Source of the DNA: an uncultured Bacteroidales bacterium
GTDB lineage: Bacteria; Bacteroidota; Bacteroidia; Bacteroidales; Paludibacteraceae
Length of the DNA: 57,496 nucleotides
Reading direction: 5' to 3'
NCBI GenBank assembly: GCA_902799705.1
Contig: CADCBP010000011.1
Coordinates: forward strand, 1-57,496
The first letter of the stretch is position 1; each line of letters begins with the position of its first letter. The position numbers and the translations under genes are program-made. The notes under the pieces are model-generated. The model saw nothing but the letters and a program-made list of their open reading frames with translations, was not told where the DNA came from and searched no databases. Shown in pieces: positions 1-57,496 of this stretch.

Positions 1-230
1 GTCGGTTTGCGGCTAAGTACGCAGGGAAACGGAAACGCGAGATGGCATCTCGCACAACAGACGACGTTAATCGGCATAGCATGCCGGAAAATAAACAAAA
101 TATTAACCCGCCGGATACTATCCGGCACTAACAGACAAAGCGTAACCTCCTGGAGGGGGAGAGAAAGTTGAAAGTTTAGAGGATTAGAGAGTTAGAGGAT
201 TAGAGAAACTGCCCGCATGGATTTTTGGAC
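1..230. repeat. Three tandem hairpin units and an octamer array in a gene-free leader
   Basis: No gene is seen in 1-375. Three short hairpins follow each other at about 38-54 (GCGAGA / TCTCGC), 73-88 (CCGGCATAGCATGCCGG-like) and 109-127 (GCCGGATACTATCCGGC). Each has a tiny loop and is followed by an A-rich tail resembling ACTAACAGACAAA. The stems differ in sequence but stay paired, which suggests the fold is what is kept. A related unit recurs at 56108-56141. Downstream, 170-210 is a degenerate 8-bp array built on AGAGGATT. The function is unknown. Confidence 0.6.
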
Positions 231-286
231 ATTTTTGTGAGCGAAGCGTATTTTATATGTTTTTTTCTATCAAAAAGATTTGCATA
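228..286 (+). repeat. Dispersed promoter-bearing repeat shared with rho
   Basis: Positions 228-254 are identical over 27 bp to the complement of 55141-55167. Positions 246-286 match the complement of 54847-54887 at 39 of 41 positions. The second block ends in the -33 element of the hppA promoter and, on the other strand, in the -33 region of the rho promoter. The two blocks overlap here but are about 250 bp apart upstream of rho. Confidence 0.8.
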
Positions 287-310
287 TATCAATTTTTTGT
301 AGTAATTTTG
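279..310 (+). promoter_or_regulatory. Bacteroidota-type promoter of hppA
   Basis: TTTG at 279-282 and TAATTTTG at 303-310 are separated by 20 bp and match the Bacteroidota -33/-7 consensus (TTTG, then TAnnTTTG). The hppA start codon lies 65 bp further on. Confidence 0.75.
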
Positions 311-375
311 CAGTCGCAATAAGTCAATTAACCGTTTAACATCAATTAATACCAATTTTCTAAACACAAAATCTT

Positions 376-2592
376 ATGAATGATTTAACAGTTTTGATGT
401 ATGTCGTCTTAGCGGCATCCGTCTTAGCGCTTGGTTTTGCGTACTTCTTCTACCGCTCGATGTTGGGCAAGGCCGAAGGTACCGACCTGATGAAGACCAT
501 CGCCTCGCATGTGCGAAAAGGTGCGATGGCTTATCTCAAACAGCAGTACAAAGTGGTGACAATCGTCTTCGTCGTGCTGGCTGCTGTCTTTGCCGTCATG
601 GCGTATTTTAACCTGCAGAACGGTATCGTATGGTTCGCCTTCCTGACCGGCGGTTTCTTCTCCGGCCTGGCTGGTTTCTTCGGTATGAAGACCGCGACCT
701 ACGCGTCCGCCCGCACCGCCAACGCAGCCCGTCAGAGTCTGAACGCAGGTCTGCAGGTAGCCTTCCGCTCGGGTGCAGTGATGGGTCTGACGGTCGTCGG
801 CCTCGCGCTGCTCGACATCGCAGGATGGTTCCTCGTACTGCAGAAGACCGGTCTGCTCGCGCTCGTTGGCGCTGACGGCGACCTGATCACCATCACCACC
901 ACCATGCTGACCTTCGGTATGGGTGCTTCGACCCAGGCGCTCTTCGCTCGCGTGGGTGGCGGTATATACACAAAAGCGGCGGACGTAGGTGCGGACCTTG
1001 TGGGTAAGACCGAATATAACATTCCCGAGGATGACCCCCGTAACCCTGCCACCATCGCCGACAACGTAGGCGATAACGTAGGCGACGTAGCCGGCATGGG
1101 TGCCGACCTCTATGAGTCGTATGCCGGTTCTATCCTCGCTACGATGGCGTTAGGTGCATCCGCCTTTGCGTTGGTGCCGGAGATGCAGCTTAAGGCGGTG
1201 CTCGCTCCGTCGCTCATCGCTGCCTGCGGCGTGCTCCTCTCCATCATCGGTATCTTCCTCGTGAAGACCAAAGAAGGGGCGGGCATGAAAGAACTGCTCC
1301 GCGCCCTGTCTATCGGTACGAACACTGCCGCCTGCCTCATCGCCGTAGTGACCTTCGGTATCTTCTACTGGCTCTTGGGCGACAACCCTGCCGCGCCGAA
1401 CCAATGGTGGCAGGTCAGCCTCTCTGTCGTTGTGGGACTCGTTGCCGGTATCATCATCGGACAATCGACCGAATACTATACCTCGCAGAGCTATAAACCG
1501 ACGCAGAAAGTGAGTGAGAGCTCGCAGACTGGTCCCGCCACCGTCATCATCAGCGGTCTGGGCCTCGGTATGCTCTCCACGGCAATCCCGGTTATCACCG
1601 TAGGTGTCGCTATCATCCTCGCTTATCTCTGCGCCAACGGTTTCGCTATCGAGTTCAGCGCACAGAACCTCTCCATGGGTCTGTACGGTATCGGCATCGC
1701 CGCTGTCGGCATGCTCTCGACCTTGGGTATCACCCTCGCTACCGACGCCTACGGACCTATCGCCGACAACGCCGGCGGTAATGCGGAGATGTCGGGTCTG
1801 CCCGCAGAGGTACGTCAGCGTACCGACGCACTCGACGCACTCGGAAACACCACCGCTGCTACGGGTAAAGGTTTTGCCATCGGTTCCGCCGCTCTCACGG
1901 CGCTCGCACTCTTGGCTTCCTACGTAGAAGAGATAAAGATTGCGCTCATCCGTACGGGCGAAGCTCTGCCGAATGGGGTAGAGGCGGCGAAAGCAACACT
2001 CGTGGACTTCATGGACGCATATAACGTCAACCTCATGAACCCCATCGTGCTCGTAGGTATCTTCATCGGCTCGATGATGGCCTTCCTCTTCTGCGGTCTG
2101 ACGATGAACGCTGTCGGACGCGCGGCACAGAAGATGGTGGAAGAAGTGCGCCGTCAGTTCCAGACCATCAAGGGTATCCTCGAAGGCAAAGCTGACCCCG
2201 ATTACGCACGCTGCGTAGCCATCTCCACCAAGGGCGCACAACATGAGATGTTGCTGCCGTCCATCCTTGCCATCATCGTTCCGATCATCACAGGTCTCGT
2301 CCTCGGCGTAGCCGGCGTAATGGGACTGCTCATCGGCGGACTGGCAACAGGCTTCGTCCTCGCTGTCTTCATGGCGAACGCCGGAGGTGCGTGGGACAAC
2401 GCGAAGAAATATGTCGAGGAAGGACACTTCGGCGGCAAGGGCAGTGACTGCCACAAGGCTACCGTAGTAGGTGACACCGTCGGCGACCCGTTCAAAGACA
2501 CGTCGGGACCGTCACTCAACATCCTCATCAAACTGATGTCGATGGTATCCATCGTTATGGCCGGACTGACTGTAACATACCACTTGTTATAA
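376..2592 (+). CDS. hppA: Membrane-bound ion-pumping pyrophosphatase
   Basis: This is a 738-residue polytopic inner-membrane protein that couples pyrophosphate hydrolysis to cation export. The substrate-binding signature GADLVGK with a following E lies near residue 205. The acidic DNVGDNVGDVAGMGADLYES segment is near 229-248, and the C-terminal DTVGDPFKDTSGPS is near 700. The GNTTAATGKG segment (about residue 490) has Ala where K+-independent enzymes have Lys, so a K+-dependent enzyme is expected. Known Bacteroides members of that clade move Na+ and H+, but the ion cannot be decided here. The length is normal. The stop codon is 1 bp before guaD, so the two are probably cotranscribed from the promoter at 279-310. 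Confidence 0.97.
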   Translation: MNDLTVLMYVVLAASVLALGFAYFFYRSMLGKAEGTDLMKTIASHVRKGAMAYLKQQYKVVTIVFVVLAAVFAVMAYFNLQNGIVWFAFLTGGFFSGLAGFFGMKTATYASARTANAARQSLNAGLQVAFRSGAVMGLTVVGLALLDIAGWFLVLQKTGLLALVGADGDLITITTTMLTFGMGASTQALFARVGGGIYTKAADVGADLVGKTEYNIPEDDPRNPATIADNVGDNVGDVAGMGADLYESYAGSILATMALGASAFALVPEMQLKAVLAPSLIAACGVLLSIIGIFLVKTKEGAGMKELLRALSIGTNTAACLIAVVTFGIFYWLLGDNPAAPNQWWQVSLSVVVGLVAGIIIGQSTEYYTSQSYKPTQKVSESSQTGPATVIISGLGLGMLSTAIPVITVGVAIILAYLCANGFAIEFSAQNLSMGLYGIGIAAVGMLSTLGITLATDAYGPIADNAGGNAEMSGLPAEVRQRTDALDALGNTTAATGKGFAIGSAALTALALLASYVEEIKIALIRTGEALPNGVEAAKATLVDFMDAYNVNLMNPIVLVGIFIGSMMAFLFCGLTMNAVGRAAQKMVEEVRRQFQTIKGILEGKADPDYARCVAISTKGAQHEMLLPSILAIIVPIITGLVLGVAGVMGLLIGGLATGFVLAVFMANAGGAWDNAKKYVEEGHFGGKGSDCHKATVVGDTVGDPFKDTSGPSLNILIKLMSMVSIVMAGLTVTYHLL

Positions 2593-2593
2593 T

Positions 2594-3868
2594 ATGAAGA
2601 TTTACAGAGGAAACATTCTTTTCACCCCCACTCCGGAACAGTTTACTGTTCTGGAGCGCGGGTATGTGATCGTAGGCGATGACGGCAACATCATCAAGAC
2701 CTGCCAGGACCTGCCGGCGGACTGCAAGGACGCGGAAGTGGTCGATTTCGGCGACCAACTGGTCATGCCGGCGATGAACGACCTCCATGTTCACGCGCCG
2801 CAGTACCGTAACCTCGGCATCGCCATGGATATGGAGTTGCTGCCGTGGCTCAACACCTATACCTTCCCCGAGGAGTCGAAGTACAAAGACCTTAAGTACG
2901 CGGAGCGCATGTACCGCCGTTTCGTGCACGACCTGTGGAAGTTAGGCACGATGCGCGCGGCGATCTTCGCTACCATCCATCCCGACGCTACTTGCCTCCT
3001 GACCGACCTGCTTCATGAAGCCGGCATGGGCGGCATGGTGGGCCTCGTAGGCATGGACCGCAACGGACCTGCTACGCTGAGCAACACCGTCGAAGAAGCA
3101 GTCGAAGGCACCAAGCGGGTCATGGAACACACCAAAGACATGCCCCTCGTCTCCGCTATCGTCACACCGCGTTTCGTACCAAGTTGTACACCGCGCATGA
3201 TGACCGCTCTCGGACTCCTTGCTAACGAATACAACCTGCCGGTTCAATCCCACCTGTCGGAGAACCAGTCGGAGATAGCGTGGGTGGCGGAACTCGAACC
3301 TGAGTCCACCTGTTATGGCGACGCCTACCGCCGCTACGGTATGTTCGGACAGACGCCGACACTCATGGCGCACTGCTGCTACACCGACGGCGAGGAGTTC
3401 GAACTGATGCGCAAGAACCATGTCTTTGCCGTCCATTGTCCGACGAGCAACTGCAACCTCGGGTCGGGTATCGCGCCTATACGCCGCTTCCTGTCGGCTG
3501 GCATCCCCGTCGCCTTGGGCTCGGATGTCTCGGGAGGTAGCGGTTTCTCTATCTTCCGCGTGATGCATTATGCGTTGCAAATGGCGAAAATGCAATGGGT
3601 GCGTACCAACCACAAAGACCAGTTCCTCAGTCTGAGCGAGGCTTTCTGGCTGGCTACCAAGTCCGGCGGTTCGTTCTTCGGCAAGGTAGGGTCCTTCGAA
3701 CCCGGCTATGCCTTCGATGCACTCGTTGTCGATGACAGTGACCTCAATTTTGATAACTATACCATCCAGCACCGCCTAGAACGCTATATCTACTTAGGCG
3801 ACGACCGCCAACTGACGCATCGTTTCTGCCAGGGGAAAGAGATATCCGCGCCGAGAATTGAAAGGTGA
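2594..3868 (+). CDS. guaD: Guanine deaminase (amidohydrolase superfamily)
   Basis: A 424-residue cytoplasmic metal-dependent hydrolase expected to convert guanine to xanthine. The zinc-binding HVH is at residues 65-67 in MNDLHVHAPQY, the family's diagnostic HxHAPQY. Further metal and substrate motifs are SHLSEN, HCCYTD, HCPTSN and LGSDVSGG. The gene starts 1 bp after hppA. The last codons run into a GAAAGGT heptamer array, and the stop TGA is the TGA inside that repeat. Other amidohydrolases such as chlorohydrolases share the fold, but the HAPQY motif favours guanine deaminase. Confidence 0.9.
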   Translation: MKIYRGNILFTPTPEQFTVLERGYVIVGDDGNIIKTCQDLPADCKDAEVVDFGDQLVMPAMNDLHVHAPQYRNLGIAMDMELLPWLNTYTFPEESKYKDLKYAERMYRRFVHDLWKLGTMRAAIFATIHPDATCLLTDLLHEAGMGGMVGLVGMDRNGPATLSNTVEEAVEGTKRVMEHTKDMPLVSAIVTPRFVPSCTPRMMTALGLLANEYNLPVQSHLSENQSEIAWVAELEPESTCYGDAYRRYGMFGQTPTLMAHCCYTDGEEFELMRKNHVFAVHCPTSNCNLGSGIAPIRRFLSAGIPVALGSDVSGGSGFSIFRVMHYALQMAKMQWVRTNHKDQFLSLSEAFWLATKSGGSFFGKVGSFEPGYAFDALVVDDSDLNFDNYTIQHRLERYIYLGDDRQLTHRFCQGKEISAPRIER

Positions 3869-3897
3869 AAGGTGAAAGGTGAAAGGTGAAAGGTGAC
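3857..3897 (+). repeat. Heptamer array GAAAGGT, about 5 units
   Basis: Five near-perfect 7-bp units fill the whole guaD-lplA gap. The array provides the guaD stop (TGA) and, in its last unit, the GTG start of lplA preceded by an AAAGG stretch that resembles a ribosome binding site. Confidence 0.9.
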
Positions 3898-4513
3898 GAT
3901 TGTTCATTTTGAAGAAGGACTGACATTGACCGAATACCTGCAAAAGGAGCAGGAACTGGTAAAGAGCGTCGCAGAACCGATGCTCTTTACTTGGATTGTG
4001 TCCCCTACGGTCATCTACGGCCGGCATCAGGACGCGGCGGTGGAGGTGAACGAGCCTTATTGCCGAGAACATGGCATCGCAGTGGTGCAACGCAAGAGTG
4101 GGGGAGGATGCGTCTATGCGGACGAAGGTAACCTGATGATCTCTTTTGTCTCGCCGAGTACCCATAGCGAAGCAGTGTTTGCGTCCTTCCTGGCGATGGT
4201 GGCGCAGGCGCTGCATGCCAAAGGACTGCCGGCGGTGACGACGGCCCATAACGATATATTGGTTGACGGAAGAAAGGTCTCCGGCTGCGCTTGCTTCACC
4301 TCTCCGACAGGCACCATCGTACATGGCACCTTGCTCTATGACGTGAACCTCGAGGCGATGCTCGCCGCTCTCACACCCGGCACGGACAAACTCGCCAAAC
4401 ACGGCGTGGCGTCCGTAAGACAACGCGTAGCCAACCTCAGAGAGTTGACCACGGCGTTCGATGATATCCACGCGCTGCGCGCGTATATAGAATCGTTTAT
4501 GGAAAGCTTATAA
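3893..4513 (+). CDS. lplA: Lipoate-protein ligase A family protein
   Basis: A 206-residue biotin/lipoate-ligase-fold protein that should attach lipoate to lipoyl domains (2-oxoacid dehydrogenases, GcvH). The lipoate-binding loop RKSGGGCVYADEGN is at residues 67-80, and HNDILVDGRKVSG carries the catalytic Lys near 128. It is much shorter than E. coli LplA (about 338 residues) because the C-terminal accessory domain is absent, as in some single-domain ligases. The start is GTG inside the heptamer array; no better ATG precedes the conserved region. The 3' end overlaps the convergent rsmG by 6 bp. An octanoyl transferase role cannot be excluded. Confidence 0.85.
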   Translation: MTIVHFEEGLTLTEYLQKEQELVKSVAEPMLFTWIVSPTVIYGRHQDAAVEVNEPYCREHGIAVVQRKSGGGCVYADEGNLMISFVSPSTHSEAVFASFLAMVAQALHAKGLPAVTTAHNDILVDGRKVSGCACFTSPTGTIVHGTLLYDVNLEAMLAALTPGTDKLAKHGVASVRQRVANLRELTTAFDDIHALRAYIESFMESL

Positions 4514-5119
4514 AGGCAGGTAGATCACTTGTTTGGTCTCAAACCACTTGCCTTTGAACCATTGACTGCAGGGGGTGACCTCTGCTTTTTTTATGAAGGG
4601 CGCTATCTCTGCCTGCAGGTCGCCGCCCTTGAGCACCACCAAGCCATTGGGCACGGCATTGCGGTGCTTGTCCGAGATATTCTTCCGGACGAGTTTGACC
4701 AAATCGGGTAGGGGCATCACGGCACGAGAGACCACAAAATCGAATTTCTGTTTCTCTTCTTCCGCGCGTTCCTGCTTGCATACCACGTTCGTCAGACCCA
4801 GAGCTTGCGCCACTTCCGACGCCACCTTGATCTTCTTGCCGATAGAGTCTATCAGCAGAAACTGACACTCCGGAAACATAATCGCCAAGGGGATACCCGG
4901 AAAACCGCCACCCGTACCGACATCCATAATCGTGGTGCTGGGTTGGAAAGGCAGCAACTTGGCTATCGCCAGCGAGTGAAGCACATGGTGCTCATAGAGG
5001 TGGTCGATGTCCTTGCGCGAGATCACATTGATCTTCGCGTTCCAGTCCCGATACAGCGCGTCAAGCGCAGCGAATTGCTGCGCTTGATGCTCCGTGAGTC
5101 TGAAATATTGTTCTATCAT
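4508..5119 (-). CDS. rsmG: 16S rRNA (guanine527-N7)-methyltransferase RsmG
   Basis: A 203-residue SAM-dependent methyltransferase that modifies G527 of 16S rRNA. The SAM-binding glycine-rich motif DVGTGGGFPGIPLAI is at residues 66-80, followed by LLIDSIGKKIKV and the late motif DFVVSRAVMPL. The length is typical of the GidB/RsmG family. It is downstream of the yebC-family gene, separated by an octamer array. Confidence 0.95.
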   Translation of the reverse strand: MIEQYFRLTEHQAQQFAALDALYRDWNAKINVISRKDIDHLYEHHVLHSLAIAKLLPFQPSTTIMDVGTGGGFPGIPLAIMFPECQFLLIDSIGKKIKVASEVAQALGLTNVVCKQERAEEEKQKFDFVVSRAVMPLPDLVKLVRKNISDKHRNAVPNGLVVLKGGDLQAEIAPFIKKAEVTPCSQWFKGKWFETKQVIYLPL

Positions 5120-5147
5120 ATCGGTATATCGGTATATCGGTATCCCG
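5118..5147. repeat. Octamer array TATCGGTA, about 3.5 units
   Basis: The whole yebC-rsmG gap is an 8-bp tandem array. It abuts the rsmG start codon and ends 3 bp from the yebC stop. Confidence 0.85.
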
Positions 5148-5149
5148 AT

Positions 5150-5869
5150 TTAGTCTGCCATATTGGTGAACACGTTCTGTACGTCTTCGTCCTCTTCGAT
5201 CTTGTCGATGAGTTTCTGTACCGATTCGCGTTGGTCTTCCGGCAGTTCCTTGGTGTCGTTCGGGATACGGACGAACTCAATGGACTGGATCTCGAAGCCG
5301 TTGTCCTCGAGGTACTTCTGCATGTTGATCGCCTCGTTGAAGTCGGAGTAGATGACAATAGTGTTCTCCTCCTCGTCCACGCCGAGTTCCTCTACGCCGA
5401 AGTCAATGAGCTCGAGTTCGAGTTCGTCCAGGTCGATACCGTCTTTCATCGTCACGGTGAAGCATGCCTTGCGGTCAAAGAGGAACTGGAGAGAACCCTG
5501 CGTTCCGAGCGTGCCGCCGAACTTCGTGAAGTACGAACGGATATTCGCTACTGTACGCATGTGGTTGTCCGTCGCCGTCTCTACGAAGATAGCGATGCCA
5601 TGCGGACCGTATCCCTCGTAGTTGATCTCTTTGTAGCCTTCAGACGACTTATCGGTCGCTTTCTTGATAGCGCGGTCGATATTATCCTTCGGCATGTTCT
5701 CGCGCTTGCACTGCTGGATGAGTGCACGCAGACGAGGATTCGAGTCCGGATCAGGACCACCCTCACGGGCTGCAATAGTGATTTCCTTGCCTAATTTCGT
5801 AAATGTGCGGGACATGTGTCCCCATCTTTTCAGTTTTGTCGCTTTGCGATATTCAAATGCGCGTCCCAT
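5150..5869 (-). CDS. YebC/TACO1-family protein
   Basis: A 239-residue protein with the invariant N-terminal segment GHMSRTFTKLGKEI, then REGGPDPDSNPRLRALIQQCKRENMPKDNIDRAI. The family was long called a transcriptional regulator (PmpR) and is now also linked to translation of difficult sequences. The C-terminal third is acidic, as in relatives. It is upstream of rsmG on the same strand. Confidence 0.93.
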   Translation of the reverse strand: MGRAFEYRKATKLKRWGHMSRTFTKLGKEITIAAREGGPDPDSNPRLRALIQQCKRENMPKDNIDRAIKKATDKSSEGYKEINYEGYGPHGIAIFVETATDNHMRTVANIRSYFTKFGGTLGTQGSLQFLFDRKACFTVTMKDGIDLDELELELIDFGVEELGVDEEENTIVIYSDFNEAINMQKYLEDNGFEIQSIEFVRIPNDTKELPEDQRESVQKLIDKIEEDEDVQNVFTNMAD

Positions 5870-5878
5870 ATAAACTAT

Positions 5879-5944
5879 TTATGATTTATGATTTAAACTT
5901 TCACTCTTTAAACTTTAAACTTTCACTCTTTAAACTTTCACCTT
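5879..5944. repeat. Heptamer array (TTTAAAC/TTTCACT), 63 bp
   Basis: The array fills the gap between the OmpA/DUF5723 gene and the yebC-family gene. The units TTTATGA, TTTAAAC and TTTCAC(T) keep an almost constant 7-bp spacing, with two 8-bp slips. Confidence 0.85.
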
Positions 5945-8444
5945 ACTTCGCCGGTGTAGGATCCGCGTGGTCGAGGATGGTCTCTACATGCACCTCCTCG
6001 AAGGTGATGTTGAACTCAACGCGGCGGTTCTTAGCGCGTCCGGCCTTGGTGCTGTTGTCTGCGATAGGTTTGTCAGGTCCGTAACCGACAGCCGTCATAC
6101 GATCTGCGGGAACACCCTTCTTAACCAGGTAGTCCTTCACGGCATTAGCACGCTTGTCTGACAGTTTCCTGTTCACTTCATCCTTACCGGTGTTATCGGT
6201 GTGACCCTGAACCTCAATGATATAGTTCTGGTTCTCGATGAAGGTAGCTGCAATTTGGTCGAGCAGCGGGAAGGATTTCTTCTTGATAGTCGCCTTGCCG
6301 GTCTCGAACTCGATACCTTGCATTGCTTTCTGCAGCAGTTGGCGTACTTCGCGTTTTACTTCCGGACAACCCTTGTTGGCCTTAAGACCCGGCACTGACG
6401 GGCACTCGTCCTTATAGTCAGGCACGCCGTCTTTGTCGCTGTCGAGGTCACAGCCGTTCTCATCTACGAAGCCGAGGGCTTCAATCGGGGTATCCGGGCA
6501 CTCGTCGAGGTAGTCGGGCACATCGTCCTCATCGGTGTCGAGCGGGCAACCGTCCTCGTCCACAAGGCCCCAAGCTGCTTCCGGAGTATCCGGGCACTTG
6601 TCGAGGTAGTCAGGCACGCCGTCGCCGTCGGTATCCAGCGGGCAACCCTTCTCGTCAATCTTTCCGTATGCCTCTTTCGGGGTGTTCGGGCACTTGTCGA
6701 GATAGTCAGGCACACCATCGCCGTCGCTATCCAGCGGGCAACCTACGCTATCCACCTTGCCGATAGCCGCTGCCGGTGTTCCAAGACAATGGTCGAGATA
6801 ATCGGCGATGCCGTCGTGGTCCTCATCGATCGGACAGCCTACGCTATCTACGGCTACGCCGCGCGGGGTCTCAGGACACATGTCGATCTTGTCCCATACG
6901 CCGTCTTTGTCTGTATCCTTGCGGTTCGTTCCCCAGCAGATCGAGAAACCAAGGGCGAGATTAACCATCTTTGCCTTGTCCGGCAAGAGGTATTTGGGTA
7001 CACCGTTCATATCAATAGCCGCATAACTCGTCGGGATATAGTCCATGGCGAGCGTCATGTTGATACCATCGTAAGGCATGAAACTCAGACCGGCACCGAT
7101 ATTGCTGTACTTACCGTTGTTCATCAGCGAGTAAGTTGCCGCGATATTAAACCAGCGCACGGGTCGGAAAGCAACACCGAAGGTGACCTCTTCGTACAGA
7201 CGTGCATTATACAGACGTGTCGCGGAAACGATACCTACACCTACACGGTTGTCCCAGAAATTGGCGTCCAAACCGAGGTTGAAGCGTGCGGAAATCATCT
7301 TCGCGTAACCGTTTCCGGCTTGATGGAGGATGATGTTGTTCGCCAAGCCTTGCAGGTTCTTGAGCACGGAGTCAAGCACCAGTTGCGTGTCAAAATTACC
7401 GTCCTGGTTCCGGAAGGCAGGATCGTTATAATCAATCCGGCCTACGCCGTTGAAGGTCGTGTCCATCGAAGCCGTGTATTTCTTGGAATTGGTCCAGTAG
7501 ATGAATCCGAGGTCGTTGATGGCACCGGTCACCTGGAGGTTCTCGATAGGCTTCCATGCAAAACCGAAGTCGATGGCGGCACCATAACCGCTGGGTTTGA
7601 GCAAGCCCGGTATGTTACGCAGGTTGATGATGGAGTCCATGGACATGGGTTGACCTCCCGTGCTCCCGTTCTTGAAGTCGTTGATGACATCAATCAGACG
7701 TCTTCCGTCCATTGGGGGCAGGGCGTTGAAGTTCAGAGGTCCTGCGCCTTCCACTGCAAGGTCACCCTTGATACGCCATACATCTGTACTGGCGTCAATG
7801 CCGAGGGTCTTTGTGCGCACGGTCATATCCATGGTTCCCAAGAGGAGCTTGAGTTTACCACCGACTGTCCAATGCTCATCAATGCGGTGACTGTAACCGG
7901 CACCGATCTCGGTGAACGCGGTACCGCCTGCACCCAGTCCGGAGAGGTTGAACGAGTTGATCATACCCGGGTTGAGGGCCTTCATACCACCGCCGAGCAC
8001 GAAGTCGAACATAGGCTTGGGAAGGGTACCGCCCGCGTCAATGCGCTCGTTGATACCGATCATCAAATAGCCGTTCTCCTTGATACGGAAACCCATGTTC
8101 AGCCAACTGAAGTTCATGCTGGCGTCCATGAGCGTCATATTACGCAACGTGCGGAGGAAAGCCTGCTTGTCGGCATCTGGGTGAAGCGGCGTGATCGTTT
8201 TTCTCGTTGCGGGGTCCACGAACAAGACGTCACTCACCGTCAGCGAGTTATTGCCGACACTGAGACTCATCCAGCCCAGCGGGGAGAAGTTGATATATCC
8301 CTGGCTGACAGGTTGGAGAGCAGGGTTGAGTGTATGACGCATCGGAGCGTTCTCCAGGAAGTAGAGCGTCGTCACCTGTTGTGCTTGTACACTAACTGCG
8401 ATGAAAGCCACGAGGGCTACAAGAATCGATTTGATACGTTTCAT
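5943..8444 (-). CDS. Outer-membrane DUF5723 barrel fused to TSP3 repeats and OmpA domain
   Basis: An 833-residue protein. A signal peptide (cleavage near VQAQ, residue 22) leads into a region matching DUF5723 outer-membrane proteins (ENAPMRHTLNPALQP, to about 450). Then come calcium-binding thrombospondin type 3 repeats (DxDxDGVPDYLDxCPxTP, about 500-700) and a C-terminal OmpA peptidoglycan-binding domain (VQGHTDNTG...NRRVEF). It probably anchors the outer membrane to peptidoglycan. It lies 13 bp downstream of a lipoprotein gene and is probably in one operon with it. Confidence 0.9.
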   Translation of the reverse strand: MKRIKSILVALVAFIAVSVQAQQVTTLYFLENAPMRHTLNPALQPVSQGYINFSPLGWMSLSVGNNSLTVSDVLFVDPATRKTITPLHPDADKQAFLRTLRNMTLMDASMNFSWLNMGFRIKENGYLMIGINERIDAGGTLPKPMFDFVLGGGMKALNPGMINSFNLSGLGAGGTAFTEIGAGYSHRIDEHWTVGGKLKLLLGTMDMTVRTKTLGIDASTDVWRIKGDLAVEGAGPLNFNALPPMDGRRLIDVINDFKNGSTGGQPMSMDSIINLRNIPGLLKPSGYGAAIDFGFAWKPIENLQVTGAINDLGFIYWTNSKKYTASMDTTFNGVGRIDYNDPAFRNQDGNFDTQLVLDSVLKNLQGLANNIILHQAGNGYAKMISARFNLGLDANFWDNRVGVGIVSATRLYNARLYEEVTFGVAFRPVRWFNIAATYSLMNNGKYSNIGAGLSFMPYDGINMTLAMDYIPTSYAAIDMNGVPKYLLPDKAKMVNLALGFSICWGTNRKDTDKDGVWDKIDMCPETPRGVAVDSVGCPIDEDHDGIADYLDHCLGTPAAAIGKVDSVGCPLDSDGDGVPDYLDKCPNTPKEAYGKIDEKGCPLDTDGDGVPDYLDKCPDTPEAAWGLVDEDGCPLDTDEDDVPDYLDECPDTPIEALGFVDENGCDLDSDKDGVPDYKDECPSVPGLKANKGCPEVKREVRQLLQKAMQGIEFETGKATIKKKSFPLLDQIAATFIENQNYIIEVQGHTDNTGKDEVNRKLSDKRANAVKDYLVKKGVPADRMTAVGYGPDKPIADNSTKAGRAKNRRVEFNITFEEVHVETILDHADPTPAK

Positions 8445-8457
8445 AATTCAGCCCTCC

Positions 8458-10329
8458 TTATTTCTTACTGTTAAAGTTCAAAACTGCGTCTATTTGCGCC
8501 GTGAGTCCGATATTCAGCTCCAAGTGTTGCTCCGAATTAAGCGGTGCCTCCGGAAGACCCGGATTCGCTTTGAAGGCATAGTTGAGCGCCTCGTTATCTA
8601 CAATCACCCTGTAGGCTATACGCTTAATGTTAGGCACAACCTTCAATTTTTCTTTGCTCATGTGTGCGGTGAAAACACTCTTGCCGGGCTCTACCGGTAC
8701 CCACTTTCCTATGGAAGTATTTTTCTCAAAGCGAGGAGGAGCAATGCGGATGGTATCTTCGAGGAATGGGTTGAAGAGCTGGGACGGGTCGGAAGGATCC
8801 TTGATGGGTTGATTGAACTCGTCCAAATATTGGAAGACAGCCTTCACCGTCATCGGTATCTCACTCAGCGCGGTGAGGTACAGCGTCACCTCGCCCGCAT
8901 TGATCGTGTCGAAGAGCTGGGACTCACGGACCAACGAATCGATATTTACGGCGCTGAGATTGACATCATTGATGGTATCCGAGTAATCCACGAATAGTCC
9001 CTCGCGGAATTTCATCGGCAGTTTGCAAATAGCATCGATGGAAACCTTCGTATCCGGCAAAATACGGATTTGCGGACTCTCCTTGCTGTTGATATCTACA
9101 TAGAAATCATAGCCTAACTCCTTCGGCATCTTTCCGAACATGCGGTCAATAAGTCCGTACTCAGCTGATTTGTTGAAATGCACGGTATCTGTAATGGAAT
9201 TGCCGATAGCGCTTCCAGGTTTTGTGGGATTCGGGTGCATCCATGGATTCATTGTGAATTTCAGTTTGCGGTTACCATCAAAAGAAGCGAAAACGGAGTC
9301 ACCTTCGTTGTTAAGCACGTACACGTAATTACCCGTTAACATCATCGCACCGGCTATCTTCGTTGTCACAGCTACATCGATCTGGGGATCGGTAAACGGA
9401 ATATTTGCATTCTTGAGGAATGGCAATGAGCCTAATTCTTTTTCCAGATCTACCTTTACGGTCTTCGATATCATGTCTTTACTCGGGTCGAAGTAACCCC
9501 AGATAGCTACGAAGTCAATGAACTCCACCTCCATTCCGTAACTGAATAATGCATTCGGCTTGATCTTGATCTCACCGGCAGTTTTAGGAATGGTTATCAT
9601 GAAGTCCACGCCGAATGTGAAGATGGAATCCACATTCTGTGCATATTCCACGATGGAGTTTTTCTCAATGCTGTAGGTCTTGTCTTTCATCAAACTGATG
9701 GAGAAATTGTCAATGTCGGTGTTGAACTTCTTACCGAAACCACCCGCCTGACCTTTCTCATAGACAACTTTGGTCTTACCGGCTTTGCGGCACACCTGGT
9801 TACCCAAGTCCAAGACAACCTTGTCTATCCATTCCCATTTAATGGGCAGGTTGGAGGTGTCGATGATCGAGGAGAAACGCGCATTGGATATTATCGCGCT
9901 GTCTAAACGCTCTTTGCCCACTTCGGTGTTGATGCCGTTCAATTTGATCGGTATATCGAAGTGGATGGTTATAGGAACATCCACATCGATGATGATGCCT
10001 TCCGGATCAATCGCACCTCCCATACTCAATGCATCGTACACATTCAAAGATGTATCCTTCTTTGAGATGTGCTTCTTAATGTCAAAATCGTGATAGGAGC
10101 GCTCGTCAATGAATGATTTACGCAAAGTGATCACTCCTTCGTGTGCGGAGTCAACATACAAATCCGGGATCTGCCCGACAAAGTCGCCGAGCTGGGCACG
10201 TACGCTACCTATCGGCAATGCAACTCCCATCTCCAACTGAGACGTGGTGTCCACATTCTTCAGGTCGATGTCCGAGTGGCAAGCCATGAGCATGCCGCAC
10301 GCAAATACCATTAATAAAGCTTTTTTCAT
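8458..10329 (-). CDS. Large Bacteroidota lipoprotein of unknown function
   Basis: A 623-residue protein. The N-terminus MKKALLMVFACGMLMACHSD is a type II signal peptide with lipobox LMAC, so Cys17 is the likely lipidated residue. The rest looks beta-rich without transmembrane segments. I do not recognise the family. Its position directly upstream of the DUF5723-OmpA gene, behind its own promoter, suggests the two work together at the outer membrane. Confidence 0.8.
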   Translation of the reverse strand: MKKALLMVFACGMLMACHSDIDLKNVDTTSQLEMGVALPIGSVRAQLGDFVGQIPDLYVDSAHEGVITLRKSFIDERSYHDFDIKKHISKKDTSLNVYDALSMGGAIDPEGIIIDVDVPITIHFDIPIKLNGINTEVGKERLDSAIISNARFSSIIDTSNLPIKWEWIDKVVLDLGNQVCRKAGKTKVVYEKGQAGGFGKKFNTDIDNFSISLMKDKTYSIEKNSIVEYAQNVDSIFTFGVDFMITIPKTAGEIKIKPNALFSYGMEVEFIDFVAIWGYFDPSKDMISKTVKVDLEKELGSLPFLKNANIPFTDPQIDVAVTTKIAGAMMLTGNYVYVLNNEGDSVFASFDGNRKLKFTMNPWMHPNPTKPGSAIGNSITDTVHFNKSAEYGLIDRMFGKMPKELGYDFYVDINSKESPQIRILPDTKVSIDAICKLPMKFREGLFVDYSDTINDVNLSAVNIDSLVRESQLFDTINAGEVTLYLTALSEIPMTVKAVFQYLDEFNQPIKDPSDPSQLFNPFLEDTIRIAPPRFEKNTSIGKWVPVEPGKSVFTAHMSKEKLKVVPNIKRIAYRVIVDNEALNYAFKANPGLPEAPLNSEQHLELNIGLTAQIDAVLNFNSKK

Positions 10330-10373
10330 TGTGTTATAGAATGAGATTATTTGTTATAAAGCAAATCTGCGTG

Positions 10374-10404
10374 CAAAGATACGAATTATTTTGCATATAC
10401 GCAA
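10374..10404 (-). promoter_or_regulatory. Promoter of the lipoprotein-OmpA operon
   Basis: On the minus strand, TTGCGTATAT begins at 10404 (TTG 10404-10402) and TATCTTTG lies at 10381-10374, with 20 bp between them. This fits the Bacteroidota consensus. Confidence 0.7.
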
Positions 10405-10463
10405 GATTTTTTAATAAAAAAAAATAATCGTACCCTTGTAGCGAAGAAATTGATGATGTATGT

Positions 10464-11933
10464 TTATCGAAGTAAGTATATTTTTTCCGTCGCGCGAGTG
10501 ACGGCGGTGTAGAGCCAGCGGAGATATTCCCGCTTCTCATGTTCCTCTAATCCGCTAATCCACTCATCCCCTAATCCGCTGTCGATATACACGTGAGCCC
10601 ATTGCCCGCCCTGCGCTTTGTGGCACGTCACGGCATAGGCGTAGCGTATCTGCAACGCATTGTAATAAGGCGAGTCATACACGGCTTTGACGAGCTCTTT
10701 CTTGTTGCGGATCTCCGGAAAATCCTCGGCGATGCGGGCAAACAGTTCCTTCTGTAGCCGATAGTTCGCTTCGGGGCTGTCTGTGGTGAGGGTGTCCAGC
10801 CATACAAGCGCCTCTATCTCCCAGTCATAATCTACTGACTTCAGTTCGGCTTTTGCAAAGTGGAATCCGTACAACTCTTGGGTGTTGGTCAGACGTTGGA
10901 TCTCTAACATATCGCCGTTGGCGAGAAACTCCAAGTCCTTGTACTCCTGCGCCCAGAAATAATTGTTCTTACTAATCATCACACGGTCGCCGTTGGACAA
11001 CTCGTCCTCTTTCCATAGAATACGTGCACGCACGCCTTGGTTATAAAGGTTGGTCATCTTATTGCTGCGCGTGATAATGAGTGTCTCTTCAGAGCCCACG
11101 GTGCGCCAACTCTGCTCGATGGTCTCTATCACTTCTTCACCGGGTACTTTGACGATGTCCACGCCATTAGGCTGGATCTGAAAGCTCTTTCCATTATGGA
11201 TGGAGGTGGGGCCGGCTTGTTCTTCGCGAATCCTCGTAGCCTCGGATAAAATACCGCTGTCGAGGGCTTGACGAGCCACTTGGGTCAACGCGTACGTACT
11301 CACGTTCAGATTGTACTGCGCCATGTAATCCGGTTCCAACGCAGGACTGCTGACGCTGCCGACAGGAGGTAACTGAGCGTCATCGCCCAAAAGAAGAAGA
11401 CTGCATTCTTTCCCATTATACACATACTTCACCAAATCGTCAAGCAGACATCCGCTACCAAAGGTAGGGTTATCCCGCACACCGGAAAGCATGGAAGCCT
11501 CATCAACAATAAAAAGCGTACGTATGTGCAGGTTGTCTGCCAGTGAGAATGCACCGACCTCATCTCCGAAAGTCGATACTCTCGACTTCTGGCGGTAAAT
11601 CTTCTTATGAATCGTATAGGCGGGGAAACCCGAATACTTGCTAAGCACCTTCGCGGCACGACCGGTAGGGGCGAGAAGTACACAAGGCTGTTTCAAACCA
11701 TTCAACGCACGTACCAACGCACTCATCACACTCGTCTTCCCCGTTCCGGCATAGCCCCGTAAAATAAATGCCTTCCGAGCCTCACGAGACACTAAAAAAC
11801 TGCCGAGAGCCTTGAAAAGACCCTCCTTCTCCTCGTTCGGCTCGAACGGCATTTCTGCCTTGATACGTCCTATGATAAAGTCTTCAAGCATCTTTCTCAT
11901 GGGTATATCGGGGTCTCGTCGGATCTTTACCAT
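10464..11933 (-). CDS. RecD-like superfamily 1 helicase (ATP-dependent)
   Basis: A 489-residue single-gene SF1 helicase of the RecD2/Dda-like type. Walker A is GYAGTGKTS (about residue 59), Walker B is FIVDEASML (about 140), motif IV-V covers LIITRSN, motif V is CHKAQGGQW (about 435), and motif VI is LYTAVTRATEKIYL at the C-terminus. Between motifs V and VI, residues about 451-463 (SGLGDEWISGLEE) are encoded by an 8-bp tandem array absent from the usual family sequence as I know it. The gene presumably acts in repair or recombination. Confidence 0.9.
   Translation of the reverse strand: MVKIRRDPDIPMRKMLEDFIIGRIKAEMPFEPNEEKEGLFKALGSFLVSREARKAFILRGYAGTGKTSVMSALVRALNGLKQPCVLLAPTGRAAKVLSKYSGFPAYTIHKKIYRQKSRVSTFGDEVGAFSLADNLHIRTLFIVDEASMLSGVRDNPTFGSGCLLDDLVKYVYNGKECSLLLLGDDAQLPPVGSVSSPALEPDYMAQYNLNVSTYALTQVARQALDSGILSEATRIREEQAGPTSIHNGKSFQIQPNGVDIVKVPGEEVIETIEQSWRTVGSEETLIITRSNKMTNLYNQGVRARILWKEDELSNGDRVMISKNNYFWAQEYKDLEFLANGDMLEIQRLTNTQELYGFHFAKAELKSVDYDWEIEALVWLDTLTTDSPEANYRLQKELFARIAEDFPEIRNKKELVKAVYDSPYYNALQIRYAYAVTCHKAQGGQWAHVYIDSGLGDEWISGLEEHEKREYLRWLYTAVTRATEKIYLLR
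10546..10582. repeat. Octamer array (CTCTAATC) inside the helicase gene
   Basis: About 4.5 units at 8-bp period: CTCTAATC, CGCTAATC, CACTCATC, CCCTAATC, then CGCTGTCG. It is read in frame as part of the helicase, just before motif VI. Confidence 0.75.
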
Positions 11934-11974
11934 AGAATGACCATAGAACTACCAGATGATGACCAGATGATGAC
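11926..11974. repeat. 11-bp array ACCATAGAATG / ACCAGATGATG
   Basis: Four units of 11 bp begin at the helicase start codon and extend upstream. The first two read ACCATAGAATG-like and the last two ACCAGATGATG. Confidence 0.8.
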
Positions 11975-12017
11975 ACCGTAGATAACAGAAAAATCGTGCA
12001 ATTTTGGCGCTTTTACT

Positions 12018-12040
12018 ATATATATACATAGTATATATAT
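12018..12040. repeat. AT-rich hairpin
   Basis: ATATATATAC at 12018-12027 pairs with GTATATATAT at 12031-12040 around the loop ATA. It lies upstream of both the SRP RNA promoter (+) and the helicase gene (-). A similar hairpin is at 37184-37203. Confidence 0.6.
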
Positions 12041-12062
12041 ACTTTTTTAATTTTATTTTTTA

Positions 12063-12094
12063 TTTGCGTATGTCAAATATTTATTGTACCTTTG
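12063..12094 (+). promoter_or_regulatory. Promoter of the SRP RNA gene
   Basis: TTTG at 12063-12066 and TACCTTTG at 12087-12094, with 20 bp between, match the Bacteroidota promoter exactly. RNA would start close to 12100. Confidence 0.8.
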
Positions 12095-12113
12095 CACCCG
12101 AATTTGAGAGTTA

Positions 12114-12219
12114 ATAGGTAGGTGCTATACGACCAGCTCCCTCTGAACTCCCCCAGGTCTTGACCGAAGCAAGGGTAGGAGGTTGTAGCGGTGCGATGTA
12201 GTTAGCCTACCTTTTTTTT
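12114..12219 (+). ncRNA. ffs: Signal recognition particle RNA, small bacterial (4.5S) type
   Basis: GGTAGG (12117-12122) pairs with CCTACC (12206-12211) to close a long hairpin. The conserved apical core CCCAGGTCTTGACCGAAGCAAGGGTA is seen in pieces: CCCAGGTC, GACCGAAGCA, and then AGGGTA. The descending strand has GCGATGTAGTTAGCC, like E. coli GGGATGTAGCTGGC. Eight T residues follow the stem at 12212-12219 and act as terminator. The RNA pairs with Ffh to target membrane and secreted proteins. Confidence 0.9.
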
Positions 12220-12226
12220 GTGCCCG

Positions 12227-13657
12227 TTACTGTACTATCATGCCTTGCGCGTTATACAATCGCTCTCCCTTCTCAATCAACAGTTGGCCGTCACGCAAAA
12301 ATTTCTGACAACTGACGCATGAAGGCTGAATGTTTTCTATTCCTTGCGGTATATTCATTTGATATGCTTTCCACGCGTCGGGAATACCATAACCATACTT
12401 GTAAAGATCCGTGTCGGGGGTGTTGTAGCGATCCGAAGAACGGAGAATTCGTTCGCGTATCTGCATGGCGTTCTCGTCAGGTAGCGCGGACCACAGGGAC
12501 GCTGCAAATCCGGCTAAGAGAGGAGTGGCAAAACTGGTTCCATTCGCGCGTACAATGGCATTGGAATGGATTACCAACGTTGCTTTCACACCTACCGCGC
12601 ACACCTCGGGCTTGATACGCCCGTCAGAGGTGGGACCATAGCTGGAGAAATAACCAGTCATACTGTCAGTATTGACGGCGCCTACGGTAAAAATACTGTC
12701 TGCGTCACCGGGAACACACAGCGTGTGGGGAGGAGCGCCCTCTTCGTCGCCGTCATTACCTGCGGCAATACATACCAGCATACCTTTGCGTGCAGCGATG
12801 GTAGCAGCATAACTGCAACGAGTACTCTTCCCGTCAAAAGCAGATTTGGGAATATCCCATGAGGAATTGTCAAACTTGGAGTAGCCTAATGAGCAGGAGA
12901 AGATATTCACGCCCAAGGAGTCGGCTTTCTCGAGAGCGGCTATCAGGTTATCCATCTCTTTCGGACTCTCGGTGTCGTTCTCTTCGGTGCGCATCAGGTA
13001 ATATTGTGCCTTGGTGGCAGCCCCGTAGAAGTCCTCTCGAATACCGGAAATCACACTCAAACACTCTGTACCATGCTCGCCTTCACTGCCGTAGAACGAG
13101 TACCCGTACTTGTCATCATCCGTGAAGTCATAATGACCGAGTTCCAACTCTTTCTGACGGAAACAGGCAACCGTATTGGCATTATAAAATCCTCCGTCAC
13201 AAACGCACATGAGAATACCTTGACCTTCGAATCCCGCTTTGTGCAAAGTCTGTAAGTTATACAAAGCCAATTGTGCATCCGTCTCCGCTTGAATGGCCTC
13301 TATGGCTTGTTCTTTCTTGCGCGAAAGACGTTTCGCCAGAGAGGCATCGGGTTTACTGTTGTCACGCGTCATCTCTACGCCCGTCACACATTTTAGAGCC
13401 AGTACTTTTTGCGCGGTCTCTTCATCCATCTCTACTGTCGCACCATTGAACCAACGGCTCCAATGCAATACTTTTCCGCCTGCCTTGCGGACGTTATTGA
13501 GGTACATCGGGCTGACAGGATAGTCCCTTTCATCGGTAGGGATATTCCACTTGGCACGTTGCTCCACTGCACGCGGGGACAGTTGGGGAGCGGTTTTCTC
13601 CGGTTTATCCGTGAAACTCACGAAATAAACATGTAACAAAATCATTAAAGCTATCAT
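12227..13657 (-). CDS. Subtilisin-family (S8) secreted protease, probable T9SS cargo
   Basis: A 476-residue protein with the complete catalytic triad: Asp154 (CVCDGGF), His195 (GEHGTEC) and Ser375 (NGTSFATP), plus the oxyanion Asn301 (AAGNDG). The N-terminus is a short hydrophobic stretch and the catalytic domain follows an inhibitor-like prodomain. The tail (LRDGQLLIEKGERLYNAQG) resembles the short C-terminal sorting sequences of Bacteroidales T9SS cargo. Its start overlaps the rlmD stop as ATGA. The stop lies just beyond the SRP RNA terminator on the other strand. Confidence 0.88.
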   Translation of the reverse strand: MIALMILLHVYFVSFTDKPEKTAPQLSPRAVEQRAKWNIPTDERDYPVSPMYLNNVRKAGGKVLHWSRWFNGATVEMDEETAQKVLALKCVTGVEMTRDNSKPDASLAKRLSRKKEQAIEAIQAETDAQLALYNLQTLHKAGFEGQGILMCVCDGGFYNANTVACFRQKELELGHYDFTDDDKYGYSFYGSEGEHGTECLSVISGIREDFYGAATKAQYYLMRTEENDTESPKEMDNLIAALEKADSLGVNIFSCSLGYSKFDNSSWDIPKSAFDGKSTRCSYAATIAARKGMLVCIAAGNDGDEEGAPPHTLCVPGDADSIFTVGAVNTDSMTGYFSSYGPTSDGRIKPEVCAVGVKATLVIHSNAIVRANGTSFATPLLAGFAASLWSALPDENAMQIRERILRSSDRYNTPDTDLYKYGYGIPDAWKAYQMNIPQGIENIQPSCVSCQKFLRDGQLLIEKGERLYNAQGMIVQ

Positions 13658-15117
13658 CTTAATTCCAATTGAACGACGTTTTCTACATGTTGGGTATGGG
13701 GGAACATATCTACTGGTTGCACTCTCGTGACACGGTATTTGGCATCAAGCAAAGCCAGATCACGGGCCTGCGTAGCTGGGTTACAACTCACATAGACGAT
13801 GCGTTTCGGCGTTGCATTCAGAATAACATTCACTACATCCTCGTGCATTCCTGCGCGGGGCGGATCGGTGATGATGACATCCGGCCTGCCGTACCTGGCT
13901 ACGAACGCATCATTCAGAATATCCTTCATGTCTCCTGCGAAGAAGAGGGTATTCTCTATGTGGTTGAGCTTCGAATTGACTTTGGCGTCTTCTATCGCTT
14001 CGGGCACATACTCAATGCCGATGACCTGTTTCGCCTGGCGTGCCACGAAGTTGGCAATAGTGCCCGTACCGGTGTAGAGATCATACACCAAAGGCAGTTC
14101 ACCATTAAGCGCAGCGTCACCATTGATCAATCCATCATTATCAAACGCAAACTCGCGCGCCACTTTGTATAACTCGTATGCCTGCTCCGTGTTAGTCTGA
14201 TAGAACGATTTGGGACCTACCTTGAACTGCAGGCCTTCCATCTCCTCGATGATATGGTCCTGACCGAAATAAACCTTTACGTCCAGATCGCCGATGGTGT
14301 CGTTGAACTTGAGGTTTTCCACGTAAAGCAGGGAGATAATCTCAGGAAACTCCTTGTGCAGGAACTCAAGGAGACTATGTGCCGCATGGCGGTTCTGCTC
14401 CGGTTCCAAACTGGCTCCGAACGATACAATAAGCATCAGTTCGCCCTTATGGTTGTTGCGCAGAATGAGTGTACGTAGCAGTCCCTCGTGCGTATGTTCG
14501 TTATAGAACGTGAGTCCGTGTGTACGCGCATACTCGCGAACACTATTACGGATGCGGTTATTGATGTCCGGCATGAGGTGACACTCCTCGATGTCTAATA
14601 CCTTGTCAAAGCAGTTAGGGATGTGAAATCCGAGGCCGTAACTGCTATCCACATGATCCAGGCCGCCGGCAGCTTCTATGACTTCCCATGGAAACCATTT
14701 GCGGTCAGCGCAGGTGAACTCCAACTTGTTGCGGTACTCATACACATGCTTCGAACCAAGAATAGGACTGATCTCCGGCAATTCAATCTTTCCTATACGG
14801 GTGAGGTTGTCCACTATCTGTTGCTGTTTGTATTTCAACTGCTCGCTGTATGGCAAAATCTGCCATTTGCAACCTCCGCATACACCGAAATGTTTGCATC
14901 GCGCCTCGCAGCGAACTTTGCTCGGTTCTACGACCCGCAGCACTTTGGCTTCCATGAAGGAGTGTTTCTTCTTCGTGATCTGCAAATCCACGATATCTCC
15001 CGGCACACAGTTAGGGACAAAGGTGACGATGTCGTTGATGCGCACCAACGCCTTGCCTTCCGCGGCTACACCGCTGATCTCTACGTGCTCGAATACAGGT
15101 AAGTTCTTCTTTTTCAT
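13654..15117 (-). CDS. rlmD: 23S rRNA (uracil-C5)-methyltransferase, RlmD/RumA type
   Basis: The protein of about 487 residues begins with a TRAM domain. It then has the iron-sulfur cysteine cluster CEARCKHFGVCGGCKW (about residues 75-90), SAM motifs including YDLYTGTGTIANF, and the catalytic motif VYVSCNPATQARDL. It methylates a uridine in 23S rRNA (U1939 in E. coli), although Bacteroidota paralogues can target other sites. I choose ATG 15117 (MKKKNLPVF), which overlaps the upstream stop as ATGA, over an in-frame start 15 bp earlier. Confidence 0.9.
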   Translation of the reverse strand: MKKKNLPVFEHVEISGVAAEGKALVRINDIVTFVPNCVPGDIVDLQITKKKHSFMEAKVLRVVEPSKVRCEARCKHFGVCGGCKWQILPYSEQLKYKQQQIVDNLTRIGKIELPEISPILGSKHVYEYRNKLEFTCADRKWFPWEVIEAAGGLDHVDSSYGLGFHIPNCFDKVLDIEECHLMPDINNRIRNSVREYARTHGLTFYNEHTHEGLLRTLILRNNHKGELMLIVSFGASLEPEQNRHAAHSLLEFLHKEFPEIISLLYVENLKFNDTIGDLDVKVYFGQDHIIEEMEGLQFKVGPKSFYQTNTEQAYELYKVAREFAFDNDGLINGDAALNGELPLVYDLYTGTGTIANFVARQAKQVIGIEYVPEAIEDAKVNSKLNHIENTLFFAGDMKDILNDAFVARYGRPDVIITDPPRAGMHEDVVNVILNATPKRIVYVSCNPATQARDLALLDAKYRVTRVQPVDMFPHTQHVENVVQLELR

Positions 15118-17339
15118 TTGTTCATTAACCACTCGACAGAGTGTTTGTATATACTCTCATAGTTGCGGACGGCTTCTAAAGGGAAACCATATACCAGGGT
15201 GGTGTGTACACCCTTCGCATTCGTATAACCCACGGACGCTCCGCAACGCATATCCATGTATTCTGCGATACGTTTGGAACCCGTCCCTTCGGGTTTCAGT
15301 CCTTCGGGCGTACAAGTGAAGAGTTGCTCCTCGTTTGGCTCCAGAAACAACTGATAGGACCGGTGTCCGGGAATGAGGATACGTCCGCTCCTTGTCGCTT
15401 GCTTCGCGTAGTACGAGGCATGCAGGTTAGTTCTTAACCATTGAGGATCCACGGCACTGAGGTGGTCGCTGCTGAGTAAGAGTTTGCCACCTTGGCGTAA
15501 GTAGTCTGTTAACTGCGACCGTGTACGCGCGCTCAGCAGCTGGCGTTGCCTTCCGCATACAACATCCACCAAGGTATAGGTGCTGTCAATCTGCGCAATA
15601 CCTTCCGTGGAACTCGTATAACTGATTTTCATTGCTTGAAGGGCATTACCGTGCAGGGCACTCCAGTTATGCGTGTTGCCTACCGTTATTTGTCCGGCGT
15701 GGTCACGGTAACAAGATCCCCAACCGCAGTTATCGTCATTGATCCACTCGTCGGTACGACGGAAATTCCATTGTGCTCCGATATAGGCACAACTGAAACC
15801 GTCCTCACAGGCATAACTGCCCGGCACTATTCCTGCGAAAGTAGAGTCGGCAAACCATTCAACACCGTACACGTCATTGAAACCATCCACGATAAGGGCA
15901 GTAGGAGTCTTTGCTTGTTCACTGATATAGGCGCTGACTATCGGACTCGGGAAACTCAGACCGCCGGCATTACCGGCTACGACGTAGTAATTATACCGCA
16001 CGCCGGGTTGGAGAGTCGTCTGTAACTGGCATCCTTTATTGACTTGCTGTACATCCCATTCTCCGCCGTTCTGCTGGATATAGACCATGTAATACGTAGC
16101 CTTGGAATCAGGCTCTATACTATCCTCTTTGGCTTCCCATCGCAGCAGTCCTTTAGCATCAATCGCAATCTGCTCTACCGGCAGAGGTTGTACAACAGCC
16201 GATTTGCCGTTCATGTAACGCAATATACCTTTATATACCGCGCGTGCAGCTGCAAAACGGAATTTCGGATCTAATCCGTACCGCATATCTGCCATGTTCT
16301 TATGACTCAGCAGCTCAAGAATGATACTCGGTACAACGGGTACACGGCTCTCGCAGTAATTGGCTTCCTTGAGTTGGCGACGTGTCCATTCAGGCGCGAG
16401 ACGTTTCAGGTCTTCCGTCACCTGTGTCTGGATATAATCGCCCAAGTTACGGTTCACCTTCTCGCGGTTCCTACCGTCGCGTAACTCATGACGGCCCTCA
16501 TCATCTTTGCCGGTATAGATAACCAGCGTACCGATGATGGTACTGTCATTGCCGCTGTCTTGTCCGTCTGTGTGGAACGCCAGGCAGAGGTCGATAGGAG
16601 TCTCCTGTGCGTTTACCCATAACGGCCGACATTTCATATCATCTTTGTACTCATTGCCGTCGTAGAGATTCCATAAGGTGGAATCGACCCCCTTGCCTTG
16701 TAACCAGTACCGTGCCCCTTCTGCCCAGCGTGGCATACCCGAGACACCCGCTTCCTGGTTCTCCAACCCCGCACGGGGCATATGTACGGTGGCACCTGCG
16801 TTCTCTAACATGCGACGGATAAGCTTCACGTACTCCTGACTGTAGAGGTCTTCCACCGTCGTCCATAAGGTAGCACGTTGCCATATCCACTCGTCTCGAT
16901 CGGCGTTGTAGTACATGCCATGACTCGGCCATAACGCGATATTGCGTTCTGTCAGGTCTTTCTGTTCTCCCGCAGGTATAACTCCCTTCGCCAAATCAGT
17001 TACCAGCTCTTCTATACTGGTCTTCCCGGTGAAAAGACTCACTTTGCCATCCGGATGACCCAGCACCCACATACTCACTTGCCGCTTGACTTCCGCAACG
17101 TTCTCCGGTGTCCAACGTACGTCATGAAGAGTGAGATTTGTGCGTACGGTCACATGGTTGCCATTTACGCGTAGTTGCTTGACCCGCACGGAAGGAGACC
17201 ATACACTGGAAAAACCGGTGTAGGCAGTTAATGAGTCCCCTAACTCCCGCATACCTATTGTGGCGTAAACCAGTGAGCTGCAGAGTAGGGAGAGAACGAT
17301 GAAAATGCTCCTCCTCACCTTAAAAATCGGCTTAGCCAT
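15114..17339 (-). CDS. Amidase_3-type N-acetylmuramoyl-L-alanine amidase with fibronectin-like domain
   Basis: A secreted protein of about 741 residues. It contains amidase_3-like elements: LWPSHG, a segment with LCLAFHTDGQ, and a late Glu in SIILELLSHKNMADM, consistent with zinc amidase residues. A fibronectin type III-like domain follows (YYMVYIQQNGG to YYVVAGNAGG), then a C-terminal beta/alpha domain. Similar proteins in Bacteroides are often mislabelled xanthan lyase. The Met at 17339 starts a good signal peptide (MAKPIFKVRRSIFIVLSLL); the longer reading from 17381 would overlap the upstream gene by 17 bp. The role is probably peptidoglycan turnover. Confidence 0.75.
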   Translation of the reverse strand: MAKPIFKVRRSIFIVLSLLCSSLVYATIGMRELGDSLTAYTGFSSVWSPSVRVKQLRVNGNHVTVRTNLTLHDVRWTPENVAEVKRQVSMWVLGHPDGKVSLFTGKTSIEELVTDLAKGVIPAGEQKDLTERNIALWPSHGMYYNADRDEWIWQRATLWTTVEDLYSQEYVKLIRRMLENAGATVHMPRAGLENQEAGVSGMPRWAEGARYWLQGKGVDSTLWNLYDGNEYKDDMKCRPLWVNAQETPIDLCLAFHTDGQDSGNDSTIIGTLVIYTGKDDEGRHELRDGRNREKVNRNLGDYIQTQVTEDLKRLAPEWTRRQLKEANYCESRVPVVPSIILELLSHKNMADMRYGLDPKFRFAAARAVYKGILRYMNGKSAVVQPLPVEQIAIDAKGLLRWEAKEDSIEPDSKATYYMVYIQQNGGEWDVQQVNKGCQLQTTLQPGVRYNYYVVAGNAGGLSFPSPIVSAYISEQAKTPTALIVDGFNDVYGVEWFADSTFAGIVPGSYACEDGFSCAYIGAQWNFRRTDEWINDDNCGWGSCYRDHAGQITVGNTHNWSALHGNALQAMKISYTSSTEGIAQIDSTYTLVDVVCGRQRQLLSARTRSQLTDYLRQGGKLLLSSDHLSAVDPQWLRTNLHASYYAKQATRSGRILIPGHRSYQLFLEPNEEQLFTCTPEGLKPEGTGSKRIAEYMDMRCGASVGYTNAKGVHTTLVYGFPLEAVRNYESIYKHSVEWLMNK

Positions 17340-17364
17340 AAATGGCACGATTATTTTTGATGTA

Positions 17365-17925
17365 TCAGAAATCTTCGTCACTTAAGTCTGTATTATTCTT
17401 GCGGTTTGCCAAACTGGCCTCTTGGTAAGACTTAAGCAGGTCAGCTGCCATCTTCGCCTGATAACCTTCGGCGATGTCATAGTCCTTGGCATCGTTCTCT
17501 TTATAGACCACGCGAATCTTCGTAATGGTCGAACCGCCTTCAAGTTTGGAAATGACCTCCGGTGAAACTTCATAAGTCGTCTCGGTCCAATACTTGGTGA
17601 TGGTCGCACGTGCTACTTTTTCCGTCACTTTGTTCTTCTTCACCTCGCTGCCGGCCACGCGGTTGAGGCGGACGTTCTTCCCATCGGCGAACTTGATGAG
17701 GATACGAGAGGCGTCTGTGAACTCGTTGTACTCATTGGTGTTGACCGTTTTTAGGAGTAAGGTCGTAATGTCCGTACCGTTTTTATGCTCTTGGCAAAAA
17801 GCGATTTGGGGCTTGAGGTTCTTGTTTACAGAACTGTCCACATGAATAAACTTGCCGCGTTCCGCAGCGTTCATTACTACGACTGACATCATTGCCAGCG
17901 CACAATACATAAATAATTTTTTCAT
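17365..17925 (-). CDS. Secreted protein of unknown function
   Basis: A 186-residue protein with a clear signal peptide ending near MNAAERG. A soluble, Lys-rich domain follows with regular beta-like spacing, and an acidic tail ends in DEDF. I do not recognise the family. It sits between the TraB-like protein (4-bp overlap) and the amidase in an operon-like run of envelope genes. Confidence 0.75.
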   Translation of the reverse strand: MKKLFMYCALAMMSVVVMNAAERGKFIHVDSSVNKNLKPQIAFCQEHKNGTDITTLLLKTVNTNEYNEFTDASRILIKFADGKNVRLNRVAGSEVKKNKVTEKVARATITKYWTETTYEVSPEVISKLEGGSTITKIRVVYKENDAKDYDIAEGYQAKMAADLLKSYQEASLANRKNNTDLSDEDF

Positions 17926-18827
17926 ACCTTATTTTTATTAATTTTAAGTATTCTGTTTACCGGTCGTACACGGTAACCGGCAGACCGTAATTGTTCTAAT
18001 AAGCCTTTTTCTCCTCCTAAATAGATGGCATTGAGCGTAATAAAACAGCCGCCTTGGGCAAGTAAGGGTTGTAGTCGTTTGACCCACTCTTTATTCCGCT
18101 GGCAATACACCTTGTAGTCCGAGTATGAGATACTCGTTTTGTTGTTAGGTCCCTCTACCTGGTACGCAATGTCAGCCAGGCGGCCGTTGAGGTACATCTC
18201 TTTGATGGTCCGTTCCTGCTTCACTTCGTTCTCTGGATACTCAATCACCTTCAATAACTCCTGACACTGCCAGTGGAATGGTTCGCGGTCGAAGAGCATA
18301 TACATCGTCTCGCCGATATTATCCAGTCCCACTACAGGGATATCACGTTCCGCCGCCACCGACTCGAAGAAACTCTCCATTGAATGTTGTTCATCGTATT
18401 GCAACCACTGTCTCATCAATTCAGTGCGGAACATCTCCGTCAAGTACGAGGGTTTCATGCGGCATAGTTTGTCCAAACCCATTCCTAAATTGATACGCAG
18501 GGAGTTGTCTATATACTCGTATTCGCTCTCGCTGTAAAAATTGGAGAGTTTGACGGAGTCGGGTAGAATCGCTGCCTGCCGTAATGCCGCCAATGCTTCA
18601 TAGTCCTGCATCGCAAATTCCGTAACAACCTTCCTGCATTTGCTGAAACACTTGAACACGTTCGGAATAGTATCCAGAAACTGCATATTCACCAGGCGGT
18701 TCGTCGCTAAGATATATGATTTCTGCTTGGCAGACCTGCCACTGACTTCATACAATACCTGTGCCTGCACCTCAATAAAACATAGGGCGCAAAGCATCAG
18801 TACTACTATGTGTCGTTTTTTGCTCAT
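17922..18827 (-). CDS. TraB/GumN-family protein lacking the usual His motifs
   Basis: A 301-residue exported protein with a signal peptide (FIEVQAQ). The fold-defining segments fit TraB/GumN: an opening strand KSYILATNRL, a middle LPDSVKLSNFYSESEYEYID, and a closing ITLNAIYLGGEKGLLEQL followed by GYRVRPV. Family members carry GxxH at the first and last sites. Here these read ATNR and NAIY, so both metal-binding histidines appear replaced. It overlaps the TPR gene and the next gene by 4 bp each. Confidence 0.75.
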   Translation of the reverse strand: MSKKRHIVVLMLCALCFIEVQAQVLYEVSGRSAKQKSYILATNRLVNMQFLDTIPNVFKCFSKCRKVVTEFAMQDYEALAALRQAAILPDSVKLSNFYSESEYEYIDNSLRINLGMGLDKLCRMKPSYLTEMFRTELMRQWLQYDEQHSMESFFESVAAERDIPVVGLDNIGETMYMLFDREPFHWQCQELLKVIEYPENEVKQERTIKEMYLNGRLADIAYQVEGPNNKTSISYSDYKVYCQRNKEWVKRLQPLLAQGGCFITLNAIYLGGEKGLLEQLRSAGYRVRPVNRILKINKNKV

Positions 18828-20800
18828 TTGAATCGTGAAATCATGTTATACGCTTGGTAAATTCCTAATTCTCCGGCTTTGCTCAAATCGGCCAGTCCTT
18901 TCTCTGTGTCACCGGTATAGACATACGTAAGTCCCCTGTTGAAATATGCTTCGGCGAAGTCATTGTCCAACTCGATGGCTTTGGTGTATTGTTTGATGGC
19001 CTCTTGGTACTCACGCTTGGCGCAGAGGATATTCGCTTTGTTGTAATAGGCGAACGTAAAGTCCGGGCGCAGGCGTAATACATGGTCATAGTCGCGCAAA
19101 ATCAGTTCATAGTCCGGGTCCGCCATCCGGTAGCGCCAGTTTGCGCGGCAGAAGACCACTATTGGTTCTGTGCTCCCGTCTGCTAACAATAACGCTTTGG
19201 TGCAGTCATCCACAGCACTCGCATAGTCCTTGATCACTGCGAACTCCATGGCGCGCGCCAAGTATAATGACAAACCGTCCGATTGGTCCATCTGTTGAGT
19301 CAGACGGCGAATCTCCGAGAAATGAAAATCTACCATGTCTGCCGTAAGTGTCAACTCCTGGGAGGTGAACTTCAGGGCAGCAGGAAGGATCTCATGTCGA
19401 TTCATATACTCTACCAGCGGATGGTAATAATTGGTGCGTCTCAGACTCATGTCTTGCGTGTAGTAACTGAGCACTATATTGGGCTCGTTGACGACGTTCT
19501 GGTATTTCTTCTGCACCGCTCCGCGAGTCTGTGATCCGTATTTCTGTTCATCCTCCGTCGGCTCTGACTGGTTCTGCGCCGCTGTTGCGGAGAACGCCTT
19601 CCGATAGTCTTTCTTCGGCGGCTGGGCATCGGCAATGACCATCTCCGTATTCGGCTGCGCTGCCTGCTGTGCTTGTATAGCATCCTTGCGTGACTCAAAG
19701 TCGTGTGCTTTCTGTCTGTAACGATAGGCGGCCGCTTTGTTGCCTTGCTGCGTCTTGGCTTGTGCCGCTAAATAGTAACTGGGCAGGAAATATGGATAAC
19801 GGGCGATGAGGGAGTCTAAGTCACGCACGACATCTTTCCATTGTTTGAGTTGCATCTCCACCAAGGCGCGTTGATAACGCATCTCCACTTTCTCCGGCTC
19901 CAGGTCTATGGCTTTGTTGAAGTCCTCCAAGGCGCGGTTGTAATCTCCCACCTCCTGACGCATCACGCCGCGATTGTAATAGCAGTCTGCTTCCTTTGGG
20001 GCAATCTTCACCGCCTGGTCATAGTCCGCCAATGCACCGCGGTAGTTATGACGGCGGTAATGCAACAGACCACGGTTGATATAGTCGCCTGCCCATTTGG
20101 AACCGAGATTGATGGCTTGCGTCAGTTGGGCGTACGCTTCGTCTTCGCGGTTGAGCATCAGATTGGTCACACCCAATGCCGACCATGCTGCAGGGTTCGC
20201 TTTGTCGTACTTGACGGCCTCTGAAAAGGCTTCCAAGGCGGGCATGGTATCGCCTTTGAGAATGCATACGCGTCCGCGTTCACTCCAACCCGAGGCGGAT
20301 TGGGGTTCGCGGCGCAACAACTGGTCAATATCTTCCAGCGCTTCATCGTAATGCTTCATCAACGCGCGCGTGTCTGCGCGTAAAATCATATAGGTGCGGT
20401 TCTCCGGAGAGAAACGCAATGCTTCGGTATAATCCTTCTCTGCCAACTCCAACTGGTTCAACTGACGGTAGATGTAACCGCGGGCATAATAACACCCCGG
20501 AGAGAACGGATTTCGCTCGATGGCCGCATTGCAATCACGCAATGCGCCTTGATAGTCCTCCAATTGTATCTTGGCGATGGAGCGGTAGAAATAGGGCTCG
20601 GATAAATACGGCTTGAGATGGATGACCTGATTGAAATACTGAATAGACAGAACATAATCCTCGAAGTACAACGCATTACGTCCAATCGCTGTGATACGAT
20701 CGGTGTTCAACTGCGCGAAGCAAATCGAGAACTGAAAATGGAAAATTGAAAGGACAATTAGTCCCAACAATCTCCTGTATATGTTCCTTTCACCTTTCAC
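18824..20800 (-). CDS. Exported tetratricopeptide-repeat protein
   Basis: A 658-residue protein. After a signal peptide ending FAQ (about residue 30) there are at least ten TPR units (for example YNRGVMRQEVGDYNRALEDFNKAIDL). A Gln/Ala-rich linker (about 385-430) and further TPRs to the C-terminus follow. TPRs mediate protein contacts, and the partner is unknown. The start is GTG at 20800 inside a heptamer array, and the signal peptide core (VLSIFHFQFSICFAQ) is itself encoded by heptamers. It lies 15 bp downstream of PBP1A. Confidence 0.85.
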   Translation of the reverse strand: MKGERNIYRRLLGLIVLSIFHFQFSICFAQLNTDRITAIGRNALYFEDYVLSIQYFNQVIHLKPYLSEPYFYRSIAKIQLEDYQGALRDCNAAIERNPFSPGCYYARGYIYRQLNQLELAEKDYTEALRFSPENRTYMILRADTRALMKHYDEALEDIDQLLRREPQSASGWSERGRVCILKGDTMPALEAFSEAVKYDKANPAAWSALGVTNLMLNREDEAYAQLTQAINLGSKWAGDYINRGLLHYRRHNYRGALADYDQAVKIAPKEADCYYNRGVMRQEVGDYNRALEDFNKAIDLEPEKVEMRYQRALVEMQLKQWKDVVRDLDSLIARYPYFLPSYYLAAQAKTQQGNKAAAYRYRQKAHDFESRKDAIQAQQAAQPNTEMVIADAQPPKKDYRKAFSATAAQNQSEPTEDEQKYGSQTRGAVQKKYQNVVNEPNIVLSYYTQDMSLRRTNYYHPLVEYMNRHEILPAALKFTSQELTLTADMVDFHFSEIRRLTQQMDQSDGLSLYLARAMEFAVIKDYASAVDDCTKALLLADGSTEPIVVFCRANWRYRMADPDYELILRDYDHVLRLRPDFTFAYYNKANILCAKREYQEAIKQYTKAIELDNDFAEAYFNRGLTYVYTGDTEKGLADLSKAGELGIYQAYNMISRFK

Positions 20801-20816
20801 TTTTCACCTTTCACCT
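20731..20816. repeat. Heptamer arrays at the 5' end of the TPR gene
   Basis: Two blocks. 20731-20751 is ACTGAAA, ATGGAAA, ATTGAAA and encodes the signal peptide core. 20785-20816 is CCTTTCA-type and holds the GTG start and the gap to PBP1A. The stretch between them (RLLGL coding) closely matches that of porT at 49245-49285. Confidence 0.85.
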
Positions 20817-23086
20817 TACTTGCATCCTTCGTTTGGATCGAACCAACTTGGAATGTCAAACTGCTCGTCAGGACTGTAACCCAACTCCTTGTCTGCCAGT
20901 ACTTTCTGCATGTACAATGCGCAGATAGGTAGAGCCATTGATGCACCTTGTCCTTCTGCCATATTATCAAAATGTATGCCACGATCTTCGCCACCGACCC
21001 AAGTGCCGCATACCAACGATGGCGTGAAGCACATAAACCATCCGTCGGAATTGTTATTTGTTGTGCCGGTTTTACCACCCATCGGTGCGGTAATGCCGTA
21101 CTTGAAACGCGTGCGCACACCTGTACCATGGTCGAGTACGGCGCGCAGCATATAAATCATCTTATAAGCGGTGGTCTCACTGATGATCTCATGTGTCCGC
21201 GGACTGAAGGTACCGATGACATTGCCGTTATTATCCTCAATGCGTGTCACGTATAATGGTTCTGTACGGATACCTTTGTTGGCAAAGGTGGTGTATGCAT
21301 CAACCATCTCTTCCACACTTACTTCGCAAGGACCCAGGCAGAGCGACACCACCGGATCCAACTGACCCTGGATGCCGAAGGACTGCATCATCTTCACGAG
21401 TTGTTCCGGTGTGAAAAGAGTCATCAGATAAGCGGCCATCCAGTTGGAGGACTCTTTCAGTCCCCAAGTGAGGGTAACAGTATCACCCCAGTGTTTCTCG
21501 TGCGTGTCACGCGGAGCCCAGCGGTCGCCGTTGGGCAGAACGACAACAACCGAGTCGTACACCCATGTCTCGCAGGGCCACATTCCTTCATCCATAGCCA
21601 ACGTGTACAGGTACGGCTTTACGGTCGAACCCACCTGCCGTTTGCCTTTGGTACACATGTCGTATTGGAAATGCGCAAAATTAGGTCCGCCTACGTATGC
21701 CTTCACATGACCCGTGTGAGGATCAATGGACATGAAGCCGCAACGAAGATAACTCTTCAGCCATTTGATGGAATCGTACGGAGAAAGCACGGTGTCAATC
21801 ATCCCACGGTCGTAGGTGAAGACCTGCATCTCGCGCGGTGTCATGAAGGCTGTGCGGATGGAGTCGGTACTACAGCCGGCTTTCTTCATCATTCGGTAAC
21901 GATCCGTTTGACGCATTGAACGCCCCATAATGCCGTCTATCTCCTCTTGCGTTAGGGTGCGGGAGAACGGAGCGTTCTTTTTGCGCTTCAACTCTTTGAA
22001 GAAAGACTTCTGCTGCTCTTGCATGTGTTCGCTTACCGCTTCTTCCGCGTAGCGTTGCATGCGCGAGTCGATGGTCGTATAGATCTTCAATCCGTCTTGA
22101 TAGATGTCGTATTTGCTGCCGTCCGCTTTCTTGTTCTTCTCGCAAAAACCGTACAGAGGATTGTTGTCCCACTGCCATTGGTCTAACTTGTACTGCTGTT
22201 TGTTCCATTCTGGATAATCACTCTCTCGAGGCTCTTTTGCAGTTAACGTAACGCGCAGATATTCACGCAGATAAGGAGCTATTCCTTGCTTGTGATCTAC
22301 GGAACTGTAACGAATCTCTATCGGTAATGCTGATACCGAATCGCATGTCGCCTCGTCAATGTATCCGTATTTTTCCATCTGACTCAGCACCGTGTTACGA
22401 CGTCCTGTTGCCCGTTCCGGGTGACGTACAGGATTATACAGTGATGGGTTCTTGCACATACCCACTAACATGGCGGCTTCCTCTAACTTCAAATTCTGCG
22501 GAGTCGTGGAGAAATATACTTGTGATGCAGACTGTATGCCTACGGCATTATAGAGAAAATCGAATTGATTCAAGTACATCAATAAGATTTCGTCTTTACT
22601 GTACAAACGCTCCAGTTTCGTAGCAATCACCCACTCAATAGGTTTCTGCATGGCACGCTCGAAGATATTGTTGGCGCGCGGAGACCATAACTGCTTGGCT
22701 AACTGTTGTGTCAACGTACTACCGCCTCCTGCGCGACCTAACTTCAGGATTGCACGGAACATGGACTTGAAATCCACTCCCGTGTGATCGTAGAAACGTA
22801 CATCCTCTGTTGCAATCAACGCATCAATCAGATTCTTCGAGAGATCCGTGTATTGCACACCGATACGGTTCTCGTAGCGATAATAACGCCCCAAGGATTG
22901 CATATCTGATGAGATCACTTCACTCGCAAAGGTGTTCTTCGGGTTTTGCAATTCTTCCAACGGCGGCAAGTATCCCAATGCACCTTTTGCAATCAACCAC
23001 ATGATGAGGAAGATGAACAATAAACCTCCGAAGAAAATTCCCCAGAACCATAGTAAAAACGGTTTATACCACTTTTTTGTGTTCAT
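20816..23086 (-). CDS. mrcA: Class A penicillin-binding protein 1A
   Basis: A 756-residue bifunctional peptidoglycan synthase. One N-terminal transmembrane helix (residues about 8-32) is followed by a GT51 glycosyltransferase domain (ATEDVRFYDHTGVD, GGGSTLTQQLAKQLW). The transpeptidase domain has SxxK in GSTVKPY (about 483), SSN in KESSNWM (about 543) and KTGTTNNNSDGWF (about 669). All active-site motifs are present. The start overlaps the hemW stop as ATGA. Confidence 0.96.
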   Translation of the reverse strand: MNTKKWYKPFLLWFWGIFFGGLLFIFLIMWLIAKGALGYLPPLEELQNPKNTFASEVISSDMQSLGRYYRYENRIGVQYTDLSKNLIDALIATEDVRFYDHTGVDFKSMFRAILKLGRAGGGSTLTQQLAKQLWSPRANNIFERAMQKPIEWVIATKLERLYSKDEILLMYLNQFDFLYNAVGIQSASQVYFSTTPQNLKLEEAAMLVGMCKNPSLYNPVRHPERATGRRNTVLSQMEKYGYIDEATCDSVSALPIEIRYSSVDHKQGIAPYLREYLRVTLTAKEPRESDYPEWNKQQYKLDQWQWDNNPLYGFCEKNKKADGSKYDIYQDGLKIYTTIDSRMQRYAEEAVSEHMQEQQKSFFKELKRKKNAPFSRTLTQEEIDGIMGRSMRQTDRYRMMKKAGCSTDSIRTAFMTPREMQVFTYDRGMIDTVLSPYDSIKWLKSYLRCGFMSIDPHTGHVKAYVGGPNFAHFQYDMCTKGKRQVGSTVKPYLYTLAMDEGMWPCETWVYDSVVVVLPNGDRWAPRDTHEKHWGDTVTLTWGLKESSNWMAAYLMTLFTPEQLVKMMQSFGIQGQLDPVVSLCLGPCEVSVEEMVDAYTTFANKGIRTEPLYVTRIEDNNGNVIGTFSPRTHEIISETTAYKMIYMLRAVLDHGTGVRTRFKYGITAPMGGKTGTTNNNSDGWFMCFTPSLVCGTWVGGEDRGIHFDNMAEGQGASMALPICALYMQKVLADKELGYSPDEQFDIPSWFDPNEGCK

Positions 23087-24156
23087 ATCATCAAATCTTC
23101 AATTATCCTGTTCAGTATATGAATGCCTTGTTGCGTAGCAACGATGCGGTGATCGTCTGTCTCCCGCAACAGGCCGTTTTGTATTTTGCTATCGATAATG
23201 GACCAATGTTGGACCGGAAATGAACCGGAGATGCCCTGACGGGTTCGCAAACCCAACATGATCCGTTCATTATACAGGTCTCTTTCTGTCAGTGTCTCCT
23301 GTTCTCGCACGGCTTCGCCGCGTATATACACCTCCAAATCCGAGGCGTTCCAACTCCGCACATTCCCTATATAACTATGCGCGCCTGCACCCACACCTAT
23401 GTAAGGCGTGCCATCCCAATAACTGCGGTTATGCTTCGCCTCAAAGCCCGGCAACGCAAAATTACTGACTTCATAATGCACGAACCCGGCTTCCTTCAAA
23501 CGCTCGCACAAGTAGTCATACATCGCGTTCTCCGTATCCTCGTCGATGGCTTCCAGTGTCCCGGCTTCCACGCGTTGGGTCATCACTGTACCTTCTTCGT
23601 ACATCAGACCGTAACACGAGATATGCTGTATTTCCAAGCGCAAGGCGGTCTCTATATCCGTTTTCCACTGTTCCATGGTCTGTGTCGGCAGGGCGTACAT
23701 CAGGTCTATGGACAGATTGTCAAAACCCGCTTCCTGCGCCATCTGTACCGCCTCAACCGCCTGCGAGGCATTATGCCTTCGTCCGATGAGTCGCAGCAGG
23801 TCATCCTGAAACGACTGGATACCGATGGACAGACGGTTGATGCCTGTTTTCCGCAGCGCTTGCAGGTAGGATGGTGTCGCATCGCCTGGATTCAACTCCA
23901 TAGTCACTTCCTCTGCATCGTGCGTACCTGCAGCCTCCAACAAACGGTGTATGTCTTGCGCTTCTAACGTACTCGGGGTACCTCCTCCGATATAAATCGT
24001 CCGGATAACTTCACCCGCCTCGTCTCGCCGCGCTTGTATCTCTCTGAGTAGTGCCTCTACATATGCTTCTCGCCGCTCCAGCAGGGTGGTGGAGAAGAAA
24101 TCGCAGTACAGACATCTCTTCTTGCAAAAAGGTATATGTATGTATAGTCCGGCCAC
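23083..24156 (-). CDS. hemW: HemW, radical-SAM haem chaperone
   Basis: A protein of about 357 residues. The radical-SAM cluster CKKRCLYC occurs in GLYIHIPFCKKRC near the N-terminus, followed by IYIGGGTPSTL and MELNPGD. It has the family traits of HemW rather than HemN (short N-terminus, no HemN-specific residues). I choose GTG at 24156, whose first base is shared with the rarA stop (TAGTG). The longer open frame from 24219 would add 21 residues with no family support. Confidence 0.9.
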   Translation of the reverse strand: MAGLYIHIPFCKKRCLYCDFFSTTLLERREAYVEALLREIQARRDEAGEVIRTIYIGGGTPSTLEAQDIHRLLEAAGTHDAEEVTMELNPGDATPSYLQALRKTGINRLSIGIQSFQDDLLRLIGRRHNASQAVEAVQMAQEAGFDNLSIDLMYALPTQTMEQWKTDIETALRLEIQHISCYGLMYEEGTVMTQRVEAGTLEAIDEDTENAMYDYLCERLKEAGFVHYEVSNFALPGFEAKHNRSYWDGTPYIGVGAGAHSYIGNVRSWNASDLEVYIRGEAVREQETLTERDLYNERIMLGLRTRQGISGSFPVQHWSIIDSKIQNGLLRETDDHRIVATQQGIHILNRIIEDLMI

Positions 24157-25376
24157 TAATCTTTCTTCCAAAATACGGTACCGGCCAATTCGTCCGGTAA
24201 GTACTGCTGTTCCACCCAATGTCCCGGGAAGTCGTGCGGATACTTATACCCGTCCGCATAACCCAACTCTTTCATCAGACTTGTCGGCGCATTCCTCAAA
24301 TGTAGAGGTACGGGTAAGTTCCCCGTCTCGCGCACTTTCGCCAACGCAGCGTCTATAGCCAGATAAGCCGAGTTGTCCTTCTTGCAGGTGGCCAGATAAA
24401 CAGTCGTTTCCGCCAAAGGAATACGTCCTTCCGGCCAGCCGATCTTGTTCACTACATCGAAACAAGTGTTTGCCAACAACATCGCATTCGGGTTCGCCAA
24501 CCCTATATCTTCGCTCGCCAAGATGACTAATCGCCGTGCAATGAACTTCGGATCCTCACCGCCTTCAATCATACGCGCTAACCAATAGATGGCCGCCTGA
24601 GGGTCGCTGCCGCGTACGGATTTGATGAAGGCGGAGATGATATCGTAATGCATCTCCCCGTCTTTGTCATACGCCACGGGGTTTTGCTGTAACTGCTTGG
24701 TAATGGTCTCATTGTCAATCACCCTCACCCCGCTGTTTGCTACCAGTTCGATGATATTGAGCAACTTGCGTGCATCGCCGCCGCTGTAACGCAACAAGGC
24801 ATCGGTGTCTTTGATCTGCAAATCCAACGAACGGATATATTCGTCTTTGGTCAGCACGCGGTGCAGCAGTTCCAACAGGTCTTCTTTGTCCAGCGACTTG
24901 AGTACATACACCTGACAGCGGCTGAGTAGGGGAGTGATGACTTCAAAACTCGGGTTCTCTGTCGTTGCGCCGACCAATGTGATCGTGCCTTCTTCCACCG
25001 CTCCTAACAAGCTGTCCTGCTGACTCTTGCTGAACCGGTGAATCTCATCAATAAAGAGTATTGGACTCCTTCCGTCCGTAGGAGCAAAGAGTCCGCTGTT
25101 CAGACTCGCATTGCGTTTTGCCTTGTCAATCACATCACGCACTTCTTTCACGCCGCTCGTCACGGCACTCAGCGTGTAGAATGGCCGCTGTAACTGATGG
25201 GCTATGATCCTTGCCAAGGTCGTCTTACCCACGCCCGGAGGACCCCACAGAATGAACGAAGCGATATTGCCACTCTCGATCATCTGGCGCAGGATTGCTC
25301 CTTCGCCAACCAGATGTTTCTGTCCTATGTATTCGTCCAGTGTCTTTGGACGCATTCTCTCTGCTAATGGTAACAT
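24156..25376 (-). CDS. rarA: RarA/MgsA replication-associated recombination ATPase
   Basis: A 406-residue AAA+ clamp-loader-like ATPase: MRPKTLDEYIGQ, Walker A GPPGVGKTTLA (about 45), Walker B LFIDEIHRF, sensor GATTENPSF, arginine-finger region, and C-terminal MgsA domain (RGSDPQAAIYWLARM, EDIGLANP). It acts at stalled forks. It overlaps the recN 3' end by 13 bp and is followed directly by hemW. Confidence 0.96.
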   Translation of the reverse strand: MLPLAERMRPKTLDEYIGQKHLVGEGAILRQMIESGNIASFILWGPPGVGKTTLARIIAHQLQRPFYTLSAVTSGVKEVRDVIDKAKRNASLNSGLFAPTDGRSPILFIDEIHRFSKSQQDSLLGAVEEGTITLVGATTENPSFEVITPLLSRCQVYVLKSLDKEDLLELLHRVLTKDEYIRSLDLQIKDTDALLRYSGGDARKLLNIIELVANSGVRVIDNETITKQLQQNPVAYDKDGEMHYDIISAFIKSVRGSDPQAAIYWLARMIEGGEDPKFIARRLVILASEDIGLANPNAMLLANTCFDVVNKIGWPEGRIPLAETTVYLATCKKDNSAYLAIDAALAKVRETGNLPVPLHLRNAPTSLMKELGYADGYKYPHDFPGHWVEQQYLPDELAGTVFWKKD

Positions 25377-26941
25377 AGTAATTCTCTCGCTGTTTTCAAT
25401 GCGGCGTCTGTGACGTTCTTGCCGCTTACCATCGAAGCAATCTCCGTCACGCGTTCTTCTTCGTTCAATAGACGGATATGTGTCTCGGTGCGTTTGTCCG
25501 TGTCGGCTTTATATACTTTATAATGGGTCTGTCCCAGCGCTGCTATCTGCGGCAGGTGGGTGATGGCGATAATCTGTCGGCTCTTGGACATCTCACGCAT
25601 GATTGCAGCCATCTGTGTGGCGATGTCACCGCTCACTCCGGTATCGATCTCGTCGAAGATAATCGTCGGCAGACCCTTCGTACTGGCAATAAGCGCTTTT
25701 ATGCATAGCATCAAACGGCTGATTTCTCCGCCCGATGCCACTTCGCTCACGTTCCTTAAACTCTGGTTCAGGTTTGCCGCAAAGAGAATCTGAACTTCAT
25801 CACATCCGTTAGGCGTGAAGTCTTCGGTTGCCAGAACAGGAATCTCCACTTTGGCATGGGCTACGCCCAAGCGTTTCAACCCGTTCACCAAGCGCTCGCA
25901 TATCTGCGGCACTACCGCCTTCCTGCTCCTCGTCAGTTGGTCTGCGGACGACTTCAATGCCGCGCGTTGAACAGCGACCTCTTTCTCTGCTTGTGAGATG
26001 TCAAAATCAAAACTGTCCATACGGCTCACTTGTTCGGCTAACTCATCCCGCAAAGCAATCAACTCTTCTATCTTCTCCGCACTGAACTTATGCAGCAATC
26101 CGTTCAGACTGTCCATCCGTTCTTCCACCCACACCAACCGTTGGGGATCCATCTCCACGTGGCTCGCCATCCGTTCCGCTTCTTCTGCGATGTCTTGCAA
26201 CTCGATACGCGCACTCTCGATACGTTCCTGCAACTCCGGAGCTGCTTCCTCAAGTCGGCATGCACGGATTGCATCCAAGGCACTGCCTTGCTCCCCGTTT
26301 AAGGCGGCTACAGCCGTCTCCAATGCAGAACGAATCTCTTCCGCGTGACTCAAACGGTATTGTTCTTGCTCCAACTCTTCCAGCTCACCGGCCTGCAGAT
26401 CCGCTTCATCCAATAGTTTGTAGCGGTACTGGATATAATCCGCATCCTGTTGGCTCTTTTTGGCCAAGTCCTGTAACTTGCGCAAACTCTCAACGGACGT
26501 TATATACGCCTCATAATGGGTGCTGTAGTCCTCGCGTAAAGGATTGTTCTGCGCAATCGCATCCAGAACCTCCAACTGAAAATCGGCATTCTCAATCAGC
26601 AGATTGGCGTGCTGACTATGTATATCAATCAGCTTGTTTGCCAACCCCTTCAGTTCTTGTAGGGTCACCACGCTGTCATCCACGAACGAACGACTCTTGC
26701 CGTTGGCGTATAGCTCGCGGCGAATAATTCCTTCGTCAAACTCCGCCTCTATGATACATTTGTCCTCGCCGTCCGTGATGGCCTTACTGTCGGCACGGGC
26801 ACCCAGCACCAAAGCCAGCGCGCCGAGAATAATACTCTTACCGGCGCCTGTCTCACCCGTCATCACCGAAAAGCCTTGACTGAAGTCAATATCCAAACGA
26901 CTTATCAGCGCGTAATTCTGTATGTGTAAATGTTTTAACAT
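25364..26941 (-). CDS. recN: DNA repair protein RecN
   Basis: A 525-residue SMC-like ATPase. Walker A GETGAGKS is at residues 30-37. A long coiled-coil middle (about 150-360) follows, then ABC signature EVASGGEISRLMLCIKA and Walker B TIIFDEIDTGVSG. It is slightly shorter than E. coli RecN, within the family range. It works on double-strand breaks. A heptamer array separates it from the DUF4835 gene upstream on the map. Confidence 0.96.
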   Translation of the reverse strand: MLKHLHIQNYALISRLDIDFSQGFSVMTGETGAGKSIILGALALVLGARADSKAITDGEDKCIIEAEFDEGIIRRELYANGKSRSFVDDSVVTLQELKGLANKLIDIHSQHANLLIENADFQLEVLDAIAQNNPLREDYSTHYEAYITSVESLRKLQDLAKKSQQDADYIQYRYKLLDEADLQAGELEELEQEQYRLSHAEEIRSALETAVAALNGEQGSALDAIRACRLEEAAPELQERIESARIELQDIAEEAERMASHVEMDPQRLVWVEERMDSLNGLLHKFSAEKIEELIALRDELAEQVSRMDSFDFDISQAEKEVAVQRAALKSSADQLTRSRKAVVPQICERLVNGLKRLGVAHAKVEIPVLATEDFTPNGCDEVQILFAANLNQSLRNVSEVASGGEISRLMLCIKALIASTKGLPTIIFDEIDTGVSGDIATQMAAIMREMSKSRQIIAITHLPQIAALGQTHYKVYKADTDKRTETHIRLLNEEERVTEIASMVSGKNVTDAALKTARELLCYH

Positions 26942-26966
26942 TTACCTTTCAATTTTCAATTTTCGT
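26942..26966. repeat. Heptamer array (TTTTCAA/CTTTCAA)
   Basis: Three units fill the recN-DUF4835 gap. On the minus strand, the DUF4835 stop (AAT TGA) is the TGA inside the first unit. Confidence 0.85.
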
Positions 26967-27879
26967 TTATTCTGTCGTACGTCCCAACCCTCGTCGGGTC
27001 AATATCCGTCAGTATTTCGTAAACCGCCTTTTTCTCTTTGTCTGTACCTTTGCGGAAGATATCTACCAACTCTTCTGCCTTGGCGTCCAGAAAGGTGTTG
27101 ATCACATACGTCGCAGGACGGGAGCGGTAAGCCTCTTTCAGTACAGGCAATCCTTCGGCAATGCGTCCCCTGCCGTTGGCTACGTTATTGCTCATCTCGT
27201 CCAATCCCAGACGGTGGTACTCATAGTAAAAATTGCGGTATTTCTTGAAAGCATCATCTACCAGGTTATGAATCAGCGCATAGCGGTTACGGTTGCTCTC
27301 GAAGGCCAGCCATCCTGTCTGTTCATGACCGTCCATCGATGCCGTCTGACATACATTGGCGATCTCCTCGCTTTGCAGGAAATAAGGGGTGCCGCCCAGA
27401 CGCTGAAAACTATCCTGGTCATGGCCGATGATTAGATAGCAGTAGTACGCTAACATCGCCGTCAGGTTAGTCGTGAACTGGTTCTGTTGCCAGTCCAGAC
27501 GGTCGAACTCTTTGTACGTGAAGTTAAAGGCCCCGTCTTTGAAATTCAGAAGAGGCGTCGTGTAAGTCGTCCCGTACACCGGACGACGGCTCTGTAACGT
27601 CATCTCACAAGTGTACATCTCGCCTGCTACCTGCTTCACTACGATAAGCATGCTGCACTCTATCTTCTCCTGAGCCGCGTACGTCATGTTTGTCCAGCGG
27701 TTCTGGTTCATGTATTCCTCTATACTCTTTTTCAGCGTCTCGTACACTTGTTTGTTGGTACCCTCGATCATGTCCGAATTGATTGTTACGGTGCAGTTGA
27801 TCTCTTGCGCTGACAATGAACAAAGGACGAATAGCAGAAAACCCGATACAATATATTTAAATTTAATACGTTCTATCAT
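26956..27879 (-). CDS. DUF4835 family exported protein
   Basis: A protein of about 307 residues. A signal peptide (IVSGFLLFVLCSLSAQ) precedes the family hallmark INCTVTINSDMIEGTNKQVYETLKKSIEEYMNQ, and later YYCYLIIGHDQDSF. The function is unknown; the family is widespread in Bacteroidota and commonly sits next to recN-linked genes. ATG 27879 is preferred. The extra MKGK reading upstream comes from the heptamer array. Confidence 0.9.
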   Translation of the reverse strand: MIERIKFKYIVSGFLLFVLCSLSAQEINCTVTINSDMIEGTNKQVYETLKKSIEEYMNQNRWTNMTYAAQEKIECSMLIVVKQVAGEMYTCEMTLQSRRPVYGTTYTTPLLNFKDGAFNFTYKEFDRLDWQQNQFTTNLTAMLAYYCYLIIGHDQDSFQRLGGTPYFLQSEEIANVCQTASMDGHEQTGWLAFESNRNRYALIHNLVDDAFKKYRNFYYEYHRLGLDEMSNNVANGRGRIAEGLPVLKEAYRSRPATYVINTFLDAKAEELVDIFRKGTDKEKKAVYEILTDIDPTRVGTYDRINEN

Positions 27880-27884
27880 CTTAC

Positions 27885-27915
27885 CTTTCAATTTTCACTT
27901 TTCACCATTTACCTT
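27885..27915. repeat. Heptamer array (CTTTCAA/TTTTCAC)
   Basis: Four degenerate 7-bp units lie between the DUF4831 stop and the DUF4835 start. Confidence 0.75.
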
Positions 27916-27919
27916 CCAG

Positions 27920-29002
27920 TCACTTTGTGACAGACACGATGTTGCCGGTCTTCTCATTAAACCGGATCTGCGGTAACTCTTTTCCGGTGAACAAACTCTG
28001 CGGAAGGGGTACATCGATACCCAATTGTGCCACAGGTATAAGGCGCTCGCTTAACAAACGGCCCTTGTAGATAACACGAATCAACGCGCTACCCGGCAGA
28101 TTGTAAGAAATCTGAGAGAGAGCCTCGTCTTTTTTCTTGCCTCTCTTGTCCAGGTCTGTTACTTTGTATTCATTATTGCGGCGATCTATCCAGATGGTGA
28201 TGGAGTCTGCATCGACATTCTCTTTGTTTGTAAAGCCGTTTTCCTCCGAGAAATACAGAAAATCTTTCAGAATTGCGCTCTCACGGCCTGTATTCTTGGT
28301 GATCTTGTCTATGAGAATGTGTTTGTGTTCCGTTTGTTTGCTACGTTTACCGACGAATAGCTCCGTCAACTCGCGTTCCTGTTTGTCCAACTCTTCCAGC
28401 ACTAATTGCATCGCTTTCCCGTCAGCAGGTGCATGCTCCACTTCTCCACTCAGCAGATACATTCTCGTCTCGCGGATGTGGAAAATCTGTTTCGCAACCT
28501 CGTAAGCCTGTGCCCGTGGTGAACTCGCTTTCAGTACTTCCTCAGGATAAGGTGCTACGTATATGCTGCTTATCCTAGACTTTGCTCTTTCTTTTGTGTT
28601 GCTTTGATGCTTGTTTGCTGAGGATTTTACAGCCTCTTCAGGGATATTATACCCCACAAGTAAATTTTTATCGTTCAAGCGCAACAGTTGGATGTCCAGT
28701 CCTTTTTCAGGAACTACCTTATGCGGACGGGAGAGATCTGTCTCGGTCTTAGTTCGGATGGAAACGCCCTCCAAAGTGAAAACGGTCTTGTTTTCTTTCA
28801 CGAAATCAGTCGCACCTAACATGTCTGCTGCGAATTGCGCATACGGACCCATCTCCTGTTTCTCTACCGTGTACGTGAAATCAAGGCCTAAAATCGTCTT
28901 TGGCGAGTAGTACACTAACGCGGGTTCATTCTTTTCGATGACTTGGGCATGAATATAGCAAGCCATCATCATTACTGAGAGTACAAAAAATAACTTTTTC
29001 AT
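27920..29002 (-). CDS. DUF4831 family exported protein
   Basis: A 360-residue protein with a signal peptide (MACYIHAQ) and the DUF4831 pattern: VYYSPKTILGLDFTYTVEKQEMGPYAQFAADMLG. The segment from about 140 to 180 is Ser/Lys-rich. The function is unknown. It is upstream of the DUF4835 gene on the same strand. A three-unit 11-bp array lies directly before its start codon. Confidence 0.88.
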   Translation of the reverse strand: MKKLFFVLSVMMMACYIHAQVIEKNEPALVYYSPKTILGLDFTYTVEKQEMGPYAQFAADMLGATDFVKENKTVFTLEGVSIRTKTETDLSRPHKVVPEKGLDIQLLRLNDKNLLVGYNIPEEAVKSSANKHQSNTKERAKSRISSIYVAPYPEEVLKASSPRAQAYEVAKQIFHIRETRMYLLSGEVEHAPADGKAMQLVLEELDKQERELTELFVGKRSKQTEHKHILIDKITKNTGRESAILKDFLYFSEENGFTNKENVDADSITIWIDRRNNEYKVTDLDKRGKKKDEALSQISYNLPGSALIRVIYKGRLLSERLIPVAQLGIDVPLPQSLFTGKELPQIRFNEKTGNIVSVTK

Positions 29003-29058
29003 AAAATAGTTGTCCTTATTTTGTCCTTATTTTGTCCTTATTATGTCCTTATTATATG
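29003..29058. repeat. 11-bp array TTATTTTGTCC
   Basis: About four units at 11-bp period (TTATTTTGTCC, then TTATTATGTCC variants) fill the 60-bp gap between the DUF4831 gene and aroE. Confidence 0.9.
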
Positions 29059-29062
29059 CTTA

Positions 29063-29800
29063 TCAAATGCAGGTTTTATGCTGTTCCCGATTCCATATCT
29101 CCCAGGCAGCTTTCGCTTGACCCAACAGCATCCCTATGCCGTTTTGAATGGTAGCCCCTTGCGCCTTGCCTTTCTGTAAAAACAAAGTCTCTTCAGGGTT
29201 ATATACACAGTCAAAGAGCAAATGGCGTGGTGTGATCATTTCGTACGGGATGGGAGGACAACTGTTTACATCTGGTAGCATGCCTAACGGCGTACAATTG
29301 ACAATCACGGTGTGTCCCACCATAATTTCCTCATTCAGTTCCTCATACGACAACATGCCTTCTTTCGGAGTTCTGCTCACCAGAGTAGGGGTGACTCCTA
29401 ACTTTTTTAACCCGTAACATGCCGCTTTCGATGCACCGCCGGTACCTAAAATCAGCGCTTTGCAGTCGTATTCACGCAATAATGGTTTCAACGATTCCAT
29501 AAAACCGATACAATCCGTGTTATAGCCTACGCGCTGATGAACCACATTCACCGCCCCCACTGACTCAGCGGTCTCGTCCAGACGGTCTAAATACGGAATA
29601 ACCGCTTGCTTGTACGGCATCGTTACATTCATACCGTCCAAACTGTCTAACAGACTTTCAAATTTTAACTTTAAACTTTCAACTTCTGTAGGGTACAACG
29701 AGTACTCCGCATCAATCTTTTCTGTCGCAAATTTCTCATTGAAATATTTCGCTGAGAATGAATGCAATAACGGATATCCTATAATACCGAAGTGACGCAT
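29063..29800 (-). CDS. aroE: Shikimate dehydrogenase
   Basis: A 245-residue enzyme for NADPH reduction of 3-dehydroshikimate. Substrate motif GYPLLHSFSAKYFN, catalytic Lys in MNVTMPYKQAVI, nucleotide loop GTGGASKAA, and NCTPLGM are all present. Residues about 38-49 (VESLKLKFESL) are encoded by a heptamer array. It overlaps the tilS 3' end by 22 bp. AroQ, the preceding pathway enzyme, is at 52051-52503. Confidence 0.95.
   Translation of the reverse strand: MRHFGIIGYPLLHSFSAKYFNEKFATEKIDAEYSLYPTEVESLKLKFESLLDSLDGMNVTMPYKQAVIPYLDRLDETAESVGAVNVVHQRVGYNTDCIGFMESLKPLLREYDCKALILGTGGASKAACYGLKKLGVTPTLVSRTPKEGMLSYEELNEEIMVGHTVIVNCTPLGMLPDVNSCPPIPYEMITPRHLLFDCVYNPEETLFLQKGKAQGATIQNGIGMLLGQAKAAWEIWNREQHKTCI
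29654..29688. repeat. Heptamer array inside aroE
   Basis: Five 7-bp units: ACTTTCA, AATTTTA, ACTTTAA, ACTTTCA, ACTTCTG. They are read in frame as part of an N-terminal helix. Confidence 0.75.
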
Positions 29801-30660
29801 AATTTTCCTTTCTTTATCGTTGCACGATGGGTCTTTGACGTGAATACTTTACCTCCTTCTCCACGTTGCAACGCATCATAAATTTTATCTATTTCTGCGA
29901 AATTATATTCGCGAAGTTCTTCATACAACCGCACAATTCCCGCTTCGCGCGTATTTTTGCCATCCAACATATCGGCGTAGCCTTGCATATATTCGGCCGT
30001 TTGAGCCATGTGCTCAATCTCCGATTTGCTGTATTGCTTCAACTGCTCGCGGATGGCATTTCTAATAATAGTGGTGTCGCTGTTCGTGCTGTCCACAACC
30101 CATTTCAGATGCCGTTTGTCGCGCAGGTAATGTTCAATATAATCCCGTGTGGTGCATAGTAAGGGACGAACTATCGGTACACCGTCAGAAGCCATCGGAT
30201 TAGCACTCTTCGGACGCATTCCAGCTAAACCTCTCAGGCCTGTACCGCGCCTTAAATTCAACAGCAATGTCTCTGCCTGGTCGTTCTGATGGTGAGCCAC
30301 CGCTACAGCTTGGCATCCGTTTGATCGGGCTACCTCGTCGAACCATGTGTAACGCAACTCCCGTGCCGCCATCTCTACGCTTATCTCATGTGTCTGCGCG
30401 TAATTTAAGGTGTCAAAATCCTTTACATATACCCGTACCTTCATCTGCTTGCAGAGCTCCCGGACAAACGCTTCGTCACGGTCACTCTCCGCCCCGCGCA
30501 AATGAAAATTGCAATGTGCTACAATACACTCATATCCTGCGCGTACTAATACATCCAACAACCCAACGCTGTCTGCACCACCGCTCACCGCTACCAACAC
30601 CGGCTTGTCTTTTTCCAACAATCCTCGCTGCCGAATATATGTGCTGACACGTCTTAACAC
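29779..30660 (-). CDS. tilS: tRNA(Ile)-lysidine synthase, short form
   Basis: A 293-residue N-type ATP pyrophosphatase. PP-loop SGGADS is at residues 27-32, with AHCNFHLRGAESDRDEAFV and AVAHHQNDQAETLLLNLRRGTGLRGLAGM. It makes lysidine at C34 of tRNA(Ile2). Bacteroidales relatives as I know them exceed 400 residues. Here the C-terminal TilS domain is missing and the frame stops inside aroE, leaving no room for it. The start is GTG inside an octamer array (AGAGGTG). It could be a true minimal enzyme or a truncation. Confidence 0.9.
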   Translation of the reverse strand: MLRRVSTYIRQRGLLEKDKPVLVAVSGGADSVGLLDVLVRAGYECIVAHCNFHLRGAESDRDEAFVRELCKQMKVRVYVKDFDTLNYAQTHEISVEMAARELRYTWFDEVARSNGCQAVAVAHHQNDQAETLLLNLRRGTGLRGLAGMRPKSANPMASDGVPIVRPLLCTTRDYIEHYLRDKRHLKWVVDSTNSDTTIIRNAIREQLKQYSKSEIEHMAQTAEYMQGYADMLDGKNTREAGIVRLYEELREYNFAEIDKIYDALQRGEGGKVFTSKTHRATIKKGKLCVTSVL

Positions 30661-30697
30661 CTCTAATCCTCTAATCCCCTAAACCTCTATACTTAAC
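30660..30697. repeat. Octamer array CCTCTAAT
   Basis: Four 8-bp units (CCTCTAAT twice, CCCCTAAA, CCTCTATA). They provide the tilS GTG start and encode the ettA end (RGLGD, then TAG). Confidence 0.85.
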
Positions 30698-32347
30698 TCG
30701 TTTCGGCTCGCAAGCCTCTTCACCAAGACGCATTTTCTTGTTCTCCTCGTATTCGGAGTAACTTCCCTCAAACCAGAACACTTTGCCGTCGCCTTCGTAT
30801 GCCAATATATGCGTGCAGATACGGTTCAGGAACCAGCGATCGTGACTGATCACTACGGCACAACCGGCGAAGTTCTCCAATCCTTCCTCTAATGCACGCA
30901 GCGTGTTCACATCGATATCATTCGTCGGCTCATCAAGCAGCAACACATTCGCCTCGCTCTTCAAGGTCAGCGCCAAATGCAATCTGTTTCGTTCACCGCC
31001 GCTCAATACACCGCATTTCTTCTCCTGATCGGCACCCGTGAAGTTAAAGCGGCTCAGGTAAGCGCGCGCATTAATCTCTCTGCCGGCTACACGGATATAT
31101 TCTGTGCCACCGCTGATGGTCTCAAAGACCGTCTTGTTCGGGTCAATGTCTGTATGTTGCTGATCGACATAACCGATCTTCACGGTTTCGCCTACACTAA
31201 ACGTGCCCTTATCGGCTTTCTCGCTGCCGATGATCATACGGAAGAGGGTTGTCTTACCCGCTCCGTTGGGACCAATCACACCCACAATGCCGTTCGGCGG
31301 CAACATGAAATTGAGGTCCTCAAACAGTAACTTGTCGCCAAACGACTTTGCTACACCCTCGGCGGTGATGACTTTGTTTCCCAAACGTGGACCGTTGGGG
31401 ATAAAGATCTCGAGTTTCTCTTCACGCTCTTTCTGCTCTTCGTTCAACATGCGGTCGTACGACTCCAGACGGGCTTTTTGTTTCGCGTGACGGGCTTTCG
31501 GCGCCATGCGAATCCACTCCAACTCGCGCTCCAGAGTTTTTCTGCGTTTGCTCGCTTGTTTCTCCTCCTGCGCCATGCGGTTTGTCTTCTGTTCCAACCA
31601 CGAAGAGTAATTGCCCTTCCAAGGAATACCTTCACCGCGGTCCAACTCTAAGATCCAACCTGCTACGTTATCAAGGAAATAACGGTCGTGCGTGATACAG
31701 ATCACCGTTCCGGCGTATTGTTGTAAGTGTTGCTCTAACCAGTCAATACTCTCCGCATCCAGATGGTTCGTCGGCTCGTCCAACAACAGCACATCCGGTT
31801 GTTGCAACAACAGACGGCATAATGCCACGCGTCTTCTTTCTCCTCCGGAGAGGGTTGTCACACTCGCATCATCCGGCGGACAACGCAACGCATCCATCGC
31901 CCTGTCTAATTTCTGGTCTATGTTCCATGCGTCTGCTGCGTCCAATTTATCCTGTAACTCCGCTTGTCTCGCTAACAACTTGTCAAAGTCTGCGTCCGGC
32001 TCTGCGAACGCCATGTTGATGTCATCGTACTCTTTCAACATGTCCATGATGGGTTGCACGCCTTCCTGTACTACCTCACGCACGGTCTTGTTCGGATCCA
32101 GTTTCGGGTCTTGCTCCAAATAACCCACACTGTAACCCGGGCTCCAGACAACTTCTCCCTGGTACTCTTTTTCTATACCGGCGATGATTTTCAGTAATGT
32201 ACTCTTACCTGCACCGTTTAAACCGATGATGCCGATCTTGGCACCATAGAAAAAACTCAGGTAGATATTTTTCAATACCTGTTTCTGGGGACCGAAACTC
32301 TTATTCAGTCCCACCATTGAGAAAATAATCTTCTTATCGTCTGCCAT
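30671..32347 (-). CDS. ettA: EttA-type ABC-F translation factor
   Basis: A 558-residue soluble protein with two ABC cassettes and no membrane segment. Walker A motifs are GLNGAGKST (about 42) and GPNGAGKTT (about 345), with two LSGGE signatures and LLLDEPTNHLD / LLLDEPTNDID. The P-site tRNA interaction linker lies around 240-300. The length matches E. coli EttA (555). It gates ribosome entry into elongation according to energy state. The last five residues and stop come from an octamer array. Confidence 0.95.
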   Translation of the reverse strand: MADDKKIIFSMVGLNKSFGPQKQVLKNIYLSFFYGAKIGIIGLNGAGKSTLLKIIAGIEKEYQGEVVWSPGYSVGYLEQDPKLDPNKTVREVVQEGVQPIMDMLKEYDDINMAFAEPDADFDKLLARQAELQDKLDAADAWNIDQKLDRAMDALRCPPDDASVTTLSGGERRRVALCRLLLQQPDVLLLDEPTNHLDAESIDWLEQHLQQYAGTVICITHDRYFLDNVAGWILELDRGEGIPWKGNYSSWLEQKTNRMAQEEKQASKRRKTLERELEWIRMAPKARHAKQKARLESYDRMLNEEQKEREEKLEIFIPNGPRLGNKVITAEGVAKSFGDKLLFEDLNFMLPPNGIVGVIGPNGAGKTTLFRMIIGSEKADKGTFSVGETVKIGYVDQQHTDIDPNKTVFETISGGTEYIRVAGREINARAYLSRFNFTGADQEKKCGVLSGGERNRLHLALTLKSEANVLLLDEPTNDIDVNTLRALEEGLENFAGCAVVISHDRWFLNRICTHILAYEGDGKVFWFEGSYSEYEENKKMRLGEEACEPKRVKYRGLGD

Positions 32348-32378
32348 ATTTGTTCAATTTCATAATTTTTCTAACGAG

Positions 32379-32879
32379 TTACTTTGAAGGGAATATACGG
32401 GCGTATTCTGCAAAGGTATAATCGTAAGGGTTCTTATCGTCTGCACTATGCCGTTCAGCACTCAGTTGTTTCCATATCTTCGGATCAATCTCAGGGAAGA
32501 AGGTGTCGGCATCGTCCCACGAATGATGAATGTGTGTGATGTATAACTTGTCCGCGCGTTCCATCATCTGGCGGTACACCATTCCTCCGCCGATGACGAA
32601 AGCCTCTTCGTCGTTGCTTACTTTTGCTACCAACTCGTCTAACGAATAAACCGTCTCGGCGCCCTCGAAGGTCTTCCCCTTCACGTCTGTCAGAACGATA
32701 TTACGACGGTTAGGTAGCGGATGTTTGGGCAATGAGAGGAACGTGCGTTCTCCCATCAGCACCGTTCTGCCGCTGGTGATCTCTTTGAAATGTTTCAAAT
32801 CCGACGGCATGTGACACAGTAGGTCACCTTTCTTGCCAATGGCATAATTCTCTGCGATTGCTACTATAATACTGATCAT
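32379..32879 (-). CDS. folA: Dihydrofolate reductase
   Basis: A 166-residue enzyme: N-terminal [32 protein letters not shown], then [15 protein letters not shown] and [13 protein letters not shown]. Asp27-equivalent is in PSDLKHF. It regenerates tetrahydrofolate after thymidylate synthesis. It overlaps thyA by ATGA. Confidence 0.97.
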
Positions 32880-33670
32880 ACGCTGACTACTCCGGCAATG
32901 TGAGGGTGGGGATCATAATTCTGAAGACTGAAATCCTCGAATTGAAAACTGAACAAGTCCTTTACCTCAGGGTTAATAATCATTTGCGGCAACGCTCTCG
33001 GTTCGCGCGTCAACTGTAACTTCACCTGCTCCAAGTGATTCAGGTAGATGTGTGCGTCGCCTAACGTGTGTACGAAATCACCGCACTGCAGGCCCGTGAC
33101 TTGTGCCATCATCTGAAGGAGTAGGGCATAGCTCGCAATATTGAACGGTACACCCAGGAAAATATCCGCACTACGCTGGTATAACTGCAGGCTCAACTTC
33201 CCGTCTGCTACGTAGAATTGGAACAGACAGTGGCATGGCGGCAGAGCCATCTTTTCCACTTCCGCTACATTCCATGCACTCACCATCATGCGACGGCTGT
33301 CGGGATTCTTCTTGATCATCTCTACGATATTGGCTATCTGATCTATCGTACCGCCGTTGTAATCCGGCCACGAACGCCATTGATGACCATACACTGGTCC
33401 TAACTCGCCGTTTTCATCGGCCCACTCATTCCATATACGCACGCCGTGTTCCTGCAAATACTTCACGTTCGTATCGCCTTGCAAGAACCACAACAACTCA
33501 TAGATGATGGACTTCAAATGCAGTTTCTTTGTGGTCAGCAATGGAAAACCATCCTCCATCTTGAAGCGCATTTGGTGACCGAATACGGATATTGTGCCCG
33601 TTCCTGTACGGTCATGTTTTACCGTGCCTTCCTCTAACACCCGCCTGCATAAATCCAAATATTGTTTCAT
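32876..33670 (-). CDS. thyA: Thymidylate synthase
   Basis: A 264-residue enzyme, the same length as E. coli ThyA. The dUMP-binding Arg region DRTGTGTIS is present, the catalytic Cys is in [29 protein letters not shown] and [12 protein letters not shown]-type segments follow, and it has a conserved hydrophobic C-terminus. It forms a two-gene unit with folA. Confidence 0.98.
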
Positions 33671-33683
33671 ATATCCTTAATTA

Positions 33684-33710
33684 TCCTTTCAACTTTCAAT
33701 TTTCAATACA
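33684..33710. repeat. Heptamer array (CTTTCAA/TTTTCAA)
   Basis: Three to four units between thyA and the PorE-like gene. The PorE-like stop TGA lies within the array on the minus strand. Confidence 0.8.
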
Positions 33711-35772
33711 GATTGTACGTTGTCTTCACGACTTTGAATTCTGTACGTCTATTTATTTGATTGCAAATCTCCTGTTTGTCTGCCGGCAAACTTAATACAA
33801 ATGTCTCGTCCAATGCCTGGTCTATTGGCAGCCATGAATACTGCTTGTTCAGTGCTTTGTCCACGATGACTGGTTTGCTCTTACCGTACCCAACCGGAGT
33901 CAGACGTTCTTTCTCAATGCCGTGCGCTATCAGATAGTCGCAACAACTCTGGGCGCGTTTTTGGCTCAACTCAAGGTTGAACTGCTCGTTACCGACCAAA
34001 TCCGTGTGTGCTGAGAGTTCTATAGTGATATTCGGGTTGTCGTTCAGTAACTTCACCAGACGGTCTAACTCTGTCTCGGAAGCTTTGGTCAGTTCCCATC
34101 GCCCGAATTCATAGAAGATATTATCCATCTTAACCGGACGGCTGACGGGACTCAACGCAAAATCCAACGTATAGGTCTTACTGTCCTTCAAATCCAAAGT
34201 GTTCCATTGTTGCTTGGCATTCAGGAACCCGCGAGCGGTCGCCAACATGACGTATTTCACGTCTTTCTTAAGCTTGATCTTATACGAGCCGTCGCGGCGG
34301 GCGTTCACCTTACTGATTGTTCCGTCACTGCCAACTAATCGTAACTTGGCATCAGAAATCGGATTGCCTAACTCGTCATTCACTGTTCCCTCGGCGATAA
34401 ACTCCATTTCCGGCAACCAGAACCGGTAGATCTTGTCAAGTCCTTTTTTGTCTCCCTTATTGGAGGAAAAGAAGCCCTCTTGACTGTTTCCGGCAAAGGT
34501 AATTCCGAAATCGTCACCGACACCGTTGAAGGTCGGGCCCATGTTATATAGAACCCAAATGGTCGTGTCCGTGCGTGTCGTGTCTTTGAATGCCTTGAAG
34601 ATATCTAAACCGCCGTACCCGGGGTGACCGTTGGATGCGAAGAACAATGAACCGTCTTCATGCATATATGGAAACATCTCATCAGCCGGAGTGTTGATAC
34701 CTTTCCCCATAGGTTGGACATTGACCCATTCATTGCCGTCCAACTCCGCCATCCATATATCTTTTCCTCCTTCGCCTCCCGGTGCATCGCTTGAGAAATA
34801 AAGAGTGTCAGCCGTCGCATTCAATGCCGGATGACCCACGGTGATGGAACTGTCTGCAAAAAGCTTCACTTCCTGCGGCTCGCTCCATTCACCGCTCGCA
34901 CGCTCGCTGCGGTATATCTTGGCACCTAAATCTTTTCCGTTAATTGGCTTGGAGTATGTGAAATACATGGTGCGGCCGTCTTTCGTAAAACTGCATATAC
35001 CAATCTCGGCATTGCCGGCTTGTTTCTCGGTCGAGTCATTCTGTTGTTGTTCTCCTTCCGCTGAACCATACAATCCTTCAGCCAATGTGATCTCGCCCCA
35101 TTCGCCTGCTGCATTCTTACGCGTCTGGTACAACTGAAAGAGTTGCTGACCTGTTACGTTGCTCGGTCGTTTGAATTTCTTTGCACCTGTCTGCTTCTCC
35201 TGACGGTTGCTGGTGAACATGAGGGCGTCTGTTTGATTTCCGACAAACATCGGCGCGAAGTTGCCCGTGCGCCGCTGGTTAAACTCCTTCGCCTCGGAAG
35301 CTTTGTATCTCGAACCCTCTTTCTTCCACTCGTCAATCTTGTTGCACGCATACTTGCCTGCCTGAGCAACGTAACTGTCCGGATGCGATTCCAGATAGAG
35401 TTCGTAACTCTTGGCCGCGTCTTTGTATTTGCCTTGATACTGCAATGCCAGGCCTGCATTCAAGAAGATGATAGAGTCCTGTGTTTGGTATTTGCAGCGT
35501 AATGCACTCTGGTAACAATTGACGGCACGGGGGTTGTTCAGAATACGATAGCATTCGCCTTGTTTGAAGGCTACGTATCCCTTCAGCGCACGGTCGGTTT
35601 TCGTATTAAGCCGGCTGTAACACTGTTTATAGAGATCAGCGGCGGTGTAGTACTCGCCGATAGCGAACTTCTTATCCGCCCGCTTCACACGCTGCTGAAT
35701 ACTGCAACCGGACAGAGTCATTCCCACAATGCATAGTGTGCAAAGGAATAATATGTTTCTTCTAATTTTCAA
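33703..35772 (-). CDS. PorE-like OmpA-family lipoprotein (TPR, PD40 propeller, OmpA)
   Basis: A 689-residue protein with lipobox LSGC (about residue 23). It has an N-terminal TPR region (30-140), a beta-propeller of PD40/WD40-like repeats (about 180-440, e.g. DALMFTSNRQ, DTLYFSSDAPGG, LFFASNGHPGYGG), a carboxypeptidase-regulatory-like beta domain (455-530) and a C-terminal OmpA domain (ELSAHTDLVGNEQFN). This order is that of PorE, the peptidoglycan-binding T9SS component of Porphyromonas. Paralogues with the same order exist, so identity with PorE is not certain. Confidence 0.82.
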   Translation of the reverse strand: MKIRRNILFLCTLCIVGMTLSGCSIQQRVKRADKKFAIGEYYTAADLYKQCYSRLNTKTDRALKGYVAFKQGECYRILNNPRAVNCYQSALRCKYQTQDSIIFLNAGLALQYQGKYKDAAKSYELYLESHPDSYVAQAGKYACNKIDEWKKEGSRYKASEAKEFNQRRTGNFAPMFVGNQTDALMFTSNRQEKQTGAKKFKRPSNVTGQQLFQLYQTRKNAAGEWGEITLAEGLYGSAEGEQQQNDSTEKQAGNAEIGICSFTKDGRTMYFTYSKPINGKDLGAKIYRSERASGEWSEPQEVKLFADSSITVGHPALNATADTLYFSSDAPGGEGGKDIWMAELDGNEWVNVQPMGKGINTPADEMFPYMHEDGSLFFASNGHPGYGGLDIFKAFKDTTRTDTTIWVLYNMGPTFNGVGDDFGITFAGNSQEGFFSSNKGDKKGLDKIYRFWLPEMEFIAEGTVNDELGNPISDAKLRLVGSDGTISKVNARRDGSYKIKLKKDVKYVMLATARGFLNAKQQWNTLDLKDSKTYTLDFALSPVSRPVKMDNIFYEFGRWELTKASETELDRLVKLLNDNPNITIELSAHTDLVGNEQFNLELSQKRAQSCCDYLIAHGIEKERLTPVGYGKSKPVIVDKALNKQYSWLPIDQALDETFVLSLPADKQEICNQINRRTEFKVVKTTYNLY

Positions 35773-35785
35773 TTTTAATTTTTAA
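35757..35785. repeat. Heptamer array (TTTTCAA/TTTTAAT)
   Basis: Four degenerate 7-bp units span the start of the PorE-like gene and the end of the DUF1015 gene. Confidence 0.7.
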
Positions 35786-37083
35786 TTTAACTCATGAACA
35801 ACCAGCCCCGAGCGTAACTTCGGTTCAAACCAAGTTGTCTTGGGAGGCATGATATTTCCGCTGTCAGCGATGTCAATAATTTGCTGCATGGTAACAGGGT
35901 AGAGTGCCAGCGCCATGCGCATTTCTCCGCTGTCCACTCTGCGCTTTAACTCGCCGAGTCCGCGGATACCGCCTACGAAGTCAATGCGTTTGTCGGAACG
36001 CAAATCCTTTATACCCAATATCTTATCCAGGATCAGATTACTCGAAATCGTAACATCCAATACGCCGATGGGATCGGCATCATTATACCTGCCTTCTTTT
36101 GCCGTTAGCGAATACCAACACCCATCCATATACAACGAGAAATTATGCAACCTTCTGGGCTTTACCTCGGAGAAATCATTCGATATTTCGGTGTTTCGAT
36201 ATTCCGAAATCTCGAAATCTACTTTCAACTTCTCAAGGAACTCTTCGCTCGTTAAACCGTTCAAATCCTTCACCACCCGGTTATAATCGATAATGTTCAA
36301 TTGATTGTCCGGGAAACACACCGCTAAAAAGTACTCGTACTCGGGATTATTAATTTTTAATTTTGAGTTTTTAATTTTTAATTCCTTTCCTACACCTGCT
36401 GCGGCTGCACTTCGATGGTGACCGTCCGCAATGTACATCGCAGGAATTTCGGCAAAGATTGCTGTGATTTGCTCGATAGTCTTTTTGTCTTCGATTACCC
36501 AGAAAGTATGTCTGAATCCTTCCGGCCCTGCCACGAAATCATATTCGGGTGTACCCGCACAAACGCGCGCAATAATAGCGTCTAAATCGTCACGGTGTGG
36601 GTAGGCGAAGAAAACAGGCTCCATGTTTGCATTCAGGACGCGTACATGTTTCATGCGGTCTTCTTCCTTGTCGCGACGAGTCAACTCATGCTTCTTGATT
36701 CGCCCCTCCAAATAATCATCGACCCACGCGCCGACTACCAAACCGTATTGCGTCTTGTCATGCTGACTGCTGATGGCTGAAGGCTGATTGCCTAATATCG
36801 TCTGTGCATACACATAATACCGTTCCTCCTTGTCCTGCACTAACCATCCTTCCGCTTTGAATTTCTCAAACTGCTCTTTGGCAGCCTCATATACTCGCGG
36901 GTCATGCTCATCCGTGCCGGGCGCAAAATTGATCTCCGGCTTGATAATATGATACAGACTCTTCGGATTGCCGGACGCCTCTTTGCGTGCCTCCTCAGAA
37001 TTCAATACATCATACGGACGGCTGCTCACTTGTTCCACCAACTCTTTCGGCGGTCTGATTCCCTTAAAAGGCTTAATTTTCAT
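35782..37083 (-). CDS. DUF1015 family protein with three repeat-encoded inserts
   Basis: A 433-residue cytoplasmic protein. DUF1015 hallmarks are IKPFKGIRPPKELVEQVSSRPYDV, DPRVYEAAKEQFEKF, KKHELTR, YIADGHHRSAAA, and VGGIRGLGEL. The function is uncertain. Some relatives are called SerB/kinase-linked, but I see no proof here. Residues about 99-108 and 233-245 are encoded by 7-bp arrays and about 288-301 by an 8-bp array, all in frame and all at places where I recall relatives being shorter. Confidence 0.9.
   Translation of the reverse strand: MKIKPFKGIRPPKELVEQVSSRPYDVLNSEEARKEASGNPKSLYHIIKPEINFAPGTDEHDPRVYEAAKEQFEKFKAEGWLVQDKEERYYVYAQTILGNQPSAISSQHDKTQYGLVVGAWVDDYLEGRIKKHELTRRDKEEDRMKHVRVLNANMEPVFFAYPHRDDLDAIIARVCAGTPEYDFVAGPEGFRHTFWVIEDKKTIEQITAIFAEIPAMYIADGHHRSAAAAGVGKELKIKNSKLKINNPEYEYFLAVCFPDNQLNIIDYNRVVKDLNGLTSEEFLEKLKVDFEISEYRNTEISNDFSEVKPRRLHNFSLYMDGCWYSLTAKEGRYNDADPIGVLDVTISSNLILDKILGIKDLRSDKRIDFVGGIRGLGELKRRVDSGEMRMALALYPVTMQQIIDIADSGNIMPPKTTWFEPKLRSGLVVHELN
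36181..36236. repeat. Octamer array (CGATATTT/CGAAATCT) inside DUF1015
   Basis: Five clear 8-bp units from 36181 to 36220, then two degenerate ones, read in frame as FEISEYRNTEISNDFSE. Confidence 0.75.
36351..36385. repeat. Heptamer array TAATTTT inside DUF1015
   Basis: Units TAATTTT, TAATTTT, GAGTTTT, TAATTTT, TAATTCC. They encode ELKIKNSKLKIN in frame. Confidence 0.85.
36762..36789. repeat. Heptamer array GCTGATG inside DUF1015
   Basis: Units GCTGACT, GCTGATG, GCTGAAG, GCTGATT. They encode NQPSAISSQ in frame. Confidence 0.85.
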
Positions 37084-37105
37084 GATTGCAATATTTGTAC
37101 TGTGG

Positions 37106-37203
37106 GTATTTCGGAGTTATATTAGGGTTATATCGGAGTAATGTCGGAGTAATATCGGAGTAATGTCGTATCCTGCCAACCCCTATATATACTTTGTATA
37201 TAT
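37106..37203. repeat. 11-bp array TCGGAGTAATG and AT hairpin
   Basis: Five to six degenerate 11-bp units (TCGGAGTAATG) at 37106-37170. They are followed by a hairpin TATATATAC / GTATATATA at 37184-37203, which may terminate bactofilin mRNA or sit in its read-through to the DUF1015 gene. Confidence 0.8.
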
Positions 37204-37218
37204 CCAGTGATTTTGAAA

Positions 37219-37590
37219 TTACTTCTTCTCTGCCGGCTTTTCTGCTCCTGCAGCGCCCATGGCGCACGAACCGTTGAATAATGCACCGGGCTCTACAATC
37301 AAGGTCTTCGTCATCACTTCACCGTGGATTTTGCCGCTTGCGCGCAAAGATAACTGCTGATGGCAGTTGATCTTACCTTCTAACAAACCAAGAATCTCTG
37401 CGTTCTGGCACACGATCGTACCTTTGACACGGCCTGCCTCACCAATAACGACTTTTCCGCTACAATTTAAATCACCCTCAATCATTCCGTCGATACGAAA
37501 ATCACTGTCTGCTGTGATACTTCCGACAATCTTACTGCCTGCGGTTAATGCATTGAACATCAATCCGCTCTGTTGTTTCTCATTTGCCAT
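37219..37590 (-). CDS. Bactofilin
   Basis: A 123-residue polymer-forming cytoskeletal protein. A central right-handed beta-helix shows short regular repeats (GSITADSDFRIDGMIEGDLN, GKVVIGEAGRVKGTIVCQNAEI, GLLEGKI). An N-terminal tail and a short Ala/Lys-rich tail flank it. It is expected at the membrane in cell shape or wall work. ATG 37590 (MANEKQQ) fits the promoter, and a longer frame to 37632 would run into the promoter. Confidence 0.93.
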   Translation of the reverse strand: MANEKQQSGLMFNALTAGSKIVGSITADSDFRIDGMIEGDLNCSGKVVIGEAGRVKGTIVCQNAEILGLLEGKINCHQQLSLRASGKIHGEVMTKTLIVEPGALFNGSCAMGAAGAEKPAEKK

Positions 37591-37629
37591 AATATTCCAG
37601 TTTTTAATGTATTTCACAAAATTAGCGTG

Positions 37630-37661
37630 CAAAGATACGAAAAATGTTTCATATACGCAAG
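37630..37661 (-). promoter_or_regulatory. Promoter of the bactofilin gene
   Basis: On the minus strand TTGCGTATAT starts at 37660 and TATCTTTG lies at 37637-37630, with 20 bp between. Confidence 0.75.
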
Positions 37662-37711
37662 TACGCGCGCATTATTTTTGAAAAAAAGTGCATTTCATGC
37701 CGAAAAATGAA

Positions 37712-37760
37712 AATCTTTCATCTTTTAACTTTCATCTTTCAACTTTTCTTTGTACCTTTG
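37712..37760 (+). promoter_or_regulatory. Promoter of the small membrane protein gene overlapping a heptamer array
   Basis: TACCTTTG at 37753-37760 is a perfect -7 element. The usual TTTG at -33 is replaced by heptamer sequence (CTTTCAT, CTTTTAA, CTTTCAT, CTTTCAA from about 37715). A change in array length would move the -33 region. Confidence 0.6.
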
Positions 37761-37781
37761 CATGCTATTTTGTGTGCATAT

Positions 37782-37988
37782 ATGAAAATTATACTCGTCA
37801 TAGCCTTGGTCGCGGCAGCGATGTTACTCCTTTCGGTGGGGGTGATCTTCCGTAAAGACCATTCCTTTCGCTCGCAACATATCCATGAAAACGAACGAAT
37901 GCGAAAAGATCATATTCATTGCTCCACCGCTCAGGATAAAGAGTTACGACGCAAGAAGTTGAAACAAATAGACACTAAAAAATTATAA
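37782..37988 (+). CDS. Small conserved single-pass membrane protein
   Basis: A 68-residue protein: one transmembrane helix (IILVIALVAAAMLLLSVGVIF) followed by a basic cytoplasmic tail with HENERMRKDHIHCSTAQDKE. I have seen similar short proteins with a Cys-x-x-x-Q-D segment across Bacteroidales, without known function. It lies 5 bp upstream of the OmpH gene. The start was chosen by its position 21 bp after the -7 element. Confidence 0.75.
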   Translation: MKIILVIALVAAAMLLLSVGVIFRKDHSFRSQHIHENERMRKDHIHCSTAQDKELRRKKLKQIDTKKL

Positions 37989-37993
37989 CACGT

Positions 37994-38620
37994 ATGAACA
38001 AAATTACAATTATCGTAGAGTCGATTTTAGCGGCAGCTGTCGTTGCCTTGTTTGTGCTTTTCTTTACTGCTAATCCGCAAGCAAAAAAAGCGGATAGCCA
38101 GGAAATTATTGCGTCAGGAGAGCTTCTCCCGATCGCTGTCATCAACACGGACTCGATCCTCAAACACTACACCCTCGCGGTAGAGGCTTCGGAAAAACTT
38201 ATGTCAAGTTATGAGGAGTCTACCGTAAAATTGGACACCAAGGCCAAATCCTTGCAGAAAGAGGCAGAGACCTTCCAAAAAGATGTCATGGACTTCCAGC
38301 GCAAACTCGAGGCCAACGCTTTCCTGAGTCGTGAGCGTGCGGAGAGCGAGCAGGCTCGTTTGCAAAAGAAAGAGCAGCAACTCATGGCAAAACAGCAGGA
38401 TTTGGAGAACCTCCGTCAGAAACTCAGTGCTGATTTTATGAACGAACAAGCTGCCCTTACACAGCAACTTCAGGACTCTGTTCAGGCTTACCTCCGCGAG
38501 TTCAATGCCGACGGTCGTTACCATCTCGTGCTCAACGACGCCGTGCTGATGAACAAAGTAGCAGGTTATGACATTACTGACGAGGTGATCGAAGCTCTCA
38601 ACGCCCGCTATAACAAGTAA
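37994..38620 (+). CDS. OmpH/Skp-family periplasmic chaperone
   Basis: A 208-residue protein with an N-terminal hydrophobic anchor or signal (residues 8-27). A long Gln/Glu/Lys coiled coil (about 70-165) follows, typical of Skp tentacles, then a C-terminal beta segment (YHLVLNDAVLMNKVAGYDITDEVI). It should escort unfolded outer-membrane proteins, which fits the outer-membrane gene that follows. Confidence 0.88.
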   Translation: MNKITIIVESILAAAVVALFVLFFTANPQAKKADSQEIIASGELLPIAVINTDSILKHYTLAVEASEKLMSSYEESTVKLDTKAKSLQKEAETFQKDVMDFQRKLEANAFLSRERAESEQARLQKKEQQLMAKQQDLENLRQKLSADFMNEQAALTQQLQDSVQAYLREFNADGRYHLVLNDAVLMNKVAGYDITDEVIEALNARYNK

Positions 38621-38622
38621 AT

Positions 38623-38648
38623 ATTGAAAACTGAAAATTGAAAGGGAA
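38623..38648. repeat. Heptamer array between ompH and the Wzi-like gene
   Basis: ATTGAAA, ACTGAAA, ATTGAAA units occupy the gap right after the ompH stop. Confidence 0.8.
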
Positions 38649-38653
38649 AGATT

Positions 38654-40528
38654 ATGAAAAGCGTAAAACTGTTATCAATAAAATGGCAGGGCGTAATGGT
38701 CCTTTCATTTTTCATTTTTCATTTTTCACTTTCCTTCGCCCAGCGTATCCCGCAGGCCATCGAATATACGGAGATTTATGACTTCCTCGAGGAACTGACC
38801 ACAGACGGTGTCATCCGCTCCAATTCGGCTGTCAAACCTTACACACGGGATTATATCGCGCGTCTGTTGGTTGAGGCGCAGAGTAAGGACTCGTTGCTCA
38901 ATAGACGGCAACGCGATGACCTGCAGTTCTACTTGCAGGACTATGCTTTGGAGTGCGACACGCTTCCTGTTTATTACAGTTACGGTCATCGTCATGTCAC
39001 ACAATGGATCACGCCGGTATCGAATCTCTCGTTGGCGGATCCATCGCTGCACATCTTGACCAAGGACAAGGTATTCAAGATGCGTGTACGTCCGATCTTG
39101 GGAATGGACTTGTATGTGAATCAGAAGGGGTTGCTTCAACACCGTTGGTTCGGTCTTGATATCCAAATGGACATCGCCAAGCACCTTTCTATTTGGGGGT
39201 CTATCCGTGATAACAGTTGGGGAGGACAAGGCATGCAGGGCTCGAAGATTCATTATGGTTGGACGCGGGTAGGGAATACGATGGCCGGTACGCCGGCGTT
39301 GAATAATATTCCGGGAGTGCAATACAAGGAAGCTACTTATGGAGGTGACTTCTCTGATTCACGCGGTGGCCTTTCTCTATACACATGGTGGGGATCCATC
39401 GGTGTACAACGCGAGCGTATCACGTGGGGAGACGCACAGCACTGCTCGAATATCCTTTCGGCTCACAACCCTGCAGTGCCGATGGTTACCCTTCAGCTCA
39501 CCCCCTGCAAATGGTTCCAGTTCGACTATTTCCACGCATGGCTGCCCAGCAATGTTGTGGACTCTACGTATTATTACGTAGAGCGTGCGGATGAGGGAGT
39601 GGAGACACGGCAATACCGACCCGCCAATAAATTCATGGCGGCGAACATGTTTACGTTTATGCCTTGCAAGTATGTACAGTTCGGTTTTGGTAACTCCATC
39701 ATTTACGCAGAGCGTAACGTACAGGCGGCGTATTTCATTCCGATCGCGTTCTTTAAGTCGCTGGACCACCTTTTGACAAAGGGCATCAACTCCGAGAACC
39801 AGAACTCGCAAGTATTCGCCACCATTACCGTCCGTCCTACGGATCACCTCCGTCTCTATGGATCGTTCTTCCTCGATGAGTTCAAGTTTGCGCGACTATC
39901 ACCATCGAATCCTGAGCGCAATCCTATCTCCTATCTTGTCGGATTTAACTGGAGTGGATGGCCGGTGAAGGGACTCGCTCTGCGGGGAGAGTTTACGCGA
40001 TCGTACATCGCTTGCTACACGCATTCAATAAAGGTACTGGACTACACTTCCAATTCCTTTAATATGGGGCATTATATGGGTGACAATGCGCAGAGTATCT
40101 TCGTGCAACTGTCCTACCGTCCCACGCGCAGTCTGCGACTCATGTTGGATTATACAGGCGATACAAAGTATCGTGCCTACGATTATATCCGTAATTATAT
40201 CCGCTCTACTGGAGGTACGAAGCATCCCATACTTGCGCAGAAACCGTTCAGCGAGAAAATATGGCGCAGTGATATTATCGGTTTCCACGCGGTCTATGAG
40301 GTCTTCAATAACTGCTATGCGCACATTGATTTCGAGTACTCGAATATCCGGGCGTTCGCTCCTGCCTCGGAGCGTATTCCTGCGGAAAACCGCGGATGGT
40401 ACGCGGATGGTACCTCTATGAACCTCGCGGGTGATGAACTCAAAAACTATTACCTGAATAAATACACCCCTGTCTATCTGCAGGGACAAAAATTCACTTT
40501 CACATGTGGACTAAGTTTCGGTTTCTAA
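38654..40528 (+). CDS. Wzi-like outer-membrane beta-barrel protein
   Basis: A 624-residue protein. The signal peptide ends SFAQ (about residue 30). It is followed by a helical start (YDFLEELTTDGVI) and a long series of amphipathic beta strands rich in Tyr/Trp, ending in Phe (LSFGF), as for an outer-membrane barrel. The layout resembles capsule assembly Wzi family proteins of Bacteroidota. The signal peptide core VLSFFIFHFSLSFAQ is encoded by heptamers at 38701-38735. The 3' end overlaps the next gene by 25 bp. Confidence 0.75.
   Translation: MKSVKLLSIKWQGVMVLSFFIFHFSLSFAQRIPQAIEYTEIYDFLEELTTDGVIRSNSAVKPYTRDYIARLLVEAQSKDSLLNRRQRDDLQFYLQDYALECDTLPVYYSYGHRHVTQWITPVSNLSLADPSLHILTKDKVFKMRVRPILGMDLYVNQKGLLQHRWFGLDIQMDIAKHLSIWGSIRDNSWGGQGMQGSKIHYGWTRVGNTMAGTPALNNIPGVQYKEATYGGDFSDSRGGLSLYTWWGSIGVQRERITWGDAQHCSNILSAHNPAVPMVTLQLTPCKWFQFDYFHAWLPSNVVDSTYYYVERADEGVETRQYRPANKFMAANMFTFMPCKYVQFGFGNSIIYAERNVQAAYFIPIAFFKSLDHLLTKGINSENQNSQVFATITVRPTDHLRLYGSFFLDEFKFARLSPSNPERNPISYLVGFNWSGWPVKGLALRGEFTRSYIACYTHSIKVLDYTSNSFNMGHYMGDNAQSIFVQLSYRPTRSLRLMLDYTGDTKYRAYDYIRNYIRSTGGTKHPILAQKPFSEKIWRSDIIGFHAVYEVFNNCYAHIDFEYSNIRAFAPASERIPAENRGWYADGTSMNLAGDELKNYYLNKYTPVYLQGQKFTFTCGLSFGF
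38701..38735 (+). repeat. Heptamer array TTTTTCA encoding a signal peptide core
   Basis: Units CCTTTCA, TTTTTCA three times, CTTTCCT. Because three heptamers make 21 bp, they are read as seven-residue steps rich in Phe. Confidence 0.9.
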
Positions 40529-41973
40529 TTTTTTTAGCGGCTTCGCTTTGCTTGAACGCGAATGCTGCTACTTTTATTTATAACGCCGATGGCACGCAGT
40601 CGCAAACCGTAGATGGCATCACCGTCAAACTGGAAAAAGGCGGTAATACAAGCAATGCGCCGGCGTATTCTTCCTATAATGGAATGAAAATGTATGCCAA
40701 TAACACGATTACCATTGATGCGGCACAAGCCTTCAAAAATGTGCAGTTGGTCTTTTCCAAAAATGAGAATAAGGACTACTTGGCAATGACGGCATCTGTG
40801 GGAGAACTCGTCTCCGGTGGAACTTCGACAGCACTCGGTGATAAGAAAATTGACGTGTGGAATGGAGAGACTAATCATTTGGTTTTCACGATGGGGACAA
40901 AAGGTCAACGAATAATCTTTCAGATAGTTGTGGACGGAGACCCTATATATATTAACCCGCAGTCAGATGTCGTGGCAATAGATACTGCCGAGTGGGATCC
41001 TGACTTTGCCTGGTACAGCGAACCTACCGCTGTCATCACGCCGGATACGAATTTCTTCAAGAAAGAGTATATCTTTGTGAGCAGTAATATCCGCGTGCAT
41101 TGTACGCAGGGCTCCATCCTCAGTAACGATACAGCCTACTATTTCAATTGTAACGCAGGCCAAACGATCTCTTTTGAGGCAGCGAAGCCCATCAAGGGAT
41201 TAGTCATCAACGGCGCGGTACGTAAACTCTTCCAAGCTACCTCAGACCAAGGTTCCATGGCTTATATCAGTCCTGACGCTTTCTACCCGGAGGATTATCA
41301 GGAATGCGAATCCGCGGTGATAATTACGGACATCGATGCAAAGAAGGTAACCATTTCCTGCGAGAAGCAACTTCGTTGCTATAGTGTCTATTTCTACTTC
41401 GATGCCAACCCTACGCAAGAGATACGGGATTGTGATGGCGGCACTTCCGGCGGCGAGACAGTCTTCCTGAACTTCGACACAGCGGACGCCGTGTATGAGT
41501 CGGAGATCTCTGCGGACGAGGGAAAAACGAACTATACGATATACCTCTATAATCAGGCTTCGCCGGATTTCCCCTATCTGACGCTCGACTTGTACCCTGC
41601 CGCACAAGGTGACCTGGCCGGTATGTATAACATGGAGGACGGTTCTTTAGGTGAGACTACGTGGTATCAATACGGAGAGAGTGCCTATGACCGCGCGTGG
41701 ATGGAGACGGAAGGACAACTTGTAATCAATAAAGAAGGCGAAGTCTATTCCATCAGCGGTTATATCACCTGTGATGATAACAACACGTATAACTTTACCT
41801 ATAACGGCGTCATGCCTTTCTACGAGGATACAGAGTATTACAGTACCGAAGATATAGAGACAGTTCCTGCGATGGATCGCCATGCCCCGTTGTATGACGT
41901 TCTCGGACGAAAAGTAAACGACACCTATAAAGGCATCGTTATACAGAACGGGCATAAATACGTATTGAAGTAA
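40504..41973 (+). CDS. Secreted protein with probable T9SS-type C-terminal signal
   Basis: A 489-residue protein with a signal peptide (FLIFLAASLCLNANA). Its body is beta-rich with two similar halves and no catalytic motif I recognise. The tail PLYDVLGRKV followed by GIVIQNGHKYVLK is like C-terminal sorting sequences of Bacteroidales T9SS substrates. The start overlaps the Wzi-like gene by 25 bp. Its stop codon is immediately followed by the stop of the convergent glycosyltransferase gene, with no base between. Confidence 0.75.
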   Translation: MWTKFRFLIFLAASLCLNANAATFIYNADGTQSQTVDGITVKLEKGGNTSNAPAYSSYNGMKMYANNTITIDAAQAFKNVQLVFSKNENKDYLAMTASVGELVSGGTSTALGDKKIDVWNGETNHLVFTMGTKGQRIIFQIVVDGDPIYINPQSDVVAIDTAEWDPDFAWYSEPTAVITPDTNFFKKEYIFVSSNIRVHCTQGSILSNDTAYYFNCNAGQTISFEAAKPIKGLVINGAVRKLFQATSDQGSMAYISPDAFYPEDYQECESAVIITDIDAKKVTISCEKQLRCYSVYFYFDANPTQEIRDCDGGTSGGETVFLNFDTADAVYESEISADEGKTNYTIYLYNQASPDFPYLTLDLYPAAQGDLAGMYNMEDGSLGETTWYQYGESAYDRAWMETEGQLVINKEGEVYSISGYITCDDNNTYNFTYNGVMPFYEDTEYYSTEDIETVPAMDRHAPLYDVLGRKVNDTYKGIVIQNGHKYVLK

Positions 41974-42876
41974 TCAGTACGCTTTCTTCATCTTACGATA
42001 GTCTCTGCGGGCTTGGAAGACAGCCTTGAAGGCTCCCCAACGGCCCTGCAGCAGATAGAAACAGGCGGCGACATAGTCCAGTAGCCCGCGAATGAACAGC
42101 ACTCCGTACGGGTGCTGTTTGTTTTTATAGATCATCAGCAGGTTATTACGGTGGTTCAGGTAGGTCTTACGCGGACTCTCATAATTTAATGCACCGCCTC
42201 CGAGGTGATATACCACACTCTCCGGCACACATACCAAACGCCAACCGGCATTACGCATCCGCCAGCATAGATCGATCTCTTCCATGTGCGCAAAGAACGC
42301 TGCGTCCAGTCCGCCGCACTCCTTATATACTTTCGTCCGCACGCACATACACGCACCGCTGGTCCAATCAACCTCTGCCGCCGTGTCATATTGTCCTTTG
42401 TCTTCTTCTACATGCCATAAAATGCGTCCGCGGCAGTAGGGGAAATACAACTTGCTTAAGTAACCTCCTGCCGCCCCTGCGTGCTCAAAATGAGAACGTC
42501 TGAGCCAACTGCGTATCTTCGGTTGAACAGCCGCCACATCGGTGTGGGTATCGAGATAAGCGAGTAGGGGATCCAACCATCCTTCCGTCACTTCTACATC
42601 GCTGTTCAGGAGCACGGTATATTCACTGTCCACCTGTGCGATGGCGCGGTTATAACCCTCTGCAAAGCCGTAGTTTTGATCCAGAACAATGGTCTTGACG
42701 GACGGGAACTCCTTTGCTAATACCTCAAGGCTGTTATCGGTACTGCCGTTATCGGCCACAATAACTTCGAAGTCATAACGCTTGGCGCTCGACTCTTGGC
42801 TCTTCACCACCGACGGAAGATACCTCCTTAGCATTTCCGCCCCGTTCCAGTTTAATATAATTACACTCGTTTCCAT
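41974..42876 (-). CDS. Glycosyltransferase family 2 protein
   Basis: A 300-residue GT-A enzyme: SVIILNWNGAEMLRRYLPSV, VIVADNGSTDNSL, VLLNSDVEV (the metal-binding DxD region), then SGACMCVRTKVYKECGG and EEIDLCWRMRNAGW. It resembles rhamnosyl or similar transferases acting on surface glycans. Residues about 23-32 (SQESSAKRYD) come from a degenerate heptamer stretch. It overlaps the acyltransferase gene by 16 bp. Confidence 0.92.
   Translation of the reverse strand: METSVIILNWNGAEMLRRYLPSVVKSQESSAKRYDFEVIVADNGSTDNSLEVLAKEFPSVKTIVLDQNYGFAEGYNRAIAQVDSEYTVLLNSDVEVTEGWLDPLLAYLDTHTDVAAVQPKIRSWLRRSHFEHAGAAGGYLSKLYFPYCRGRILWHVEEDKGQYDTAAEVDWTSGACMCVRTKVYKECGGLDAAFFAHMEEIDLCWRMRNAGWRLVCVPESVVYHLGGGALNYESPRKTYLNHRNNLLMIYKNKQHPYGVLFIRGLLDYVAACFYLLQGRWGAFKAVFQARRDYRKMKKAY
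42781..42808. repeat. Degenerate heptamer stretch inside the glycosyltransferase gene
   Basis: CTTGGCG, CTCGACT, CTTGGCT, CTTCACC at 7-bp period, read in frame. Confidence 0.55.
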
Positions 42877-43730
42877 TTGAATCGGTTATGTGTCCACAAC
42901 CATAACTCCGGCTGTTCCTGTATATTCTTTTCCAATATCTGCGCGTAGGACTTGGTTATCTCACCTTCGGCGGTCGTTTGAGGCGTAGCCGCTAAAGTGT
43001 GCATGTTAACGTGGTAGTACCCGCGTGCCGGACGGGTGATGTGCAGATAGAAAACAGGATAGCCGAATTTCTTGCTCAACACCTCTCCACCGTCCAGAAA
43101 TCCCGTCTCTTGGTGCAAAAACTGTACCCAGGTGCGTGTTACTTCCGGGCGTGGTTTCTGGTCGCTGAGCAATCCCACCATCACGGGTCTTTTCTCTGCG
43201 CGGTAACGAACCATCTCCCTTAATATACGTTGTTTCTCTACGCATGCTCCGCCGCGTTTGGCGCGGATGGCTAACATCAGACGGTCTATCGCTTTGTTCT
43301 TCAACTGACGATATACGTTTAACTCCGTCACGCCTTCACTGAGCCATTGCTGGATACTCGCCATCCACTCCCAGTTGCCGAAGTGAGCAGACATAAGGAT
43401 TCCTCCTCCTGCTGCGTCCACCAGACGGTTCACTTCGTCCATGTGCTCAAAAACCACCCGCTCGCGCATCTCTTCGCCCGAACAGCCATATCCGTAGATA
43501 CTCTCCACGATGGTGTCGCAGAACTGATGGTAGAAAGCTCGTGCGAGTTGCTCGCGCTCCGCCTCACTCTTCTCAGGAAAAGCCAACGCCAGATTCTTGG
43601 CTGTCATCTTCCGCCGATAACGCACCACATGGTACATGATCGGATAGAGGATCCGGTCTGCGCACCAATAGTGTACGCTCAGAGGCATCTTGCTTAAAAG
43701 AGCGGCACAATGAAGTAACATAGCCAGCAA
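42861..43730 (-). CDS. Lipid A-type late acyltransferase (LpxL/HtrB family)
   Basis: A 289-residue protein with the HxxxxE-like catalytic motif SAHFGNWEW (His about 117). It also has VVRYRRKMTAKNLALAFPEKS and LLSDQKPRP. It should add a secondary acyl chain to lipid A in the inner membrane. The start is 37 bp inside cdsA. ATG 43721 is an alternative, while a start at 43688 would cut into the conserved N-terminus. Confidence 0.88.
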   Translation of the reverse strand: MLAMLLHCAALLSKMPLSVHYWCADRILYPIMYHVVRYRRKMTAKNLALAFPEKSEAEREQLARAFYHQFCDTIVESIYGYGCSGEEMRERVVFEHMDEVNRLVDAAGGGILMSAHFGNWEWMASIQQWLSEGVTELNVYRQLKNKAIDRLMLAIRAKRGGACVEKQRILREMVRYRAEKRPVMVGLLSDQKPRPEVTRTWVQFLHQETGFLDGGEVLSKKFGYPVFYLHITRPARGYYHVNMHTLAATPQTTAEGEITKSYAQILEKNIQEQPELWLWTHNRFKWKRV

Positions 43731-44563
43731 TACGAAGTAATCAGCGGAGACGCTAATAATATACTGTCAAACCGATCCAGCACTCCTCCGTGCCCGGGCA
43801 GAAAACGCCCGGAGTCTTTGACGCCGATTGATCGTTTGAACAAACTCTCCATTAAGTCGCCGAACGTACCAAACACGCTTGCAGTAAAGGCAAAGCCGAG
43901 TGCCGCAAACAAACCAAGTCCGTTCGCCGATATCTCCTCAAACCATCCGAAATAGTATAGAAGGATAGCTGTAATGAACGCAAATACAATGCCCCCGAAG
44001 AGTCCTTCCCAACTCTTCTTTGGGCTTATATGGGGAGTCATCTTATGGTTGCCTTGCGGACGTTTGGCAGTCAGGCTGCCAACGCAATATGCACCCGTGT
44101 CATTCACCCAAACAAGCACAAACAACGCCAATAACAACCATTTGCTCAGGCTCATTAGAAAGCACATCGTGCAGAGTGGTAAAGCAATCATGAGTTGCGA
44201 CATCCACAGGTTAGCCCAGTTCTGCATGGGTTTGCCGGAGTGGTTCCATATCTCGTCCAATAAACCGACCACCAATATTGGCAGGTACGTCATCGCCAGC
44301 GAAGTCCCGAAGGCGCGATAGTACTCGCCGCCCAGAGGCTTGTACGCGAGGCAAACAACCATCCCCCACAACACAGCGGTCGCTAACAGGGCGCATACAC
44401 GAAGCATAGTCGGGGACTTCACCAAACGATGAAACTCATCAACCGCCAGCAGGCAGATAAGCAGCAACAAGCCGGCAAACAACCATTGGTCCCATAGAAT
44501 ACTGCCTACCACGCATCCTACAAACACCGCCCCGCTAAGGGTCCGTTTCCAAAATTCACTCAT
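43694..44563 (-). CDS. cdsA: Phosphatidate cytidylyltransferase
   Basis: A 289-residue polytopic membrane enzyme making CDP-diacylglycerol. The signature KDSGRFLPGHGGVLDRFDS is near residues 245-263, and the metal-binding NDTGAYCVGSLTAKRPQG is near 155-172. It is first in a lipid/LPS/glycan unit transcribed from the promoter at 44584-44614. Confidence 0.96.
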   Translation of the reverse strand: MSEFWKRTLSGAVFVGCVVGSILWDQWLFAGLLLLICLLAVDEFHRLVKSPTMLRVCALLATAVLWGMVVCLAYKPLGGEYYRAFGTSLAMTYLPILVVGLLDEIWNHSGKPMQNWANLWMSQLMIALPLCTMCFLMSLSKWLLLALFVLVWVNDTGAYCVGSLTAKRPQGNHKMTPHISPKKSWEGLFGGIVFAFITAILLYYFGWFEEISANGLGLFAALGFAFTASVFGTFGDLMESLFKRSIGVKDSGRFLPGHGGVLDRFDSILLASPLITSYCWLCYFIVPLF

Positions 44564-44583
44564 ATTTCAACAATTTTGCGCTG

Positions 44584-44614
44584 CAAAATTACTACAAATT
44601 TTCCAAATTTGCAA
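44584..44614 (-). promoter_or_regulatory. Promoter of cdsA
   Basis: On the minus strand, TTG at 44614-44612 and TAATTTTG at 44591-44584 are separated by 20 bp. The start codon follows about 20 bp downstream. Confidence 0.75.
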
Positions 44615-44777
44615 GGTTTTAGTAAAAAAAAATAATCTATGCTTGCGCAAGTGTGTTTTTTTGCTTAAAAGCTTGTGGTTTGCACGATAGTGCGACCCTA
44701 TTTTTCTTCGTTTTTAGAAATAACGATGCAGACGATTTATCGCATGGCACGGTCGTCATTTTAGCTTGGGACTATAA

Positions 44778-44818
44778 AAAATGCCATTCCAAAAATAGTA
44801 ACTTCGGAAATGGCATTT
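44778..44818 (-). terminator. Intrinsic terminator downstream of the acetyltransferase gene
   Basis: AAATGCCATTCC at 44779-44790 pairs with GGAAATGGCATTT at 44806-44818 around a 15-base loop. On the minus strand the stem is followed by TTTTTTATAG. Confidence 0.75.
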
Positions 44819-44845
44819 AAATTCACATTTTGATATAAAAAATTA

Positions 44846-45268
44846 TTATTGAGTTATAGTAATCCTGCCATTTTTAATAACTATACCTGTTTTTAATATT
44901 TTGGCAGGATTCCCCGCTACTATACTATTGCTTGGAACGTCCTTTGACACTATTGAGCCTGCACCAACTACAACATTGTCTCCAATATGTATACCTGGTA
45001 AAATAATACTATTGATACCGATTACACAATCGTGTCCGATATAAGTATGAGTATGCAGTGTGCGACATGAATCGTGTGAAAGGATATATGCTCCCTTTAG
45101 AATGATGCTGTGGTCTCCAATATGAATCCCTGCAGTAAACGTACGGTCGATATGTGCAAATGGTGCTATACGTACGTTTTGACCAATATCCATGCCCTTT
45201 ATTTTTCGGAGGTATGCAGGATAGAGATTGGTTATTATTCCCCACAACTTGCTACGTAAATTGAACAT
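44846..45268 (-). CDS. Left-handed beta-helix (hexapeptide) acyltransferase
   Basis: A 140-residue protein of the WcaF/LacA-type O-acetyltransferases. Hexapeptide repeats run through NVRIAPFAHIDRTFTAGIHIGDHSII and IGINSIILPGIHIGDNVVVGAGSIVSKDV, with the closing IVAGNPAKILKTG. The likely catalytic His is in LSHDS or GHDC. The gene is clearly more AT-rich than its neighbours and lies alone between a terminator and a 550-bp gene-poor stretch, which suggests transfer from elsewhere. Confidence 0.88.
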   Translation of the reverse strand: MFNLRSKLWGIITNLYPAYLRKIKGMDIGQNVRIAPFAHIDRTFTAGIHIGDHSIILKGAYILSHDSCRTLHTHTYIGHDCVIGINSIILPGIHIGDNVVVGAGSIVSKDVPSNSIVAGNPAKILKTGIVIKNGRITITQ

Positions 45269-45820
45269 AACTTACTTTTGTTTTATGCGCGTCTAAGAGC
45301 TCTTTATGGCAGAAAATGCGGGTCTATTGATGTATCCCGCAACTTTCTTATACAGAAGGAAGATGCCAAGAACCTCGTCGTGTATAAGAAAAACAGACAA
45401 AAATGGTTTCTGTGTATACAAATACCGACAAACATTCATTGTTGCATTGACCTTACTATATGTTTCTTGAATTTAGCGGATTTAGAGTTTCCAAGTATAA
45501 AGCGCAATAAACGCTGTTATTTTTTATATAATCTTTTGTTTCTTGTCGGTGAGTGACGTTTATTTTTTTCACGTTGTTGGTGGCAGAGAGAGTATTTTAC
45601 TCCTATAGTAACTTCATAGTTTACGATTTCATTTGTTCATCTGTTGGCATAGCCCCCTTTGGATGATGCCTATAAAACATTATTTCTCCACCATGTTCAT
45701 ACTTTTCGTCTGCAAAGATACAACATTTTTTTTAAACACACAAGAAAAACATTTAAAAACTTGCGTATTTGTAATTTTTGTAGTACTTTTGTACCCGATT
45801 TTGATAAATATAGACCAATT
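45269..45820. other. AT-rich gene-poor stretch
   Basis: I see no supported gene. A 92-codon open frame (45278-45556, +) has no recognisable features and odd composition. The right end holds the promoter of the 45821 gene. The left part may be a remnant of a surface-polysaccharide locus, given the acetyltransferase beside it. Confidence 0.5.
45761..45791 (+). promoter_or_regulatory. Promoter of the acidic protein-ribF unit
   Basis: TTGCGTATTT begins at 45761 and TACTTTTG lies at 45784-45791, with 20 bp between TTG and the -7 element. Confidence 0.75.
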
Positions 45821-46174
45821 ATGGAAAATAATACTTTGGAACTGTCCTTGATGGACGCGGAAGAACGCGAGTTGGTAGAGTATATCTACAATGCTATTCC
45901 TGCGGAGGACCGCGGTGCATTAACTGCGGACGATATCCTCTTTGTGCTCGACGCGATGGATGACTACCTGGAGGAGCAAGGCCTGCTCCGCGAGGATCCC
46001 GAGACAGGCGAGATGGAGTATCTGGAAGGCGAAGTGGATGAGACCGAACAACTGAACTATGTACTGCAGGCTGCAAAAGAAGACCAACGCACTGTTTCCG
46101 GCGTGCAGATCCAACTCATCCAGGATGCGGAACTCCAATTCGGAATAGACAAAGGTTATTATACGGAAGATTAA
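45821..46174 (+). CDS. Small acidic protein of unknown function
   Basis: A 117-residue, strongly acidic cytoplasmic protein (MDAEERELVEYIYNAIP, DDILFVLDAMDDYLEEQGLL, EGEVDETEQLNYVLQAAKED). It is mostly helical and has no Cys. I do not recognise a family. ATG 45821 lies 30 bp after the -7 element; a longer open frame from 45659 would cross the promoter. It is 21 bp upstream of ribF. Confidence 0.75.
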   Translation: MENNTLELSLMDAEERELVEYIYNAIPAEDRGALTADDILFVLDAMDDYLEEQGLLREDPETGEMEYLEGEVDETEQLNYVLQAAKEDQRTVSGVQIQLIQDAELQFGIDKGYYTED

Positions 46175-46198
46175 CTTCTGATTTCTGACTTCTGAATG
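46174..46198 (+). repeat. Heptamer array TTCTGAT before ribF
   Basis: Three units (TTCTGAT, TTCTGAC, TTCTGAA). The last merges with the ribF ATG. Confidence 0.85.
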
Positions 46199-47047
46199 CA
46201 CAAAATAGCTACCATAGGATTTTTTGACGGGGTGCACAAAGGACATCAGTTCTTGTTTTCCCACCTTCGGACGATAGGCGAGGAACGTGGTCTTGCGCCC
46301 CTCATCGTCACGTTCGATGACCATCCGAGAGCGGTGCTGGAATCCGATTATATCCCACAGTTGCTGACTTCCAGAGAAGAGCGCGAGAAACAACTGAACC
46401 AATACGGCGAAGTGCTGATGTTGTCTTTTGCGGAGGTACAACCCCTCACCGCCTTGGAGTTCATGACGCGTCTGCGCGATGAATACGATGTCGCTGCCAT
46501 CCTCATGGGCTACGACCATCGTTTCGGATCCGATAAACTGAAACATCCGCAGGACTACCACCGCATAGGGGAGCAGTGCGGCGTGGAAGTGCTGACGTTA
46601 GGGGAGTATATAGAGAATGAATGGCATGTATCGTCCACGGAGATCCGCTCGGCGCTGGAGAATGGCAATATAGCCATGGCGAACGATTTGTTGGGTCATC
46701 CGTATGTAGTGCGCGGACGTGTGGTGCACGGCAAAGCCATCGGTCGTACCATCGGTTATCCGACAGCGAACATTGCACCGCTGGAACCCCATAAAATCAT
46801 CCCCAAGTCCGGTGTCTATATCGCCCTGGTCAACACGCCTACGCGAGACGATGCACCCGCGTTTGTCAATATTGACGCCAATAAACTGATTGAGGTCTAT
46901 GTCCCTTCGTTCAAGGGCGATCTGTATGACCAGATACTGAAAATCCGCTTCGTGCGGTTCTTGCGCGAAGAGAAACATTTCGATACCTTGGAGGAACTGC
47001 GTGCGCAGATCAAGGAAGATGTTGATAGCATCCTGCGTCTGGCTTGA
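46196..47047 (+). CDS. ribF: Bifunctional riboflavin kinase/FMN adenylyltransferase
   Basis: A 283-residue enzyme making FMN and FAD. The N-terminal nucleotidyltransferase domain has GFFDGVHKGHQFLF (residues 8-21) and MGYDHRFG. The C-terminal kinase domain has VRGRVVHGKAIGRTIGYPTANI and the late KIRFVRFLREEKHF. The length is slightly short but complete. The 3' end overlaps the convergent beta-helix gene by 38 bp. Confidence 0.96.
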   Translation: MHKIATIGFFDGVHKGHQFLFSHLRTIGEERGLAPLIVTFDDHPRAVLESDYIPQLLTSREEREKQLNQYGEVLMLSFAEVQPLTALEFMTRLRDEYDVAAILMGYDHRFGSDKLKHPQDYHRIGEQCGVEVLTLGEYIENEWHVSSTEIRSALENGNIAMANDLLGHPYVVRGRVVHGKAIGRTIGYPTANIAPLEPHKIIPKSGVYIALVNTPTRDDAPAFVNIDANKLIEVYVPSFKGDLYDQILKIRFVRFLREEKHFDTLEELRAQIKEDVDSILRLA

Positions 47048-48524
47048 CCAAAGCGCGTGAGACGCCGTCTCTGTCTATCGGGTAGGGAACGGCAAGCAGA
47101 CTGTCGGCAATGCCGATGGCCGGACTCAGACTGTCCGGATGGAAGTCATAGTAGATATACTCCTTGTATTTGTAGAAATCATTCACGAACAGCTTCGCTG
47201 TGTCGCTCTTCTGCCAATAGGTGTTGTCCCGTGCGTGCGGGATGTCAAGCGTGTCGGTCTTGAGATAATTGCCGATGAACTCTCCCGGATAATACTGGTC
47301 GAAAGGCGTGGCTACAACTAACTGGTTAGGCAGAAAACCGGTGATGATGCTGTTATAAAAAGACGTGGTGGTCGGCATGTTTTTGCTGAGGTTGTCGATA
47401 AACACCGCCGCGACATCTTCTTTCGCCACGGACTGAATGCGGATAGTCGTATAGCCGAAATACGAAGCAACCGTCGTGTGGTAGAATTTCTGTGTACCTC
47501 CGGCGCAGTAAATGCAATAGGAGGCGCAGTTACTGATCTCTGAATTGGTCACCTTGGCATCGGTGTTAATGAGCACCAAACCATACATCGAATGGTTGTG
47601 AATCCGGCACCCGTTCATGGCCAGTTGCGGCAGGGTCGCTCCTTTGCCGTCGTTATAGCAATACAGGCCGATGTTTCCCGAGAGGATATCCACGTACTGC
47701 AGCGAGTATTGCTGCGCAGGTGTGCCCTGCAGGTAAATGCCGTTCCAACTGCCTCCGGCGAACGCGTAGGGTACACTGTCGAAGAGACGGTCCAGGCGGT
47801 CGCCGCGAAAGACGATAGGATTGTTCACCGTGCCGGTCGCCGTCACATCGCCGCCCACGTAGATACAAGCGCCGTTATGCATATATACCATCGTGCCCGC
47901 TTCGAGGAGCATGTTCTCGCGGATGACGAGGGTGTCGTAGATCAAGTACGGTCGTTCTGCCGTGAAAGCCATACTCAGTGTGTCCGTGCGACCGCGACCT
48001 TTCCAGCCGATACGCCTTACGTCCTGGCCGTAGGCCTCTAATTCGACCGCTTGCGTATGACCATTAGAGAGGTGGAAATTTAACCGATCGGTCACCAATA
48101 CCGGATTATCCTGATCCGTAGGATCTATCTCCACGCGAATGAAGACGAACATACTGTCTCCGCCGTTGATCTGTATGTCACGCCAGCGGTCCACGGCCGG
48201 CTCGCCGTCTATATTCACGCGGTAGGCATTGCCCTCATTAAGCCATATACGGTCGATACGCATCGCCGACGCGTTGCGGTTATAGACCATGATCTGTGCT
48301 GTCGCACTCCCTTGCGCCGTGAAGACTGTGTCGAATGAGAGCGTGTCGGTAGAGAACGTCAGACGAAGCGTCGGGTCGTCACTCACGTTGTACTCGCGGC
48401 ATCCCATGAAAAGACATAGGACAAAGGACAAAGGACAAAGGATAGAAATGATTCGTCCTATAGTAACCTGTCTTTTGTCCTTCAGCGAAGCGGTCTTTTG
48501 TCTTTCAGCGAAGCGGTCTTTCAT
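47010..48524 (-). CDS. Lipoprotein with right-handed parallel beta-helix
   Basis: A protein of about 504 residues with lipobox LFMGC (about residue 41) at the end of an unusually long, basic N-terminus. A beta-sandwich-like region (residues 45-165) is followed by a parallel beta-helix (about 200-400: GACIYVGGDVTATGTVNNPIVF, NGCRIHNHSMYGLVLINTDAKVTNSEISNC). It probably binds or cleaves a polysaccharide, but no catalytic residues are recognised. ATG 48524 comes just after the porT stop. The N-terminus is made from a 23-bp tandem repeat and a CTTTGTC heptamer array. Confidence 0.8.
   Translation of the reverse strand: MKDRFAERQKTASLKDKRQVTIGRIISILCPLSFVLCLFMGCREYNVSDDPTLRLTFSTDTLSFDTVFTAQGSATAQIMVYNRNASAMRIDRIWLNEGNAYRVNIDGEPAVDRWRDIQINGGDSMFVFIRVEIDPTDQDNPVLVTDRLNFHLSNGHTQAVELEAYGQDVRRIGWKGRGRTDTLSMAFTAERPYLIYDTLVIRENMLLEAGTMVYMHNGACIYVGGDVTATGTVNNPIVFRGDRLDRLFDSVPYAFAGGSWNGIYLQGTPAQQYSLQYVDILSGNIGLYCYNDGKGATLPQLAMNGCRIHNHSMYGLVLINTDAKVTNSEISNCASYCIYCAGGTQKFYHTTVASYFGYTTIRIQSVAKEDVAAVFIDNLSKNMPTTTSFYNSIITGFLPNQLVVATPFDQYYPGEFIGNYLKTDTLDIPHARDNTYWQKSDTAKLFVNDFYKYKEYIYYDFHPDSLSPAIGIADSLLAVPYPIDRDGVSRALVKPDAGCYQHLP
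48413..48524. repeat. Heptamer array and 23-bp tandem repeat encoding a lipoprotein signal
   Basis: 48413-48440 has GACATAG then GACAAAG three times, read on the minus strand as ILCPLSFVLC, the hydrophobic core before the lipobox. 48470-48520 holds two copies of a 23-bp unit (containing CAGCGAAGCGG) that differ at one base and encode the basic N-region. Confidence 0.85.
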
Positions 48525-48525
48525 C

Positions 48526-49293
48526 TTATTCAAAATTGAAGGTCAGACATACACAATGACTTGTCATGCGCGAGATGGCGTCTGTATAAAGGAAGTCCTG
48601 CGGCGCCAGTTCCATACGGCCGGCAGTAGGGGTCAGTTGGTTGGCAAAGCCGATACGATAGGTGATCTCGGGACATAACTTGAACCATGTGAAGTACAGA
48701 TCTACACCAAAACCCACCTCGCAGAAATAATCCATGGTATTCAATAATACAGGATTTTCATGATCGCGACTCGCGTTGCAACTGATGCCGCCGCCGGCTA
48801 TCACGTACGGCCGGTAGTTGCCCTCGCGTTCTGCGGACCATTTGAGATAGAAGGGCAGATAGATGGGAATGGCGAGTACGTCGATGTCTGCAGCGTATTT
48901 GCCCGGAGTACCGATAACAGGCCTTCCGCTCTCGGACTTGTAGTGAATGGTTCGGCTCGTGAAGAGCAAACCCGGACAGAATCGCAGGTTGAGGTATTTG
49001 CACAAACGCAAGTCCGTCACAAAACCTACATGAAAGCCGGGCAGGAGTGTACTGACACGAGCATGGTAGATATCAACGTCGCCGGTTACAGGATTCGTAA
49101 TCGGCAATTCGCTGTCCGTGATCTGGAAAGTACCGAAGTTGACTCCCAACTGGAAACCGAAGTGGAAGAGCTTGTCATCCGCATACGGTCTGTTCTGCGC
49201 TACCTGTGCAGAGCATAATGAAAATTGAAAACTGAAAATTGAAAGGACCATCAGTCCCAACAATCTTCCTACTATGTTCCTATATCCTTTCAC
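48526..49293 (-). CDS. porT: PorT, type IX secretion outer-membrane protein
   Basis: A 255-residue outer-membrane barrel. Family features are ENRPYADxK-like QNRPYADDKLFHFGFQLGVN, then STLLPGFHVGFVTDLRLCKYLNLRF, YLPFYLKWSAEREGNYRPYVIAGG, and the terminal strand VCLTFNFE with C-terminal aromatic. PorT is needed for T9SS-dependent export. The signal peptide core VLSIFSFQFSLCSAQ is heptamer-encoded. The start is GTG in the array at 49293, because the internal Met at 49251 would lack the basic N-region. Confidence 0.88.
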   Translation of the reverse strand: MKGYRNIVGRLLGLMVLSIFSFQFSLCSAQVAQNRPYADDKLFHFGFQLGVNFGTFQITDSELPITNPVTGDVDIYHARVSTLLPGFHVGFVTDLRLCKYLNLRFCPGLLFTSRTIHYKSESGRPVIGTPGKYAADIDVLAIPIYLPFYLKWSAEREGNYRPYVIAGGGISCNASRDHENPVLLNTMDYFCEVGFGVDLYFTWFKLCPEITYRIGFANQLTPTAGRMELAPQDFLYTDAISRMTSHCVCLTFNFE

Positions 49294-49322
49294 CTTTCAC
49301 CTTTCACCTTTCACCTTTCAAC
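49217..49322. repeat. Heptamer arrays at the 5' end of porT
   Basis: 49217-49244 (AATGAAA, ATTGAAA, ACTGAAA, ATTGAAA) encodes the signal peptide core. 49285-49322 (CTTTCAC, five units) fills the gap to the TonB-type receptor gene and holds the porT start. The segment between matches the TPR gene's 5' end. Confidence 0.9.
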
Positions 49323-51899
49323 TTAGAATCCGCTATCCGTGTTGCTGTTTCCACTATCGTCGAAGTCCTCATTGCCGCCACCGAAGTCTCCGTCCGGACG
49401 CTGTCTGCGGCGACCTTGTTGGTTTCCGAAGTTATAGGTCACAGTCAGGCTGATACTACGACTGTGCCATCTATTCTCACTGTATTGCCAGAATCCGTCA
49501 CCCCAGGTCGTGTTTCTGCGCGCACGGCTGTCGAGGATATCGCGCACGTTAAGCGCCAGCGCCAACTGTTTGTTGAGGAAGGTGTGACGTAAACCGATAT
49601 CGAGCGAGTAACTGTGGCTTGTCGTACCTTGTGCTACGACGCGCGGCGAGCGGTAAGCGGCAGTGATTTGTCCGCTGAAGTTCTTCGTAAAGAGGAACTG
49701 CGCGTTGACGCGTACCGAACCCGCCAGGATGTTCTGACCTGGTAGATGAACAGGTATCGTGTCGCCTAAGTGGTACATCTCCTGATCTACTGCCGCGATG
49801 TTATTCCAATAGAAGTTGGCACTTGTCGTCAATTGCAGCAACTCGCCGAACAGGCGGTTCTTGGCGACCAATTCGACACCTAACTCCTGACGCGTGGCGA
49901 CATTGAGATAGGTGTTCTTCATCGTCTGTCCGTCTTTGTCCATGTACTTGACGTTCTGCACGGCTCCCTCGCGGTATCTCCAGAAGATGCCTGCGGAGAG
50001 CGTGTGACGTTCCCATGTCTTGAGATAGTTCAACTCGAGGTTGTTGGAGTAGGCGGGTAACAGATTGACATTACCATAACTGATGTTTGTCGAGTCGCTG
50101 AAATCCATACGCGGGTTGATTTGGTGTCCCCACGGACGGTTCACGCGGCGCGTGTAGTTCAACTGTAACTCGTTCCCATGCCCGAAGTCATAACCGATAT
50201 ACGCACTCGGGAAGAGTTGGAAATAGCTGGTGTCTTTCTTGTTTTCCATGCCCGCGTACGAGTCTTTGACATTACCATCCTTGTCTTTGTAGAACGACTC
50301 TAAATGGCGCATGTAATACTCGCCGCGCAGGCCTACTTGCAGCGATAACTTGTCCCAGAAACGGTTACCGTACGTCACGTAGAAGGCATGGTTCTGAGTC
50401 AGGCCGCTTGCGTCGGAGAAATAGTCGTACATCTCGTTAATATGCGAGCCGTCGGCATTATTGTTATGCGCGTCCGCCCAAGTGTTGCTCCAAGAGCGGG
50501 AGTAGTCATAACCGGCTTCCAAGCGGCTCTGAGGTGTCGGTTTCCATTCATAGTCCGCTTTCACCTCGATGTTCTGACCTTTGCTGAGGTTCGTCTGGTC
50601 CTGGTACGTGGTGTCGAAGAGGTCGGTTCCCAAACGGTGGTCAGCCTGCTGGTAATCCGTCAACTGGTTCCAGCCGAAGTTATTGTATGTACCGCTTACG
50701 TATAGTTTATGTTCGTCCCTCTCGAAGGTGTAGTCGAGAGTAGCCAGTCCGCCGGGGTGATAACCGTTGGAGTGCTGGTCGCGCCAGTAGTCACGCAGGA
50801 TGTTGCCGGACTTGTCGGTCAGGGTGTACAGACGATGGTTCGTACCGTAGTTATTGAATACGCGCGGCTCGCTGACCATGCCGAAACCTGATACACCGAT
50901 GGTATGACCTTCCGCCACGTGGAAGTTCAGCCCTGCACGGCCGAAGATACCGCCGCCTCGATGGGACTGATGACCCTCTTGTTTCAAATGGCTGTCGATG
51001 AGCGTGCTGTCCAGGACAGCTGTACCCGTACCGGTCAGGTTATAACGGTCTGTGATACTACCGCCGTTGCTTGTGTAATAGCGGTAACCGACGTTGAAAT
51101 AACCGTCAACAGGACCGGCGTTGAAGTTAATGCTGAAACTCAGGTTTCCTCCGGGTGGCACGTTCCACGGCGCAGCGAGGGAGTAGTTGATACCGGCCTG
51201 CAAGGAGCCGTAGAAGCCCGCAGCGCGGTCTTTCTTCATCACGAGGTTGATGATACCCGATGTGCCTTCCGGACTGAATTTGGCGGAAGGGTTGGTGATG
51301 AGTTCGATCTTCTCGATGGTGCCGGCGGGCATCTGTTGCAGCACTTGACCGCGGTTCTCCGAGGTCAGTCCTGCCGGCTTGCCGTTGATCCATATCTCGA
51401 CATCTTCGCTGTTACGCAGACTGATGTTGCCTTCCTGGTCCACTTCCACCGACGGGATGTTCTCTAACACATCCGACACCGATGCACCGGCGGATGCGAT
51501 GTTCTGGTCAACGGTGAACACTTTCTTGTCCAACTCGAAGCGCATCGAGCTGCCTTGTCCGACAACCTCTACGTCTTGAAGCACTTTACTGTCTTCTTTC
51601 AGCGCAAAGCGTACAGTCACGGGCTTGCCGGCAACCGTCACTTCGCGGCGTTGCTCGCTGTAACCCATGAATGATGCTACCAGCGTATAACTGCCGTCTG
51701 CCAGGTTGAGGGTGAACTCGCCTTTCTCGTCCGTCACGGTACCGCTGACCGGGGTAGGGTCGGTACCTTTGAGCACACTGACATTGGCAAAGTCAATGGC
51801 TTGCTTTGTGCCGGCGTCTATTACTTTTCCGGTCACCTTAGCCGCATAAGTGCTGCTTACCAACACTATGAGACTGAGAAGTACTACTAATCGTTTCAT
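49323..51899 (-). CDS. TonB-dependent-receptor-like outer-membrane protein with CarboxypepD_reg domain
   Basis: An 858-residue protein with a signal peptide (VSSTYAA). A carboxypeptidase-regulatory-like domain (GKVIDAGTKQAIDFANVSVLKG, residues 24-105) is followed by a plug domain (SVSDVLENIPSVEVDQEGNISLRNSEDVEIWINGKPAG) and a large barrel. The C-terminal tail is Gly/Asn/Asp-rich (GRRRQRPDGDFGGGNEDF). It belongs to the outer membrane beta-barrel group that lacks a SusD partner, and none is seen here. The substrate is unknown. A 160-bp telomere-like heptamer array precedes its start. Confidence 0.9.
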   Translation of the reverse strand: MKRLVVLLSLIVLVSSTYAAKVTGKVIDAGTKQAIDFANVSVLKGTDPTPVSGTVTDEKGEFTLNLADGSYTLVASFMGYSEQRREVTVAGKPVTVRFALKEDSKVLQDVEVVGQGSSMRFELDKKVFTVDQNIASAGASVSDVLENIPSVEVDQEGNISLRNSEDVEIWINGKPAGLTSENRGQVLQQMPAGTIEKIELITNPSAKFSPEGTSGIINLVMKKDRAAGFYGSLQAGINYSLAAPWNVPPGGNLSFSINFNAGPVDGYFNVGYRYYTSNGGSITDRYNLTGTGTAVLDSTLIDSHLKQEGHQSHRGGGIFGRAGLNFHVAEGHTIGVSGFGMVSEPRVFNNYGTNHRLYTLTDKSGNILRDYWRDQHSNGYHPGGLATLDYTFERDEHKLYVSGTYNNFGWNQLTDYQQADHRLGTDLFDTTYQDQTNLSKGQNIEVKADYEWKPTPQSRLEAGYDYSRSWSNTWADAHNNNADGSHINEMYDYFSDASGLTQNHAFYVTYGNRFWDKLSLQVGLRGEYYMRHLESFYKDKDGNVKDSYAGMENKKDTSYFQLFPSAYIGYDFGHGNELQLNYTRRVNRPWGHQINPRMDFSDSTNISYGNVNLLPAYSNNLELNYLKTWERHTLSAGIFWRYREGAVQNVKYMDKDGQTMKNTYLNVATRQELGVELVAKNRLFGELLQLTTSANFYWNNIAAVDQEMYHLGDTIPVHLPGQNILAGSVRVNAQFLFTKNFSGQITAAYRSPRVVAQGTTSHSYSLDIGLRHTFLNKQLALALNVRDILDSRARRNTTWGDGFWQYSENRWHSRSISLTVTYNFGNQQGRRRQRPDGDFGGGNEDFDDSGNSNTDSGF

Positions 51900-51906
51900 A
51901 TTTTCT

Positions 51907-52067
51907 TAAACTAATACCTAAATCCTAACCCCTAAATTCTAAATCCTAAACCCTAAACCCTAAACCCTAAACCCTAAATCCTAAATCCTAAACCCTAAAT
52001 CCTAAATCCTAAATCTTAAACCCTAAATCCTAAACCCTAAATCCTAAACCCTAAACCCTAAACCCCT
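51907..52067. repeat. Telomere-like heptamer array CCCTAAA / CCTAAAT, about 22 units
   Basis: The array is a mix of CCCTAAA and TCCTAAA units. Four perfect CCCTAAA units occur at 51951-51978. It lies between aroQ and the TonB-type receptor gene, so on the sense strand of both it reads GGGTTTA and could form a G-quadruplex in the receptor's mRNA leader. Its right end encodes the last residues and stop of aroQ. Confidence 0.95.
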
Positions 52068-52503
52068 GAATCCATTTCACGGCTTCAACATACCCCTCTG
52101 TTCCATGACCTATTATACTATGCGCGCACACGTCCGTGAGCAGACTTGTCTGCCGGAACGGCTCGCGCTTGGTGATATCGCTTATATGCACTTCCACCAC
52201 CGGTACTTCGCTTTCCTCCACAGCATCGCGCAGCGCCACGCTCGTATGACTGTACCCGCCGGCATTCAGCACGATACCGGAGTATCCTCCATTCGCCTCT
52301 TGTATCCAGTCAATCAGGTCTCCTTCGTGGTTCGACTGCTTATAGATCAAATGGACGTCCGGCAGAGTCCGTTGGATTTCCAACAAAATCTGTGCCATCG
52401 TCTTTGAGCCGTATATCTCCGGCTTTCTCAAACCCAGACGATTCAAATTCGGACCATTCAATATTAAAATTGAAAATTGAAAATTGAAAGTTGAAAGGTT
52501 CAT
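52051..52503 (-). CDS. aroQ: Type II 3-dehydroquinate dehydratase
   Basis: A 150-residue enzyme of the shikimate pathway. The core motifs are ILILNGPNLNRLGLRKPEIYG (with the Asn and catalytic Tyr region), NHEGDLIDWIQEA, LNAGGYSHTSVALRDA, VEVHISDITKREPFR and SIIGHGTEGY. Relatives start directly at the ILNGPNLN strand, while here ten extra residues (MNLSTFNFQFS) are encoded by heptamers and are the only route to an ATG. The end GFRV and stop lie in the telomere-like array. It overlaps the four-helix gene by ATGA. Confidence 0.95.
   Translation of the reverse strand: MNLSTFNFQFSILILNGPNLNRLGLRKPEIYGSKTMAQILLEIQRTLPDVHLIYKQSNHEGDLIDWIQEANGGYSGIVLNAGGYSHTSVALRDAVEESEVPVVEVHISDITKREPFRQTSLLTDVCAHSIIGHGTEGYVEAVKWIQGFRV
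52461..52502. repeat. Heptamer array (ATTGAAA) encoding the AroQ N-terminus
   Basis: About four ATTGAAA/GTTGAAA units cover the aroQ start and its first ten codons. Confidence 0.85.
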
Positions 52504-52841
52504 GGCTTTTTCTTGAGTTTTTTTACAATCGAAACCAAAATCGCGATAATTTCTTTTAAATCTTCGTCTAATGATTTATATTCTTGTTCGGTTATAAGTT
52601 CAGAACGAAAAAGAACTTCCAACCAGTACTGGGTTTCATCTGCTTCTTTTAAGGCAATATTCATTTTGGATAGATAGTCAGGATCAGTTTGGGCATTTTT
52701 GCTCTCTCGTACATTTGCACCAATGCTTGTACCACTTCGAAGGATTTGTTTACTCAAAACAAATTCTTTTTTATCCGTGCACAAGTACTTGTAAAAGTTT
52801 ACAATACGAACGGCAAAGTCCAAAGTTTTTTGACGTATCAT
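52500..52841 (-). CDS. Four-helix bundle protein (S23/TIGR02436 family)
   Basis: A 113-residue helical protein. Family features are LDFAVRIVNFYKYL, LSKQILRSGTSIGANVRES, DYLSKMNIALKEADETQYWLEVLF, and ELDEDLKEI-like SLDEDLKEIIAILVSIVKKL. Relatives are found in 23S rRNA insertions and as the Avd protein of diversity-generating retroelements; no reverse transcriptase is present here. It is AT-rich against its neighbours, flanked by heptamer arrays, and inserted between aroQ and rho. ATG 52841 is chosen. Confidence 0.88.
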   Translation of the reverse strand: MIRQKTLDFAVRIVNFYKYLCTDKKEFVLSKQILRSGTSIGANVRESKNAQTDPDYLSKMNIALKEADETQYWLEVLFRSELITEQEYKSLDEDLKEIIAILVSIVKKLKKKP

Positions 52842-52845
52842 GCTT

Positions 52846-52912
52846 CCTTTCACCTTTCACTTTTCACTTTTCACTTTTCACCTTTCACCTTTCACCTTTC
52901 ACCTTTCACCTT

Positions 52913-52916
<4 letters not shown>
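52846..52916. repeat. Heptamer array CTTTCAC/TTTTCAC, about 10 units
   Basis: A 70-bp array that fills the whole gap between rho and the four-helix gene. The last unit supplies the rho stop TGA on the minus strand. Confidence 0.95.
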
Positions 52917-54757
<1,841 letters not shown>

Positions 54758-54822
54758 AAATTCAATATAGTGTATGTACTTGAAAAATCATCTGTCAGAA
54801 AGAACTCCAACAAAATCGGCTG

Positions 54823-54854
54823 CAAAGGTACAACTTTTTTTTGAATTATGCAAA
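54823..54854 (-). promoter_or_regulatory. Promoter of rho
   Basis: On the minus strand TTTG at 54854-54851 and TACCTTTG at 54830-54823 are separated by 20 bp. The region just upstream is the dispersed repeat shared with hppA. Confidence 0.8.
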
Positions 54855-54887
54855 TATTTTTGATAGAAAAAAACATATAAAACACGC
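54847..54887 (-). repeat. Dispersed promoter repeat, copy upstream of rho
   Basis: 39 of 41 bases match 246-286 upstream of hppA in the same orientation relative to the gene. The other half of that repeat is at 55141-55167. Confidence 0.8.
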
Positions 54888-55140
54888 AGACGCGCAAAAA
54901 CATATAAAAAATATTGTAGTAAATCAAAAACGCGGCGGGCGAGGGAAGTACATAAAACTAAATAAACCCCTCCGCCGAGAATATGCCTTAACAGGTTATC
55001 CGCGTTCCGCGCCCCACCGCGCACTTAAAAGTAAACTTTTCGTGCACGATAGGGCATCGAACCGCACCTCCTACGGAGGTACATTCCCGCCGAAGGCGAT
55101 AAACATAGATAAAGTTTATTGGTTATCGCCCTGCCTTAAA
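54888..55140. other. Segment splitting the dispersed repeat, rich in hairpins
   Basis: No gene is seen. The segment separates two repeat halves that are contiguous upstream of hppA, and it is bordered by the related 9-mers GCGTGTTTT and GCGTATTTT (minus strand). It contains hairpins such as ACCTCC/GGAGGT at 55066-55080 and GGCGATAA/TTATCGCC at 55095-55130. It may be an insertion with a 9-bp duplication, or the hppA copy may be a deletion. Confidence 0.45.
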
Positions 55141-55684
55141 AAAATACGCTTCGCTCACAAAAATGTCAAAAAATGAAGCCCCCCGACCCCCTTAAAGGGG
55201 AGAGGCTGTCGCAATGATGCGACAGAAGGGAAAGACGAGAGCCCCCGGCCCCTAAAGGGGAGAGAAATTAAAAATTAAAAATTTGAGGTGAGTAAAAAAA
55301 AAGAGCACCCCGAAGGGTGTGTAGTGGAGCTTCGCTCCGTTTATTGCCTGCGGCAGTTTATTGCCCTACGGGCGTTTATAGGGTTTATTGCCCTGCGGGC
55401 GTTTAAACGCGACCTTTGGGCGCACTAACGGCGTCAGCCAATAAACAGAGCGGAGCCCGCAAATGCGGACTCCGCTTGTGCTACACGCGAGCCTTGCTCG
55501 CTTAGTTGCCGTGCTGCTCGTCGTACGCGTCACCGCATACTTTCCGCGCGGGCAAACCCCTCGTACATGTACCAAAGTTGCTCGATTCGGATTACCACTG
55601 GCAATCCTCCGTGTTTTAGTAGTAAGTACTCGGGGCAGCACCGCTTTCCCCAAAAATTAAAATTTCCGGGGACCCCGTGGTCCG
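55141..55684. repeat. Gene-free hairpin cluster
   Basis: Contents in order: the 27-bp hppA-type repeat (55141-55167); two copies of a CCCC(T)TAAAGGGGAGAG element (about 55188 and 55248) with hairpin CTGTCGCA/TGCGACAG between (55206-55225); a TTAAAAA heptamer stretch (about 55265); then GAGCTTCGCTC and three GTTTATTGCC-type hairpin units (55340-55405). A 12-bp stem GCGGAGCCCGCA/TGCGGACTCCGC (55450-55475) and GCGAGC/GCTCGC (55487-55501) follow. A short duplicate of the 3' end of the next gene lies at 55503-55540. Confidence 0.65.
55503..55545 (-). pseudogene. Fragment duplicating the 3' end of the 55685 gene
   Basis: Read on the minus strand, the last codons before TAA give VCGDAYDEQHGN, against VCGAEYDQQHGN at the end of the 55685-56074 gene. 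Upstream of these codons the frame has stops and no further similarity that I can see. It is either the remnant of a tandem paralogue or a copied 3' end. Confidence 0.55.
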
Positions 55685-56074
55685 TTAGTTGCCGTGTTGC
55701 TGATCATACTCAGCACCACAAACGGACCACAAGTAGGCCTTCATGGTCTTCTTGCCGTTCGGCAGGTCGCGCTGCGCGAGGAACGCAGCCTGGTCGGCAT
55801 TGATCTGCATGAGGTCTTTGGCACGCAGGCGTACTGCATTGCCTACCTCGGTGAAGCGAGAACGGATCTTCAGCTCCTTGGCTGACGGGTCGGTCGAGCG
55901 GTTGTACTCGCCTACCATGTAGACGCGCGTACAATTCGGGTTGGTGGTAGCCGCTACGCGGTGGGTAGCGAGCAAGACATTAGTGTGGTCGCTGTGCATC
56001 TGACCTTTCTTAGGACGAGCACCCAGAAGGCCGGATACATAGTCAACACCCATACCCCATTTAATTTTAGCCAT
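55685..56074 (-). CDS. Hypothetical protein, probably of a mobile or phage-like cassette
   Basis: A 129-residue soluble basic protein (MAKIKWGMGVDYVSGLLGA, THRVAATTNPNCTRVYMVGEY, QAAFLAQRDLPNGKKTMKAYLWSVCG). I do not recognise a named family. It lies next to a DUF5675 gene and a holin-like gene on the same strand, and its 3' end recurs as a fragment nearby. A hairpin (TCGGATA/TATCCGA, 56108-56125) is in its leader. Confidence 0.75.
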   Translation of the reverse strand: MAKIKWGMGVDYVSGLLGARPKKGQMHSDHTNVLLATHRVAATTNPNCTRVYMVGEYNRSTDPSAKELKIRSRFTEVGNAVRLRAKDLMQINADQAAFLAQRDLPNGKKTMKAYLWSVCGAEYDQQHGN

Positions 56075-56104
56075 AGTCTTGTGTGTTTCTCATGGATTAG
56101 ACAA

Positions 56105-56141
56105 TCGTCGGATAATATCCGACACAATAGACAAAACTTTC
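56105..56141. repeat. Hairpin plus AGACAAA tail, related to 109-150
   Basis: GTCGGATAATATCCGAC is followed by ACAATAGACAAA. This parallels the GCCGGATACTATCCGGC plus ACTAACAGACAAA unit at the window start. Confidence 0.6.
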
Positions 56142-56177
56142 TTTATAGTCGCGTGTCCTTTACGACTTACCTTTTCT

Positions 56178-56273
56178 TCACCCCCTGGAACTACATACGC
56201 CGCAAACGATGGCGAACATGATTACTGCACTAAGCAGAATAATCATCAATGATTTTGATTTGTGCTTTTTCAT
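56178..56273 (-). CDS. 31-residue hydrophobic peptide overlapping the DUF5675 gene
   Basis: ATG at 56273 opens a frame of a short basic start (MKKHKSKS) and one hydrophobic segment (LMIILLSAVIMFAIVCGVC), ending at TGA 56178. It overlaps the last 44 bp of the DUF5675 gene in another frame. It looks like a signal or lysis-type peptide, comparable to small proteins found beside phage-derived amidase genes in Bacteroidales. The coding assignment is tentative. Confidence 0.4.
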   Translation of the reverse strand: MKKHKSKSLMIILLSAVIMFAIVCGVCSSRG

Positions 56274-56601
56274 CTTCTTCTAGGTATTGGGTTACTTTAA
56301 TAAACGAGTTAACAATTTGCATCGCCACGAAGTCCACGAGTACGCACCCTGTTGAGTGTTCGGGTTTAGTGCCCATATGAATGCGTATGCCCTCGCGCTC
56401 CGGCACGTCCATGATCTGCGGCATGGGTTTTTTGAACTTAGGCGACCAAGTAATGTCGAGTTCGTACTCCCCTTCGGGAATGAGGAAGTCCGCATTTTCG
56501 ATTGTTTTCGCCTCGTAGATGGAGCCGTTATAAGGGATGGCCAAGGTTCCGATGACCGCTTTCCCGTCTTTAGACTTTCTTGTCAGTGTTGCTACTCTCA
56601 T
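56230..56601 (-). CDS. DUF5675 family protein
   Basis: A 123-residue protein with the family pattern: an early strand GTLAIPYNGSIYEAKTIEN, IPEGEYELDITWSPKFKKPMPQIMDVPEREGIRIHMGTKPEHSTGCVLV. The His and Cys of RIHMG and TGCVLV are the conserved polar residues and suggest a hydrolase- or transpeptidase-like site. DUF5675 genes are common in prophage lysis regions. It overlaps the holin-like gene by 32 bp. Confidence 0.85.
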   Translation of the reverse strand: MRVATLTRKSKDGKAVIGTLAIPYNGSIYEAKTIENADFLIPEGEYELDITWSPKFKKPMPQIMDVPEREGIRIHMGTKPEHSTGCVLVDFVAMQIVNSFIKVTQYLEEDEKAQIKIIDDYSA

Positions 56602-56803
56602 TGGTGATTTTGGATTTATAGTGGTAATCGATTCCCATTATCGAGCCTGCAAAGGTGGCGGCTTCTCCGAAAGCGACAAGGACTGTTTCGTGAATTTGTC
56701 CTGCGGGGTCGGTTTTGACGCCTACAAAGAGCAGCGCCAAGCCCCCAAGGACGACCAAAGCGGCGATGATGAGTTGGATGATATTTGTCTGTTTTTCTTT
56801 CAT
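56570..56803 (-). CDS. Small holin-like membrane protein
   Basis: A 77-residue protein with two hydrophobic segments (IIQLIIAALVVLGGLALLFVGV and TVLVAFGEAATFAGSIMGI), separated by a short charged loop, and a hydrophilic C-terminal tail. The size and layout suit a phage holin. It is translated from its own promoter at 56823-56853. ATG 56803 is chosen because the earlier in-frame Met lies at the promoter. Confidence 0.65.
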   Translation of the reverse strand: MKEKQTNIIQLIIAALVVLGGLALLFVGVKTDPAGQIHETVLVAFGEAATFAGSIMGIDYHYKSKITNESSNTDKKV

Positions 56804-56822
56804 GGTTTTTCGAATTGCGGTG

Positions 56823-56853
56823 CAAAAGTAGTACAAAAAAACGAGACCGCCAA
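56823..56853 (-). promoter_or_regulatory. Promoter of the holin-DUF5675 genes, overlapping a terminator
   Basis: On the minus strand TTG at 56853-56851 and TACTTTTG at 56830-56823, with 20 bp between. The -33 element lies in the loop of the terminator hairpin just upstream. Confidence 0.65.
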
Positions 56854-56867
56854 GGAAAGCAGTCTCG
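56842..56867 (-). terminator. Intrinsic terminator after the 56890 gene
   Basis: CGAGACCGC (56842-56850) pairs with GCAGTCTCG (56859-56867), with one mismatch. Seven T residues follow on the minus strand. Confidence 0.75.
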
Positions 56868-56889
56868 CAAGTCTAAAAAATGGTCGTTT

Positions 56890-57117
56890 TCAATTTTTGT
56901 CAATTGGATAGCCTACATATTCGGCAAATTCATGCGCGATGTAAGGCGACATCCATCCTTTGCGTTTTATCAGACCCGCCCATCCAGTTTTGTGCCTTTT
57001 CTTTTTACCGAAACAAATGAGCAGAGTATTAAACGCGTCTTTGGGGTTTATGTAGTTCATACGCACTTGCAGGCGTTTAATCATATCTGCAAGGAACACT
57101 CTATTTTCTTTCCTCAT
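56890..57117 (-). CDS. Small basic protein of unknown function
   Basis: A 75-residue Lys-rich protein (KKKRHKTGWAGLIKRKGW, then AHEFAEYVGYPIDKN). I do not recognise it. It overlaps the upstream gene as ATGA and is followed by a terminator, so the two make a small operon. Confidence 0.65.
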   Translation of the reverse strand: MRKENRVFLADMIKRLQVRMNYINPKDAFNTLLICFGKKKRHKTGWAGLIKRKGWMSPYIAHEFAEYVGYPIDKN

Positions 57118-57461
57118 AAGCCGAAAGTAGTTTTGAGATTGATGATGTCGCTCGCATTGTAGGTCGCTTTGTTCTTGTCAGCGTAGTTGCGCCTTACCTG
57201 CTCGGAGGCGATGAAGCATCTTGCCTCATAGAGAGCGGTTTGCAGTTCGAGCCAATCGACTTTAATGTCAGCGATGTGCAACTTCATTTTCGCCTGTTCG
57301 GCACAAGCGACGATGAATCGCCAATGTCCGTCCGGCGGTACGATCCCTTTTGAGTTGCGCTTGGCGAAGAAGCCGTTTTTACGTTTTTGGATGTGGAATC
57401 CGAAGCCACGTCCTACAGAGCCTGTCAGGCTTTCACATTGTTTTGTTAAGATGATTTTCAT
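57114..57461 (-). CDS. Hypothetical protein, probably of a mobile or phage-like cassette
   Basis: A 115-residue protein with a conserved-looking start (LTGSVGRGFGFHIQKRKNGFFAKRNSKGIVPPDGHWRFIVACAEQ) and end (ASDIINLKTTFGL). Similar sequences occur, as I recall, in short phage-like gene groups of gut Bacteroidales. The function is unknown. It starts 35 bp from the window edge, so any genes upstream of it are not visible. Confidence 0.65.
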   Translation of the reverse strand: MKIILTKQCESLTGSVGRGFGFHIQKRKNGFFAKRNSKGIVPPDGHWRFIVACAEQAKMKLHIADIKVDWLELQTALYEARCFIASEQVRRNYADKNKATYNASDIINLKTTFGL

Positions 57462-57496
57462 AATTGATAGAATTTAATTCTGAAGTAGTAAATGAG

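What the first reader, a model, noticed from the sequence alone, without database searches (positions are those of the whole stretch)
1..57496. A genome-wide-looking system of arrays that keep their period (7, 8 or 11 bp) but not their sequence
More than twenty degenerate tandem arrays occur in 57 kb. The unit differs widely between sites (GAAAGGT, CCCTAAA, TTCTGAT, GACAAAG, GCTGATG, TAATTTT, TATCGGTA, CCTCTAAT, TTATTTTGTCC, TCGGAGTAATG), yet the period is nearly always 7, sometimes 8 or 11. This is unlike a dispersed repeat family, where sequence is conserved. It suggests a local process that creates short tandem copies with a fixed step. Heptanucleotide STRR repeats of cyanobacteria are the closest known parallel, but those have conserved units. 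All three periods are not multiples of 3, so a unit change within a gene shifts the frame.
Basis: partly seen in the sequence, partly recalled or inferred. Interest (0 to 1): 0.88.

Follow-up and report, generated by a model that had tools for sequence, protein, structure and literature searches.

The report
Seven-base stutter repeats at gene junctions
One group of rumen bacteria carries many short DNA stutters whose step is seven (sometimes eight) letters but whose spelling changes from place to place and between close relatives, mainly in the small gaps between neighbouring genes, which suggests a mutation process with a built-in step length.

Summary
In 452 kb of this rumen Paludibacteraceae genome and 1.48 Mb from 80 related loci, tandem arrays peak at periods 7, 8 and 11. 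In co-directional spacers periods 4-6, 12 and 13 are at chance and 9 and 10 barely above it. The 7-bp arrays occur in 128 of 761 co-directional spacers of 5-199 nt but 1 of 85 of 200-399 nt, often running over the upstream stop codon. In 54 array-bearing junction comparisons between genomes 91-96% alike, 20 share a unit, 11 have units one base apart, 13 differ more, 10 have an array on one side only. Period-7 arrays also lie inside conserved genes (89 against 4 after codon shuffling), but not in samples from other families. I conclude that a lineage-specific mutational process with an intrinsic ~7-bp step makes and remodels arrays where they are tolerated. The 11-bp arrays look like a separate class. 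Some arrays are inverted arms of small elements with a 23S-IVS-type protein gene, one in this window between rho and aroQ, but these do not explain most arrays. Heptamer excess and junction heptamers are known elsewhere.

The parts
3859..3896 (+). 7-bp array (GGTGAAA) over the stop codon of 2594-3868 and up to the next gene
5118..5143 (-). 8-bp array (ATACCGAT) in a 30-nt co-directional spacer
5877..5938 (-). mixed 7/15/22-bp array (GTGAAAG, TTTAAAG, ATAAATC) in a 73-nt spacer upstream of 5150-5869, a YebC/TACO1-type gene
11928..11974 (-). 11-bp arrays in a 293-nt spacer (separate class)
20786..20817 (-). 7-bp array (GGTGAAA/AGTGAAA) directly after a stop codon; one unit longer than in relatives G150 and G151
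26947..26964 (-). 7-bp array AAATTGA; the same junction holds 8-bp arrays in L002, L044 and L050 and a 1-nt gene overlap in L003, L004 and L064
27886..27905 (-). 7-bp array AGTGAAA at a junction
29010..29070 (-). 11-bp array AATAAGGACAA directly downstream of aroE; at this junction 23 of 45 genomes have an array, with 18 units of period 7, 8 or 11
29654..29685 (-). degenerate 7-bp array inside aroE (shikimate dehydrogenase), coding a variable segment; other species have 7- or 8-bp units there
30660..30689 (-). 8-bp array GGATTAGA over a stop codon; 19 of 36 genomes have an array here, with 17 units
33687..33707 (-). 7-bp array ATTGAAA at a junction
35763..35788 (-). 7-bp array AAATTAA over a stop codon and a 9-nt spacer
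36346..36383 (-). 7-bp array inside a DUF1015 gene (35782-37083)
36761..36791 (-). 7-bp array (ATCAGCA type) inside the same DUF1015 gene
37133..37168 (-). 11-bp array (CATTACTCCGA) in a 135-nt spacer
46174..46195 (+). 7-bp array (TTCTGAC) filling a 21-nt spacer
49286..49324 (-). 7-bp array GGTGAAA after a stop codon
51917..52065 (-). longest array, 21 copies of GGTTTAG/GATTTAG, from the end of aroQ (dehydroquinase II) towards the next gene
52466..52496 (-). right arm of the IVS-type element: (TTTCAAY)n, inverted relative to the left arm; it lies in the first codons of the annotated aroQ ORF
52500..52853 (-). 23S_rRNA_IVP gene (PF05635, E 3.7e-28), 117 aa
52846..52918 (-). left arm of the IVS-type element: (GGTGAAA/AGTGAAA), about 10 copies, starting in the last codons of rho
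52913..54757 (-). rho (termination factor), upstream neighbour of the IVS-type element
52051..52503 (-). aroQ (dehydroquinase class II), downstream neighbour

Best explanation
In this rumen Paludibacteraceae lineage a mutational process with an intrinsic step of 7 bp (less often 8) keeps making, lengthening, shortening and replacing short tandem arrays. The unit comes from whatever sequence is at the spot and is partly shared within a genome. Arrays persist where extra DNA is tolerated: the stop-to-start gaps inside operons, where an overlap or tiny gap becomes an array-filled spacer, and, with the frame kept, variable segments of proteins. The likely molecular step is replication slippage in which the nascent strand re-pairs about 7-8 bases away, the length of duplex held by a polymerase, followed by substitution and further slippage; this step is inferred, not shown. 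Function at the junctions is probably minor (spacing between stop and start). Shown: the period spectrum, the location, unit differences between relatives, coding arrays, restriction to this lineage in the samples taken. Inferred: slippage as mechanism, local origin of the unit, and the enzyme.
For: Sharp period set after normalising by copy number: two-copy runs in 396 co-directional spacers of the de-duplicated loci lag 7 148 (expected 3.4), lag 8 35 (0.2), lag 11 13 (0), lags 4, 5, 6 24, 11, 15 (19.2, 13.6, 12.4), lags 9, 10, 12, 13 3, 3, 0, 0; own genome 183 spacers lag 7 53 (1.6), lag 8 23 (0.2), lag 11 7 (0.2). The same step deep inside coding sequence, 90 nt or more from gene ends: lag 7 89 against 4 in one codon shuffle, lag 8 10 against 0, lag 6 16 against 16, lag 9 4 against 1, lag 12 2 against 0; selection for frame would favour multiples of 3. 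In at least five of nine such genes checked the array lies inside a matched domain (SecA, Tex, GDP-mannose dehydratase, a class I tRNA synthetase, a TonB receptor). Restriction: deep-coding lag 7 per 100 kb is 6.51 own, 7.20 near loci, 2.07 G150/G151, 9.34 same-genus stretches, 0 in 26 loci under 70% identity (304 kb), 0 phylum, 1.11 other genera of the family (2 in 180 kb), 0 order. Whole-unit indels between related loci: size 7 13 of 13 in tandem context, size 8 5 of 8, size 11 1 of 2, against sizes 4, 5, 6, 9 4 of 14, 0 of 5, 2 of 8, 0 of 4 (some events are counted in two pairs). AroE segment: of 32 genomes 8 have a 7-bp and 3 an 8-bp array, six units.
Against: A plain mutational model predicts similar density in all non-coding DNA, but 7-bp arrays are in 128 of 761 co-directional spacers of 5-199 nt, 1 of 85 of 200-399 nt, 2 of 74 divergent and 4 of 60 convergent spacers. 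Local templating is only weakly supported: array-free orthologous junctions hold one copy of the unit in 8.7% against 5.5% for other junctions, and 75 of 140 arrays go the right way. Units are shared within a genome more than chance (0.095 against 0.021; maximum of 500 permutations 0.059), which purely local birth does not predict. MutS and RecJ match in 31 of 31 genomes and XseA in 29 of 31, so no missing repair gene was found. Array density varies within the lineage: 3.8 per 100 kb in G150/G151 and 6.6 in other same-genus stretches against 10.4 here. No read-level data.
Confidence: 0.62

Rival explanations
1. Junction arrays are selected translation-control elements: a spacer carrying the stop codon and close to the next start codon, whose length tunes reinitiation, as proposed for TAACTGA repeats of Beggiatoaceae.
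For: Arrays are concentrated in short co-directional spacers; arrays at the stop codon carry TGA in sense 47 times and antisense once out of 82.
Against: The strand bias fades away from the stop codon (13 sense, 7 antisense of 38 arrays more than 20 nt away) and is absent in 8-bp units. Folding energy around the start and over the spacer does not differ significantly from array-free spacers (124 against 383 spacers, P 0.26 and 0.11). In 27 of 79 array-bearing comparisons one relative has no array at all. Arrays also occur deep in genes.
Confidence: 0.15
2. The arrays are arms, or left-over arms, of small palindromic mobile elements that carry a 23S-IVS-type protein gene (PF05635); the element moves and its arms are heptamer arrays.
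For: Inverted complementarity of flanks in 19 of 29 IVP genes against 10 of 241 small ORFs (P 4e-15; three of the 241 were themselves IVP genes); 7/8-bp arrays in either 150-nt flank 19 of 29 against 43 of 238, in both flanks 8 of 29 against 5 of 238; the element in this window.
Against: Only 9 of 162 array-bearing spacers have an inverted partner (3.3 expected). IVP count does not correlate with array density over 50 genomes (rho 0.125, P 0.39). 10 of 29 IVP genes have no 7/8-bp array in either flank.
Confidence: 0.12
3. Ordinary neutral simple-sequence slippage with no special step; heptamers are simply the commonest long unit in many bacteria.
For: Heptamer over-representation in many bacteria is in print (passages of PMC4692102). 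31 of 54 closer comparisons show the same unit or one base apart, as gradual array evolution would.
Against: Stretches from other Bacteroidales families and other Bacteroidota sampled the same way show no such peak: 0.3 and 1.2 period-7 clusters per 100 kb (order, phylum; the latter includes three stretches of G228, two of them chosen for TAACTGA arrays) against 3.8-17.5 in this lineage and 2.6 in other genera of the family.
Confidence: 0.1

Closest known systems
TAACTGA heptamer repeats of marine Beggiatoaceae, some Cyanobacteria and five Bacteroidetes (MacGregor 2015, PMC4679880; abstract and sections 8, 10, 23 read)
   Same: 7-bp direct repeats, intergenic, in the Beggiatoaceae genome mostly close to a downstream start codon in forward orientation; two sets reported in Paludibacter propionicigenes.
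   Different: There one unit is favoured and single-base variants are rarely repeated (section 8); here the period is fixed and the unit is free. TAACTGA x3 occurs 0 times in this genome.
[quoted passage not shown] the survey itself is not held)
   Same: Period 7 in excess; a link to the DNA segment held by the polymerase was proposed; intergenic; variable between close relatives.
   Different: The paper whose passages I read deals with conserved G-rich units (GGGAATC, GGGGAYT). Here many units, also period 8, strong junction bias, and arrays in coding sequence.
23S rRNA intervening sequences (IVS) with the S23p/IVP protein (PMC4990558, passages read)
   Same: Small element with an S23p/IVP ORF (PF05635 here) and terminal inverted repeats.
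   Different: Here the gene lies in a protein operon, between rho and aroQ, and the inverted termini are tandem arrays whose sequence differs between loci.
BrickBuilt MITE of Porphyromonas gingivalis (PMC4596501, abstract and outline read)
   Same: Tandem repeat inside an intergenic inverted-repeat element in the Bacteroidales.
   Different: One 23-bp unit with leader and tail; here many units and no shared flanks in the 21 GGTGAAA sites compared.
Cyanobacterial STRR heptanucleotide repeats (recalled; Calothrix heptanucleotides are mentioned in PMC4692102)
   Same: Period 7.
   Different: Conserved units (recalled).

Membership tests
TAACTGA junction repeats | unit TAACTGA | tested here: not met
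   0 matches of three tandem copies in G000
[quoted passage not shown]
   7-bp arrays concentrate in short co-directional spacers; distances to the next called start, some of them over 100 nt
Heptameric SSR excess | period 7 over-represented against shuffles | tested here: met
Heptameric SSR excess | other long units (4-11 nt) normally represented, as reported for Xanthomonas and Nostoc in PMC4692102 | tested here: not met
   periods 8 and 11 also in excess
Dispersed repeat or MITE family | copies share sequence beyond the array | tested here: not met
   21 GGTGAAA sites in the sampled part of this genome: ungapped identity of 30-nt flanks mean 0.30 upstream (max 0.50) and 0.32 downstream (max 0.57)
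IVS element (window 52466-52918) | IVP/S23p gene | tested here: met
   PF05635 E 3.7e-28
IVS element (window 52466-52918) | terminal inverted repeats | tested here: met
   inverted flank score 46, cross-locus 99th percentile 34
IVS element (window 52466-52918) | located in 23S rRNA | tested here: not met
   between rho and aroQ
IVS element (window 52466-52918) | excised from RNA by RNase III | not testable with these tools
   no RNA data

The most novel reading that the evidence does not exclude
The lineage has a dedicated enzymatic writer, for example a polymerase variant or an activity linked to the IVS-type protein, that stutters locally and lays down several 7-nt (or 8-nt) copies in one event at operon junctions, giving each genome its own dialect of units and the inverted arms of the IVS-type elements.
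Probability: 0.13. Interest if true: 0.88.

Novelty: new variant of a known kind. Interest (0 to 1): 0.64.

Why it matters
Why heptamers are common among long simple repeats in bacteria has, in what I read, only a speculative answer (polymerase contact length). Here is a lineage in which the step is separated from the sequence, is visible in coding and non-coding DNA, and in which the units differ between genomes 91-96% alike, so the birth event and its enzyme can be sought by comparing sister species. It also suggests that operon spacers and protein loops can be filled by one mutational process, and shows IVS-type protein genes in ordinary operons, often flanked by such arrays.

Tried and rejected
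Stop-codon selection as the cause of the unit sequence: TGA is enriched in 7-bp units, but the strand bias is strong only in arrays lying on the stop codon, so position explains most of it; 8-bp units show none. Unstructured-leader selection: no significant difference in folding energy. Missing mismatch or exonuclease gene: MutS 31 of 31 (30 over the cut-off), RecJ 31 of 31 (30 over), XseA 29 of 31 genomes; XseA of the genus matches in two pieces, not followed. Spread of arrays together with flanks: flanks do not match. IVS-type elements as the source of all arrays: no correlation and few inverted partners. Copying of the ancestral local sequence: weak support only. Frame selection for non-3n periods: contradicted by coding arrays.

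Mended on checking: my first count of unit turnover (15 same, 13 different, 51 one-sided of 79 array-bearing comparisons) used a strict cut-off and exact units; the looser recount (22 same, 12 one base apart, 12 further apart, 6 of different period, 27 one-sided) is less extreme. The distant group held four near loci; one search gives it without them.

Limits: gene calls come from my own simple caller. 'Genus' sets mix genomes told to be of the same genus with loci at 70% or more identity to one protein, whose kinship the tools do not tell. The 80 loci lie round one gene; 11 near-identical ones were dropped before and in the pooled sets. The 23 genome pairs are not independent. Some genomes reached by handle share coordinates with others, so are the same assemblies. 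Of 31 IVP loci (best match of each of 30 genomes plus the window) two (L227, L229) were dropped because my script found no open frame of 80 codons; by eye some of the 29 are one insertion in two species. Shuffles were single, five.
Full report
WHAT THE WINDOW IS. The window is contig C11 (57,496 bases) of a 2.33-Mb draft genome. Its nearest named relatives are rumen-type Bacteroidales/Paludibacteraceae metagenome-assembled genomes (RUG14329 and SRR11784285_bin.47; 97% identity of the protein coded at 33703-35772). Rfam finds a Bacteroidales small SRP RNA at 12109-12216.

THE OBSERVATION. Tandem Repeats Finder lists 61 rows at score 30. Merging overlapping rows by hand gives 34 places of period 7 (23), 8 (5) or 11 (6), listed against genes: 21 at co-directional junctions, 1 in a divergent spacer, 11 inside gene calls, 1 other. 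The lag spectrum is sharp in the window, in 452 kb of the own genome (lag 7 58, lag 8 22, lag 11 25; one Markov shuffle 0, 0, 1) and in 1.48 Mb from 80 loci of related genomes (175, 51 and 52 clusters against 1, 1 and 4; lags 6, 9, 10, 12, 13 give 11, 16, 7, 9, 3 against 2, 1, 1, 2, 1). Lags 14, 15, 16 and 21 are also raised (60, 26, 21, 30); many are multiples or sums of 7 and 8, but I did not account for each. With the threshold set to two full copies, 396 co-directional spacers of a de-duplicated set give lag 7 148 (expected 3.4), lag 8 35 (0.2), lag 11 13 (0), while lags 4-6 sit at expectation and 9, 10, 12, 13 give 3, 3, 0, 0.

WHERE THE ARRAYS ARE. Per 100 kb, period-7 clusters in the related loci are 217 in co-directional spacers, 18 in divergent, 16 in convergent and 5.5 in coding sequence; in the own genome 60, 14, 15 and 5.2; period 11 is as common in divergent (55; own 43) as in co-directional spacers (44; own 31). 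By spacer length, co-directional spacers with a 7-bp array number 30 of 266 (5-29 nt), 38 of 216 (30-59), 32 of 141 (60-99), 28 of 138 (100-199) and 1 of 85 (200-399); divergent 2 of 74; convergent 4 of 60. Period-11 arrays are in 11 of the 85 long co-directional spacers and 9 of the 761 shorter ones. So 7/8 and 11 behave as two classes. In 63 of 103 period-7 arrays in short co-directional spacers of the related loci, and 14 of 25 in the own genome, the array runs over the upstream stop codon. TGA occurs in 60 of 106 seven-base units, 22.8 expected, but in 7 of 36 eight-base units, 7.2 expected. At the stop codon the strand split is 47 to 1 of 82, away from it 13 to 7 of 38, so most of the bias comes from the stop codon being inside the array.

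PERIOD KEPT, SEQUENCE NOT. I followed 11 orthologous junctions through up to 54 genomes. At g30671/g29779, 19 of 36 genomes have an array, with 17 units of period 7 or 8; at g29063/g27920, 23 of 45 with 18 units of period 7, 8 or 11; two junctions with median gene overlaps of 22 and 13 nt have none in 46 and 27. For 23 pairs of genomes 86-96% alike, 197 junction comparisons gave 118 without an array. Of the 79 others, the strict count is 15 sharing a unit, 13 with different units and 51 with an array on one side; a looser count (weaker arrays accepted, units compared in any rotation) is 22 same, 12 one base apart, 12 further apart, 6 of different period and 27 one-sided; in the 16 closest pairs (91-96%) it is 20, 11, 10, 3 and 10 of 54. 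So arrays both drift by single bases and are replaced. Example: L033 and L063 (94.9% identical) carry AATTACG repeats and AATTGAT repeats at one junction between nearly identical flanks. Indels between related loci at size 7 are all in tandem context (13 of 13), size 8 5 of 8, size 11 1 of 2; sizes 4, 5, 6, 9: 4 of 14, 0 of 5, 2 of 8, 0 of 4 (a few events are seen in two pairs). Units are not random within a genome: the chance that two arrays of one genome share a unit is 0.095 (mean of 33 genomes), against 0.021 after shuffling genome labels (maximum of 500: 0.059); in L030, 8 of 15 arrays are AATAATG. The 21 GGTGAAA sites in the sampled part of this genome share no flanking sequence.

CODING SEQUENCE. 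At least 90 nt from gene ends, lag 7 gives 89 arrays against 4 after one shuffle of codons within genes, lag 8 10 against 0, lag 6 16 against 16, lag 9 4 against 1, lag 12 2 against 0. Nine genes that I picked from the 25 longest arrays listed all have Pfam matches, and in at least five the array lies inside a matched domain: GDP-mannose dehydratase in L018, a class I tRNA synthetase in L121, a TonB receptor in L093, Tex in L005, SecA in L081. Of 38 genes with longer arrays, 17 had fewer than two orthologs in hand; in 2 of the other 21 the array is mostly an insertion relative to the orthologs, in 19 the orthologs have residues there, often of other sequence. In AroE, where the window's degenerate array at 29654-29685 lies, a search that requires an open frame found the segment in 32 genomes: 8 have a 7-bp and 3 an 8-bp array there, six units; the window's own does not reach that threshold. 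Coding arrays of period 7 cannot come from selection for frame, so they point to an intrinsic step. The coding excess is confined to this lineage in my samples: per 100 kb 6.51 own, 7.20 near loci, 2.07 G150/G151, 9.34 same-genus stretches, 0 in 26 loci under 70% identity (304 kb), 0 in the phylum stretches, 1.11 in other genera of the family (2 in 180 kb), 0 in 210 kb of other families of the order. The all-sequence gradient is similar: 10.4 own, 15.5 near, 17.5 G134, 6.6 other same-genus stretches, 3.8 G150/G151, 3.9 distant loci, 2.6 family, 0.3 order, 1.2 phylum.

IVS-TYPE ELEMENTS. The ORF at 52500-52853 is a 23S_rRNA_IVP protein (PF05635, E 3.7e-28) between rho and aroQ. Its flanks are GGTGAAA and TTTCAAY arrays in inverted orientation; the right arm lies in the start of the annotated aroQ ORF, while relative G151 has no IVP gene at this site but another short spacer. 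The family matches in 32 of 41 genus genomes (30 over the cut-off) and 47 of 50 genomes behind my loci (44 over). For 29 IVP genes (two of 31 dropped), upstream and downstream flanks are complementary beyond the cross-locus 95th percentile in 19, against 10 of 241 other small ORFs (P 4e-15; three of those 241 are IVP genes themselves). 7/8-bp arrays lie in either flank of 19 of 29 against 43 of 238 and in both of 8 of 29 against 5 of 238. Against a general role: 9 of 162 array spacers have an inverted partner (3.3 expected), and IVP number does not correlate with array density (rho 0.125, P 0.39, n 50). A PDDEXK_3 gene in L091 has similar inverted flanks.

MECHANISM. Best supported is a lineage-specific mutational process with a 7-8 bp step, probably replication slippage. 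The idea that heptamers reflect the DNA segment held by the polymerase is in print, as cited in PMC4692102 (passages); the 2007 source is not held. I found no gene loss to blame. Not explained: why long and divergent spacers are nearly free of 7-bp arrays. One reading is that short operon spacers exist because arrays made them, since at several junctions most array-free orthologs are gene overlaps. Another is selection against arrays near promoters. A third is a birth process tied to junctions. Selection for an unstructured leader is not supported.

NOVELTY. Known: heptamer excess, junction heptamers, IVS proteins, tandem-repeat MITEs. My ten searches of the open-licence PMC library (mostly seen as listings) showed no description of period-fixed, unit-free arrays, of their turnover, of coding heptamer arrays in one lineage, or of IVS-type protein genes with heptamer-array arms in protein operons. 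Most subscription papers are not in that library.

Noticed in passing
window 52466-52918: IVS-type element between rho and aroQ: PF05635 gene with inverted heptamer-array arms; the right arm lies in the start of the annotated aroQ ORF.
   Followed up: yes
L091:7288-7728: PDDEXK_3 (PF13366) gene with inverted complementary flanks, possibly a second gene type carried by the same kind of element.
   Followed up: partly
L029, junctions g33703/g32876 and g26956/g25364: A palindrome made of inverted GGCTATT/AGCTAAC arrays occurs at two junctions of one genome, as if copied.
   Followed up: no
window 48470-48521; L033, L064, L201, L204, L210: A recurrent GACCGCTTCGCT-like motif in junctions and in arms of IVP elements, with longer periods.
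   Followed up: no
L086:14006, L087:17713, L090:16421: The same 11-bp unit (GGCATCTCGGA or its complement) at three places of this genome, in long or divergent spacers; looks like a separate dispersed class.
   Followed up: no
AroE and other protein segments of L001, L002, L022, L029, L033: Besides heptamer arrays, the same protein segments hold stretches reading like PPSPEGK / SPQPSPEGKG, which look like translated palindromic repeats (resemblance to Rickettsia palindromic elements is recalled, not tested).
   Followed up: no
XseA of the genus: Exonuclease VII large subunit matches the family in two pieces in 18 of the 18 genus members with a match (own genome included), and in G169 and G170.
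   Followed up: no
window 6485-6800: 96-bp tandem repeats, probably coding repeats (guess: calcium-binding, thrombospondin type 3-like); not tested.
   Followed up: no
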